64,000 nt of DNA, taken from Harmothoe impar (taxonomy: Eukaryota > Annelida > Polychaeta > Phyllodocida > Polynoidae). The notes below the pieces were generated by a model that saw only the letters and a program-made list of their open reading frames with translations, was not told the origin of the DNA and ran no database searches. Positions 1 to 64,000 of this stretch are shown piece by piece; positions within the stretch are counted from its first letter, which is position 1, and every line of letters starts with the position of its first letter. The position numbers and the translations under genes are program-made. The stretch is taken from the NCBI GenBank assembly GCA_947462335.1, contig OX381716.1:7512861-7576860 (forward strand), given 5' to 3'.

Positions 1-3000
1 ATCATAATGACCCAAAGCCAAGCAGTGTGTTTATACAGGTGACAGCTATAAGTAAGTTGTATCTTTCCACATCTCCCTTCTCTGTTCCCATGACAGACCA
101 CCTCTAAGGTTATGAGAACCCCCAGGTGTTCCCTGTGCCCTAGGAGGCTGAATGCCACTATTTGTATCCCGGGATGTTCCCATATACCTAATGACCCCAG
201 CCATAACTGTCTGTGTCACGTTAGGTAGTGTAAAGGGAAATGCAGGCTCTTACATATAAGCCATGTCAAAAGTTATGAACATATCTTTTTTCCAATGACA
301 TAGTACATTCCCCTAATCAACCATGTATGTGCCATCTAGATATTGTACCTGTATGTATGGTATTGATTAGCTGCCAGGAAAGCCATAGCATCCTATAGTT
401 ATCCTTGTAAGGATGGCATATTGCATCATGCCTTGCTCTTCTTAAAGCATGAATGCCACCATTGCAAGTAGCTCACCAGGGCCACATTCAAGCATCATGC
501 CATGCCCATGGGATTGTGACAAAGTGTCAAGGCAATATTAAATATATTTGAAAATTTCAATACCTTTTTCATTGGTGACTCCCTAGTATTTTGCTATTGT
601 AATGTTTCTATAGATAGATGCCCAGTACACATTCCCAAAGGTTTGGTCGATATAAAAATAGAAGGGATAGTGCATGACCAATAATGTGAAAAAATACTGT
701 TTTCCCATTTGTTTCTATAATTAAGTTTTGCTCAAATAGCTATATCATGAATGTTAGCTCGGTCACATGTAAAATATTTCATTTTCTGTTTCATAATGAA
801 TCAAGCTAATATAATCCTGAGTTATATGCAAAAACCAATAGTTTTTTGAGTGATCTCCTGACCAGTAGCACCGACCTTTAAATACAATAAGCCACTGTAG
901 ACCATGGTGAATTTGAATATTGAATGGTGGTTAAAAATGAACATACTGATGGAGATCTACACTGAGTGTCGGTTGAATAAAGTGAAGGATGTTTAGTTAG
1001 ACCAGAGATTAGTCAGACTGATGTGCACTCTAACATGGCAACAACCAGAACTACGGTCCCTCACGGTCCTCAGTCAGACACTAAGCAGATACTTCTGTAT
1101 AAGTAGATTACACTCTGTAACCTCGTCAGACTACATACTTCATGACAAGGAAATACATGTTTCATTGGTTTGAGTACACCATTGGAAGATGAACATATTC
1201 ATTTCCCTGTTAAAACATCATCACCCAGGCAAATTTCATTAAAAGAAAAAGAATTGCGATCTGTATTTCTGCATGTACATTGGTAGCAGACCATATGATC
1301 AGCATGTCCCTTTGATGCACCACTGGTAAGTCACTCATAAGGGCAGTACTCACGTATTGGGAAGACCGAGTTCATATGTTGTCCTTAAAGGGTAGCTGAT
1401 GCTCCAATACTTTATTCCCTAATTGATATATTGCATGAATGTAGCATCGCTAAGTAACTATAACATATTATGTCTCATATATAGCAGCTAAACAGGGTTA
1501 GAAAAATGCATAAATGCAGCACTGATGAGTAGCCTTGCCGGGTCTGCACTCATGCATCATGACAACAAAGTGCATATCAGCTTTTAAGCATCCCTTAACA
1601 GAGCGCTGACGAAGTAAAATGTGAAGATAGACAGATTAGTGAATGGGGGGAATCAGATATGGGTCCTATTGGATCACAAAAAGGTGCAATGATTTTTAAG
1701 GAAACAAGAGAGAATTATTTTCTGCAAAAGGATGCAGGTGAGAAGAAGATTAAAAAGGTTCTTGCACGACATAAAAGTACCATGTTTTCACAACTATCCT
1801 CATCAACTTGTTTGTAACTTCTCAAGGAGGGCAAGATGCCTTCATAACAGTCATTCTAAAAAGACACATGCAAGAAGTCAATGCATGATGAACAAACGTT
1901 TAGAGTGCCAACACTTCTTGTGGTTAATATAAAATCTCTGTAGTTATGATATTGTCAAAATTAGAAAAACATGAAAGTCTCCTTTGATAGTTTTCTATAC
2001 ATGAACACAGACCTAATAGAAATCTATTTAGTGACTATGCATTTGGGACTAACTCCCCAGAGTCGATAACACCCCTATAATAACAAAAATATGACTTTAA
2101 ATGGTCTATTTGGGTTCCATATGAAGGTTTCTGCCCATTTCCATGAACACAATTGTCATGATGAGATTTGAGTAGAAATTTGAAATACTGAATTTTAGCT
2201 GTTTTTTTTTCATTTTATGGCCAATATTCAGATTCTCTGTATGGGGGGGGGTGACTGGGGTTTGAAAAATTACATATTTTGATTTCTCCTGTTTTGGACT
2301 GAAATGCATGATTTGATCCTGTCCCGAAATAAAATTAGATTTAAACACCTCCCCACTACTTAGTAATTGCTTCCAAAATATGTTGTTATGTAAAAGTGAA
2401 CCTTAAAAGGTATCATATTTTAATTCATGTTCTCCATTCTAATTGGCCACCATACTGTAAAACAGTGCATTGGCAAATGATGAATCTTTATCATGGGAAT
2501 TATATGGACTGTATTAAATGAGAATTAAGTGCTTCATACCAGTACTATTACTAATGTAAGTGTTGATGACAATAGATCCATTAGCAACAGCAATTTTTCC
2601 ACCCTCCACCACATACATCTTTATGGTATCTATATATCTGATTGCAGTAGCACATCTAAGTGGCTATGTGTGAAGTGATAGCTCTAAAACATGACTATGG
2701 ATCCATTAAACATTTTGTTCTTCTCACTTTCTATCAAATCCATCTATATGGCATATCTGATCAGATTAGCTTTCATGTAAGTGGGGTTATGCACAGGCGG
2801 TAAAATAGCATCTATATCTGCACTAACAGTGGCCACCACCTGCACCCATATCAGGATACTAAAAGGGCTGGTACACATCTACATCTACAGCATTAAGCAG
2901 TCTGTAGCAGAAAGGTGTCTGCCAGTGGTTCTCACTAAGAGCCTGTTATCATGTAGAGACTATTAGATTTATGTATAATTAACATAGCAACATCCCTATT

Positions 3001-6000
3001 ATGTACTGAGTGAAGCAAAGAGGACTCTCAGCCAATAAGGTTATTACAAGTTCCTACAGTAGTGGAATATATACCAGATGAGGTTAAGGCCTAACAGTAC
3101 ACATATAATCTTTAGGCTGCAGAACATAATAGTCAATAGTCAACCATGGTTAGTTGATACCATCAGGTCTAGTCAATAGCGACCAACCGGCGTCAATCAT
3201 CCCCTTCCTATGAGGCTAAGTCTTTTTGAGTAACGCTTTAGTCATTTTTGAATATTAGTTAGTCATTCTGACCAATATCCCTCTGACTAACCTGGGATAG
3301 CCACTACGGAATGTGGCCCGGGCATTAAGACTATCAGTGTAGGAAATGACCTTTACAGCTGTGGGATACACCAACCCCAAACCCACACAGCCCCTACACA
3401 AACATTACACTACACCCAAACCCACACAGCCCCTACACAAACCACCAAGGCAGTTTAACATGCTGGCTGCAGGAAGCAAGGCACCACTCACCTGATGTTT
3501 ACCACTGTGTCCTGCTGTACATCATGCATAGTCTTACTACTCGGAAGCCTTTATCAATATAATATGGAGAAAGGCATCTGGTTGGTAAGCTCTGAAACCA
3601 ACAGCTTGAGACATTCGCCACATGTAATACAAAAAATGTGATTTCTGATTGAATTCTTTTCTAGGAATAATGGCAAATTGTCTGGAGAAAAGAGAATATT
3701 TCCAACAAAACTTTTCAGCTCATTCCAAATAATGATTTACCCTCTTATATGAAAGTCCTGTCAATAATAACGAGGTTCCATTTCTGTGTGTTGGATGCTC
3801 AAGGATGGGAGAGGGCAAAATAATCCTCTCTCACCACAAAACCTGCACATGTTGCGGTATAGTATTGTGAGACTTAAAATGAGAGTCTATAAGGAAAGCG
3901 ACTACAAGACATGGTTTCTTGAGAATACCTCATCATTCATGGTTGCCATCCTTGTACCATCAGGTCAATCTAAGGGGCAAAGTTTAAGGGACATGGTCAT
4001 TAGGACGATGATGAATAGACATTGTAGTTAAGACTAATTAATAACAACTTGATGATATCACAAGGGGCAATTACCAGGGGTTAAGACTAGTTGAATTTGT
4101 GGTCAAGGAAAGTTTGAATTTAATTTCCAATCGAATCAAACTACAGTAATGAATACAAACGTTTTTTTGTATCCATCTCATGAAAAGAAGTTTTTAAATA
4201 TCAAATCACTGGGCTCATGGCATCATCCTTGCCCTTTCACAGTTTCTCCTTTCCTAATTAGGAGATGTCTCATCAACTGTGATTTCCTATTTTCACTTCA
4301 CTGCTTGCTCTGAGGGACAATCAGCACTGTGGTACCAACCAGCAGCAGTTAAGGATCCCTCACTCAGCTCTTATTGGCCGCCAATCTGGGGTTAGGGAAT
4401 CCTTAGGAAATCTACTGATTAGGATCAGGATTGTTCTGTTGGGCGTCTCATCAGCAACTTCAGATCTTTAACTTGGTAGTTTTATCGCATGATGGATTGT
4501 GAGCTGACTTAAATATTCAGTTTGTATTTGATTCAACCCAAAAGTTAAAGTTAACCAACAAGCTCTCAATTTCATTAAGATATGACAATGATCATTGAAA
4601 AGGTGTAGCTATATATGTAATCACCATGACATCTTGTAAGCATTGCATATTCTGTATAAATGTACATGTCTTTTACTTTTAGCTTTTATCCACATCCTGT
4701 AGGCACAGTCAGCTGTTGACACCTATTACTCATGTATGACCTGCTGCTGTCAACTGTCACTGTCAGCTGTCAGCAGCTGATTTACAGGGGCTGTTAATAT
4801 GTGTGCATCACCTCAGGTGGTCATGACACAGCATGGTTTATGTACACCCTAACCAGTGAGATGTTGGGTACTGTATCATCCCAAGGCTCCACTGAATGAC
4901 TAGTATGGGTTTAGAATAGCATTGATGTGTCCCTGCCTCCCCCTACCTTCCCTCACCCACTCCTCTGCCCTTCCCCTTCCCTATTCTCATGGCTATTTTC
5001 TGTCTGTCTCTCGGCTTCCCACCTCCCAACATTGTTACTCAACGACTCTGCACCCAGGCATCAGTCATGGTCAGGCCCCACATTCACAGGAATAGACACA
5101 GACAGGCCAGCTCCTTTGTCAGTTCTGGTGGCACCAGGGATACCCCCCCCCCTGTGTCCTTCCTGTCATGCTGTCACAGACTACAGCTGTCCTCTGAGAC
5201 TACCTGGGCCTTGGACAAAGTAATGAGTTTGCTTCATGTAACAAAAAGAATAGATTCATGTAAAAAATTCTTTACTGTATGATTACAATATGTTGTGTCA
5301 TTTGGAAAGCTAAAGAAAAAATCTGAAATTAGAAATGTATTGTGTTGGTTTACACACAACACTGAAACATATATAGACAAAGGTGCATGAGGACAGCTCT
5401 GAGATATTCGCCCAGTGAACGAACCCTCAGTGGGGAACTCTATGAGTGCTCCTTTGTGTTTATTAACAATATTCTTCAGAATTCCACTCAATTGCTCTGA
5501 AAAAGATACTTTAAAATAGTAAAATCAACATTTTTTGAAGATTCAACAGGCTGTGAAATATGGGTAAGGGTTATTTCATGGGAGTCTTAAACAAGCCCCT
5601 CCTTGCTCAGTCAATGGGAGTGCCGTATTCACCATGGAATAAAGAAGAAGTTTAATTCAAGTACTGAGGCTGCATGAACTCCTTTGGCCTCGTTAGAGTC
5701 ATTCAGTGTGAGAACCACTGAATATTGATGAGAAGGTTAAAGGTCGCAGACGGTGAATGCTCTGTATTCTGTCCATGGTTTCTGTGTCTCGCACAATAGT
5801 TTACCTTTTGATTGGCTGCAATGTTTCATGTATATTTGGAAGCATGGAGAATGAATGCAGCATCACCTTTGCCTACTATCAATGTTCTTCCTCAACTAAA
5901 CATCTGGAAGACTTAAGACTTGGGTCATAATATTACTTAAATGTATAAAATTAAGTAGTGATCTGGGAAATTTAGAATTTCTTTTTTACCACTTGGAAAT

Positions 6001-9000
6001 TCTCATTTCTGCACAATCAAGTTCCTTTGAATATGTGTATTAGGTTTAATTGATACAGTTACAAAGAAAAACATAAACTTAGCCTAGGCACATTTCCATT
6101 AAGCCATGACCCAGCTTCTCAATAATTCAATGGCTTCTCTAACATATCACCGTACTCACTTTCTGTGAAGTTTCCAATATCCACACCAGAGCTATAATGC
6201 TTCTGCAGCTGTTAGTACTAGATTGTGTCCTCATCTGATTTCATTCATATGTTATTTAACAGAAATATGATTTGTTTGGTCAATTTTTAAGATTACCCAC
6301 ACATTATATGGCTATATGATATTGATTTAACTGAGGAAAGCTGGGTTATGCTGAGCTGTTGAATAATCAGCCCCAGTATCTAACAGCCCTGTGACATCAT
6401 AAATATGTTCTTTCTCCCTTGTACGTCAAAGAGAACACTATCACTTCTTATTTTAGTTCGAAGAGGGTAAAAGACTTGTATGGGTCTGTTGAGTGGGTAA
6501 TTCCTAAGGCCTCCTGGAATACGGCCACATAGCCAGGGTGTGACCCAGATTCACACAAATTTGTATATATATATGTATTCCTTCCTGTCATTGCACCCTA
6601 CTTGTCCCATTGCCCTCAATGACTCCTACATTGCCTCACACATCATGTGCATTGTTGCCATGAATTGCCCATCGGGTGATCATTTGAACTTGGCAGCCAT
6701 TAATGATATATCATTTGGCACTGATGTTGTAGCATAAGATACACCTGAAATACCGTGTCCTTTTTATTTCAAACCTCAAAGTACTAATAAATATTCCACA
6801 AAAATGAGGGTTTCAAGGATTTATTTGTTTGACTGCAAACTTGGGAAATTGGGTGAAATTCAAAACCTTTACCTTTTTGTTCATCTTTTCTTTTTTTTGT
6901 GGAAGGGTTTTAATTATTTTATTGACCACATTATGAAATGTATGACAGTATCATAAAAGATATCATGCAATGACACAGATAGAAAAAAACGGTGATTCCG
7001 GGGAAAATTGAAGGAAGTCCATTGTTAACCATCTACCCCTGTCTCAAAACCTTCATTTACCCCAGCTCAGGAGTTTTAATGGAAGAAAATTGAAATTCTT
7101 AACTTCCATTTTGTTCAATTTTCCGCAGTCAACCTGTAAAAGATGACAACAATCACAGGATGATCATTTTGTTAGTCTCTTTCCCAATTTTTTAATTCCA
7201 CTCCTGTCGGATGGCCTTCTGTGAGAGACAGTGTAATTGTATAAATTATCTCTTTATGCAACTTCATTTTTAGACTTTGATGAGTCAGAAGGGCTAGTAA
7301 GGCCCTAACCTTGTGACATAAGAAGGTAGTGCATTCAGGTTACTCAGCCGCCTGTCAGCAAAACCCAATGCTACTGAAACAAAGTAATATGTGTTCTTCA
7401 TCTTAGATTTCTACTTTCTTTTAGATGGGTGGGAGGTCAGGTGGATGTGGTTTCTGCTCTCAGCTCTGAAGGAACATCAAGTTGTTCCGAATTGGAATCG
7501 AAGTAAGCGGCACAGCAAATGAGGGACAGCAGGGTCAGGAAGAGAGATATCAGTGAACAAAGTCATCTTATTTCATGCCTTCAGTAAAACCCACATAAAT
7601 GCTGCCCCCTGTTGGCCAAACCTAACATTAGGAGGCAGTGCATCTACACACCATTCATAGAAAAGACCCAGAAATAGTTTCATTGAGGATTTCTTTGTGA
7701 AACTACACACATGTTTTGCATGACATCTATATAAGTGCTCAACCAAGGTAACTACTCTCCTTATGGGGATCAAATACCTTTGTTCCATTTAAGATAACTT
7801 TTCTATGAGTGAAAAAAGCTTCCAGGCTTGGATCTGCTATTATCTAGGTCTACAGCAGCAGAAACAACCAGCACATTTTCAGCAGGCATTTATACTCTAA
7901 GCACACTTCATGAATGGGATGCCCAAAGTATGGTGAGATAATCAACCAGCACAATGTTTACCAAATATGTGAAGTTGCCAGTTCATCTCTGCTTTAATTG
8001 CAGCCCTAGGCCTAACAGTGAAAAGAAGGACCTTTCTATATGAATTGCATAAGAATGTTACCAGAACCTAATGCAAAAAAAGTAATTGAGTTTGTATCTA
8101 CTTAGACAATGTCACAGTTCAGAACAAAATGCAATTTCTTATAAAATATGATCCTAGGATAACTGAAATACTTAACCCTATTTTTGAACTCAGTTTCCTT
8201 GGTGAAACCTTCTGCCCCCATTGTGCCCCTTCAGCAACTGTACAGTCATTATGATGATGCAGCTTATCCTGCCATTTTACATGTCCACCCACCTATAGCG
8301 CTCCACACCTTCCTAACCACCATCAATTATCTGTAGCTAATCTACTGGAACATCCGCTTTGCGACTAGTCCTGTCTAGTCAGCTAGCAGAGGTAGAAAAG
8401 GGTGCCGATGGAATTTATGTCAGTGTTTATCTTGTTGAAGAATCAAGCATTCCATATAACTGTTTTAGAAAAGGCCTACATTAAATTAATAGAAATATAT
8501 ATTGGGTGACCTATTCAAGAACTCTTTACAGAATAAAAAGTTGTGGACTTTCATAAATATTGAACAAAAATGACAAGATCTGGACAATTTCCTTGATGCA
8601 CCATTCTCTCAAGGGTACAGAAATGCACCTCTTCAAATCTGATGACTAATGGCCTTACATCCTCATTTGCAGAACCCCTTAACAAAATAGCGCAGCTATC
8701 ATCTTACTTATACAGCTTTCAGCTTCAGCTTTCAGCCTCATAATGAGTTTACACAATATCTCTGAGTAATTTGGGATGTGTAAGAAAGGGTCCTACGTTT
8801 ACTTTTTGTCATCTTAGACTTTAATATACTATGTAAATAAATATGAGTAGTGCAAAATAGGAGAGAAAATGTCGAGGAAAACATAATGCAAAGATGTCTG
8901 CCTATATCTCATATGTCACCATATAGCTATCCGTGGTTTTGAATGTTACTTCTCTTACAGCCATTTGAAAAAAAACTAATTTTACAGTTAAATTTGTTTG

Positions 9001-9239
9001 TAATGTTCCATTAATTACATACATTAATATGTACATATATACATTGGTAAAAGTACAGAAATCCATGGTCAGGGGGTTCATGGGAACTTTCACCACAAGT
9101 GTTATTGATTGGGAGTCCAGATAATGGTTTAGTAAGGTCACCTTTATGGGTGAATTTAATCAACTATTAAGGCTTGGCTATGGTTTATAAAATTATGAGT
9201 TGCAAGGTGCATGGAAGCAATCAAGCTAGTAGAAAAGAG
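1..9239. other. Host intergenic DNA, no gene recognised
   Basis: AT-rich unique-looking DNA. Open frames here are all under 110 codons, lack recognisable domains and show no codon pattern that stands out. Short dispersed-repeat-like words around GCATCATGCC / ATGCATCATGAC recur near 410-540, 1,500-1,600 and 35,110-35,420, suggesting an old interspersed repeat. A pyrimidine-rich stretch at 4,927-5,170 has a diverged relative at 48,870-49,240. I see no RNA gene. Confidence 0.6.
3376..3442. repeat. Two-copy 39-bp tandem repeat
   Basis: A 28-bp C/A-rich word (3376-3403) recurs exactly at 3415-3442, giving a 39-bp period. It is a short local duplication with no coding sign. Confidence 0.8.
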
Positions 9240-9241
9240 TA

Positions 9242-9421
9242 CCGTATTCGACTTAATAAGCGCCCTGGGCGCTTATTAAATTATTTTTATGGCGTTTTAG
9301 TACTTAAGAGTTTAACTGTCTCCAAAATCCTGAAATTTGCGCCTTTGTTCTAGTCTAAAAATATCTCAAAAAGGGGAGGGGGGGCTTATTAGGGGGAGGG
9401 CGCTTATTACATCGAATACGG
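9242..9421. mobile_element. 180-bp MITE with CCGTATTCG termini and TA target site
   Basis: The ends are inverted: CCGTATTCGA at the left and TCGAATACGG at the right, followed inward by AATAAGCGCCC-like and GGGCGCTTATT-like words. TA flanks each side (9240-9241 and 9422-9423), as expected of a Tc1/mariner-type target. There is no coding capacity, so this is a non-autonomous element. The family assignment is inference from the TA target only. Confidence 0.75.
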
Positions 9422-9423
9422 TA

Positions 9424-11727
9424 TACTGATGTTTTACGTTCTTTGAAAGGTAGCTCCTAACCCATCTTTAAGTTCACCCCTCCTTCTGCCCTCTCATCAA
9501 AGGGCAGCCTTTTGGCATCAGCTTCATAGTCAAGTAATAGAAATCCTGAGAGCCTTGTGTGGTTCTGAAAGTGCTCAGGTTGATTTAGAGATCTAGTGGA
9601 ATACTATGAGAAAAAAAAACATATAAATGCCAAAAGGATATTGCTATAGAGGCAAGAAAAGGAAAAGTCAGAAATCGTAAATGTAACAGAAAAGTAAGAG
9701 AAATGATGTGTTGGTATTGGTGTAGCGATTAGAGATAAGGATGTGAGTGAGTAGATTGCACAGACCGGTGACCACAGAGGTGCCTGGGGGCTGGGGCTGT
9801 GGTGGGTGAAGCAGTAGGTGAGAAATTAATCTATCATATGTCTGTCCAGCTGAGGTTGCAACGATTTTGTGGGGAGCTTTGGATCTATCTTTATTGGTTT
9901 ACAAAATACCAGAATACATCATACACACACCTTTATATGATAGAGAGATCATCTGTCTTACAGATAGCTGACGCTTGTCATCCCAGCATGAGCCACAATG
10001 CTGAGACTATCTATGAGAAGCCACACAGGGCAGTCACATTTATAGAAACATTTCTTTTTCCAACCAGGATAATATCCTTAATGTTTGCTACCTCAACATT
10101 TTCTTTCACATACACAATATAGACAAATGGAAAAAAGTAAAAACTATCAATTGCATTTAGTTGTATGTTTAATTTAAGTCTAGTTCTTAACTGATATAAT
10201 ATAAATAGTCAATTTGATACATACTTTACTGAAACATAAAGATCCTATGCAGTTCCATTGATAAGAGAACATAAGAGGTTTGCAGCAGTTTCCTTTTCAC
10301 ACAATTGCTGACATACCCTATCAGTTGGAGGTGTGTGTGGTTGTGTGTCTATGAAGCCCTTGTCTACAACATACATCACCCACACAGCTCTATAGATGGT
10401 AGTGAGACCATCTGTCACACAGATAGCAGGTACTTGTCAAGACAAGCTGGCCACAAGCAGAGATACCAGACTTGTGGACAAGGATACAACAGTAAGGGTC
10501 AGACTGGCCCTTGTAATGTCAGCTAAACAATATTTTCCCCAGGATGTAGGAAAATTCAAGAATTGCTTGACATCCTTCTAGAGCAATGTTTGACTTACGA
10601 TAGTGATCATTGCTAAAGTGTTAAGGCCCATTTCCGTTAGCTAATGTTGGGGTGCTATCCATTGCTATACCAACTACAACCAGTGATCAGCCAGGGAGCT
10701 GTCGGCAAGTCAAATGGCAGATATGGTATGAAATAAACAATGTGCAGGCTTATTGTATAGCCTAAAGTCGGCAGACTTATCGGCCATGATCGGTCATGCG
10801 TCTGCAGATTAGACAATCTATCGGCCGACAGCACCTCCAAGCCAGCCAATGGAAACTGCACCTTAGTAGGTCCAAAGGTGCAGGCACACCCTGTCAGTAG
10901 GAGGGATGTGTGAGGTGGACATCAGATTCCTTCTCATGCCATCACTGGCCGGCCAGTGGGAGGTGTGTGGTTGGCTGTCTGTGTATCCATTCATGACATA
11001 GATTGCAGTTTTTTCCCAACGCTGAACACCACATTCATGGTTCAGGCACTGTGTATTGAGATTTATTTTATAAATCAATAAATACCGCCGACAACCTGTG
11101 GTGTCAACACCAGTACGAGAGACTATCAATGATAGATTGCAGGCACTTGTCAATAGAGACTGGCGACCGGTCAGATACCTCTGCATAAACAAGTGTAGAT
11201 ATACACTATGAAACATGTAAGGATCAGTCTGAAACTAGCAATGCCTCCAAAACAGGAATGCTAGACCCTACTTCTAACACAGTGATCTACCATAGCGAGT
11301 AGAGCATTGTAAGACTCTGAGAGGAGAGGCCAACAATTCCAGAATGCCAGAGGTTGATAACTCCTTGGCCTTTGGAGATAATTAGATTGTCAGACTAATC
11401 CTCACGTTTTATCTCTGTATGTCAGCAGCAACCCAATAAAAGTTTACATATGGATTAATTGGCCGACGGAACCATTGCAGATAGTTAATTTAGAAACATG
11501 TGGTGAGCACCCTGTCTGGTTACATCTTAGTTCCACCTACACACATAGTGCTGTGACCTTAATGAGTGCCTGATTGGAACATGAGATTCTGGTGGTGGGT
11601 CGGATGGAGCTTGACTAGAATAAGGGGAATGAGTCACCTAGTTCTAACAGTGGGAAGACGAGGGAGGACACACAATGTATTAGATGAGACAACTCAGTGA
11701 GTAGGAAAATAGTGACAGGCAATCATG
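9424..11727. other. Host intergenic DNA with diverged local duplications
   Basis: Related blocks around ATCTGTC..ACAGATAGC..ACTTGTCA occur near 9,940-9,980, 10,405-10,440 and (weaker) 11,120-11,160, so part of this stretch arose by local duplication. No gene is supported; open frames reach only 117 codons and have no recognisable domain. Confidence 0.45.
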
Positions 11728-11769
11728 GCTATCTATATCTATCTATCTATCTATTTATCTCTCTATCTC

Positions 11770-11811
<42 letters not shown>
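11728..11811. repeat. (TATC)n microsatellite
   Basis: Slightly interrupted ATCT/TATC tetranucleotide run of about 84 bp. Confidence 0.95.
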
Positions 11812-14311
11812 AGTCTATAAATCTGGCTTGTAGCATCAATTTAAAATAAAGAAGAACAAATAAAAATGCAATTCAGAACAATACATTACAGCCATGTATC
11901 TAAGATTAATGCGTCAGTGATAATAATTCACATAACATTATGTTCCCAGATGAGTCATATACCTTTATTTTAGCCCTGTTTTATCACACCATCACCTTTG
12001 TCATAATGATGTGTCTCTGGTGAGTGTAGCTATACTTTAAATCACCAGATGAATATCAAGCCTTTACTCCTTAATTGCCACACAGTGTTTTGATACATTA
12101 TGATGCATGAATCATACTTGATACACTTCTGAAGGGTAGACCTGCTGCTTGAATACAGCCTTGGAATGCAGACTGACTAGGGATACCTGCATATATCATG
12201 ACAACTATATGTATGACACATTCATCTACTGTGCAGCCTTTAAAGGGTTGATTTTAGGTCAGAGGTGCTGAAGGTGGGTGTAAAAGATGATATAGGGATA
12301 TGGCAGTGTGTCCTCATTACCATCAGTTTTACTCTGCTGAGGTCATGAGGGGTCAATGTGAGTGGGCAGACACTGCGGGGGCTATGTAGTAGCAAAAGGG
12401 AATAGAGATAACATATGGTGAAACCTTGCATGTAAGCCTAACTCACATATTAGTCACACCTTAACCTTGGGCCAATCTTATGAACCACACTGGGGATCTG
12501 ATTATGATGACTGTAGTACTTTAGCATGGTAGGAAAAACTCCTGTCCCAGCCACACCGTGAAACTGGGCTGATCCAATAGGCCGCACATGAACACTGGTG
12601 TTAGTGACATCAGTGATGAGGCTAGATTCGAAAAATAAACCTGTGTGAGAACCAATTAAGAAGCATAGACTTTCTGCAAGAACCGAATACCAGAGAGAAT
12701 TGAAAGCAGCACGTGATTACTAGCTGATGTGGTGCATGGTACTCACCCCAACAGGAACTTCTGCATAATCCTCACTTCTCTCATGGTACCCACTTGTCAG
12801 ATTGAAATTAAAGTCATCCATGATGTACATATAATCTGATTGGCAACATTTCATAATGAACTGTAGACTTTAGCAGACCAGTATTGACTATTGGCATTTG
12901 GAACAAAATAATACAATAAGAATATAGACATGAATTAGAGCTGAGCATAGTAAACCATTGCCTGTCTATAAACTAGACATTTGGAATATCATGTAAGCCT
13001 CACATGGAGAATTGGAAAAAAATCATTACAGGCCTAGAGGTCCTCCAGTCAGCAAAAACATGAAAATTGAAGCCATTAATTGACATCTGATTGTACTTGC
13101 CATATGTTTATATTTATCTTTGAATGTAATAATAGTACTTTATAAACACACATATACAAATTACTTTGTCAGTTACAATTGAGATAATGTAATCCAACAA
13201 TTGGTTTTAAAAACTGGGGTAGACCTTAGTTTCCCAATATATTCTGATATGCTCCAAATCTCATCAGTCCCATATTAACTAATATGTAAATGATACTTAT
13301 TATGGTGTTACCTAGGAGAGTGCAGGTATTTTAGTACCTTATCTTTTTTTTCTTTATGTAAATGTATTTAAAACAACATCCTAGGAGGAACTTTTGCAAT
13401 TTCAGAAAATAGCTTACTCTGTGGGCCAAGCACATTAACTTGGCATTTCTATAAGAATATTTAGGATTCATGATTTACTCCGGGACTAGAATGTCCAGAT
13501 TCTTAAGGACTTCTCATACAGGATATGTATAGGCATACTATCATATTCTGTCCAGTTATTGACAATCTAGGTCCTTGATAAATGGGCCCCCAGAGCACCA
13601 GTCTAACCTTGATGACCATGCAGTCACTTCCTCATCAGCTGGTGTTATTAAGTGTGCTTTGTCATCAGTTTCCAGCTGCTCAGGTCAGCATCAATGTACA
13701 TCTGACATCATTTACTATCTCTGAGCTCTGTAGTGTGCTTAACTTATGTCACTACAGTCTTCCTTCACCATGATGGGTCACAGGTTAACCTACACACTTT
13801 AAGTCTCTTTCTCTCTGATTCTGTGGTAAATTGATCCTTGTGGGAAATACATTATGTCTACATACATTGCCAACAAACACCCCTTTTTTGTGTAGCAGTT
13901 GTTTCTTACATAAAAACAAAACCTGCCTGTAAAAAACGCTTACGTGCCATTGTGTGTTATGTTTCCATATCTTCATTTTCTGATTCCCTGAGGTCCACCT
14001 ATACAGGTGTGGGGACCCCCAGATGTATACCCCCAGTGTCCTTTAGGCTAAATGTGAATGGTTTTCTTTTGCCCTAGCTCTTTGGATGTTCCCACATACG
14101 TATTGACTGTAGCTGCAAGGCTTGTTTGTCTCATGCAAGGCACTTTAATAGGATAAATCAGCCAATCAGCAGCCTCCTATTCCATCACGTGACAGCCGGG
14201 CACCATGCTAGGTACCTAGACTGTTCAGCAGAGGTAAGGAAGGCTTCATCCCACCCCTGGTAGGAATATCCCACAGTAGCAGCACTTCAGATACTACATG
14301 CTTATTGCTCA
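11812..14311. other. Host intergenic DNA up to element 1
   Basis: AT-rich, no recognisable gene or RNA. It ends at the TATATC target site of element 1 (14312-14317). Confidence 0.6.
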
Positions 14312-14317
14312 TATATC
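14312..14317. other. E1 target-site duplication, left (TATATC)
   Basis: TATATC immediately precedes the left terminus and is repeated at 23700-23705 directly after the right terminus. Confidence 0.9.
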
Positions 14318-14445
14318 AGTAGTATAGTATGTATCGGAACGGGACTATAGTTAAGTACTGTTTATTACTCAATCGACCTGCAGCCAATCAGAGGCCTCCA
14401 TTTGGTCACGTGACCGGAAGTGACCTACTTAGGGGATTAGTGGTG
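14318..14445 (+). repeat. E1 left terminal inverted repeat
   Basis: 128 bp matching the reverse complement of 23572-23699 with one visible mismatch. It contains a CCAATCAG box, a CACGTG E-box and a CCGGAAGT ETS-type site, so the terminus itself looks promoter-like. Confidence 0.9.
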
Positions 14446-14745
14446 ACGTCACGTGACCTAGTTAGCCAATCAGAGGCCGCCATTTGGTCACGTGACCGGA
14501 AGTGACGTCATATGACCTACTTATGGACCGGAAGTGACGTCATATGGCCTACTTAGGGGACCGGAAGTGAGGTCATATGACCTACTTTAGGATCACGTGA
14601 CCGGAAGTGACCTGATGAGTCACGTGACCGGAAGTGACGTCACATGACCTAATGGCCAACCGGAAGTGAGTGACCTCATTGAGGATCACGTGACCGGAAG
14701 TGACCTGATTGATCACGTGACCGGAAGAAGAAGTGACGTCACGCG
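14395..14745. promoter_or_regulatory. E1 left subterminal array of E-box/ETS/CRE-like sites
   Basis: About ten variants of a unit reading GTCACGTGACCGGAAGTGAC are packed into 350 bp, often continuing into GTCA so that an ETS core (CCGGAAGT) abuts a cAMP-response element (TGACGTCA). CCAATCAGAGGCC occurs at about 14,465. The consensus identities are established; function as an enhancer, an origin or both is inference. Confidence 0.7.
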
Positions 14746-14799
14746 ACTTAATGAAGAGATGAGCGTCTTTAAGGGGTCACGCGCTTTAAAATGTGATAT

Positions 14800-15150
14800 C
14801 TTTTTTTTTGGAGGAGGAGGAGGAGGAGGAGGAGGAGAAGGAGAGGAGGAGGAGGCGAGTCTCTTATTTTTTTCGGTAAACTAATAAAAAACACTACGAT
14901 ATAAGTTTTTTTTTTTTTTCATTTTTTATTGTTTTACGAGCGACTGGAAGTGACTTATTGAACTAGGTAGAAGCGTTCTTTAGAGTGTATAAGGGGGGGG
15001 AGGGGAGGGGAGGGAAGGGGAGGGGGGGCCACTTTAAGATGCATGGGGAGGGGGGCGCTTTTAGGATGCATGGGGCGGGTGGGGGGGAGGGGGGGAGGGG
15101 GGAGGGGGGCACTCTAGGGGGGTGGGGGGGCACTCTAAGGGGCGTTTGTC
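14800..15150. repeat. G-rich/low-complexity tract with G-quadruplex potential
   Basis: (GGA)n at about 14,810-14,855, then runs of GGGG/GGGGG separated by one or two bases across about 14,992-15,140, with ATGCATGGGG repeated at about 15,038-15,078. A related C-rich tract occupies the matching subterminal place in E2 (33,296-33,375). Confidence 0.75.
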
Positions 15151-15188
15151 TCTTTTAAGAAAAAAAGAAAAGAAAAAGATTTCAATCG

Positions 15189-15230
15189 AGAGACACGCTT
15201 CTTCCTCTCGAGAGGAAGAAGCGTGTCTCT
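15189..15230. repeat. Perfect 42-bp palindrome
   Basis: Arms of 21 bp meet at CTCGAG (15207-15212); the left arm starts AGAGACACGCTTC. The same left arm with a shortened right arm occurs in E2 at about 31,087-31,118, just upstream of a TATA box. It can form a cruciform or hairpin; its role is unknown. Confidence 0.9.
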
Positions 15231-15379
15231 TCATTTTTTTTTGTTTATCACGTGCCTCGATGAGGCGATCAGCTGCGACTGGAGGAAGTGACACTTTAAG
15301 AGGGCGCGCGTCTTAATTGTTATGATATTTTTTTTTTACTTACTAATAAAGAAGACGTATGAAAATAAAACACAACAAT

Positions 15380-16120
15380 TCACATGTCCGTCGTTCTCGT
15401 TGTTTCTTGCTTGATAAAGTCAAGTAATATCGCGATGCCGAGGTCAAACTTTCCCATGTCCTCAGTCAATACTCGAAGGAGTTCAAAAGGTGTACCGCCG
15501 GCACCGTCAGCTTCATCTTGCCACATTTTCAACACTCGGAAGGCCCACTCAGCGGGACTTCCTCCGTATTCGCATTCTTCAGCGATCTTATCTAACCTCT
15601 CAGGCGAGAATTTTGAATGGTCCCCCACCTCTTTCCACCTGCTACCTAGACGTCTGCCGAGGGTGCCCAAGTGCTTATGCATCGCGTGCGAGTCGGGGTT
15701 TTTGAAATCCAACCCCTGTCTGTGGAGAAGGGACATCCACTGAGCCAACAGTTCCACGCGTCTAATGCGGGTGAAGACGCGACCGAGCTCTCCCCATCTA
15801 TGACGATGCGGGGTTTCACCCCACCAGACTCGGAACATCGCCGTACACAGCTCCTCCGGTGTCTTGACACTGCGCTCTACTAGAGCATCCATACGGGCGG
15901 CGGTAACTTTTAAGCTACTGCCCAACTCTCTCCAACAGCCGCTCAACTCTTTACCTAGTTGACGAAGCAAGGCGTCGCTATAGGCTAACCGCCGCTGTCC
16001 TACCTCTCTGTTCTCCCCATCGGTCTGCCTCGCGCGTCTCACGTCGTCAAGCCGCATTAACTTTTTTTCAGGTGGACAAGGCGGTGAAGGCGAGCTTGAA
16101 AGTGGAATAGCTTGAGCCAT
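15380..16120 (-). CDS. Tandem death-domain protein (246 aa)
   Basis: An intact frame from ATG at 16120 to the stop at 15380. Residues ~1-45 are a Pro/Ser-rich then basic linker. Residues ~48-128 and ~147-233 each fit the six-helix death-domain pattern: L..LG..L...W..LG..L at the start, a W in the middle (RVWWGE; VLKMWQD) and a final hydrophobic helix. The second repeat (GSRWKEVGDHSKFSPERLDK) is the clearer match. No catalytic domain is fused, so this is adaptor-like and would act through homotypic cytoplasmic contacts with host death-fold signalling proteins. A TATAAAA lies at 16241-16247 (-), followed by a GCC-repeat leader running up to the ATG. It is divergent from the Ala-rich gene at 17,188. 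Death domain assigned by pattern, not by search; effect (pro- or anti-death) unknown. Confidence 0.75.
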   Translation of the reverse strand: MAQAIPLSSSPSPPCPPEKKLMRLDDVRRARQTDGENREVGQRRLAYSDALLRQLGKELSGCWRELGSSLKVTAARMDALVERSVKTPEELCTAMFRVWWGETPHRHRWGELGRVFTRIRRVELLAQWMSLLHRQGLDFKNPDSHAMHKHLGTLGRRLGSRWKEVGDHSKFSPERLDKIAEECEYGGSPAEWAFRVLKMWQDEADGAGGTPFELLRVLTEDMGKFDLGIAILLDFIKQETTRTTDM

Positions 16121-16127
16121 CTCGTCT

Positions 16128-16200
16128 CGTCTTGGCGGCGGCGGCGGCGGGGGCGGCGGCGGCGGTGGTGGCGGTGGTGGTGGTAGTAGACGTTACTGTG
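16128..16200 (-). repeat. (GCC)n leader tract of the death-domain gene
   Basis: On the minus strand, GCC/ACC triplets run from about 16,190 to just before the ATG. E2 retains the matching ACC/GCC run at 30,963-31,013 but has no gene behind it. Confidence 0.75.
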
Positions 16201-16240
16201 GTCAGAGGCGATATGGTTTTTTTTCCAACAGAATCTGAGC

Positions 16241-16247
16241 TTTTATA
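16241..16247 (-). promoter_or_regulatory. TATA box of the E1 death-domain gene
   Basis: TGTATAAAAGCTC on the minus strand, 121 bp upstream of the ATG. It is conserved as an orphan promoter in E2 at 30902-30908 (+). Confidence 0.65.
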
Positions 16248-16743
16248 CAGAGGGAGTTTAATCCCATTTCCAACAGCACTCCAGCTGTCTAGCGTCCTGT
16301 CCGCATGACGCTTTTTCAGCCGCTCCGCTCCTTAAGAGCTTAGATGACGAGGGGTATGTCATCGCTATCCGTTGAGACCAGCTGAAAACGGTGTTTCTTC
16401 CTCATCCATAGCCTTACCTCCTACCCCCTACCTGAGGACGTCTCCCTCCCTCTGACATTCATTGTAACAAACGTCAGAGGTCAGGTGAAAATCGGATTTT
16501 TTTCATGCACAGCCTTAGTCAGCTGTCACCCCTCCCTATTGAACTAGCCGGCCGCCGCCTGGCCGGCCCGGTCTACTCACCACGGCAGGAGGTGGTGATT
16601 TTTTTTTGTCTTACACTTAAGTCGCTCACCACATGCACACGCCTCTACTCACAGACAGACACGTTCGTCTTAGGGGGGTCCTGCTTCACGCCACACGCCT
16701 CCTGTAGTTTTTTTTGTATACACACTCTAAGCTCATCACCGTT

Positions 16744-17082
16744 AATCCTTTATACAGCTAACGCGCGCTGAATTGCTGAACAGGGTGGTAAGTGGCTTAG
16801 CTCATGACAGTGGATCCCTCAAAAAAAAACAGGGGAAAGGGATCCAGCTGAAAACGTCATACCTTATGTCTTTGTGAATGGCCGCCGGTCAGTCGACGGC
16901 AGCAACCGCTTAATCCTTTATACAGCTAATGCGCGTTGAATTGCTGAACAGGGTGGTAAGCGACTTAGCTCATGACAGTCGATCTCTCAAAAGGGGGGAA
17001 AGGGATCCAGCTGAAAACGTCATGCCTTATGTCTTTTGTTTCTCTTTGTGAATGGCCGCCGGCCAGCCGGCGGCAGCTGAAC
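16744..17082. repeat. Direct repeat of a ~169-bp promoter unit (E1)
   Basis: Two tandem units (about 16,744-16,913 and 16,914-17,082) share TCCTTTATACAGCTAA, TTGCTGAACAGGGTGGTAAG, CATGACAGT, GGATCCAGCTGAAAACGTCAT and a GGCCGCCGGCC-type inverted repeat. A shortened third unit leads into the TATA box at 17,122. Related units lie upstream of the E2 homologue (29,760-30,150). This looks like a modular divergent promoter between the death-domain and Ala-rich genes. Confidence 0.75.
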
Positions 17083-17121
17083 AGGGTCAGTAAGTAGCTT
17101 AGCTCTAGAAGCGAGAAGGCG

Positions 17122-17129
17122 TATATAAG
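17122..17129 (+). promoter_or_regulatory. TATA box of the Ala-rich/PC4-like gene
   Basis: GCGTATATAAGGGG lies 60-66 bp before the ATG. The same GTATATAAG word precedes the E2 Ala-rich gene (29748-29755, -) and the unknown gene (31124-31131, +). Confidence 0.7.
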
Positions 17130-17187
17130 GGGCCTGGAAACCTCCATTCACTCACTCATTCTTTTGCTGCTCTCTACAGTCACCACC

Positions 17188-18792
17188 ATGAGCAAAAGAC
17201 AACACCTAGCGCCGTCCAAGAACAAGAAGACTACGCGGAACAGCGCTCGTTTAGCGTCAGTGCCTCCTCTTGCTACTGAAAATGAGACTACCGCCGCAGC
17301 CGCTTGGTCTTATCACCCTCCCGCTGTAGCGAGCGCTCGCGGCAGTAGTAGTAGTAGTAGCAGTAGTAGTAGCAGTAGTAGTACTAGTAGTAGTAGTAGT
17401 AGTAGTGGTAGTAGTACTACTGGTAGTAGTCGTCGTGCTAGCGACGTTGTTACACTCGCGACGGTACACGTTGCTGCTAAGCGCGCTGCCGCTGCTACTG
17501 CCGCCCCGCCTGCTGGTGATCCTCGGGCTGCGGCTGCTGTGGCTGCTGCTGCTGCTGCACCTGCTACCGCTGCGCCTGCTACGGCTGCGCCTGCTGAGGC
17601 TGCTGCGCCTGCTACTGTTGCGTCTGCTGCTGCTGCTGCTGCTGCTGCTTCTGCTGCACCTGCTGCTACCGCTACTACTACTGACGACAACGCTCCTGGC
17701 ACAGCGCAGTACTGGCAACCGGGTTTTTACCTCCCCACTACTGTTGATGACTTTGATGACCTGCCGCACGTTGCACAGCCCCTCTCCTCCACCACTACAT
17801 CGACCGACACCCTCGACGCCGCTCGCGCTGAGAGTGACAGCTATTCGGACACTCAGCCCCTAAACCGAGAAGAAGAGGAGGAGGAGGAGGAGGAGCAGCA
17901 GCAACAGGGTGAGACAGAGAACGACGCTGACGACGAGGCGTACGAAGAACCCGAAGGGAAAGGGGTGGGCGGTACGTTTTTCGGCTCCCCTCTTCGACCT
18001 TTCGACCTCACTTCCACTAGTAGCGCCCCGTCCGGTCCGTGGCGACTGCCCTCACCGCCACCTTACGAGGGCGGCGGCGCTTCATCTTCTACCGCTACAC
18101 TCAGCACCGACGGCGTGTGGCTGCTCTGTTCCAACAACGAGGCCTCGCATACCACCAGCGCTGACGCTGCTCCTGCTATCGGTTCTGCTGCTGATTCAGC
18201 TCACGCTGATGGTGTTACTCATCCTGCGGGTGTGAAACGTTCTAAGGTGAGTTCCAGAATAACAAGGCCTAGTAAGAAGAGAAAAATACAAGAAAAAGAA
18301 CGAGATGGACGAGAAGAAGCAGAGAAAACCTTCTCCCGTCTTCTCGGGTTAGAGTTCTGCTTAGACGGAGCTTTGACGCTGGAGATCTGGGAGGACGTGG
18401 CTAGACTGTCTAGGAGGCCGCGCTACACAAAAGACGGCCAGGTGAAAGAGGCGTCTCTGACCAGAAGCAAGCGAGTGCACTTCACGGCCGACGCGCTGCG
18501 CGAGCTAATAGCACGCATCGCCGATATCCGCGCAGTGGTGCGCATACGCGACACAGCGGCCGCGCAAGGAAGACCTAATCACACCCCCTGGTTCGCAGTG
18601 CTGGATGAGAAGGGCGAAGTGTACGCAGCTGTGAGCTACTACAGCGGTAAGAACCTCGTCCACGTGCGCAAGTACGAAGGTCCTGACAAAAAACCCACAC
18701 AGCAGGGAGTGACGCTGTCCGCCAGAGCGCTCAAAGAGTTGGATGACAAAACAGAGATCATTCTGAAATATCTCGGCATAGATTCGGAATGA
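17188..18792 (+). CDS. Ala/Ser-rich protein with two C-terminal PC4-like modules (534 aa)
   Basis: The start is ATG 17188 in a strong Kozak context (CACCACCATGA). An upstream in-frame TTG is not used here, and the E2 homologue shares the same ATG context. Order: basic N-terminus; poly-Ser (AGT codons, 17,343-17,430); long Ala-rich tract (GCT/GCG); acidic E9Q4 run near 17,868-17,904; an SPLRPFDL/WRLPSP region; a bipartite nuclear-signal-like KRSK...KKRK (about 18,238-18,285). Two C-terminal modules follow (residues ~385-455 and ~465-534). The last one, SGKNLVHVRKYEG then TQQGVTLSARALKEL, fits the ssDNA-binding fold of coactivator PC4; the first (YTKDGQ..LTRSKRVHFTADAL) is weaker. Probable role: nuclear ssDNA-binding or transcription/replication cofactor acting next to the polymerase. 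PC4 assignment is by pattern; it could be another small beta-alpha DNA-binding fold. Confidence 0.65.
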   Translation: MSKRQHLAPSKNKKTTRNSARLASVPPLATENETTAAAAWSYHPPAVASARGSSSSSSSSSSSSSTSSSSSSSGSSTTGSSRRASDVVTLATVHVAAKRAAAATAAPPAGDPRAAAAVAAAAAAPATAAPATAAPAEAAAPATVASAAAAAAAASAAPAATATTTDDNAPGTAQYWQPGFYLPTTVDDFDDLPHVAQPLSSTTTSTDTLDAARAESDSYSDTQPLNREEEEEEEEEQQQQGETENDADDEAYEEPEGKGVGGTFFGSPLRPFDLTSTSSAPSGPWRLPSPPPYEGGGASSSTATLSTDGVWLLCSNNEASHTTSADAAPAIGSAADSAHADGVTHPAGVKRSKVSSRITRPSKKRKIQEKERDGREEAEKTFSRLLGLEFCLDGALTLEIWEDVARLSRRPRYTKDGQVKEASLTRSKRVHFTADALRELIARIADIRAVVRIRDTAAAQGRPNHTPWFAVLDEKGEVYAAVSYYSGKNLVHVRKYEGPDKKPTQQGVTLSARALKELDDKTEIILKYLGIDSE

Positions 18793-18811
18793 GAGACGCT
18801 CAACGCTCACG

Positions 18812-18945
18812 CGCGCACACACACACACAGCGTTTGACGTACGCTGTATGAGACAGACAGACGGATACACAGACAGCAGACAGAAAGATAAATAGATAGA
18901 TAGATAGACAGATAGATTGATAGATAGATAGATAGATAGTTAGAC
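18812..18945. repeat. (CA)n and (GATA)n microsatellite between PC4-like gene and polymerase
   Basis: CACACACACACA at about 18,816-18,830, then interrupted AGAC/AGAT repeats to about 18,940. This is the only spacer before the polymerase start, so any polymerase promoter must lie here; no TATA box is evident. Confidence 0.85.
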
Positions 18946-18978
18946 GGCTAAGTAGTTGGTAACTGAGTGAAAAAAAAC

Positions 18979-21900
18979 ATGACACAGTACGTATGCGAAA
19001 AGTGTTTCAAAATGTTTAAAAGACCGTACAACCACGAGAGACACGTAGAAAATTGTAGAGTAGTACCTAAGTTTTGCCCTCTATGCGGCGAAGGCGATTG
19101 CCGAAAGATCGCCTGTCGACGCGAATCTCTGGACGGGGTGACCGTCCCTCCGCGCATATGTGCTGTACCGAACGGGAGGAAACGTTCACGGCGAATTGGC
19201 CTGCGATACAAACGGGCGTCAGGATGCACGGGACTCGCGTGAGTGTAACAAACTTCAGGCTACCAACCGGCGAGTTGAGTGACGCTGTAGATACTATGCG
19301 TCGCATTCACTTGACACAAAGATTCAGATACAAAGTGGGTTTCTCGGTAGGCTTACTCTTACAACACAGAGAAGACAAGAGCAAACTGCGCTACTTTCAC
19401 GCCTCCCAGAACAACGCAACTCTCATACAACCGCTCCCTACTATAACTAATTCAGAAACTTTGGAAGAGCTCCTCTCAAAGATGGAAAACACCGTCGCTT
19501 GCGAGGAAGTACGGAAACTTTGCGACGCTGACACCAAGTGGCACGTTCTTTTTCCTACCAATTTGAACATTTGCGTTTACATGGGACCGGGGGAATTCCC
19601 CATAGGCGGTAGGATCACTCAGGCCGGTCGAGTTGGAAAGAGAAGCGGCGTGTTAGATTTTCCCAACAAGGACAACCTCTGCATCTTCCGCTGCATTTCC
19701 TTTCACTTATACAACACCAGCAAGCGTGCTTCAGATTTGTTACGTCAGTTCTGTCCCGCTGCCACACCTGAATCCTTTCCGGGTCTGAATATCCGCGACT
19801 TACCCGCGTTAGCGAACTTGTTTGACGTACAAATAGCGGTTTACACCGCGTCGCGTCAAGTGCCGGGGCGGAAGTTAAGAAGACGCGTTACTCTGATCAG
19901 ACCGCCTTCCAGAACTCTGGCCGCCCGAGGTAAAGTCAACCTACACCTGACGGCGAAAGGCGGTTTGCACGTCTCTCTCGTCACGGACTTCAACGCGTAC
20001 GCGGGCATATACGAATGTTGCAAGTGTAAGGCGGCGTTCACCACCAAGTTCTTGCTGAAGAGACACAGGAACCAGCTTTCCTCTTGCCGACAAGTCAAGT
20101 TGCGCTACGTAGGTGGCATCTACCAAAATTCGAGAACGATTTTCGAAGCGCTAGCAGACTTCTCCATTTTTCCCCCCGACGGACATTCCGGAATCTACCC
20201 TTACAAGATCGCCTTCGATTTCGAGGCTTTCTTCAGACCGTGCAAAGAACCGTCGACGGAACACGTGTCCCTGCTGTGGGATCACGTCCCTTTGTCGGCT
20301 AGCGTCGCATCCGACTTTCCGGGGTGGGAGGGGCCCGTCTGCTTCGTCAGAGAATCCGACGCAGATTCCGACCCCTTGTTGGACCGAGTTTTAAATCACA
20401 TAAACTAGAACGCCAAAGTCATCGGGGAAGCTGTGCTAGAACTTTACCGACCGACCTTAGCGAAGTTAGATGCGGCGATAGGTGAAGCTCTCCTGCTGGA
20501 GGAGGCGACGTTCACCCCTTCTCCAGGCGGCTTCGCTGCGGCTCAGACCAGACACCCGTTAGTTCAACTGAAGAAGCGTCTTCTGAGATACATCCGTCAA
20601 GCTCCAGTCGTGGGCTTCAACTCGGGGCGTTACGACTTGAACCTGATCAAAATACGCCTTCACTCGTTCTTCGCCTCCGGAGACCGAAGAAACCAAGAAT
20701 TCAGCGTCATAAAGAGAAGCAATCAATACTTGGCGGTTTACACACAGCACACGGTTTTCTTGGACGTAGTCAACTATTTGGCACCCGGTTACAACTACGC
20801 GACCTATTTGCGAGCTTTCACCAGGAACGAAGAGAAAGGTCACTTTCCTTACGAATGGATGACGTCTACCAGGAAACTGGCAAACAGAACGCTGCCACCG
20901 AGATCGGCTTTCGACAGCGAGCTGACGGGCGTCAAAATGTCCGAATCCGACTACGCCGCATGTCAGAAAGTTTGGTCCGACGAGAAGATGCAAACTATGG
21001 AAGACTACTTGATCCACTACAACAACAAAGACGTCAAACCTTTCATAGAAGCTCTGAAAAATCACGCTAAATTTTTCCAAGATCGCGGCATTGACATGTT
21101 GAAAGACGGAGTTTCTCTCGCCGGTTTGACTTTACGGTTCCTCTTCCAAAACCTAGAAGACGCGTTCACAACGTTCCCCCAGTTCGACGCCGTCCTCCAC
21201 GCTCTGATCAAAGAAAATCTAGTCGGCGGTCCTTCCATCATCTTCCATAGATTTCACGAGAAGGGCACCACGCGGATAAGGGAGCACAAGTACGGCGAAG
21301 AAGCGAGACCGTGCCAACACATCCTAGGACTAGACGCTAACTCTCTGTACTTGCGCTGCATGAGCGAAGCGCACTGCACGGGCTATTACGCGGTGAGACG
21401 GCCCGAGACCGAGTTCAAGCCCGAAATTAGGCAAAGAAACTCTCACAGCGCTTTGGAGTGGTTACGCTTCGTAGAGCACGACCGCGACGTGAAACTGCGC
21501 CACGCTTTGAACGGCGGCGAGATGGTTGTAGGCTGTCGGAGAATTCGCGTGGACGGGTTTCACGCGGCCTCTAATACGGTTTTCCAGTTTCACGGGTGTT
21601 GGTTCCACGCTCACGAGTGCATACCGTCGCACCGATATCAGTGCGCTTCACTGAGAGAGGAGAGACGCGACAGAACGACCAGAGTAAGCGCTTACTTGAA
21701 AGCGCTAGGTCACAAGCTGGTCGTCGTGTGGGAGTGCGAATGGCGAGAGATGAAGCTTTGAGATGAGCGGGTCAAGGCCTCCCAACAACGCTGGAAGGTT
21801 GACGCTTTGAAAGTGTCTCGAAATGCGATGAGCGAGAGCGACATCCTTTCCGAGAAAATGTTCGGTTTAGTTCACGCCGCCTCACCTACGAGACTACTTC

Positions 21901-23066
21901 GAAGAAATGACCCCCGTTTTCAAGAACGCGACCGTTTCAAAATCGGACATAGGACCTCACATGTCAGACTTTGCGCAGGAAGAAAAGCTGTTGAACACGC
22001 CTCAGAGATGTCTGATAGGGAGTTACCACGGAAAAAATATTCTCTTGGGAACGCCGCTTCTCAAGTGGTATTTAGAGCACGGTTTGATAGTCAGCTGGTG
22101 GTAGAATACCTACCTAAACGCTCCTTTGCCGGTTTTGCGGACGAAGTAACGGCGGCGCGAAGACGTGGCGACGTGAACGAGAACGAGAAAATTCTGTCAG
22201 ACTGTTACAAGTAAATGGGAAACGCTACGTACGGTAAAACAATCTGCAACAAAGAAAAACACACAGCGGTGAGATACACTGACAGTCGGAAGTTCGAACT
22301 ATTGGCCAATTCGTGGCGCTTCAAAAAGGCGTCCGAGTTGAGTTCCGATCTGTTTGAAGTCGAACTACAACCGAAAACAGTCAACAACAACCTCCCTATT
22401 CAAATAGGGTTCATGGTATACCAGTACGCGAAGTTGAAAATGTTAGAGTTCACATACGACTTCTTGGATAGATTCGTCGATCGGCGCGATTATGCCCTTT
22501 GTCAAATGGACACCGACAGTCTTTACATGGCTCTCAGCGGTGACACGTTGGATGACCTAGTCAAACCTCGCCTGAGAGAGACGTACTTCAGAGAGAAACG
22601 AAAGTGGCTTCCGACAGCGGTGTGCGACGATCACTTAGAGCTTTTCGTGAAGACAAAAACGGAAAGAGTGCGAGAATGGTGTCCGCCGCCCGGCGGATGT
22701 TGTGAGAGACGGTACCTTCACGATCTGAGAACTTCGGGGCTTATGAAAGCGGAGTGGGAAGGTGACGGGATCCTAAGTCTCAACCCTAAGACTTACATTT
22801 GCTACGATCGAGTCAGCGACACCGGTGAAAGAAAATCCAAAAAATGGAGTGCAAAAGGCGTACAGAAGAAACAAAACCCTCAGGAACCAGACGACTTCTT
22901 GGATGTTCTTCGCCAACGAAAAACTCTCATTGCTGTAAATAGAAACTTCAAAGTGGTGCGAAACAAAATGGTCACCTACACCATAGAGAAAGACGGCGTG
23001 CGCTACTTGTATTATAAGCGTCGCGTGCATTCTGACGGTGTGACAACGAGTCCTTTAGAGATATGA
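18979..23066 (+). pseudogene. Broken protein-primed-type family B DNA polymerase (E1)
   Basis: A 4.1-kb region in pieces. The N-terminus from ATG 18979 has a C2H2-like finger (CEKCFKMFKRPYNHERH). Next come DNLCIFRCISFH (about 19,671) and GLHVSLVTDF (about 19,960), an OTU-like C/H pair known from Polinton-type polymerases, and a second finger (CCKCKAAFTTKFLLKRH). The catalytic core follows: exonuclease motifs FDFEAFF (~20,215), GFNSGRYDL (~20,612) and YNNKDV (~21,018); polymerase motifs LDANSLY (~21,333), GNATYGKT (22,218) and MDTDSLY (~22,507). Breaks: stops at 20406-20408, 21759-21761 and 22212-22214; frame changes between ~19,100 and 19,240, at ~21,885 and at ~22,090. The gene cannot make a full polymerase as it stands. 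AATAAA-rich sequence follows the last stop (23,070-23,155). Confidence 0.85.
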
Positions 23067-23219
23067 AAAAAAATAAATAAGCGTGTGCATCTTTTCAAAA
23101 ATAGAGTGTTTATCAAGATTGAAAAAAAAAGAAATAAAAAAAATAAAATAAAATATTGTTGTGTTTTTATTTTCATACGTCTTCTTTTACTAGTAAGTCG
23201 CGCAGTCTCTTAAAGCGTC

Positions 23220-23620
23220 ACTCATGTGACGACGTCGCTTCCAGTCACGTGATCCTAAAGACCCTCACTTCCTAAACAAAAAACTTCTTCTTCCGCTCAC
23301 ATGATCAATCAGGACACTTCCGGTCACGTGATCCTCAATGAGGTCACTCACTTCCGGTCGGCCATTAGGTCATGTGACGTCACTTCCGCTCACGTGACTC
23401 ATCAGGTCACTTCCGGTCACGTGATCCTAAATTAGGTCATATGACGTCACTTCCGGTCCCCTAAGTAGGTCAGTAGGTTACCCAGAATGCACCACTAATC
23501 CCCTAAGTAGGTCACTTCCGGTCACGTGACCAAATGGTGGCCTCTGATTGGCTGCAGGGTTACCCAGAATGCACCACTAATCCCCTAAGTAGGTCACTTC
23601 CGGTCACGTGACCAAATGGA
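23220..23620. promoter_or_regulatory. E1 right subterminal array of E-box/ETS/CRE-like sites
   Basis: Reverse-orientation counterparts of the left array: ACTTCCGGTCACGTGA and TGACGTCACTTCCGGT repeated about eight times. Two copies of an ~88-bp unit add ACCCAGAATGCA (about 23,480 and 23,562), which resembles the ZNF143/THAP11 promoter motif. Confidence 0.65.
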
Positions 23621-23699
23621 GGCCTCTGATTGGCTGCATGTCGATTGAGTAATAAACAGTACTTAACTATAGTCCCGTTCCGATACATACTATACTACT
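23572..23699 (-). repeat. E1 right terminal inverted repeat
   Basis: Reverse complement of the left terminus (14318-14445) with one mismatch, at the base before TGCAGCCAATCAG. Confidence 0.9.
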
Positions 23700-23705
23700 T
23701 ATATC
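23700..23705. other. E1 target-site duplication, right (TATATC)
   Basis: Identical to 14312-14317. This pairing shows that E1 ends at 23,699 and not at the outer inverted repeat at 33,818. Confidence 0.9.
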
Positions 23706-24038
23706 TGATCATGTATGTAATACGCTATGGTGGCTGTCATAATGAAGACTGGCTCTCCTGCCAGACTAATGACATTTACAGAAGTGTAGCCCCAACATGG
23801 TCAGGAGGCACTAACATAGCCATCCACCAGTCATATCTAAGCATGTAAGTGTTATTCACCAGGATTGTTAGAACTGGCTCAAAAATGATGAATTATATCC
23901 ATATATAACTGATATTTCAACTTCAGTGTTATTTTTCCAAATCTTCTCTTGTTTATTCTTTTTGAACCTAATTAATGTATAGGGGCAATCTATGAATTCA
24001 ATATGAAAACCGATTCGTGGTTAGGTAGAAAATTCATA
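23706..24038. other. 333-bp host spacer between the two elements
   Basis: AT-rich host DNA between the TATATC and AATGTT duplications. No gene or conserved motif seen. Two independent insertions so close together may reflect a preferred locus or chance. Confidence 0.7.
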
Positions 24039-24044
24039 AATGTT
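24039..24044. other. E2 target-site duplication, left (AATGTT)
   Basis: Matches 33819-33824 exactly. Confidence 0.9.
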
Positions 24045-24126
24045 AGTAGTATAGTATGTATCGGAACGGGACTATAGTTAAGTACTGTTTATTACTCAAT
24101 CGACATGCAGCCAATCAGAGGCCTCC
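24045..24126 (+). repeat. E2 left terminal inverted repeat
   Basis: Near-identical over this span to both E1 termini; diverges after GGCCTCC, where the E2-specific site array begins. Confidence 0.9.
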
Positions 24127-24600
24127 ATTTGACCGGAAGTGACGTCACATGCCCATATATGGGCATACCGGAAGTGACGTCACGTGACCTTGACCTAGTT
24201 AGAGGTCAAGGTCATGACTCAGCCAATCAGAGGCTTCCATTTGACCGGAAGTGACGTCACACGCCCATATAAGGGCATACCGGAAGTGACGTCATGTGAC
24301 GTCACACGCCCATATAAGGGCATACCGGAAGTGACGTCATGTGACCTTCACATGTACATATAAGGGCATACCGGAAGTGACGTCAAGTGACTTTGACTTA
24401 GTTAGAGGCTTCTGATTGGCTGGTACACCGGAAGTGACCCATTTATGCAAATGAGGGGCCTACTTCTGGTCAAATGGAGACCTCTGATTGGTTGGGTCAT
24501 GAAGAAATGTGTCTCTTAATTTAATTTTGTTTAGGAAGTGATCGATTTTAGGATCACGCGACCGGAAGTGACCTGATGAGTCACGTGACTAGAAGTGACG
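24110..24600. promoter_or_regulatory. E2 left array: CArG, ETS, CRE, AP-1, CCAAT, octamer, ERR-type sites
   Basis: Exact consensus words: CArG CCATATATGG (24153-24162) and CCATATAAGG (24265-24274, 24310-24319). Each lies 5-6 bp before CCGGAAGT, which overlaps TGACGTCA (for example 24168-24182). TCAAGGTCA is at 24206-24214, AP-1 TGACTCA at 24215-24221, CCAAT at 24223-24227, and the octamer ATGCAAAT at 24445-24452. SRF-ETS-CRE adjacency is the known layout of serum-response immediate-early promoters. Activity is inferred, not shown. Confidence 0.7.
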
Positions 24601-24829
24601 ACGACACATACCTTAATTAGACGATTCAGCAGCGACCGGAGGAAGTGTCACTTTAAGAGGACACGCTAGTTAATTGTTATAATTGTTTTACTTACTAATA
24701 AAAGAAGACGTATGAAAATAAACACAACAATAATTTTATTTTATTTTTTTATTTTCTTTTTTTTCAATTCTAATAACACTCTATTTTTGAAAAGATGCGC
24801 TCAATCAATCAATAACACACTTTTTCATA

Positions 24830-25156
24830 TTTTAAAGGACTCGTTGTCACACCGTTAGAATGCACGCGACGCTTATAATACAAGTAGCGCACGTCATCTT
24901 TCTCTATGGTGTAAGTGGCCATTTTTGGTTCGTACCACTTTTGAAATTTATATTTACCGCAAGGAGAGTTTTTCGTTTTCGAAAACATTTAAGAAGACGA
25001 CTACTTCTGTACACTTTTTTTGAGATTTTCTTTCACTGGTGCCGCTGATTTGATCGTAGCAAATGTAAGTCTTAGGGTTGACACTTGGGATCCCGTCACC
25101 TTCTCACGCCGCTTTCTTTTCTTTCTGAAGTATGTCTCTCTCAGGCGAGGTTTGAC
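24830..25156 (-). pseudogene. Polymerase C-terminal relic (E2)
   Basis: Antisense to, and clearly related to, the last ~500 bp of the E1 polymerase (about 22,555-23,066), with an internal deletion corresponding to about 22,605-22,765 of E1 and several stops. Homology ends abruptly at ~25,156, where a foldback repeat begins. Confidence 0.8.
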
Positions 25157-25568
25157 TACACACAGGCAAACATCAGAGGCACCCAATAGCGCTAATTCTA
25201 CCTTCAGACAAAGGTCAGGCACGGCTGGCCTATAATAGATGGGTCAAGGGCTATTCTAGTGAGGGTCAGGCTGCGCCGGACATTCAATAAAAAGCTGGAG
25301 TTTGGCAAACTTGCTTTTGAAAGTCTGACCATGCGGGATCCTCATGCCATAGTCTGACAATGCTGAACTCTTGGGAGAGTATGCCGGACTCTTGCTGGCC
25401 AGACTTTCAAGCAAATTTGCCAAAGTCCAGCTTGTTATTGAATTTCCGGCGTAGCCTGACCCTCAGTAGAATAGTCCTTGACTCATCTATTATAGGTCAG
25501 CAGCGCCTGACCCTTGTATGAGAGTAGTATTGGCGACATTGGCCGACTCTGATATTTACCCGTGTGTA
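25157..25568. repeat. Foldback repeat, ~412 bp
   Basis: Left arm (about 25,157-25,320) and right arm (about 25,390-25,568) are inverted copies sharing TACACAC...CAGAG, GGTCAGGC, CTATAATAGATG and GCCGGA.ATTCAATAA. A third copy of the right arm lies at 33,002-33,185, at the outer edge of the second cassette. Confidence 0.75.
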
Positions 25569-25749
25569 CGGCGGGAGGAGGGGGTTCACAGCCACTGCTT
25601 GCGCTTATAGAGCGCTACTAGCGGAGGTCTGGATGAGGAGACTACGGCGTTTGTCTTTTGCTTGTGCAGCTGCTGCTGCTGCTGCTGACGATGTCACGGA
25701 TGCCGCTATTACTAATGCTACTAATACTAGTATGAGAAAATACATTTAG

Positions 25750-26532
25750 TCAATTGATTAAATCAAGGAGGTTTTCTGACTTCAGTGGATCGTTTAGCCA
25801 TCGGCCACGGGCAAAACTTGAAACCATTTTATACATGGGACAATTGGCAGAGTCGAAACGTGTTGGTACCATAGGGTCGATCATGTTCATCATCAGTTCA
25901 GGCAAAGGAAGTGTGTCGACAGCACGCGAAAACTTCATGTCTGAATGTTTCAACACAAGACTTTTTATCACACTCACACAGCTGCTTTGAAGAGTGAATC
26001 CTTGACCAAACTTGTGCTTTTCCAACACAGCTTTGGCCTCTTTCTGTGCAGTAAGGGATCTCTCTTTCGGGTTCATCTCAGTGCTGTCTAGCATGTCCTC
26101 AAAGTCTTTAACATAATGTTCCAACGGACTACAAATGATGGACTCCAGATCATCGTCTGCATATGTCGTCTCCTCGCACCATATTGTGTCTTTGCCTGTT
26201 TCGAATTCCGTCATTTTCCTGACAATCTCCTCCTGAGTGCCTTGCATATATCGAAGCTCCTTCAAGGAGTTGATAACTTGTATGGCGAAGACTGACAAAC
26301 TTGAAGGAATTTCACCACAGTCAGGCCAAGTATACGGAGCTAAGAAAAATAGCTCTAACAAAATCTTCTCCCTCTGTCCAAATGAAACTACTGTTCCGAT
26401 GAAGTTGAAGCATGCTTCTATCCATTGCTCCTTGGTGACGTCCTTCCAATGTTTCTTTACCTCACATGCATCATAGGGCACCGTTTCTCTTCTTGCTTCA
26501 AGTGGGAGTTGCTTTTTCTTTCTTGGACTCAT
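25750..26532 (-). CDS. Unknown accessory protein, copy A (260 aa)
   Basis: Open from ATG 26532 (MSPRKKKQLPLEARRE) to the stop at 25750. An in-frame upstream ATG at 26601 would add 23 residues, but that part is poorly matched in copy B, so 26532 is preferred. The protein starts with a basic patch and then looks mostly helical with scattered Cys and Trp; the end DPLKSENLLDLIN is conserved. I recognise no family. Copy B (31,544) is about 89% identical by hand count, and all length differences are multiples of three, which supports real coding. The TATA region present upstream of copy B is cut off here at about 26,889, where polymerase sequence begins, so this copy may lack its own promoter. Confidence 0.7.
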   Translation of the reverse strand: MSPRKKKQLPLEARRETVPYDACEVKKHWKDVTKEQWIEACFNFIGTVVSFGQREKILLELFFLAPYTWPDCGEIPSSLSVFAIQVINSLKELRYMQGTQEEIVRKMTEFETGKDTIWCEETTYADDDLESIICSPLEHYVKDFEDMLDSTEMNPKERSLTAQKEAKAVLEKHKFGQGFTLQSSCVSVIKSLVLKHSDMKFSRAVDTLPLPELMMNMIDPMVPTRFDSANCPMYKMVSSFARGRWLNDPLKSENLLDLIN

Positions 26533-26888
26533 TTCGAGAGGGTTTAGATGCTCTGTAGCGTCAACACTTTCATAAACAAAGAAAATAGCAGAACTAACCA
26601 TCGTAACGTGCTGAGCGAGCGTAGAGTGGACGATGCTACGAAGATGAAGGGCGGGTGGAGAAAGTGTGACTGGTGACAGCGGCGTTTCACTCCTTATGTA
26701 CCCTGTCCTAGATAAGCCTCTTAAACGGCTGAAAAGACTCTCTAAGTACAGAGCTTCTACCGCAGGTGGGTTTAGACTTAAGCAGCTTAGTTCACACACA
26801 TGTCTGTTAGAAAAAGCTACTTGCACACGCGCCTTCCTTTTTTCACTAGTATTCACCCTCTGCCGACTTATAAGACACCTATACACTC

Positions 26889-27952
26889 TTTCTCGTGAAA
26901 TCTATGGAAGATGATGGAAGGACCACTGACTACATTTTCTTTGATCAGAGCGTGGAGGACGGCGTCGAACGGAGGGAACGTTGTGAACACAGCTTATAGG
27001 GTTTTTGGAAGAGGTCTTGTAAAGTCAAACTGGCGAGAGAGATGGCGTCTTTCAACATGACAATGCTGCTATGTTGGAAAAAAATAGCGTGATTTTTTCA
27101 AAAAGCTTCTATGAAAGATTTGACGTCTTCGTTGTTGTAGTGGATCAAGTAATCTGTCATAGTTTGCTTCTTCTTGTCATACTAAACTTTCTGACATGTG
27201 GCGTAGTCGGATTTCGGCCATTTTGACGCCCGTCAGTTCGCTGTCAAAAGTCGATCTCGGTGGCCGGGGTTTTTTGTTTACTAGTTTCTTGGTATACGTC
27301 ATCCATTCGTAAGTAAAGCAACCTTTCTCTTTGTTCGTAGTGAAAGCTCGCAAATAATTCGCGTAGCTGTAACCAAGTGCTAAAAAAGTTGACTACTACG
27401 TCAACTATTGATTGCTTTTCTTTATGACGCTGAATTGTTGGTTTCTTCGGTCTCCGGAGGCAAATAACGAGCGAAGGCGTATTTTTTGATCAGGTTCAAG
27501 TCGTAACTCTCCGAGTTGAAGCGTACGACTGGAGCTTGACGGATGTATCTCAGAAGCCGCTTCTTCAGTTGAACTAACGGTTGTCTGGTGTGAGCTGCAG
27601 CGAAGCCGCCTGGAGAAGGGGTGAATGTCGCTTCCTCTAGCAGGAGAGCTTCACCTATCGCTACATGTAACTTCGCTAAGGTTGGTCGGTAAACTTCTAG
27701 CACAGCTTTCTCGATGACTTTGGCGTTCTCGTTTATGTGATTTTAAACTCGGTCTAACAAGGGGTCGGAATCTGCGTCGGATTCTCTGACGTACGCTGCC
27801 CCTCCTACCCCGGAAAGTCGTATGCGACGCTAGCCGACATCGCTGCATAGAGAGCAAAACTTAGGTATCGTTCTTCATTTTTCTACGGGTCGCTCGTGAT
27901 TGTACGGTCTTTTAAAAATTTTGAAACACTTTTCGCAAACGTCCTGCGGCAT
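26889..27952 (-). pseudogene. Polymerase N-terminal/exonuclease relic (E2)
   Basis: It begins at an ATG (27952-27950) with CEKCFKIFKRPYNHER, very like E1. It soon meets a stop and then jumps across a ~1.2-kb deletion (E1 equivalent about 19,085-20,296). It resumes through the exonuclease region with further stops, and ends at the equivalent of E1 21,261. The palm motifs are missing, displaced by cassette A. Where E1 has its stop at 20406-20408, E2 has a sense codon, so that stop postdates the common ancestor or is private to E1. Confidence 0.8.
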
Positions 27953-28120
27953 GTTTTTCTTTTTTTTTGTTTTTTTCACTTATTTACCAAATATTAAAAA
28001 AATAAACGTTGTTTATCACTTCGAATACTAGACGCCTCTTACCACACGATGCTATTAGCATAGTGAAAGACGTCTGTAGTGTAGGATCGATTTCAACAGA
28101 TGTCCATCTTACTGCAGGGA

Positions 28121-29330
28121 TCAGACGAGAGTCGTCAACACTGGTGTGTCACAGCTCACTTTTATTTCTTTGGGTACAGCTGCATACAACCCTTGAACAT
28201 ACATTGCGACGTCGCCGCGTCCCATGTAGTCTTCCAACACTTTCATCAGAGCCATAGGCTCAGACGTCTCGTTGTACTTCCAAGCTTTCAGCACTTCATA
28301 GACAGGGTTCTTCACAGTCCTGTCAGAAGGCACAGGTTGAGAGATGGAAGTTACTTCATGAGAAGTCAACCCTAAGTAGATCCCTATGGTCTTCCAGTCT
28401 CTAGGGCAGAGCTCAGCTAAAAGAGAGAAATATTTCTGCACTTTCCACTCCATGTCTCCACTCTCTAAGCCATCCCACATGTCATGCTTGTCCATGTACT
28501 CACGTGAGAATTTGATGAGGTCCATACGGTAAGATTCTTCCAAGGCGGCGGCTAGGTCCTTCCACCTACTAGTACAACTTTTCTGGTACCAAGTAGTGAA
28601 CATTTCTCTAGCTTGAGTTATGACACTTGTCTCACAACTGAGATATCCCATATCCTTCAAGTTCACTTCAAGGAATGAACCTAACCGTATGTAATCTGAT
28701 GTCGGCAACTTACCGCTTATTTTCAGTAGCATAGCGTCTGACAAGTATCCTAACGGCTCTGCTTTGAAGTATGATGATACAGGTACTACTGCAGCAGAAC
28801 CAATAACAGGAGCAGCGTCTGCGCTGGTATCAGACGACTCGTTGTCGGAACAGGGCAACCACATGACTTCGTAAGGTATTGGTGAGGGCAGTCGCCACGG
28901 ACCGGACGCACTACCAGTGGAAATGAGGTCGAAAAACGGACTGTGCGCCCGTGACCCTTCGGGTTCCTCGTACGCCTCGTCGTCAGCGTCGTTCTCTGTT
29001 TCACCCTGTTGCTTTAGGACATGTATGTCTACTACGCGCTGCTGGGGCTGAGTGTCCGAATAGCTGTAAGTCTCAGCGCGAGCAGCGTTGATGGCGTCGG
29101 TTGATGAAGCGGTGGAGAGGTTCTGTGCAACGTACTGCGTGTCAGTACTAGTAGCGGTAGTCGCAGCAAGAGGTGTAGCAGCAGCAGCAGTAGCAGCAGC
29201 AGCAGGAGCAGCAGCAGCAGCAGCAGCAGGAGCAAGCGCAGCGCTAGCAAGTGCAGCAGTAGCAGGCGCAGCAGTAGCAGGCACAGCAGCAGCAGGCACA
29301 GCCGCCTCAGCAAGCGCAGCAGTAACAGGC

Positions 29331-29362
<32 letters not shown>

Positions 29363-29689
29363 CACAGCAGTAACAGGCGCGGCAGCAGCAACAGCAGCAG
29401 CAGCAGCAGCACTAGCAGCACGAGGATCACTAGCAGCCGCAGCAGGCGCAGCAGTAGCAGCAGCAGCGTGCTCAGCAGCAACAACCGTCGCGAGTGTAAC
29501 AACGTCGCTACTACTGCTGTGTGCGCTCGCTACAGCGGGAGGGTGATAAGACCAAGCGGTTGCGGCGGTAGTCTCAATTTCAGTAGCAAGAGGAGACGCT
29601 GACAGTAAACGATCACCGTTCTGCGTATTCTTCTTGTTGTTGAACTCGATTAGATCCTTGGACGACAGTAGTTGTTGTGTTTTGCTCAT
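28121..29689 (-). CDS. Ala-rich protein with two C-terminal death domains (522 aa)
   Basis: Start ATG 29689 in GGCACCACCATGA context, the same as the E1 homologue. Residues ~1-295 parallel E1: MSK start, WSYHPPAVAS, DVVTLATV, Ala/Pro-rich tract, SDTQP, ENDADDEAYEEPEG, GPWRLPSP and TSADAAP.IGSAA. After GSAA the sequence changes completely. Residues ~315-400 (RWKDLAAALEESYRMDLIKF) and ~417-500 (CPRDWKTIGIYLGLTSHEV ... YEVLKAWKYNE) are death domains, the second very typical. It lacks the nuclear-signal-like region and PC4-like modules of E1. Inference: an adaptor or decoy for host death-fold signalling built on a shared low-complexity N-terminal module. TATA at 29748-29755 (-). Confidence 0.75.
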
Positions 29690-29747
29690 GGTGGTGCCTG
29701 TAGAGAGTAGCAAAAGACTGAGTGAGTGAACGGGTGTTTCCAGGCCT

Positions 29748-29755
29748 CTTATATA
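29748..29755 (-). promoter_or_regulatory. TATA box of the E2 Ala-rich gene
   Basis: GTATATAAGAGG on the minus strand about 60 bp before the ATG, equivalent to 17122-17129 in E1. Confidence 0.65.
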
Positions 29756-29759
29756 CGCC

Positions 29760-30180
29760 TTCTCGCTTCTAGAGCTAAGCTACTTACAGCTCTCTTCAGC
29801 TGCCGCCGGCTGACCGGTGACCATTCACAAAGAGAAACAAAAAGTCATAAGGTATGACGTTTTCAGCTGGATCCCTTTCCCCCGCCCCTTTGAGAGATCG
29901 ACTGACACGAGCTAAGCTACTTACTGCCTTGTTCAGCAATTCAACGTGCGTTAGCTGTATAAAGGATTAAGCAGTTGCTGCCGCCAGCTGACCGGCGGAC
30001 ATTCCCAAAGAGAAACAAAAGACATAAGTCATGACGTTTTCAGCTGGATCTCTTTCCCCCCTCCCTCTTTTTTTTTGAGAGATGGACTGCCATGAGCGGG
30101 CGGTGTACCGACTGTACTAATTCAACGCGCATTAGCTGTATAAAGGATTAAGCAGACATGAGCTTAGAGTGTGTATACAA
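29760..30180. repeat. Promoter-unit repeats (E2 counterpart of the 169-bp units)
   Basis: Inverted relative to E1: TATGACGTTTTCAGCTGGATC at about 29,855 and ATGACGTTTTCAGCTGGATC at about 30,030, GAGCTAAGCTACTTA at about 29,770 and 29,915, and TTAGCTGTATAAAGGATTAA at about 29,951 and 30,132. Confidence 0.75.
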
Positions 30181-30309
30181 AAAAACTACAGGAGGCATGT
30201 AGTGTGAAGCAGGACCCCCTAAGACGGGAGTGTCTGTCTGTGAGTAGAGTCGTGTGCATGTGGTGAGCGACTTAAGTGTAAAACAAAAAAAAATCACCGC
30301 CTCCTGCCG

Positions 30310-30875
30310 TGGTGAGTAGACTGGCCGGCGGCGGCCGGCTAGTTCAATAGGGGTGACAGCTGACTAAGGCTGTGCATGAAAATCCGATTTTCACCTGACC
30401 TCTGACGTTTGTTACAATGAATGCCAAAGGGGGAGAGAGTTGTCCTCAGGTAGGGGGTAGGAGGTAAGGCTAATGGATAAGGAAAAAAAACACCATTTTC
30501 AGCTGGCCACCACAGATGGCGATGACATACCCCTCGGCATCTAAGCTCTTAAGAAGCTCTTACGGAGCGGAGCGGCTGCTGGACAGCTGGGGTGAGTAGA
30601 CCGGCCGGCGGCGGCTAGCTAGTTCAATAGGAGTGACAGCTGACTAAGGCTGTGCATGAAAATCCGATTTTCACCTGACCTCTGACGTTTGTTACAATGA
30701 ATGCTAAAGGGGGAGAGAGTCGTCCTCAGGTAGGGAGTAGGAGGTAAGGCTAATGGATAAAGAAAAAACACCATTTTCAGCTGGCCACCAAAGATGATGA
30801 TGACACACCCCTCGTCATCTAAGCTCTTAAGAAGCTCTTACGGAGCGGAGCGGCTGCTGGACAGCTGGGGTGCTG
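30310..30875. repeat. Tandem ~285-bp repeat upstream of the orphan promoter
   Basis: Two units (about 30,310-30,594 and 30,595-30,875) share GTGACAGCTGACTAAGGC, AAATCCGATTTTCACCTGAC, ACGTTTGTTACAATGAATG, CCATTTTCAGCTGGCCACCA and GCTCTTACGGAGCGGAGCGG. E1 has a single inverted counterpart (about 16,270-16,560). Confidence 0.8.
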
Positions 30876-30889
30876 TTGGAAATAGGATT

Positions 30890-31025
30890 AAACTCTCTCT
30901 GTATAAAAGCTCTGATTTCTGTTGGAAAAAAACCATATCACCTTTGACCACAGTAACGTCTACTACCACCACCACCAGCACCACCGCCGCTGCCACCGCC
31001 GCCGCCGCCGCCAGTCACAGCTGAT
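30890..31025 (+). promoter_or_regulatory. Orphan promoter and leader of a lost death-domain gene
   Basis: TCTGTATAAAAGCTCTG (TATA 30902-30908), TGTTGGAAAAAAACCATAT, CCACAGTAACGTCTACTACC and an ACC/GCC triplet run match the E1 death-domain gene leader in order and spacing. The coding sequence that should follow is absent; instead cassette B begins within ~60-100 bp. Confidence 0.7.
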
Positions 31026-31086
31026 CACCTCATTAAAAGCATGTGACGTCGTCGCTTCTAGTCACTTGCTTCATCAAGTCGCTTCC

Positions 31087-31131
31087 AGAGACACGCTTCT
31101 TCCTCTCGAGAGGAAGAATGACGTATATAAG
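31087..31131 (+). promoter_or_regulatory. Palindrome remnant and TATA box of cassette B
   Basis: The left arm of the E1 42-bp palindrome and part of its right arm (to about 31,118) run into TGACGTATATAAGG (TATA 31124-31130). This fuses a CRE-like half site to the TATA box about 415 bp upstream of the ATG. Confidence 0.6.
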
Positions 31132-31543
31132 GAGGCTGACACGTGTATAGGTGCCTTATTAGTCGGCAAGGGGTAAATACTAGTGAAAAAGGAAGGCAGG
31201 TGTGCAGGTAGCTTTCTAACAGACACGTGTGTGCACTAAGCTGCTTAAGTCTAAACCCCCCTGCAGTAGTCAAGTAGCATGTGAAAACTTACTTAACAGA
31301 TCACTTAATTGAGTAGAGACTCTGTACTGAGAGAGTCTTTTCAGCTGTTTAAGAGGATTATCTAGGACAGGGTACATAAAGAGTGAAACGCTGCTCTCAC
31401 TCATCACACTTTCTCGACTCGCCCTTCATCATCGTAGCATCGTCCACTCCACGCTCGCTCAGCATGTTATGAGGGTTATTTCTACCTTTACAGCTTCTTT
31501 TCTTATCGAAGTGTCGACGCTACAGAGCATCGAAACTCTCCAA

Positions 31544-32326
31544 ATGAGTCCAAGAAAGAAAAAGCAACTCCCACTAGAAGCAAGAAGAGAAACGGTGCCC
31601 TATGATGCATGTGAGGTAAAGAAACATTGGAAGGACGTCACCAAGGAGCAATGGATAGAAGCATGCTTCAACTTCATCGGAACGGAAGTAGTTTCATTTG
31701 GACAGAGGGAGAAAATTTTGTTGGAGCTATTTTTCTTAGCTCCGTATAGTTGGCGTGACTGTAGTGGTGAAATTCCTTCAGGTTTTTCAGCGTTCGGCAT
31801 ACAAGTTATCTGGTCTTTGAAGAAGCTTCGATATATGCAACGCACTCACGAGGAGATTGTTCAGAAAATGACGGAATTCGAAACAAAAGAAGTATGGTGC
31901 GAGGAGACGACATATGCGGACGATGATCTGGAGTACATCATTTGTAGCCCGTTGGAACATTATGTTAAAGACTTTGAGGACATGCTAGCCAGCACTGCGA
32001 TGACCCCGAAAGAGAGATCCCTTACTGCACAGAAGGAGGCCAAAGCTGTGTTGGAAAAGCTCAAGTTTGGTCAAGGATTCACTCTTCAAAGCAGCTGTGT
32101 GAGTGTGATAAAAAGTGTTGTGTTGAAACATCCGGACATGAAGTTTTCGCGTGCTGTCGACACACTTCCTTTGCCTGAACTGATGATGAACATGATCGAC
32201 CCCATCGTACCAACATGTTTCGACTCTGCCAATTGTCCCATGTATAAAATGGTTTCAAGTTTTGCCTGTGGCCGATGGCTAAACGATCCACTGAAGTCAG
32301 AAAACCTCCTTGATTTAGTCGACTGA
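31544..32326 (+). CDS. Unknown accessory protein, copy B (260 aa)
   Basis: Start ATG 31544 (MSPRKKKQ). The frame is also open upstream to an ATG at 31469, but those 25 residues match copy A poorly. About 89% identical to copy A by hand count; codon-sized indels occur near residues 48 (GTEVVSF), 71 (DCSGEI) and 116. It is predicted soluble, with no signal peptide or membrane helix seen. It occupies the position of the E1 death-domain gene and has a TATA box at 31124. No family recognised. Followed by a CAG-rich block. The leader from the TATA box to the ATG is long (about 390 nt) and could hide an intron. Confidence 0.75.
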   Translation: MSPRKKKQLPLEARRETVPYDACEVKKHWKDVTKEQWIEACFNFIGTEVVSFGQREKILLELFFLAPYSWRDCSGEIPSGFSAFGIQVIWSLKKLRYMQRTHEEIVQKMTEFETKEVWCEETTYADDDLEYIICSPLEHYVKDFEDMLASTAMTPKERSLTAQKEAKAVLEKLKFGQGFTLQSSCVSVIKSVVLKHPDMKFSRAVDTLPLPELMMNMIDPIVPTCFDSANCPMYKMVSSFACGRWLNDPLKSENLLDLVD

Positions 32327-32389
32327 CTAAATGTATTTTCTCATACTAGTATTAGTAGCATTAGTAATAGCGGCTACTCGGTCTCGTGC

Positions 32390-32705
32390 AGCATCCGTGA
32401 CATCGTCAGCAGCAGCAGCACGATCAGCACAAGCAGCAGCTGCTGCACAAGCAGCACAAGCAGCAGCATCTGTCAGCAGCATCAGTGACATCGTCAGCAG
32501 CAGCAGCAGCAGCAGCTGCTGCACGAGTAGCACAAGCAGCAGCATCTGTCAACAGCATCCGTGACATCGTCAGCAACTGCAGCAGCTGCACGAGCAGTAC
32601 AAGCAGCAGCAGCTGTCAGCAGCTGCAGCAGCTGCACGAGCAGCACAAGCAGCAGCACCGACAGCAGCAGCAACAGCAAATCAGCAGCAGCAGCAGCAGC
32701 GGCAA
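32390..32705. repeat. CAG/AGC-rich tandem repeat (~80-90-bp period)
   Basis: Three to four imperfect units containing GACATCGTCAGCAGCAGC, GCAGCTGCTGCACGAG and AGCACAAGCAGCAGC. The other cassette has only about one unit (25,665-25,705), so this block expanded or contracted after the duplication. Open frames through it are low-complexity and unconvincing. Confidence 0.8.
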
Positions 32706-33001
32706 TGTGGACCGCTAAATTCGAGATGGTGACATATCTGTTTCTTAGAATCGACATTCGACATGAGGTCTAGTGACATTTGACATGAAGCTTGAAAAAC
32801 ATAGTGACAGGTGACATGAGCAATTCTTAAAATCGACACGAGATATGAGCATAATTAAGCGACATCGACATGTGCCATGGCTATTTTTTTTTTTTTTTGA
32901 AGACAACCGCCATAGCTTCCTTATCCAGACCTCCACTAGTAGTGCTCTATAAGCGCAAGCTTTGCCTTAAGAGAGCTGTGGCTGTGAACCCTCTCCTCTC
33001 T
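32706..33001. other. Cassette B distal sequence
   Basis: AT-rich, with GACATGAG/GACATTCG-like short repeats at about 32,750-32,880. CAGACCTCCACTAGTAGTGC to CTCTATAAGCGCAAGC matches cassette A at about 25,600-25,640 in reverse. No gene supported. Confidence 0.55.
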
Positions 33002-33229
33002 CCGTACACACAGGTAAATATCAGAGTCAGCCAATGTCGCCAATACTACTCTCATACAAGGGTCAGGCGCTGCTAGACTATAATAGATGGGTCAAGGACT
33101 GTTCTACTGAGGGTCAGGCTAGGCCGGACATTCAATAACGGGCTGGACTTTAGCAAATTTGCTTGAAAGTCTAGCCAGCAAGAGATGCACATCATCATAA
33201 ACGCGATCATGATACCTTTCATTGTAAGT

Positions 33230-33278
33230 AGACTCGCCTCTCTGCCCTCTCTTTTAGAGAGGGCAGAGAAGCGAGTCT
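33230..33278. repeat. 49-bp subterminal hairpin (E2)
   Basis: Arms AGACTCGC..TCTGCCCTCTCT and AGAGAGGGCAGA..GCGAGTCT around a TTT loop. It sits between the cassette and a C-rich tract (33,296-33,375), the same relative place as the E1 palindrome. Confidence 0.8.
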
Positions 33279-33494
33279 CACTCTTAAAAAACCCTGCCCC
33301 TCCCCCCCTCCCCCCCTCCCCCCCCATGCATCTTAAAGAGTGCCCCCCAGAGTGCCCCTCTCCCCCCCCTCCTAGAAAAAAAGAGCCGTATTTTTAAATT
33401 ATTTTTTAGCAAGCTTTTTCAGCTTGCTTTTTTTTTCTTTTTTTAAATTTATTTATCCATCAAAATCTCAAGTGACTTATTTTGAAAGCCAACC

Positions 33495-33736
33495 TAGTAG
33501 TCACGTGACCCCCTTAAGTAGGTCACTTCCCGTCACGTGACCTATTTGAATTTCCCGCCAACATGGTGGTCACGTGACCCTCTTAAGTAGGTCACTTCCG
33601 GTCACGTGACCTATTTGAATTTCCCGCCCAAAGGTCACGTGACCGGAAGTAGGTCACTTCCGGTCACGTGACCTATTTGAATTTCCCGCCAAAAGGGAGG
33701 CCTCTCATTGGCTGCTTTTGAATTTCCCGCCAAAAG
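33495..33736. promoter_or_regulatory. E2 right array: E2F-like sites with E-box/ETS units
   Basis: Four E2F-type words TTTCCCGCC(A/C)A at 33551-33561, 33620-33632, 33682-33694 and 33723-33735 (reverse complement TTTTGGCGGGAAA). They alternate with GTCACGTGACC and ACTTCCGGTCACGTGAC. CCAAT-type boxes (ATTGGCTGC) adjoin the terminal repeat. Confidence 0.7.
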
Positions 33737-33818
33737 GGAGGCCTCTGATTGGCTGCAGGTCGATTGAGTAATAAACAGTACTTAACTATAGTCCCGTTCC
33801 GATACATACAATACTACT
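33737..33818 (-). repeat. E2 right terminal inverted repeat
   Basis: Two mismatches to the E2 left end. It diverges after GGCCTCC into E2F-like sites rather than CArG-type sites. Confidence 0.9.
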
Positions 33819-33824
33819 AATGTT
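33819..33824. other. E2 target-site duplication, right (AATGTT)
   Basis: Matches 24039-24044 exactly. Confidence 0.9.
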
Positions 33825-35690
33825 CAGTTCTTGTTTATACCCAGAATGTTTAGTCTGCCAAAAGATATGGCTCTTCATATAAAATGTAAATGCATGTCTA
33901 TAGTTTGTTTTATACATGCACTTTAAGATGGCATCAATGAGAACTAAGGTCCACCACTGTAACATTGTGGGTGTAAGTATAAACTCCATATCGGTATCAA
34001 ACTACAGTTGTGCATGTGTCACTAGGTTTGAACTCTGACAAAATGATTCAATCAATTCAAACATATCTTTCACCCTGTCATTAGACCCCACTCTTTGATA
34101 GAAATGTTATCATTCAGACATGATGAATGTCCCAGAGCCATGTGAGGGTAGGCCCTCCCTGATTGGTTGCATGCTATTCGTGTAGCTTAAATTTAACAGG
34201 TATATGTATTAATACTCTGTGGCTATCACTTTATGAATGCATTGATGGCTAATTAAGGTTGTACACATACAGACTCTTCCAACAAGTATTTACACAAGCA
34301 ACTACTTCCCGAACATTGGGGACATCTGGCTTTGAGGTTTTTTTTCTATAAAACACAGATAGAGTAGGTTCTTAAAGGGACTCGCTACTTGTCGCAGGAT
34401 TACTAATGTTTTATTGACTTTTGCATATAACTCAGGATTACGTTAGTTTGATTTATTATCTAATAGAAAATCAAAAGAAATTGCCATGTCATGGTACTTA
34501 CTTTCATGATACAGCCATTTGAGCAACGGAGTACCTTAATTATAGAAATGAATTGGAAAACAGCATTTTCACATCTTCAGTCATTGATAATCCCCTGCTT
34601 CTATTGATATTGCAACCAAACCTTGGGAATGTATAATGGACATCTATACAAACATTTGAGAACCAATAAAACAGGGGGTCACGGATAAAATGAGAAAGGC
34701 ATGAATTTTGGAAAAACATCTATTTTGCCTTAACTATAGGATCCTATCGGTGTCCTAGCAGTGAATATATGGAGGTATACTGTCAAAATAGCAAATACAA
34801 ATAGTTGATTTAGGAAAAGTGGTCTATGTAGGAATTTGAATACAGCTTAAAAAATACTTTTCATGAGCTTCAATTTTTGCAGCCAGGTGGCTTCTGTGTA
34901 GGAACCAGCAATTACCTTCAAATATTTCATAGTCCCCGTCTGACAGTGCCAAAAGAAAGGCTTACCTTCTTCTGGGGTTTCTCCTTTTATTTGCATCCAG
35001 GTTTTAGCCAATACCACAATGGGGTTTATTTGGTCGGCTGAACCAAAGAAAAGGGTGCTCAGATATTTAGTGTCTTCAGTTCATCAAGAAGTGATGATTT
35101 AAAGGAGAGCTTTCACAGAAATTAACCCTACAAGGATGGCTTGATGCAGGCAATCATCATTCATGCCAATAATGAAAATTGACTCTGCTGTCCTTAACCT
35201 ATTGAGGATGGCATGTTGCTTGAAGGCGACATATGGCAAGAATTCAACCCTGCTAAGTAACATGCTAATGCTATATTTGTGGATCATGCTCATCATCAAA
35301 GAGTGTATCAACTGTGTAGAGCCAGCATGATGCATGAATGAAGTATGGTACCAAAGGCTGCATTCATGCCTCGTGACAACAAAGGGTATGATGCACAAAT
35401 GCACTACACCATCCTTAAAGGGTTAAATGGTTTCTGTGCAGGAGCTCTAACAGCAACATGTTTCCAACGCACCAGGAGTCTGCTTCTTATTGTTTCTTCA
35501 TTTAGTTTTTTTAATGTCTCAGAGAAACCATTTTTTGCCTCTATAAAACTGTATCAATTTGGAACCAATGTATGCTGTGTTAAGAGGGCAAACTGCCATA
35601 CAGGAGTAAAAACGTGGCAGATGTCAGGTAAAGATAGTCACTCAAGTTAATGCCCAACTTAAAAGGCCTGTTTTCTCCTATAAAATCCTT
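33825..35690. other. Host intergenic DNA
   Basis: AT-rich, no gene seen. The region 35,110-35,420 shows GATGCA/GCATTCATGC-type words also found near 400-560 and 1,490-1,600, a probable old interspersed repeat. Confidence 0.55.
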
Positions 35691-38600
35691 TTTTTTCGGC
35701 ATAGTGGTCTCAGCTAAGTTGTTCATCCCTGGTGAGTCACAAGGGGCTCAGACATTGTCACGCAAAGTGGACTGTGCTTGGCTGAGCAGAAAGGAGGTGG
35801 CTGATTGGTCATGGGTACGGGAAGTGACGTGATCTATCAGGATAATTTGTGGTCACACAGGCCACGGTACATGCAAGGCTGTTGGGAGGATTTTCTGAAA
35901 AGTTGAAAAAGCAGGTCAATATTAAACTCCACTTTTGGTGTATTGAGATCTATTTCTTACAAGGGCTTTCTGGTGGAATTATTCCGTTCTTAATGTGCTT
36001 CTGCACTGTACAATGATATTTGTTAAAATTTGTGAACAGAACCATTTTAGAAAATTCTAAATCAGACATGAATTATGACCCTTTAAATTGATATGTTGCT
36101 TTTTTTTCTATCAAAAGAAGTTGAATTAGAATAGTCAGGTTTGCATTATAACCTCTATTTGGACATGTTAAACTGTTAAGATGCACATGTTTGCACCTTA
36201 GCCAGCTACTTCCCTTTTCAGCTGCATTGGACAGTCTGGAACTACAAATCATGTAAGAGACCCGAGGACATGATGAGTAATAGGACTATTTTTTCTTGAA
36301 TTCTGTTATGAGAGACCATGAGAGATATAAATGGCACCATGATGAATAAGCAGCAGTTCCAGTCCCTGCTGCCTCACATTAGTGCTTGACATGGCCCTCA
36401 TATTAACATAGCTCTGTGTCTCACAGACTGTCCCTACCCGAGCTATTCCTCACTGTGACTATTTCTCAGTCTGGCATGTGTCTGAAGACCTGTCAGGTAA
36501 TAGTGCTGATGGATAGGGCAACTAACTTTTCACCAAACTTCCTAAAGGCAAGGAATAATAATTGTGTGGCTGCATATATCTGCATTTATAAAAGCGTAAA
36601 TAACAATGGTATGCTGTATTGAATGTCTCCCTAAGAGGGGTCAAATTATTTTTGTTTCCAGTTTCAGGAAGGAAATCCTACAAGAGTATTAATAGGTCCC
36701 ATAAGTTATATGCATGGTAACCATGAGGATGGTGTCCATTGACGTAAAGGCTTCTGCTACAGTGAGGTGTATGCCAGAAGCCACAAAGACAGGAAATTAT
36801 TCCTTAGGATACATCATAGGCCTTTCATGGTAGGAGCCTACCAGGCCTGAAAGTGTAAGATAACAAAATAAAAGTCATAAGCAGATTTCATGAAGAGAAA
36901 TGATGTCTGCTTCCCTTTCCAGTTATGATATGTTTACATGTCAGCTATTATTTGTTCGTCATTCTGATTGCTGTGTAGACACATGGGAGTGGAGAGTTAG
37001 TGTCTTAAACTGGTTACAGGTGGAGCCCCTGTCAGCTACTACTCAGCACTAGCATCTTTGTGCAGGTGTATTAGTTGTTAGTGAGGGGAGGCTTGTTGTG
37101 AAATGTGATTGTTGCAGTGCACAAAATGTTACACCCACTGATTGTGACAAACAAGACGTTCTGCCATTACTCAAATATCCCTGCACTAGTCTAAGGTCCC
37201 TTTTCCCAGTAGATGTCACAATTACCCCCATATTATTGGAAAATAACCACTCACGTAGCAAATATGTCACATTCACTGAATGAGACAAACAAGATGATCA
37301 TCTGACATTTAGCTGTCACCACCTTGTGCCCTATCACATACTTTACTAATGAATCCATCCAAGCAGCGCAGTCTGAATTAAAGGTAAAGTTTTAACTTTT
37401 TGTTTGTCTCTTTGTCAAACCCCCGCTTCCCGCTTTACTCCATGAACATTCACATAGAAGCCACATTCTCTTCTTCTTTTTTGACCAACAGGTCAGTTCT
37501 AATTGGATGTTGTGTCTTTGTCTAACGTTTATTCTTTGGTTAAATGCAAACATTAATGCAGTGATTGTAAGAAGTTGTGGGAACAGCTCTGCACATCAAT
37601 GTATAGGAAGCCATACTCCTAACGTGTCTATCTCAATAAGATGCTCTTTATAAACGTATAAGTAAGTCCACCTCCATTAATCTGAACATTTGCAAACAGT
37701 TACTGGAAAGTTTAAATTAGACCTTGCATGATTTGATGTAAGTTATTTGGAACTTATAGTTCTTAACTTCATTCACTTTAATCACAAACAACATGGCAAC
37801 CTGATCCCTGGGAATGTCACTTGTATTTGTCAACTTGTCCATTACCCTAATGGAAAGTCAGGAGCTTTGTCTCTCTAGGTTTTATGTAATCTGACTCCAG
37901 GGAGGTGTCACAGGAGACAAACATGGAGATTTAAAGTTCAAAAATGTTTTGATTATGTACAGAAGTTAACTTTAACTCATTTAGTTAACTATTATTTAAG
38001 TCTTCAGATATTTAACTGAGAAATATTACTCTGATGTCATATAAATACTACAAAATTTTTGCATGTTTGCTGGCTTTCCTCCTAGCATTGATTCAATGTA
38101 GGGAGCATTTCTATCACTTGAAAAATAAGAGTCAGCTTGTATTGCAAATACTCAAAATATATAAAAGAATAAACCAATTATTTTCAAAATGGGTACCAGA
38201 GAAAATATGTTTTCAGAGCAATAGTTTATCTGATCGAATCTGGAATAACTTCAAATAAAGATCTTGTCACAATTCAAATTTGAATCAACAAGAAAAATGT
38301 GGGGATTTGACAATAACTAGGTGGGTTAAGTTATAAAAGTGATGTGGTGGTTCCTGGAAGAACAGCTATTTCTGTGACTGTCTGTCTCCTACCTTTGTCT
38401 CAGGAGACACTCAGGTAGTAAAGGCTGAAGCAGAGACTGCACACACTGAATACAAAAGGCCCTATTTACACTGATAACCAGCTGTAGAGGTAGTAGCTAT
38501 CTACCAACATGTTGATATAACATATTTTGTGCTTTTTCATAATCATTCCACCTACAGTAAGCACTTTGATAAAAAGATGTCTTCAATTAGGGCCTTAGAT

Positions 38601-39350
38601 TATTTGCAGCAATCCAATCTGACAAAACCTATTGCATGTGAAAATGAATGTATCCTTTGACTGAGTCCAACCCTTGTTTCATTCTCCAAAGCAAGATGTG
38701 CTTGGAGAATATATATGCAGTTCCGGCGGCGTATGCATCAACAAGATTGCCAGCAGATCAAAAAGTCTCTTCAGCAAATGTTGACAACAATACTTTTAAT
38801 GGTTGAAATTGCTTGAATGGCCAAGAGATTTGAAATGTGAAAAATTCATATAAAATAGTAATATTTTCTTTTGGGTGAGCCTTGATGGCCATCATACATA
38901 TGGGCATGTCATGATCTAGAGCATCAAAGTCTAATTTTATACTGTCCTAGTTTGTTACCTCTTCATTAGTTTCCTAATGAGCTACAAAACATTAGACATA
39001 TGCCGGCAGCTAAGTGTGGCGTAAGGAAATTATGACCAAGAAGTAGATACCCAGACAAAGCTGTAGCTGACGGGAGTGTATTCACGGAAAAAAGGGTGTC
39101 TGGTCCTGCAAGGTTAACGACCACTAGACATTAGATGTGCCACAGAGTAATTAGCTATACAATTGATATAATGCTCACTTTTACAGACTGCTGGATTTAA
39201 TGAAGTAACTGAATTATATCTGTATGAAATTCCCAATTCGCAAACTCTATGTTTGGCTATAACTATCATTAAGAATTGCTGGTTACTTGCCTTTCTTCGA
39301 TCATATACAAGCAGGGTAAACTGTAAAAAAGAACAAAAGATTGTCAGAGA
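35690..39350. repeat. Old duplication, copy 1 (partner 58,029-60,800)
   Basis: Collinear matches to the second copy: GTGGCTGATTGGTCA (35,788 / 58,032), ATGATGAATAAGCAGCAGTTCC (36,341 / 58,449), TGACATGGCCCTCATAT (36,387 / 58,495), ATCTG.CATTTAGCTGTCAC (37,300 / 59,485), TACCCTAATGGAAAGT (37,843 / 59,879) and GTTGCTGGTTACTT-like ends (39,280 / 60,773). Diverged, non-coding, with indels. Confidence 0.75.
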
Positions 39351-42300
39351 GGCAAACACAAGATAAATGATCCCATGGGTAACTCATCATCCTTGTCATG
39401 TTATATTGAGTATATATATATGGAGTTATTTAACATGTAGGTATGATTAAGGGTAAACATTAAGTCACAGTGTCAACAACATCACATTTGCTATTTACCT
39501 CATAAAAGCCTTATTGAATATCCATACTTAAAAGGAAAATAAGTTAAAACTAGAATCAAATGCCTAGAGTCCACATGGCTGCAGGAAGTATGGCTAGGTT
39601 TTGCAATATGCCATACCTTTATGACAAAGTTAGAAATGAATTTGCCTTCTGATTATCTTCCCATTGTTCAGTTCACATTTTGCCCATTTGTCTTTGCCAA
39701 TTAGCCCAACAAAGGGTGAGTGGGTGCTCTCCAGAACTAGAGTAGGCTTAAATAAATGGAGTCAATGGCAAATGGAGCGAGGTGAAAAAATTAATCAGAT
39801 TCAACTTAGAGACAGGGTGCATTCCAGGGTAGTGCTCACTGAGTCCTGCTATAACGATTCTCTACTCTACTGTACCATGTACTAGGTGCTATTGCATATT
39901 GAGGTTAAATGACAGCACAGCCATGTTGGAGGGAATTTTATACCGGGGGAAACCTTCACTTGGTCTTCCATGATATTTGCTGATCCCCGGTGGGTCCTAA
40001 CAGCTCTTTCTGGCTAGATTTTGAGGTTGTTTTTTTTTGCTCTTTTAATCTAAGTGAGTCCCCTCATTTCCCACGCCCGCCCTCCCACCCCATTTCTACA
40101 TCCTTTTATGCCCCTGAGGCTTCACCCTGAGCCTCATGAAAATCTAATCTTTGATGGGAGGACCATCATAAAGCTTTCCTAGTGTCATGGAGTTATCAAC
40201 ACCCAAGACATAATGATAATAGAAGTCACTTAATATACAGCCCTTAAAATACCAAATTCAAAAGAGCAGATAAAACAGTGGTTTATTACATATTGGCAGC
40301 CATCAAAATGTCATTAATGCAAGCAGGGTGTCTTTTTGTGATGTGACGGCCCCAGGAGGGTAAGAAGGGACTCTAAATCCTTTCATGGAGCTTTAAATCG
40401 TTGGCGACAAGAAGTGAAACGTATTTATAATTGACAAAGTCTCAGAACTAGACGACATAATATTCAGCTTGAAACACTGTATTATTTTACATTTTGTCAT
40501 GTACAGCTAGTGTTGCACTAGTTATGCAGATCTGCTATATCTGTCTCCATATCAGACATAAGGTAAGAAGTAGCCTAAAAAGAAGGAAACCATTACCCTA
40601 ATACAATGCCAAATGGGGAGGGGAAGATGTGTGTTGATACAATGTTCCTTTTGTCATTAATAAACTACTTTACCATTGGGAAATCAGTTTGAATATGTCA
40701 TTACAGCATTATAAATTGCTATGTATTGCTAGCTAGCACCCCATATTGCAACCCCTTATAGAGGGAATAGTAGTACCATCATCAGAAGTAGGGGTCTCCA
40801 TTAAGTACAAGAGACAAGAAACAACAGAGTCTTCAACCATTAGGAAGGCAGGGAAAATACAAATAATCCTAATGTTTGGTGATATAATGGTGAAAGTTGG
40901 TATCATTAGGCAAAGTAGTAGTCACAGTGTATTCACAGTACAGGAATAGTGTTGGGTGAGGGGGTGGGGGCGTGAAATCATAGTTAGACTTACAGTATGG
41001 ATGGATGGTTCTGTAAAATGATTACATCTAAATTCATATGACAACCAATGCAAGCTAAATCTATGAATCAGAGTATGCATCAAATTTAAAACAATTACCA
41101 CCAAAGATGTGTTTATAAGACTGTACTATATTCTAAGCTGTCATAGAACGTCAACACACATGTTATACAAATAGTATGGATATTCAGGATGTGAACATCC
41201 CAGTTGACAGTAAAGGAAGCTGTGCAAACTTGTTGAAAACTGAATTATTTCATTTAATAAACCATACCCCTAAGGAAGTTATGTGACGTTTAATTAAAAC
41301 TCTATTTGAAGAAGCATCGCTACACTTTGATAGATTTGATATTGCTACTAGAAACCCTTGTTTGGGATTATTATGGTTGCATCAAACTCTCATTGTCAAT
41401 TGAAAGACGACTTGAGATTTGATTAAATGTTCTATTTTTAACAAGGACTTCAAGATTGAGAACTTTAAGACCAATATTGGCATCTGGGAAGTTTGTTAAA
41501 CTTTCCTTCCCACACAGGAATTTTGTCTATTATCACCAAAAAGGAGAATATAATGGAATCTACTAATAGATTAAAGAGTTAAAGAATGAAAATGTGATCT
41601 CTTGTTATGGCTCACCCTTACCTAATCAAAGAACTTCAAATTGTGCTGTACATGATCACATTCTGTGCATAATCACATACCATACATGATCAGTAAACAC
41701 AAAATACTAATTTTCTCCCACATGCTGTGTAATTTGGCGTATTACTTTAGGCTTATTCATTAATATAATGCAGCAACTACAATATATGAAGTTACCCTGT
41801 GTACAGAGATAAAATATTCATTATATAAAGAAGGAATATGACGGATATGATCAGGAAAATGAAACACTTGATCACATGCCATGCATGCTCATTTGATGTA
41901 CATGATCAGCAAGAGACACACATAGTTGGCCAAAATAAATGTCTCCCTCCTCCCTGGAGCTTGCTATAATGCAAATGTAAAAATCCATTGAGTCAAAAAG
42001 ACTGATAACAAGAAGTTACTTTAGTAGATACATCGGTCAGTCTTACAAACCTAAAATGTTTCCCAATATACTGATTATATACAACAAGTGATTATGTATG
42101 TCAAGTGATCATGCACTTTCGGTGTCAGTGTCAGACTCTCTTACAGTTATCAGAAGTGCATTAAATATGAAAACCTTGGAAAGCTGGGTCTAGACACTTT
42201 CAATGTGTAGAATCTTAATTGTCTGTCTTAATCCGTCTAAATCATTTCTCTAAGGCACACCTCCATATCCGTTTATATAAGGCTTGTTACATTTGCTTCA

Positions 42301-42590
42301 TGGGTTAAGGACTACTTTATTTGGTTTTAAGGGATAAGGACATTTGTGGGATAAAGACTATTGGGATTTAACGCCATAATTGTTGGCTTTATCTCAGAAA
42401 AGAGTATTACTTTCAGGAATAAAGACTATGTGGGATAAAGACCCTATATTAAGGGCCGTTTATCCTTCCTGGCTTCACTTAGATGCAGCAAGTCAGCAGC
42501 AAGTTCTGCCCATTTTAGCTGCTCCCTACATTTTATTCATGAACCCCTATCCATGTGACAGCACCGAAGTCCTCCTCTCCTGCCTCTAAC
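39351..42590. other. Host intergenic DNA
   Basis: AT-rich, no recognisable gene, RNA or element. Confidence 0.55.
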
Positions 42591-42593
42591 TGT

Positions 42594-42975
42594 GGATGTA
42601 TGAGTTACTCATAGACCCGCTCAGCCTTCTTCTTTGGGTGTTTGAGTTACTCATAGACCTGCTCAGCCTTCTTCTTCTTTGGATGTCTGAGTTACTCATG
42701 GACCTCCTCAGCCTTCTTCTTTGGATGTATGAGTTACTCATAGACCTCCTCAGCCTTCTTCTTTAGATGTATGAGTTACTCATAGACCTGCTCAGCCTTC
42801 TTTTTTGGATGTATGAGTTACTCATAGACCTGCTCAGCCTTCTTCTTTAGATGTATATGAGTTACTCATAGACCTGCTCAGCCTTCTTCTTTGGATGTAT
42901 GATATACTCATAGACCTGTTCAGCCTTCTTCTTTAGATGTGTATGAGTTACTCATGGATCTGCTCAGCCTTTTTC
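42594..42975. repeat. 42-bp minisatellite, about nine copies
   Basis: Unit GATGTATGAGTTACTCATAG followed by ACCTGCTCAGCCTTCTTCTTT, with small indels. Each unit carries TGAGTTACTCA, an inverted pair of TGAGT half-sites. Non-coding. Confidence 0.9.
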
Positions 42976-45900
42976 CCTGACTGGTGTCTAACTCAGACAC
43001 CTATTTAGGGCAGAAGGGAAGCTCAGGCTATACAGACATGTTGGGATTCACTCAATGTGAACATAGGGTCTCACAGTTTGTGGGGGCCTACTCACTAGAG
43101 CTCTATAAGCCCTATGTTGCAGGATGAGAGTGTCTGACAGACGGAGGTGTACCTACTTTAACCAAATCCATAGGCAAAACCATGAACTAGCTAAGAATTT
43201 GATATATCACTTTGGAGATCAGGACCCGAATTTCAATCTCCTTTTCTCCCCTGTCTGGTTGCTTACTTTGCAAAGTAATTCCAAGTGAAATTAAATGTGA
43301 AATGGCATGGCAGTAGAGAGTAACGATAGTAGCTGAAACAAATATGAAAGGGGAAATAATCATCATGAAAGTGAGTCATATTGGCACATTCAAGTCCTTT
43401 TTCAAGTCTGTTTTTTAATGCAGCAAAGAATAAATGGTTATTTATCTGTCTGTGTTTTGTCTTTCCCGTTCCATCATGCCACTAAAACAGACCATTTGCA
43501 GTCCATGTACACATTCCCTGTAAAAATTAAATTTGAGATGGTCAGACAACCAAATAAATATCATATTATGGCGGGTTCAGGACAGCTCCATCATAGGCGG
43601 GGCTGGTATATAAGAAGTATCCCCTGAGGAGGATAAATCAATTATATAAAATGAGTACAACAGGTCTTAAGACTGAAGACTTTAAGATAATGATGGGCTT
43701 GGTTGTGAAGTTGTCCATTCAACATGGAGATAATCCTAAAATAGTTTTACATAGGCATGCAAAGGTATGGTAAGAAACATACCTTGATAGGGACATACAT
43801 ATCCGAGAAAAGTTTCCACCTGAAATGGGACCAAACTACATAGGTATGAGATTCACATAAATGAACAAGTATAATAAAAATGCACACCATGTAATGTATG
43901 CTGACATGTCTTTTGAGATATAATTACCAAACCTGTAACTGAAACTGTCCGCAATAGTAAGTGAAAAATGATCTGATCACTAATGGATTCTCACACGCTG
44001 TGACTAAGTGGGCAGTGATAATAGAGCAGGAGGTGGCTGATAAATCCCACACTGTGACTATGTATACGTTAGTATTGCAGCAGGACTTAAGGTGACTGAT
44101 AATTCCCGGCCTTAAAGACGCTGACTCAGCTGTTAGTGTGGTATGTTTACGAGGTAAGGCCATCCAGCAGTAGGAAAATAAAACCTAGCTGATTATTCTA
44201 CTCGTTTATCCCTTCTCATCCTCTTCTTAGTCTGTCATTTAGTTTTCCAGCACACGGTTACCTTTGTGTTGGCTCATATCTTATTTCTAGTACACCTTAT
44301 ATATTTGATACTGTGCCAGGTTGCCTCAAACAGCCCTGAATACCCCTCTCTTATTTCCTATGTACAAATGATGTATAAGCTTTACAAGTAACATGATCTT
44401 CACACATGTTATTTCCAAGAAGACTCCTCAGAGAAGAATAAGGTTGGATATCGCTGGGGCACAGAGCTATATAACCATGGGTGTATATGGTATATAATGA
44501 CCGTCAGTGGTGTAGGAAAAATCACTCAGGAGGGGGGACCTGAATATGTTTGGGCTCCCCCAAAATTTGTCAAGACCTGTAATATAATATACACAATTTC
44601 CAATCCTTAACTCTCCTGCATAGGGAATAGTGGGGTCAGAGGGTGCCGAATCAGACCTAGAGGGGGCTCAAATACTACTTTTCCATACATCTAATATAAG
44701 CATGTATATGATACATCATGCATAGAAAACAATACTTTAATTTGGTTGGAGTAGGCCCTCCTTGGGCCCCTCCCCCCCTCCCCATGACAATTTGCTTCCT
44801 CTGCCTCTTCCCGTGTAATTTCTGTTTTTTTAAAGCCCTATAATGTATTCTTGGTATGTAAATCTGGGTGATGATCATACTAATAAGGAGGTTCAGTAAA
44901 CAAGGACAGTACCACAATAAACAAGTATAACCTGTAAATGAATGACGCTTGTGGTAATACAACGGGATATGGAATGAAACACTTGCTCTTCAATACTTTT
45001 AGATCATTCATAATTATTGGTCATTGAAAATGGTTAACTTGTCAATACCTAGTTCTTAGCAGACCAATCAGATGCAGCCCCTGTTGGCACAAACTGAAGT
45101 TTTATAAGTGGATATGTTTGATGCCGTTTCTAATGAGTCAGTTACATTTCATGTTTTTCACTTTTATGCCTCTCCCCCTCTTACCCCATGGGTGTCTGAC
45201 ACTGTCCAGAAGTAATTGGATTTCTCTGGTCATCTTGTCCACAATAAAGGTTTAATTATTTTTCGGTCATTTGAGAGGCCTTTTTTTCCATTCTCATTAT
45301 ACGCCCACCACAAACCCTCCTAATATGAATTCTATGGCAAGAATCCCCAAGACATGGTTGCATTAACCTAATAATTATGATAGGATGCCATTGTCATTAC
45401 ATTTGATTGTTTAGCCGTTTCTCTTGTCTCTGAGTCAGCAACGCTATTTCTGGCTGTCTTCCTGCTTGTCTCACTACTGCCTCCCTATACCCTACCTTCA
45501 CAAATGATCTCCATAGCTCCAACCTTATATAAAACAGCCCTTTTCACATGCAGCCTATATCCTTATGACAGGCTTTGCCTTACTTCGAGTATCTTCATCT
45601 GCATCTATCACATTATTTCATGATCTATCAGGCACTCTGACACATGTTTTTAATTTTGCTAGACATGCAGGCAGAAGGATGGAGGAAATATCGCATAAAA
45701 ACCAGCTGCTTTCAAAGCACTTATAAGAATAGGTTTGAATTCCTATTAGCAACAATCACATAGACTGTAACAATTGAATCAAAGGACTTGCTTTGCATTC
45801 TATACTAATTCCTGTGAGTCCAATTTCCTTGGGCAAGATTCTGCTTCAAAGAGCGAATTAGAATCACTGGGAAGCTGTATACAATAATGGGCCCTAAACT

Positions 45901-48900
45901 GTCTGCTTCTCCTACTCACAATTATTTCTATTCACAAACTATAATCTAATAAGGAAGCTTTCTCAGTCATATATGGACATAGTAGCCCCATCCATTAGCT
46001 AGTAAAACAGAGGTTGCTGTCCAACTTTAGCACATTTAAATGTAATACAACGAAGTATATCATTGCCCAAACATTGTGCAATAACTCTTAATCATTTAGC
46101 TAGACAATGTTCACTTAGCTAGACAAAGTTCACCTTTATTAGTTCTCCTTGCATAATGAGTTTTTTGTGAAGGGTGTGAATCTCAACATACCCCATTACC
46201 ACATGATGTGTTATACAAGATGTCAATAGATACCTTTGCATATTTATGTTTCATCATAACCTTTTGTGAAACGTAGTTGAGAAACATCTCATCATATTTC
46301 AGATCCTACAGATGTTTATGGTGTGTGAATCTCTGATTATATAAATATCATAGCAGCGGGCCCAGGCTTCTTACAGTGAGTAAATTTATCTTTTAGGATT
46401 CACCCATTAAGAGCAGGGCCTGTAAAGTCTAATGGATTCTTTATTTTTAATCTCTAGTCTGAGCCATTCTCCTGCAATGTAAGGGCATCTCCTTTCAACC
46501 GGGGTCTGGAGTTTTTTTTTATTGGACTAATATAAGGATTATCTTAATGATGATATCACTTTTATGAAAAGCAAAAGCAATCCAGTCTCTCTGCAATAAC
46601 TTGCTCCATAGTCTGACTGCAGCTTACAGACACAATCACAGATTTAATGAAAGCAAAGTTATTTAATGCAAATATAATATGAAATATAAGTTATGTTGCT
46701 CATACTCTAAATGAAGAACTCCATTTAAGCAAATGTAAGTGCTGACATAATTATTATTATTTTTTGTGGGTCTTGTCTTTTCTTGTGTGTCTAGATTTGC
46801 CTCAGGATTGAAAAGATACTGTGCTGTAATATTTTTCAGGCAACAAAACTATTTAAACTTACAACGCCTCCATTGTCCCTGCAGCTGCTGTTGGCATGAT
46901 GTATTCATGCAGTGCAAGCGGCCTTACTGCATCACCCTGTCCATGTGGCTACAATAACCTATGTTACAGTCCATGAGTACATTTGACATTATTTTTCTTT
47001 TAACCGCCACTAAAGGTATGTATACTTTGGAAACAGGTCCGTGCTTTGAATTGTTATTGAGAGTTGCCTTCAGAACTAAATGCTGCTTTATGCACTTTTT
47101 TTTCCATGTGTCAGGTTTTTATTTAGTGCGGTAATGGTTGTTTGCGTTGTGTTCCACTTGATGAGGGTGTCAGAGAATGACAACCTAATGATGTTTCCTG
47201 GACAGAAACAAAACCACACTGAAACCACAATCCTTTTTTGGAACTTGATGGTGTTTCTTTTTGTGTTGTTCATCCAACAATTTGATAATTGAAACACATT
47301 GAATAACATTTCAAACTTACAAATCAGCATTACAGATGGGACATTGCCTGGATAGGTGCAATCTATAGTGTACAACTTCTTCCTACTCCACATAAACAGC
47401 ATCTATGTGTAGAATGAATTCTATCATCATTTAGCTAGTTGTAAATTAGCAATCACATACTAGCCTCCCCACTGCTATAATGATTCTGATGAATCATAAT
47501 ATCAACTAAAGGGATCCTTCCCATGCCCCTCCCCCTGCCTCTTTGGCCACATTCTGCTTCCTCTGTCAGTTCCCGCTGGCTGCCCATGATGAACACATAA
47601 CCCAGTTCTTGATGAAGATATGTATACCTCAGGCCTGTGTGTGTTTGGAGGGAGATGAGCGGAAGATTACTGCTGCATATCCCAGTGGGAGTCACTGTAG
47701 AGAATACATAAGTGATTTGGCATCTCTCGACATTTCTAGGTAAAAGAATATGACTTACTATACACTGACCCTTACACATATTTAAAAGATACAGGGTCAG
47801 GTTGCCTCCCACTCACAGAACCTCAAAGACCGTTATCTTACTAATCCCTGACAGGCCAGACCCCCGGAGCAGAGCAGTAATGGGATCCAGGGTAACAGCA
47901 GCATACATAAGGACAACAGAGATGTGGTAGAGAAGGATCCCTACTGGGAGAAGCGCTGCAGGTGTGTGGGCGTCTAGATGGTCTACTACTTGTATACCCA
48001 GGGATGCCTCTCATACATTTTGTATCATCATAAAAGTGGACAACTGTGTTTTTTCAAGGAACTTAGTCCAAATGACTATTACAATATTCATTAGATAGGA
48101 GGAGTATGCCCCAGTGTTTCAAGCATAGCTACAGGGAATGAATCATGCACTGCAAAGGTCATTCTAGAATTCAGTTTTGTTTTCTAATGCCAGAGGGTAT
48201 CTGACATTATTCTATAGTCTCATTGTAGGTGAGGCAATGTCTGTTTAAAGATAATCCTTTACCATCCGTAAAACAATGAGTTGGATAGTAGACGAAAAGG
48301 TTGAGCAAAGCAGGGTGAAGTTACTAGCATTCAGTTGTTTCAATTGCCGAAGCTTACAGTCCAATTCTCTAGGGGAATTGAATCAAAAGGCTGTGAGCCC
48401 AGTCAATGGCTACTGCTCGTAGTACAATTCAATGCAGCAAAATCCCTATTCAAGAAGCAATTCAGATATAGTAGATATGTAATAGAAGGTTATAGACCCT
48501 AAGGCATACACTATGATATAAACTAGCTCAACAATCATGACATTACTATTGTGCCTCAATTGTAGAGCTTTCAGACAATCTCAAATTGTCTTTCCCCAAG
48601 GGTACCATCACTATTTGGACCATCCAATTCTTCTATTCCTATCTAACACCCACATATGCACAATCAACTGGAAGCATTTCAGGGATTTGAATACATTTCA
48701 CTCATTATAAGATGTACCTGTACCCCTAGGTGTTTTCAATGTGGATGGCATCTTTCAAAAAATATTGGAGCAATTGGAGTTTTTCATTCAGCACTACTAC
48801 ATTACAATTCTGATCATTTTGCTAATCATTTTGGTCTGCCTGCCTTACTTCATTCCTATTCCTGTATCCCTACCTCTCTCCCTCTCTCTGTCTGCTTGAC

Positions 48901-49830
48901 CCCAGTCTCCCTGCCTCCCTGTCAATCAATCTCCCTAAGGATCTCTTTTTCCTTGCTTCCTTCTGTTTCCTCCACATGCCTCCTCGCCTTTCTGCACCTC
49001 CTGCACATTTCTCTCAATTTCTCCTGACTAACCGCAGTCCCCCGTGTCTCTACATCTTCCAATCTCCCTCTGCCTCAGACTACAAAGCCTCTACTTTCAT
49101 CCCCTCCTAAATCTGCACAGAGGGAGGTCCTACCTAGGAGGCTCACATCACTCATTATCAGGACCAAGCAGCACAGAACTAGACACATGTCAGTACAGCT
49201 CTGTCAGTTCTTGTGACACCAGGGAGATCCCACTCAGTGTCTTGTTATGAACCTCCTCAGGCTGCTCTTTGCAGCTTGGTCTTATATAGAGGGATTAACC
49301 ATAAAATAGCCATTGCATGAAATTTTCTTTCCCCAAAGAGATTCCTTATATTTCCTTAACTTAGATTGTTTCCTTGCACACATACTATTTATTGATGCAA
49401 CATGCAGACATTTAGCTGAATATATCTCAATCCCAGGTCATTGACCTTCATACTTTCAGTATACATGAAGGATTTTACAATACAATACTCTGCTGATACA
49501 ATCTGACAGTGTCCAACACACACACAGTTGACAACAGCTCAAGAGCCAGAGAAGATGGTATACCCTAAGTTTAAGGGGTTAAAGGGGTCATTTCCAACTG
49601 AAAAGAAACGTCGCAGAAAGTGATTTGTTTTTACCAATTTGTGCAGGACAACTTGACAGTTCATGATTTGATTATCCACTTTTTCCACTGGTAAGACAAT
49701 GCAGTTTAACCATGGTTATGTTTGTGTAGTGGTGGGCCAGTGTGGATTGAATTACAGGACCTTAGGTTGTGCATCTATGACCTTTGTGTGAAAAGAGAAG
49801 GAACAGTGAAGATTCAATCTGCTGTTACTG
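42976..49830. other. Host intergenic DNA
   Basis: No gene supported. A pyrimidine-rich block at 48,870-49,240 is related to 4,927-5,170 (shared GTCAGTTCT.GTG.CACCAGGGA). Short open frames (the longest about 123 codons) are low-complexity or lack any conserved motif. Confidence 0.5.
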
Positions 49831-49833
49831 CAG

Positions 49834-50665
49834 TTAAAGGTCAAAGCTCACATGACAAATCCAGTTGATTTCACAAAGGAATTGTAGTGAATAAGCTGAT
49901 TGTAGAGCAGTGGTCACTGCTGTTTGATCCAATCTAAAAAAACCCATCAGAATGACGATTCTGCTCAAAATGTTAATTTCAATTAAACCAAAGACCATTG
50001 TGTGTTGGATCGGACATCAGGAAGGGTCAGTAATAAAGATGATCGCAAGGCTCCAGGAAGCGCACCTATTTCTGTCACTCCCATCTCCTACCTTTGTCTC
50101 AGAAGACCCTCAGGTCATAAAGACTTTGAAGGAGGCTGCACACACTGAACGCAAAGTAGCCTATTTACACTACTTAGTATCTGTCTGGCAACTCTTTCAT
50201 ATAAATATAAATATGGCACAGTTTTTATCTTTTATCCTTTAACTTGACCTTTGAAGAGAAACTATATTCCATTTAGTTTAGTACATCAATTTACTATCAC
50301 CTAGTTCAACTGATAACCCTGTCACATTATCAACAAAATATAAAATATTTTTATCTGTGTTATTTTGATGAGTCTATGGACCATAATTAGTTTTGATGTA
50401 TCATTTTCCCCCAATAAACTACATTAGTTTTGGACAGGTTCATTAATGTCTAAATGAGCAACACAATGTCTAACACATGCTGCAGTGGGAGTGCTCCAAT
50501 CTGCAGTTTAATGTGACACAATTACCACTAACAAGTAAGCACCTTGTTGGCCCGGTAGAAGATTCTTAGAAGATTTTTATAGAAGGAAAGATGTCAGGTA
50601 GTGGAGGGTTAATGACACCCAGAATTAAAATTATCCACATTAAAACTGCATAATCCTGCTAACAT
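49834..50665. repeat. ~850-bp dispersed repeat, copy left of the Crypton
   Basis: Collinear with 54,015-54,879: GTTAAAGGTCA.AGCTCACAT, GACAAATCCAGTT, TCCTACCTTTGTCTCAGA, GCTGCACACACTGAA, GTAAGCACCTTGTTGGCCCG, ATTAAAACTGCATAAT. Partial relatives lie at about 38,340-38,480 and 60,400-60,660. Confidence 0.8.
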
Positions 50666-50912
50666 AATTACTTTATTTTAGGGTGAATAACTACTACTAA
50701 CTGACTTAACCAGAGGTAGCTGTATTGCACCCCCCCCGTTAAATAACCCTCGAGCCGTATTGCACGCCCTCGGGCCGAGCAGTCCCGAGGCCGTCCCGAC
50801 GACGGCCGAGTGACATCACATGACGTCTGACGTCACAAAATAAAGTAGTTCCGTCACAGCGTTCGTTCCAGTTGTTTGAAGAAGACGTGACTTACCTGAG
50901 GTCCGAGTGAAG
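50666..50912 (+). promoter_or_regulatory. 5' region of the Crypton-type gene
   Basis: GC-rich compared with its surroundings, with CCCTCGGGCCGAG and CCCGAGG repeats and GTATTGCAC twice. A CRE-like TGACGTCA lies at about 50,829 next to ATGACGTC. No TATA box. The unusual composition marks the likely left part of the inserted element. Confidence 0.5.
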
Positions 50913-53184
50913 ATGTGTCAGAAGGAGTTAAATCCCGAGGGAGGGACTGAGAAAGTCATTTCTTTCGAATATATTCCCGAGGGTGGTGAGGCCGAAGTTT
51001 TGGCAACCTTTGATTTGGAAGTGTTGATGGGTGAAATGTCTTTTGAAAGTCCGGCAGAAGTTGTTGACATGGACGTCGCCATGGACGTCACGGCGTCAAG
51101 TTCCTCTCCCTCGGGATCTGAAGATTGGAAAAAAGAGTTATTAGAACCCAAATTTGTGTTACAAAGCAGAGATGATCTCGAGGACTTTGTTCTATCAACA
51201 AGAAATGTCAATACGGTCCGGAAAACAAGCCAGGTAAACAAATTTTTCTAGAATCGAGGGCGATCCCGAGGGTGACTTGCAAAAAAAAAAGTGACTTGCA
51301 AAAAAAAAAAATTTTGTCGCCTTGGGAGAATTTATGAAGTAATCATGAAAAGGCTCAATCTAACATGAAATTAGTACTCGGTGGTTGTCAATGTTATTGT
51401 AAATTCTCCCAAGGGTGAGTGAGCTGGACATTTAAACTTTCATATTTCCCGAGGGTTGACTTGCTATTAAATTTGGTGGGCAGTTGGGAGAATATCAGTA
51501 TTTGATCGTATAGCAGTACATTAATACATTTTTATTATTTGTTTTCAGGTTGTAAAAGTGTTCCAGGAATGGCTGGCTAAGTTCTGCTTGGAGAAAAGGC
51601 GTATTGAGGAAATTGAAGCCGAGGAGCTAGACCAGTTCATATCGAACTACCTTTTGACCAAGAAACCTAACAAAGGCGGCCAGCACCAACCAGACACCCT
51701 GACAAGCATCCACAGGGCGATTCTGAGGTGATTATTAATTTTTTTTTATTTCTATTGAACGAGGGTATAAGAGTTGGGAGAATTTACATGTTTGATCTGA
51801 AGTGGGCGTGGCATTTCCAGTATTTGTATGTAAGTGGTTGAAATGTAGCCTAGTTGTAAACCTTGAATGTGTTATTAATTATTACTTTATGTATTTATTT
51901 ATTTTAAACAGACACCTGAAGAACTGCAAGTATGGTATAGATCCCATGAACGATGAACGATTTGCCATGTCCAGAGAGGTTTTGGCGAGCAGGAGAACTA
52001 AGCTGAAGGCAGAGGGGTATGGGAACCGACCCCTAAAGGCAGAAGGACTTGATGAGGAAGAGATTGAGAAACTGTGGGAAAAAGGAGCCCTCGGTTAGTA
52101 AAAAAATTATTTTGTTGTTATTTACTTGATAAAAAAAATGTTGAAAAATATTTTTAAAATTTCCCAATATTTTAAAATCGAAAAAAATTGTAAAAATGAA
52201 CCAAAATAATTTTTTTTACACCAATTTTAAATTTCTAAATTTCTCTTTTCAGGTGCTGGTGATCCTGAGACACTACAGCACACGATTTACTACTATCTGA
52301 CAATAGGCTTCGGCCTAAGAGGGTGTGACGAGTCTCGTCAGATGAAATGGGGGGACGTGGAATTAATTGAAGGAAAAGAAGACGTACCCTACTTGCAGTG
52401 GAGGGAGCGTTCAAGCAAAACACGACAGGGTGGTGAAGGAGGCCATGTTAGAGCATTTGATCCCAAAATCTATGGTAAACCTGGTAACACGAGATGTCCT
52501 GTAGCCTTCTACCAACGCTACGCTAGTAAGAGGCCAGACCATTGCTGCCAGCCTGAGTCACCATTTTACCTGACCGTGAAGCAGGGTACCACCCTGAATG
52601 ATGAGAGATGCTACATTAACTGTCCCATGGGGGTTAACAAGCTACGCAATATTGTAAAGAAGATGTGCAAGCAAGCTGGAATAGTAGGCCGTCACACCAA
52701 CCATTCCCTCAGGAAAACTGCGTGTCAAACCTTGATGGCTGCAAACGTTCCCCCCAACCTGGTCGCTCAACTGTCAGGACACAAGTGCCTCGCAAGTCTC
52801 AACAATTACAGCACTGCCAGCAAGCCCCAACAAAGGGAAATGTCTAACATATTGACAGGGCTGGCCAGTGCCGATGGGCTACCTACCTCTTCCATCCAGA
52901 ATCCTCCAACTGCAAGGGTTAATCCACAAATAGCCATGACATCTTCTCCGGCTTTGGTCCAGCCTGCTGCGTCAATGTCAATGGGGCCGTCAATGGGTGT
53001 CAGTCCGGCCGCAGGAAATCCTCAAAGCGTGCTTCAGTCTTTGGCAGCAAATACCGCTGGAATGTTCCATGGAGCGGTTGTCAACGGCCCAATATCTCTC
53101 ACATTTAACTACAATGTACACTCTTCCTCCCAGGCCAACGTAAATATGTCCCCCATTGTGCCTTCACAGAGTATTTCCGATTAG
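50913..53184 (+). CDS. Crypton-type tyrosine recombinase, four exons (537 aa)
   Basis: Exons 50913-51233, 51549-51727, 51912-52093 and 52253-53184. Every intron is GT-AG (CAG|GTAAAC, GAG|GTGATT, TCG|GTTAGT; acceptors TTTTCAG, TAAACAG, TTTTCAG), and the joined frame is 1,614 nt with no stop until TAG at 53182. Exon 1 is acidic. Exons 2-3 look like the helical N-terminal core-binding part (VFQEWLAKFC, LDQFISNYLL). Exon 4 has the catalytic set: Arg in GFGLRGCDE (52318), H-x-x-R in HTNHSLRKT (52702-52713), His in SGHKC (52780) and Tyr in NNYS (52807). This layout is that of Crypton recombinases and their domesticated relatives (the DUF3504/ZMYM-QRICH1 type). The tail is Ser/Pro/Gln-rich. It cuts and rejoins DNA through a phosphotyrosine. 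Active element or domesticated gene cannot be decided here. Confidence 0.85.
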
Positions 53185-53288
53185 AAAAATGGACACGCAC
53201 TAAAATCAACTTCGTATTTGCGCCATTGCATGTTGACCTCGTTCCCGCCCAATCGACGCGTCCCAAAGTTGCCCGGATGAGAATTTGA

Positions 53289-53294
53289 AATAAA
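53289..53294 (+). terminator. Poly(A) signal of the Crypton gene
   Basis: AATAAA about 105 bp after the stop codon, followed by T/G-rich sequence (TTGTTG...). Confidence 0.55.
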
Positions 53295-53840
53295 AATTGT
53301 TGTTTAACGTTGAAACTGCTGTTTACTTCTCCTTATAACTTGCACATATTAAAGAGAATAATATTCTACGTAGATTCTGATATATAGTGTATGAAATTTG
53401 AAAATAATACTTAACGGGCAAATAAAAACATTGAATACGAAATTAAAAACCATGCAGCTAACTGTCGAATGACCAAAAATATAGACCCGTCACGTCAATT
53501 TTTTTTAAATTTCCCCCCGTTTGATGAATTAAGGTGCTGTAAATGGCCAATACGGTATTAGTTTATTCATATTAGAGTTTCTAAACCTTAATTAACAGTA
53601 AGAACGGTTTAATTTACAAAACGCCATTTTGAATCAACGATAATTATTTGGAGCGGGTGGGTGCTTTTTCGTTGGACATACGGCTAACTGTCCGCGCATG
53701 AATATCAGCCTCAATCTGGAATGTAAACAAGACAAGATGGCGGCGCCCAGTCGAGAGGCCGATTTGAGACTTCTGTAGGCTAAAGTAAGGCGATTTTAAA
53801 TAAATAAGGCTTGTTTTCTTTCCCAAACCCTAAAATAAAT

Positions 53841-53992
53841 ACAAAGGAACACTCGTTTAAGTGCTCACGGTGGATTATTGCACTCGCAGGTCGTGCCCGC
53901 ATTGCACTCGGGCCTTCGGCCCATCGTGCAATACGGGCACGACCTGCTCATGCAATAATCCACCGTGATCACTTAAACTCGTGGACCTTTGT
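53841..53992. repeat. 152-bp foldback (hairpin) element
   Basis: Arms of about 73 bp begin ACAAAGG and end CCTTTGT, with GGTGGATTATTGCA / TGCAATAATCCACC and GCAGGTCGTGCCCG / CGGGCACGACCTGC. The centre is GGGCCTTCGGCCC. GC-rich core in AT-rich DNA. The words CGTATTGCACG and CTCGGGCC also occur near the left side of the Crypton (about 50,755-50,780), so this could be related to its right border. Confidence 0.8.
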
Positions 53993-54014
53993 CTATATAT
54001 ATAGGTGGTACACA

Positions 54015-54879
54015 ATCATATACTGCAATTAAAGGTCAGAGCTCACATAACAAATCCAGTTTATTTTACAAAGGAATAATGATGAATAAACTGATTGTGG
54101 AGTAGTGGTCATCGCTTGCTGATCCGATCAAAAACTGTTTACAATAAAACTTATGCTTACAATTTAAATTTAAATTAGAACCGAATACAGAAGAGACCCA
54201 TTGTGTGTTGGATCGGACTCCAGGATTCCAGGAAGAACAGCTATATCTGTCACTGCCTGTCTCCTACCTTTGTCTCAGACGACCCTCAGGTTGTAAAGGC
54301 TGGAGAGGGGGCTGCACACACTGAATACAAAGTACCTTATTCATACTGATTAGCAGCTGTAAAGATAGGAGCTATCTGTCAATTCTTTAATATAAATATA
54401 CATATTTATGTCACATTATCTCCTGTTTATCTTTCTTCAACTTGACATTTAAAGAGAGAATATATTCCATTTAGCATAGTGCATCAAATTTACTATCACT
54501 TAGTTCAAGTTATGACCCTGTCACATTATCAACAAGATCCAAGGCGTTTGTCTGTTATTTTGATGAGTCTATGGAGTATGATTAGTTTTGATGTCCCATT
54601 ATCTTCCAATAAACTACCTTAGTTGCGGACATGTTCATTAATGTTTTAATGAGCAACACAATGTCTGACACATGCTGCAGTGGGAAGTTTCCCTGTGCCT
54701 GGCAGTAGCTCCAATCAGCACTTTAATGTGACACAATTACCACTAACAAGTAAGCACCTTGTTGGCCCGGTAGAAGATTCTTAGAAGACTCTTAAAGAAG
54801 GATAGATGTCAGGCAGTGAAGGATTAATGACACCCAGAGGTAAAATTATTTACATTAAAACTGCATAATACTACTATGC
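54015..54879. repeat. ~850-bp dispersed repeat, copy right of the Crypton, with 17-bp flanking repeats
   Basis: Homologous to 49,834-50,665. It is flanked by identical TATATAGGTGGTACACA at 53998-54014 and 54880-54896, which looks like a target-site duplication of retroposon length. No reverse transcriptase or tRNA-like head is visible. Confidence 0.7.
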
Positions 54880-54896
54880 TATATAGGTGGTACACA

Positions 54897-56210
54897 TTAT
54901 CCTAAGAAAGCAAGTCCTCATTCTGAATCATTTTGAGATGGCTATAACCTTAATTGAGATAATAACTAAAAAGGCCACAATCTAACACATTTTTGGAGAT
55001 CTTTGGATGCTATATTAAGACATAGAGGATATACCAGCAAAGAAGCTGTCCTGAAAGACTTTGTTCTTTGTTCATGGTTATGTAAGACATGAGGAGCTAC
55101 CTCAACAGTCTCCATATACACATCTGATCTAAAATTCATCTGTGATAGAGAGTATCAGCATCACATACATCTGATAGCAGGACCACTGACATTGGCAATA
55201 CACCAATTATAACTTTACAGCTCATGGAATCTACCAGGAACCTCTATGGCATCTGTCAATATTAAAGGGAAATCCTTTAAAGGTTACCTATTCAATAAGC
55301 AGATTGTCCAACAGATTTCCTATCATTAGGTTAATATTATGCCTCAATAAACTATTAAACACTGTTTGGGTTTTGTTGATTTTGACAAATTAAGGTAAGT
55401 TCACAGTTCTTTCTATTTGCTTGAGAACATATTCACATCAGCAAGCAGTATGGAGGCAGAGTTCTTGGTTAATAAAATATATGAAGTAACAACTCAGTTC
55501 TATTTTCAATCTCAAAAGGCATAAGTTAAGTGTAAATGTAGATGTGTCTGTAGTGATTTCAGACGACCTTAGGGTGAGTGTAAATGTAGATGTGTCTGTA
55601 GTGGCTTCAGACCTCATTAGGGTGGGTGTCTGTACATGTAGATGTGTCTGCAGTGACTTCAGACCTCCTTAGGATGGATTTCTGTACATGTAGATGAGGG
55701 TCTCAGCTTCTCACCTTGCTCTGACCCAACACCAGGACAATGCATTGTACCATGGGTGGTGCATGCTTGATGAGACCAGGGCTGAATGGGTATTCCTTGT
55801 TTTGTCTTCTCACTTACTGTAGACTAATTCTTCTCAGCCATCAATTTACCTCTATTAGGTAAATACAAATTTGTTTAATACGTTTATATTATTTAGATCA
55901 AATGGAATTTTGGCATATCAAAGTAACTGACCGACATTAGTTGTAGTTAGTCATCAGGTGTATATGATATATTTTCATGTTTACAGTGTCACTTATAATT
56001 ACTGGATTATAGATATATAAAAGCTCATGTGAAGGACAGCATAACATAAGTCATTCTATATTTAGTAAAACATTCACGGAAGTTTTTTCTTGCTGCAAAC
56101 CTATGAAACTCTTACCAAAGGCATTATCCTCTTCCAGAAAATTCTTTCTTGTAAAACCCTTGAGTTTTGTGCATCATGCCTGGTGAGAGTGTTATGCTCA
56201 GCTGAGCAAA
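54897..56210. other. Host intergenic DNA with a 48-bp minisatellite
   Basis: No gene seen. At about 55,530-55,695 three to four units of a 48-bp repeat carry TGTAGATGTGTCTGTAGTG and TTCAGAC..CCTTAGG. Confidence 0.6.
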
Positions 56211-57234
56211 AAGCACTGCACGAGTTTTGGGTTTTACAATGTGTAAATACCAAGTAAAACGTTGTAAAGATCTTTGGGATTCTGTGCAAATATAGTCCTT
56301 GAGATTTACACCAATTTACCTGGCCTTTACATCGATTAATATTTACATGTATTTAATCCCTCTGCAATTTGCAAGTAAAAATGTTGTAAATATTATGTAA
56401 ATCTATGGACTGATTGTGATCAAAATTTACACCAATTTACCTGGACTTTACATCTGTTGATATTTACATTCATTTACACCTTGTGTAATTTGCACCCCTG
56501 TCACAGTAGGCGTCATTGTGGCCGGGCCAGGGCTGTTTCCAGACACCCCTGAAGGGACAGGGGCCTTACTAATCCCCCTCCCCCCGCCCCCCCCCCCCCA
56601 CACCTGTAGTGTAACGGTTGTGGCTGGGCGGGAGTAATCAGAGCGTGACAGCATGGGGGCGCCCACACCTCCACCAGTTAGGTTGCTATGACTACACAAT
56701 GCCGCACACCACCAGCTACTACAGAGCATGCTACAACCCCGGGCCCATTGACATTGTCTTTACCTCCCTGCAAGTAGCAGTAGAGGGTGACCTACATACA
56801 TATAAAACTACCCAATGAGAGCACCGTAGCAGTGGAAAGGGTGGAGGGGAATAGTTTTAAAAAGTGTGACCAGTACATCACCAGGCAGCAGCGAGACCAC
56901 ATGTATGTGTTGCTACAAAATGTACATGTATGGCTCAGGTATGTATAATATTGTCTGTTTATGAAAATGCATACTTAGAATGATTCTGAAAGCTATTACA
57001 AGTTTTGATTAAGGGATATCTATATAATATCCCCTTAATTATAAAATATATATTTGGAAATAATTATCTCTAGGTGGAATTCCTGTTGTGCTGTTTTGTA
57101 TTACATCCTTAACACCACGAAAAATCGATACCATGAATGCCATATGTGATGTATCAGTAAATCATGGGGCCCAAATCATGTATACTATTAACAATTTATA
57201 TAATGTCATTTTCTACTTGTCACAGAAGCAACCA

Positions 57235-57485
57235 GCCTTCAGCACCTGACCCCTGCCTCCAGTACTCAGCCCCTGGCTGGGCCCTGCATCTAGAATCCGG
57301 GCCCTGCCTCCAGCACCCGGCCCTGCCTCTAGAATCCGGCCCCTGACTCTAGAATCCGGCCCCTGCCTCCAGGACCCGGCCCCGGCCTCCAGAAGCCTGT
57401 CCTCGGCCTCCAGAAGCCTGTCCCCGGCCTCCAGGAGCCTCTCCCCGGCCTCCAGAAGCCTGTTCCCGGCCTCTACGAGCCTCTG
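57235..57485. repeat. GC-rich ~12-25-bp minisatellite inside the CACTA-like element
   Basis: Variants of CCTGCCTCCAG.ACCCGGCCC and GCCTCCAGAAGCCTGTCC. Reading frames across it are repeat artefacts. Confidence 0.85.
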
Positions 57486-57664
57486 CAGCCCTTGGATGCC
57501 CATAAACGCCCCCCCCCCCCCCCAAATGATGTTCAATTCGATGAAAATGAATAAAATGTTCCATTCATGGTTATATATCCATTCCCTGAAAGTGATGTAT
57601 CCCAAAATAGGGTTCTCAAGGGTTTTACAATGATCAATATTATTAAATTTATTTTGGGCTTTAC

Positions 57665-57850
57665 ACAATGTGTAAGGAGCAAATTACTCACATTTACAGG
57701 GTTTTGTTCAAGGTGTAATGATCGAAATTACTCATATTTACAGGGTTTTGTGCAAGGTGTAAAGATCAAAATTACTCATATTTACAGGGTTTTGTGCAAG
57801 GAGTAAAGATCGAAATTACTCACATTTACAGGCGCTTACACAAGGTGTAA
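57665..57850. repeat. ~45-bp minisatellite, about four copies
   Basis: Unit ATTACTCATATTTACAGGG then TTTTGTGCAAGGTGTAAAGA. It shares the GTGTAAA/TTTACA words of the element ends. Confidence 0.85.
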
Positions 57851-58028
57851 ATACAGCCATTACGAGCTTTGATCAGGGTAGTAAAGCCATGCAAAGATCA
57901 ATTTTGATCAGCTTTACATTTAAGGTAAATTTTGTTGTAAATGTATGTAATGGTCTGTAAAGGTCTGTAAAATCGGCCTTTACACTAAATGTAAAGTCAA
58001 TGTAAAGGGCACTGTTCGTGCAGTGAAG

Positions 58029-60800
58029 GGAGTGGCTGATTGGTCAAGGGTAAGCACAGTGATGTAATCTATCAGGAAATTCTATGGTCATACAAGACAC
58101 AGAACACAAAATGGTGGAATTTCCGAAAAGTCAAAGTTGAAGGAGCAGTTGAATATTGACCTCCACATCATGACGATCCAATTCATCCAACATGAATCAA
58201 TGTTCTTGCTTTTCTGGCTGGCAAAAGAGGTGGGATTAGAATAGTCAGAATTGCATTTAACTCACTTTTAGAACTTGTTAACCTTTTGAAAACTCTCATA
58301 AACCTCTCTTAGGCCTTCTGAGCTATGCCAGACAGTCTAGAACCACAAATCAGATGGCTTATCAAATAATAGATCAAGTTATTCCTAAATGTCCCCATTT
58401 CATTATTATCCAGTTATTACAGGCAACTCAGGATATAAATGTCACCATGATGAATAAGCAGCAGTTCCATCCTCTGCTGCCTCACACTAGTGCTTGACAT
58501 GGCCCTCATATCAACATAGCTCTGTTTCATATAGACGGTCCCTACCTGAGCTATAACTCACCACGACCATTTCTCAGTCTGGTCTGTGCCTGAACATCTT
58601 TTGGCCAATAGTGCTGAGTGTTTCTGGAGATTGGGTAAATACAATGAGTGATTGCACACTTACAGCTTAGTGTGAGAACTCAAGTGTTAATTAATGTAAA
58701 ACCAAACTGAAGACAATCAGCATCGCAGTACCAATCAGAAGCAGCTAATGCTTTGTACTTTAATCCTAATTAGCCAATTTCAATTAGGAGATCACTCATG
58801 AAGAAATTATCTCTGATCAGGAAATCTACTGATGAGGATTGGTATTTTCTGTTAGCCAACAAACGTGTGTGCGAACCCTGGGGGACTTTTGCTTTATGTG
58901 AAGCCGTTCAGATGGCAGACATAAAGGCAGGCTTCTGCACACTATCTGCATTAGTTTTTCATGTTTATTGTCATGAGCAGGCAGTAGTGACTTTTAAGTA
59001 CTGCAACCAAGTGAAGTCCCTCCTTGCAGAAGGCAATGAGGCTAGTTTTATATGGGAAAACATCAATACCTGTCTGTTGTTCTTTACTAGAATCAGCTCT
59101 CCTGGGTGGAAAGTCAAATTTTCTTCTTCAGAATCATCTGATATATCTAATATACAGACAAAACAGGCAAAACGCTAACCTTAAATTTAAATGACAAGAA
59201 CTAGTCGGGTTAGTGTTGGAGAAAGTAGAGGAAGTTACAATCCCCCCTCCCCTCACATGGTTCAAATTTCCGAAGGACAATTCATATCATGTATGGTGAT
59301 GCACCCCTCTAGTAGTCTGGATTCCCCCCCCCCCCCTCCTTCCCCCCACCCCCCACACATCCAACAGTCTGGATTCCCCCCCTGCCCCCACCCCCCCCCC
59401 CCCCCAACACATCCAACAACCACCCAAACATTGTTTACAAACAACCAATCTCTTCTACAATCACTGAATGAGACAAACAAGATCATCTGCCATTTAGCTG
59501 TCACAACCTGCTGCCCTATCACACACTTCACTAATGACTCCATCCACCCAGCACAGTCTGCATCAAAAGTTAAGGTTAAACTTTTTATTGTTTGTCCTTT
59601 TCTCTTCTCCTCCATAGACATTTACATAGATGCAATAATCTACTTCTTCTATTTACACAAAGGTCATTTCTAAAAGGGCATAGTTTTTCTGTCAGGTGTC
59701 AGGTGAATAATTGCAAATAGAAAGGTGGGGTGGAAGTTTACGTTAGCCCCTGAATGATCTAATGTCACACAAATAATATTGAACTTGGACTTCTTAACAT
59801 TATCCACTCTAATTAAGAACAAGATGGCAACCTGATCTCTGGGTAGTGTATGGCACTTCTATTTGTCAACTTTTCTATTACCCTAATGGAAAGTTAAGAG
59901 TTTCATCTCTATAGGTTTTATGTAATCTGACCATTGGGAACTCACTCAAGAGGCAAAATGTAAAGACTGCATTGATTTAAAGATCAAGAATGTTTTGATC
60001 ATGTAAAGAAGTTTATTTCAAGTTTTCAAGATACTGCTCTGATGTCATTCAAGTACCACCAAACTATTGCAAATATTCAAGTTAGATCTGTATGGGCACT
60101 GTAGACCTGCTAAGAAGCCTTCGCATTTGCTGTCTTTCTTTCTAGCATTCATTGGATAAAGGGATCATATTAACAATACATTTGCAAAATAAGAAACAGC
60201 TACTGTTCTGAAAACTGATTTTTATTTTTGAGAACATTTACAGCCTATTTTCACAAAGTGAGTGAAGCTTTGCAGGGGGTAGTATGCTGATTACATCTCA
60301 TCCAATATGAAACAATTCCAAATAAAGATTGCGTTTGTTATTTGAATTTTAATTAAAAATGAATAAAGGGGAACCAATTGTTCGCAGATTTGGATATTTA
60401 ATATGTAGGGTCAGTAATAAACAGCTGAAGAAGAGACCGTGGACACTGAACACAATGGGCACCATTTGCATAGTAAAAGTGGCAGTTTTCTGTCAACATT
60501 TTCATATATCGGTTGTGTTTTCCCTTATCATTTCTCCTAAAATTATGTCTCCAATAAACTAAATTACATTTTTTTACCACTTCGCTAAAATCTTAATGAG
60601 CTACAGTCATATTTAAACTCATTGTGTCTTGAGCAAATTACCACTGAGAAGTAAAAACCTTGCCATTGGTAGTTGCCACATAGTAACTAACTACACAATT
60701 GAGATATTTCTCTGTACAATTTCCAATTGGTAAACTCTTTGTAATAATGTGTAATAAGCTGCCTCATTAAGAGTTGCTGGTTACTTCCTTGTCAGAGAGG
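58029..60800. repeat. Old duplication, copy 2 (partner 35,690-39,350)
   Basis: Collinear with copy 1, with indels. It includes C-rich tracts at about 59,325-59,405 (the ACA.CCAACAGTCTGGATTCC unit is duplicated) that are absent from copy 1. The 126-codon frame at 58,798 lies in this segment and has no counterpart in copy 1, so it is not called. Confidence 0.75.
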
Positions 60801-62740
60801 GATATCGGTGTACACTTAGGTATTCGGGTAAACTGTTCAGACAATAATATAGATTGTATGGAATTTGTAAAGAAACAAATACACAATTTAAAACAGTGCA
60901 ATTTTGGCATTGACAATCCATCATACCTCTCATGTTACATGGGGTATACTCCCAAGACATCTACTGTCATCAAGCTCACCTGAAAGATGTATCCTGCCAG
61001 AAAGCTAAACCCCCCCTGCCATTTGTTGTTGGCATTAATAGAAAACTGATTACCATTAGGGAGAGTAGCCCTTTCTAACCTTTTGGCTGATGTATGCTGC
61101 ACTGAAACAACAGAATGGTTAGGGACTGAAGGAAAGGGATAGATCCCTGTTTTTACATTGTGTTTACAAATTTTTACAGGTGTATATAAATTAATATTCA
61201 GTAGCCACCATAGAGCATTGAAATGTAGTCATCATGATTCTGGTAGGCATTGGGGCAGTAATGATTCACTCATGGAGCTGGAGGTGGTATATGGACTATG
61301 GGACCGGCAACATGCATAGTAGGAAGTAGTCTCTGCCCTCTGCTTTCAGTGTGCACGCGGGGGTTCCCATTTGATGTTAAAGGAACTCTTGAAAAGCTGT
61401 CATAAATACAGGGCATTACCTCAGTGTGGCAGACCATGGGGTCACACTCAGGATTTTATACAACCTTATAGAGGGAAAGGGGTTTACTACTCAACACATT
61501 TTCAGAAACTCATCTTACCATGAATAGAAACTGAAACTTTAAAAGTGGGACAGGTCTGTGAAGTTATATTTGAATTAGTTTAACAACCTGCCATGACTAC
61601 ATCACTATTTATGGGTTTCTATTCACATAGACAACTACATACTGCACAGATACACTCTGTGTGGCCTTTTGTGACTTATATAACCATCATTTTCTCCTCC
61701 TCTTTTGTCAATCTCTTTTCAAGCAGATCACTCCTGAGAACAACATCTAGGACCTTTTCAAAGCGCAGTGCAGCTTAATTGCGAGTCCAGTAAAAGGCAA
61801 TGAGATTTATTTTAAAAGAAGACATAAGGAACATAGGGCACTGTGTGAGTATTCCTACAGGTTGTCCTGGATCAGCAATCTCATCTCCTGTATGAATGAA
61901 CTGCTCAGGCTCCGTATAGGAATAGGGTAACAGCACAGCCATGTTGTAATATGTTCCCTTCATGAATGACATGACAGGTTCTTCACCATGTAATGATTAT
62001 TGGTTGGCTCCCAGTGGCTTCATAAATCCTACATAGCATTTGAGGCAAGCACGGTGAGGAAACACTTTGTATCCATCCTCACAAAGCACAACAACAGGGC
62101 TGACAAGTAAACAGCAGTAGCACAGTTGTAAACTTGGGACACTTACCATGGGTTTGGAAGAGGGATAGAGCTGGACCATCATGTGGCCTTTCTGACTGGC
62201 TGCTCAGGTTATTATTGGATACAGCATTGTCTTCTGACAGTAAAGAAATCACCCATCCCTACGGGCTCTCTTAGGCATCAGATGATATTTTCTTTGCCAG
62301 AGGGACACTGTCTGATGTTTCCTTTTCTATTTTGATTCTAGGTTGGTGGCAGACTTGTGAAGAACAGCTAAGGTCGCTTTGTTATAAGACAAGTTGACAA
62401 AACCAATAATCATTGTCTATTGTGAAGTATTTAAAAGGAAAGCACTATATCATGGTTTTGTTCTACACACAATCTTGTCTGTTGCAATAAATCACTGTGC
62501 TGCCAATAAAGGGTAGGATCTCTAGGAGTAGAGCATGTAGTTCATAACTCTGCCATTAAACTGTGTAACTCAAATTCCAGATCTATTTTTACTTCACAAG
62601 TTATACACCAGATGGCAAAAGAATGTGACACAAGTGATTTTGACCCCAATCCAAGTGACCCTTCAGATGTGGCTGTACACAAATCCCTATGCCTACCAAA
62701 GGCCAGCCAGTCAACTAAGTGTGCTAACAGCCTTCAGACA
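60801..62740. other. Host intergenic DNA
   Basis: No gene, RNA or element recognised; open frames do not exceed about 65 codons. Confidence 0.55.
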
Positions 62741-62742
62741 TA

Positions 62743-63206
62743 CACTGTAAAAACTGTTTCTAATTTAAACACATAAATTTATCCAAACACACTAAAGTTT
62801 AACACTTTCACTGAATCTCAGTATCTCAGCAGGTACAGTGATATCGCCACTGGTGATGGGTGGGCCTACAAAAGTGAAACTATAGTGGGCAAAGCCAGTT
62901 TGGCTGGCTCACTGGAATATTCTGGATCTACTGATTATTTTTGACATTATCTAAATTACCATGGATGTTAAAAAACATTATAGGTACTGTATTTGACTAA
63001 GAAGAGCCTGTATATGGGCGATACACTGTAGAAGAAGTCGGAGAATAATACCAGTGGGCTAGCCAAACTGCTCTCGCAGACCATTTTTCACTGTTGCAGC
63101 TCATCCAACACTGGCAGCCATATTCCTGTACAGAAAAAAAATTAGATTTTGCCATCAATATGTTTGGGTGAAACTGTTTTTAAATTTCATACACATTTTT
63201 ACAGTG
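62743..63206. mobile_element. 464-bp MITE with CACTGTAAAAA termini and TA target
   Basis: Left end CACTGTAAAAAC, right end TTTTTACAGTG, TA at 62741-62742 and 63207-63208; further inverted similarity inside (CTGTTTCTAATTTAAA against TTTAAATTTC). No coding capacity. TA target favours Tc1/mariner; the CACTG start leaves a CACTA alternative. Confidence 0.65.
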
Positions 63207-63208
63207 TA

Positions 63209-64000
63209 TGGGTGAAGGATGCAGTGAGCAGTGGGACCAGGTGATCATGCTGTCCTGGTCAGGTGACTTCAGTAGTGGTACCATGAATCAGGCTTTGTTT
63301 GGAATTGAATAGTCTATAAAAGAATGAAAAAACTATAGCTACCTCTTAGATTTGATGATTACATATCGGCTTCTAGGAATGAACATTGTGCAATGGTATC
63401 ATTGTGTATAGATGTTCTTTTTTTGCCCAAAACAATAGCATGTGGCCCATTCAAGGGGGAGTATACCGTTTTCTGTGGGCACAGTGGTGGCAGTCAGTAC
63501 ACTAGTGGGTAGCACTAGTACTCAATACTATACAACTGGCAGAGTGCAACTGCTGGTCACACCAGTGCAACTTGTTTAGACCAGAGGACTGCTGGAAAGG
63601 AACAACAAGCAAACTATTTGTTGGTTGCCTGAGCCTTTATATGGGGTTCTGGTGCTGGGGAAAACAGGCTCACAGGGCTGGGATATACCTGCATGTGGTG
63701 GATTCTGTTTGAGGGATTCTCAATATAACTGAGGTATTATATAAACTCAACAAGCCTGCCAGAGAATTTTACGATTTACGGAGAGAAGTCTTACCCTTTA
63801 AAGGACTAACCTGAGAAAAGGAAACCCCAGTTGTTGACTCACTGGCCATCTTACCCTGAAATTATACAAAGCAGCTTACACCATGCACCAGGCATAATCA
63901 CGTCTCGTCCACTTACTCTATCACTAATACTGAGGTGGGCTGTGGCAAAAACAGATCCTTGCGTTTCAAACAGATTGCAGGTGCCAATAAAGTGTGACCC
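63209..64000. other. Host intergenic DNA to the window end
   Basis: Nothing recognisable. Confidence 0.55.

Follow-up and report, generated by a model that had tools for sequence, protein, structure and literature searches.

Two adjacent Polinton/Maverick-type insertions in an annelid genome and the apparent division of their gene set over separate elements

Two insertions lie side by side in the stretch of the Harmothoe impar genome analysed here (64,000 nucleotides; assembly GCA_947462335.1, contig OX381716.1, positions 7,512,861 to 7,576,860, forward strand; the window), and neither carries an integrase or capsid gene of its own. As an earlier note on this DNA had described, the two elements (E1 and E2, Table 1) are each bounded by perfect 6-bp TSDs, TATATC and AATGTT; the arithmetic estimate for a chance 6-bp match exactly at both elements' borders is ∼(4^-6)^2. 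The termini of both are AGTAGT...ACTACT, and the four 88-bp ends are identical to one another at 83-87 of 88 positions. Vertebrate Mavericks have (AGT)2 ends and 6-bp TSDs according to the available text of PMC8097293. E1 and E2 are Polinton/Maverick-type insertions of a multi-copy family.

Table 1. Features of E1 and E2 by position in the window.
Feature	Position	Strand	Remarks
E1 left TSD	14312..14317	.	TATATC
E1	14318..23699	.	class P, 9382 bp
E1 left TIR	14318..14740	+	88-bp terminal core, then CCGGAAGTG / TGACGTCA / CACGTG repeat arrays
E1 death-domain protein	15380..16120	-	246 aa; Pfam Death 6.3e-6
E1 central region, between divergent genes	16193..17187	.	repeats, TATA-like boxes (by eye)
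E1 Ala-rich protein, PC4-like C-terminus	17188..18792	+	Pfam PC4 1.3e-4, under family cut-off
E1 PolB gene	18967..23066	+	five open pieces; DNA_pol_B_2 3.2e-4, under cut-off
E1 right TIR	23283..23699	-	
E1 right TSD	23700..23705	.	TATATC
E2 left TSD	24039..24044	.	AATGTT
E2	24045..33818	.	9774 bp; P-like backbone and two M-class gene copies
E2 left terminal core	24045..24132	+	
E2 PolB remnant	24690..27961	-	fragments only; divided by inserted copy of another gene
E2 second MSPRKKK-type gene copy	25774..26553	-	within PolB remnant
E2 Ala-rich protein	28121..29689	-	two death-domain stretches at C-terminus; Pfam Death 1.4e-10
E2 MSPRKKK-type gene	31505..32326	+	8 homologues
E2 right terminal core	33731..33818	-	
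E2 right TSD	33819..33824	.	AATGTT

The absence of integrase and capsid genes from both elements, also claimed in the earlier note, was borne out by a Pfam scan of ten E1/E2 ORFs, which gave no match to rve, capsid, packaging ATPase or protease families (E ≤ 0.1), and by tblastn with nine proteins of the S class described below, including integrase and capsid-like proteins, which gave zero matches in the window (E ≤ 1e-5). The matches obtained with Pfam were Death, weak PC4 and weak DNA_pol_B_2, together with weak zinc-finger and other sub-threshold matches. Since neither element has integrase or capsid genes of its own, we infer that both were integrated in trans.

The E1 terminus was found at 525 candidate places in the host genome (1.51 Gb). 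Forty of these were scored in order of similarity to the end and TSD of E1 itself, so that the sample could miss an undivided element whose ends differ slightly; the inclusion of E1's own TSD in the query biases the list, and hence no target-site preference is claimed. The 40 places matched the E1 end at 99-100%, were located on 39 elements and fell into four classes, P (20 places), M (9), U (9) and S (2), with an 88-bp end common to all. Both ends were read in 30 of the 39 elements, the far end not being reached in nine, and 18 of the 39 were read partly, over 2.5 kb at one end and 1.2-1.4 kb near the other. An exact 6-bp TSD was present in 29 of the 30 listed elements with both ends read, and in E2. 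The 31 complete elements (the 30 listed and E2; 12 of the 31 read at the arms only) measured 7.7-10.5 kb. PolB and integrase occurred together in none of the 21 listed elements read through, nor in E2; full-length relatives with the same ends, which the earlier note had proposed to look for, were likewise absent from these 21, a sample rather than the whole genome. When loci L001-L030 were searched by tblastn together with the window, the matches to PolB homologues fell in P copies and the window alone, and those to S proteins in S copies alone. Representatives of P, S and U (one each) had no common sequence inside the ends. The M class has stretches of 149-406 bp in common with S and P at 96.6-99.3% identity, suggestive of recent exchange by recombination within a single pool. 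Locus L019, considered as a further class, is from its ORFs, judged by eye, apparently a P copy containing a Gypsy-like retrotransposon.

The S class (n = 2; 9.9 and 10.5 kb) encodes an rve integrase, a packaging ATPase, an adenain-like protease and capsid-like ORFs. Pfam matches from one copy were rve for the integrase (3.1e-13), Adeno_IVa2 (1.3e-5, above cut-off) and Pox_A32 (4.9e-4, just below) for the ATPase, and Peptidase_C5 for the protease (3.7e-4, just below cut-off); the ATPase also gave a borderline PF00910 RNA_helicase match at the cut-off (3.1e-4). The integrase, Walker and protease motifs of an S copy were in place. The second copy was identified by tblastn, and no PolB was found by tblastn on either copy. 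One of the two has an interrupted ATPase ORF and a deletion that trims its integrase and minor-capsid-like ORFs. Two S ORFs of 438 and 365 aa had no Pfam or PHROG match, the former also no PDB match; from their position they are taken as candidate capsid proteins. The U class (∼9 kb) has no convincing gene except an Ala-rich ORF, and the M class (∼8 kb) consists of palindromes with a novel gene of the MSPRKKK type, present in two copies in E2.

The P class, to which E1 belongs, is ∼9.4 kb long and carries PolB, PC4-like and death-domain genes. Nine copies have one common layout and a divergence of 0.3-2.6%. The polymerase, described as dead in the earlier note, is indeed broken in E1, which has in-frame stop codons and changes of frame, and in E2, but not throughout the family: of nine P copies examined, four have an open PolB reading frame. 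Four comparisons across P subclades gave a PolB dN/dS of 0.161-0.233, and at the sequence level PolB bears the mark of purifying selection; values within subclades, from 0.06 to 3.6, reflect few changes and are little informative. For E1 against E2, both decayed copies, the signal was weak: the two longest PolB stretches gave 0.66-0.67, short PolB stretches 0.26-0.33 and the Ala-rich gene ∼1.2. This comparison was superseded by that of uninterrupted P copies. For PC4 the row of one copy took the PolB ORF (1110 aa); six comparisons were dropped and 6 of the 9 copies were usable. Death-domain genes showed dN/dS below 1 between subclades, which may mean that they interact with the death signalling of the host. 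Dating by TIR divergence was abandoned, a similar left/right difference being present in three P copies.

The reading preferred here, at a probability of about 0.58, is that a Polinton/Maverick-type element has its gene set distributed among linear pieces that integrated separately and have the 88-bp end in common. P would supply PolB and host-interaction genes, S would supply integrase, packaging ATPase, protease and capsid-like genes, and U and M would be further pieces. The PolB of P would copy all pieces from their common ends through protein priming, the integrase of S would insert them all with the resulting 6-bp TSD, and the shell genes of S would package them one by one; separate packaging is proposed to keep the pieces near one size, and the M palindromes may have arisen by snap-back during terminal copying. 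From integrated copies, the only material, we infer cooperation, packaging and virions; replication, integration and packaging would be joint and in trans, and presumably no undivided element exists. Since P and S are each without what the other has, "satellite" is probably the wrong word for E1 and E2. The earlier proposal of satellites or derivatives mobilised in trans survives in that the family is Polinton-type, multi-copy and devoid of its own integrase and capsid genes, but not as to that word, the missing genes being found on S sisters with the same ends and TSDs. The chances are about even that P, S, U and M constitute a multipartite endogenous Polinton, inserted separately by one integrase in trans, which could be a living analogue of the entry of Polinton PolB into segmented bidnaviruses.

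An undivided Polinton of 15-20 kb with these ends, resident in the host or existing as a virus, could instead mobilise P, S, U and M as its defective derivatives, in keeping with known Polintons being single 15-20 kb elements (PMC4028283, available text), with the resemblance of the M palindromes to defective by-products and with the ranking of the scored sample by E1 likeness. Such a helper is nevertheless the less likely reading: PolB was never joined to an integrase in the 21 read-through elements, 30 of the 39 elements close at 7.7-10.5 kb, P and S form a complementary set, and between two P subclades of common layout PolB evolved under constraint, which would be needless in a defective element fed by a helper. 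It is improbable that P and S form a two-component transposon without virions, complementing each other within the nucleus only and with vestigial shell genes. The evidence comes wholly from integrated copies, and the interrupted ATPase and minor-capsid-like deletion in one of two S copies would suit such a transposon; against it, the major-capsid-like ORF and protease are 99.5% and 98.9% identical between the S copies, though this is expected of two young copies, and the clustering of sizes is such as packaging would probably impose. That a single dead Polinton left these elements as mere internal-deletion remnants, a possibility raised in the earlier note and suggested by the broken PolB in the window, is hardly credible in view of the exact TSDs, the 525 candidate ends and the nine P copies, which repeat one layout at low divergence, with PolB open in four and bearing the mark of purifying selection.

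The divided family resembles Polintons/Mavericks (Eupolintoviridae, adintoviruses), as described in the available text of PMC8097293 and PMC4028283, in (AGT)2 ends, TIRs, a 6-bp TSD, PolB, rve integrase, packaging ATPase and cysteine protease, but differs in that the genes are split over separate 7.7-10.5 kb insertions. The TSD of 6 bp and TIR ends of the (AG)3 or (AGT)2 kind, here AGTAGT/ACTACT, were found; a PolB of apparently protein-primed type was found in the P class only, and the rve integrase, packaging ATPase and adenain-like protease in the S class only. No single 15-20 kb element with all genes was present among the 31 complete elements. Bidnaviruses and Vesanto virus, in the available text of PMC4061559, PMC8363768 and PMC11071296, likewise have a PolB of Polinton origin and several linear pieces with inverted ends, an arrangement found here in integrated form only. 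In those texts they join PolB to a parvovirus-type capsid protein and an SF3 helicase; the present family instead encodes an rve integrase and occurs as integrated copies flanked by TSDs. Parvovirus families (SF3 helicase, single jelly-roll capsid) gave no Pfam match in 20 ORFs of E1, E2, S and U. Wasp polydnaviriforms are domesticated, package circular segments and are not known to have Polinton-type ends or TSDs, and virophages and transpovirons depend on giant viruses. The former are similar in having segmented DNA and proviral copies in an animal genome (PMC2646287, PMC4553618), the latter in being small DNA elements reliant on others. IMG/VR scans gave no relative of PolB, queried as two pieces and as an alignment, nor of the MSPRKKK alignment, the S major-capsid-like protein or the terminus.

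E1 and E2 belong to a large, young virus-like family in an animal genome, with genes apparently split over independent insertions. A Polinton, as usually described, is one element that holds the full set of core genes, and a split version, if true, would be a new genome organisation; no segmented, multipartite or bipartite Polinton was found in titles and abstract openings, a coverage mostly outside subscription journals. It would also show concretely how segmented DNA viruses could descend from Polintons, and would provide many datable copies for testing the origin and persistence of multipartite genomes in the germ line.

Further features of individual genes were observed. The E1 death-domain protein has three homologues at 54-98% identity and a second C-terminal stretch weakly resembling the death domain of RIPK1 (PDB E 0.021), and parts of the E1 central region are in common with E2. 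A predicted structure of the MSPRKKK protein was set aside, with a mean pLDDT of 38.6 alone and 43.6 with 9 sequences. One PolB piece has 283 homologues; PolB motifs were recognised by eye, as was an OTU-like N-terminus. The E1 PolB also contains a Vsr-like insert, a possible difference from known Polinton PolBs.

The assembly (1.51 Gb) was searched with a 101-base query comprising the target-site duplication (TSD) and terminus of E1, one of the two adjacent Polinton-type insertions in the window. A first look returned 525 candidate places, of which 40 were scored and listed, all with 99-100% identity to the query. These represent 39 elements, since two places lay in one stretch, and E1 itself was among them. 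DNA was read as 20 stretches of 8.7-10 kb, two of these also at the far ends, and for the remaining 18 elements as 2.5 kb at each plus 1.2-1.4 kb at the expected far ends. Interior sequence assigned the 40 places to four classes: P, with PolB and including E1 (20); M (9, representing 8 elements); U (9); and S, with integrase and shell-type genes (2). Both ends were read in 30 of the 39 elements, with an exact 6-bp TSD in 29 and a single-base mismatch in one, and complete elements measured 7742-10457 bp. The nine without a closed far end comprised six whose far end lay outside the short piece read and three P copies with internal changes (internal duplications in two, an apparent nested retrotransposon in one).

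The S class is represented by two copies (9914 and 10457 bp), which end like the rest of the family and are flanked by exact TSDs (CATATC and GATATA). In one, the reading frames of the rve integrase, the packaging-type ATPase and the adenain-like protease are all open; two further ORFs, 438 and 365 aa long, we take by place and likeness to be candidate major and minor capsid proteins, though no library match for a capsid identity was found in Pfam or PHROG or, for the 438-aa ORF, in PDB. In the other, the ATPase ORF is broken and a deletion removes parts of the integrase and minor-capsid-like ORFs. Across loci L001-L030 sampled around terminus copies and the window, nine S protein queries matched only the two S elements, and PolB homologues (best 120 of 283) matched only P copies and the window, with no PolB found in either S copy. 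The search for full-length relatives advised in the earlier note recovered many copies, TSDs and integrase-bearing kin with the same ends, in which no PolB was found.

The simplest account, to which we assign a probability slightly below 0.6, is a Polinton gene set split over pieces with a common origin and integrase site. P pieces would provide the polymerase and S pieces the integrase and shell, with each piece inserting separately. The main rival, less probable but still plausible with 40 of 525 candidate places scored, is an undivided helper Polinton hidden in the host. In published descriptions, Polintons unite PolB, rve integrase, ATPase and protease in one element of 15-20 kb (PMC4028283), and intact vertebrate Mavericks have terminal inverted repeats and 6-bp TSDs (PMC8097293). 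Divided genomes are described for bidnaviruses, with PolB of the Polinton kind (PMC4061559), and for Vesanto virus, possibly in up to twelve pieces (PMC8363768). A literature search found no segmented, multipartite or bipartite Polinton by title or abstract opening.

Nine P copies, E1 counted, diverged by 0.3-2.6%, and four of the nine retain an open PolB reading frame. Across two P subclades PolB showed dS of ~0.04 and dN of ~0.008, with dN/dS of 0.161-0.233 (four comparisons); inside the subclades the ratios were 0.064 and 0.458. Across subclades, death-domain genes gave 0.25-0.44 and PC4-type genes 0.26-0.40. Since the P layout is common to both subclades, PolB probably stayed functional while on pieces without an integrase or capsid gene. 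The P copy at L019 seems to be broken up by a Gypsy-like retrotransposon, judged by eye from ORFs.

A 450-aa piece of PolB gave 283 matches at E <= 0.001 (8000 candidates scored); the few named sources among the best 120 included Porites, Actinia and Capitella. PolB contains a stretch resembling Vsr mismatch endonuclease, located after polymerase motif A. A 15-row profile matched three PDB chains at E 8.4e-6 to 1.1e-5, as against only 0.053-0.073 with a single sequence as query, and four homologues among the best 120 of 283 bear the Vsr name (from JGI). The PolB N-terminus appeared OTU-like by eye, a feature reported for adintovirus PolBs (PMC11071296).

Features of the window
Feature	Position	Strand	Remark
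E1	14318-23699
E2	24045-33818
Arms rich in CCGGAAGTG, TGACGTCA and CACGTG	14318-14740, 23283-23699, 24045-24610, 33480-33818
Vsr-like stretch in PolB	20409-21761	+	common to homologues
E1-E2 spacer	23706-24038		333 bp
Apparent spliced host gene	50880-53184	+	exon 52231-53184: DUF3504 2.6e-17, Phage_integrase 3.1e-10

On re-reading the sequence, E1, E2 and both TSDs lay exactly where first placed, and the reported absence of integrase and capsid genes held: a Pfam scan of ORFs and an S-protein homology search gave no sign in the window of an integrase, an ATPase, a protease or a capsid-like gene. Although inserted separately, and with different TSDs, the two elements are close neighbours. Their four ends were identical at 83-87 of 88 positions in pairwise comparison; beyond this core they differ, with arrays of motifs that are rare in the window outside the arms (CCGGAAGTG 0, TGACGTCA 1, CACGTG 8) and are presumably ETS, CREB/ATF and E-box sites, respectively. 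E1 encodes a death-domain gene (-), an Ala-rich gene with a PC4-like tail (+) and PolB (+). The layout of E2 is similar, in reverse; here the Ala-rich gene terminates in a pair of death-domain stretches, and of E2's two copies of the novel MSPRKKK-type gene one sits within the PolB remnant.

E2 is a more diverged hybrid, with PolB stretches 81-86% like those of P and MSPRKKK genes some 90% like those of M; with this P-like and M-like content, E2-like pieces may have given rise to M. Palindromes were near-perfect in all four M copies examined (L009, L012, L022, L024), with arms of 3.1-4.3 kb, 97.9-99.8% alike, each containing one MSPRKKK-type gene. With one copy compared per class, matches of M to S and P spanned 149-406 bp at 96.6-99.3%, and those to U were weaker; no common stretch interior to the ends was found among P, S and U. 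Little can be recognised in U copies apart from an Ala-rich ORF; in L018, L025 and L028, with family ends and TSDs, this ORF is the sole recognisable gene. At L012 another left terminus lies 584 bp outside the M element and the flanks at the other end look P-like; this element may be nested in, or adjoin, a P copy. The host gene listed for the window is one we take to be Crypton-like.
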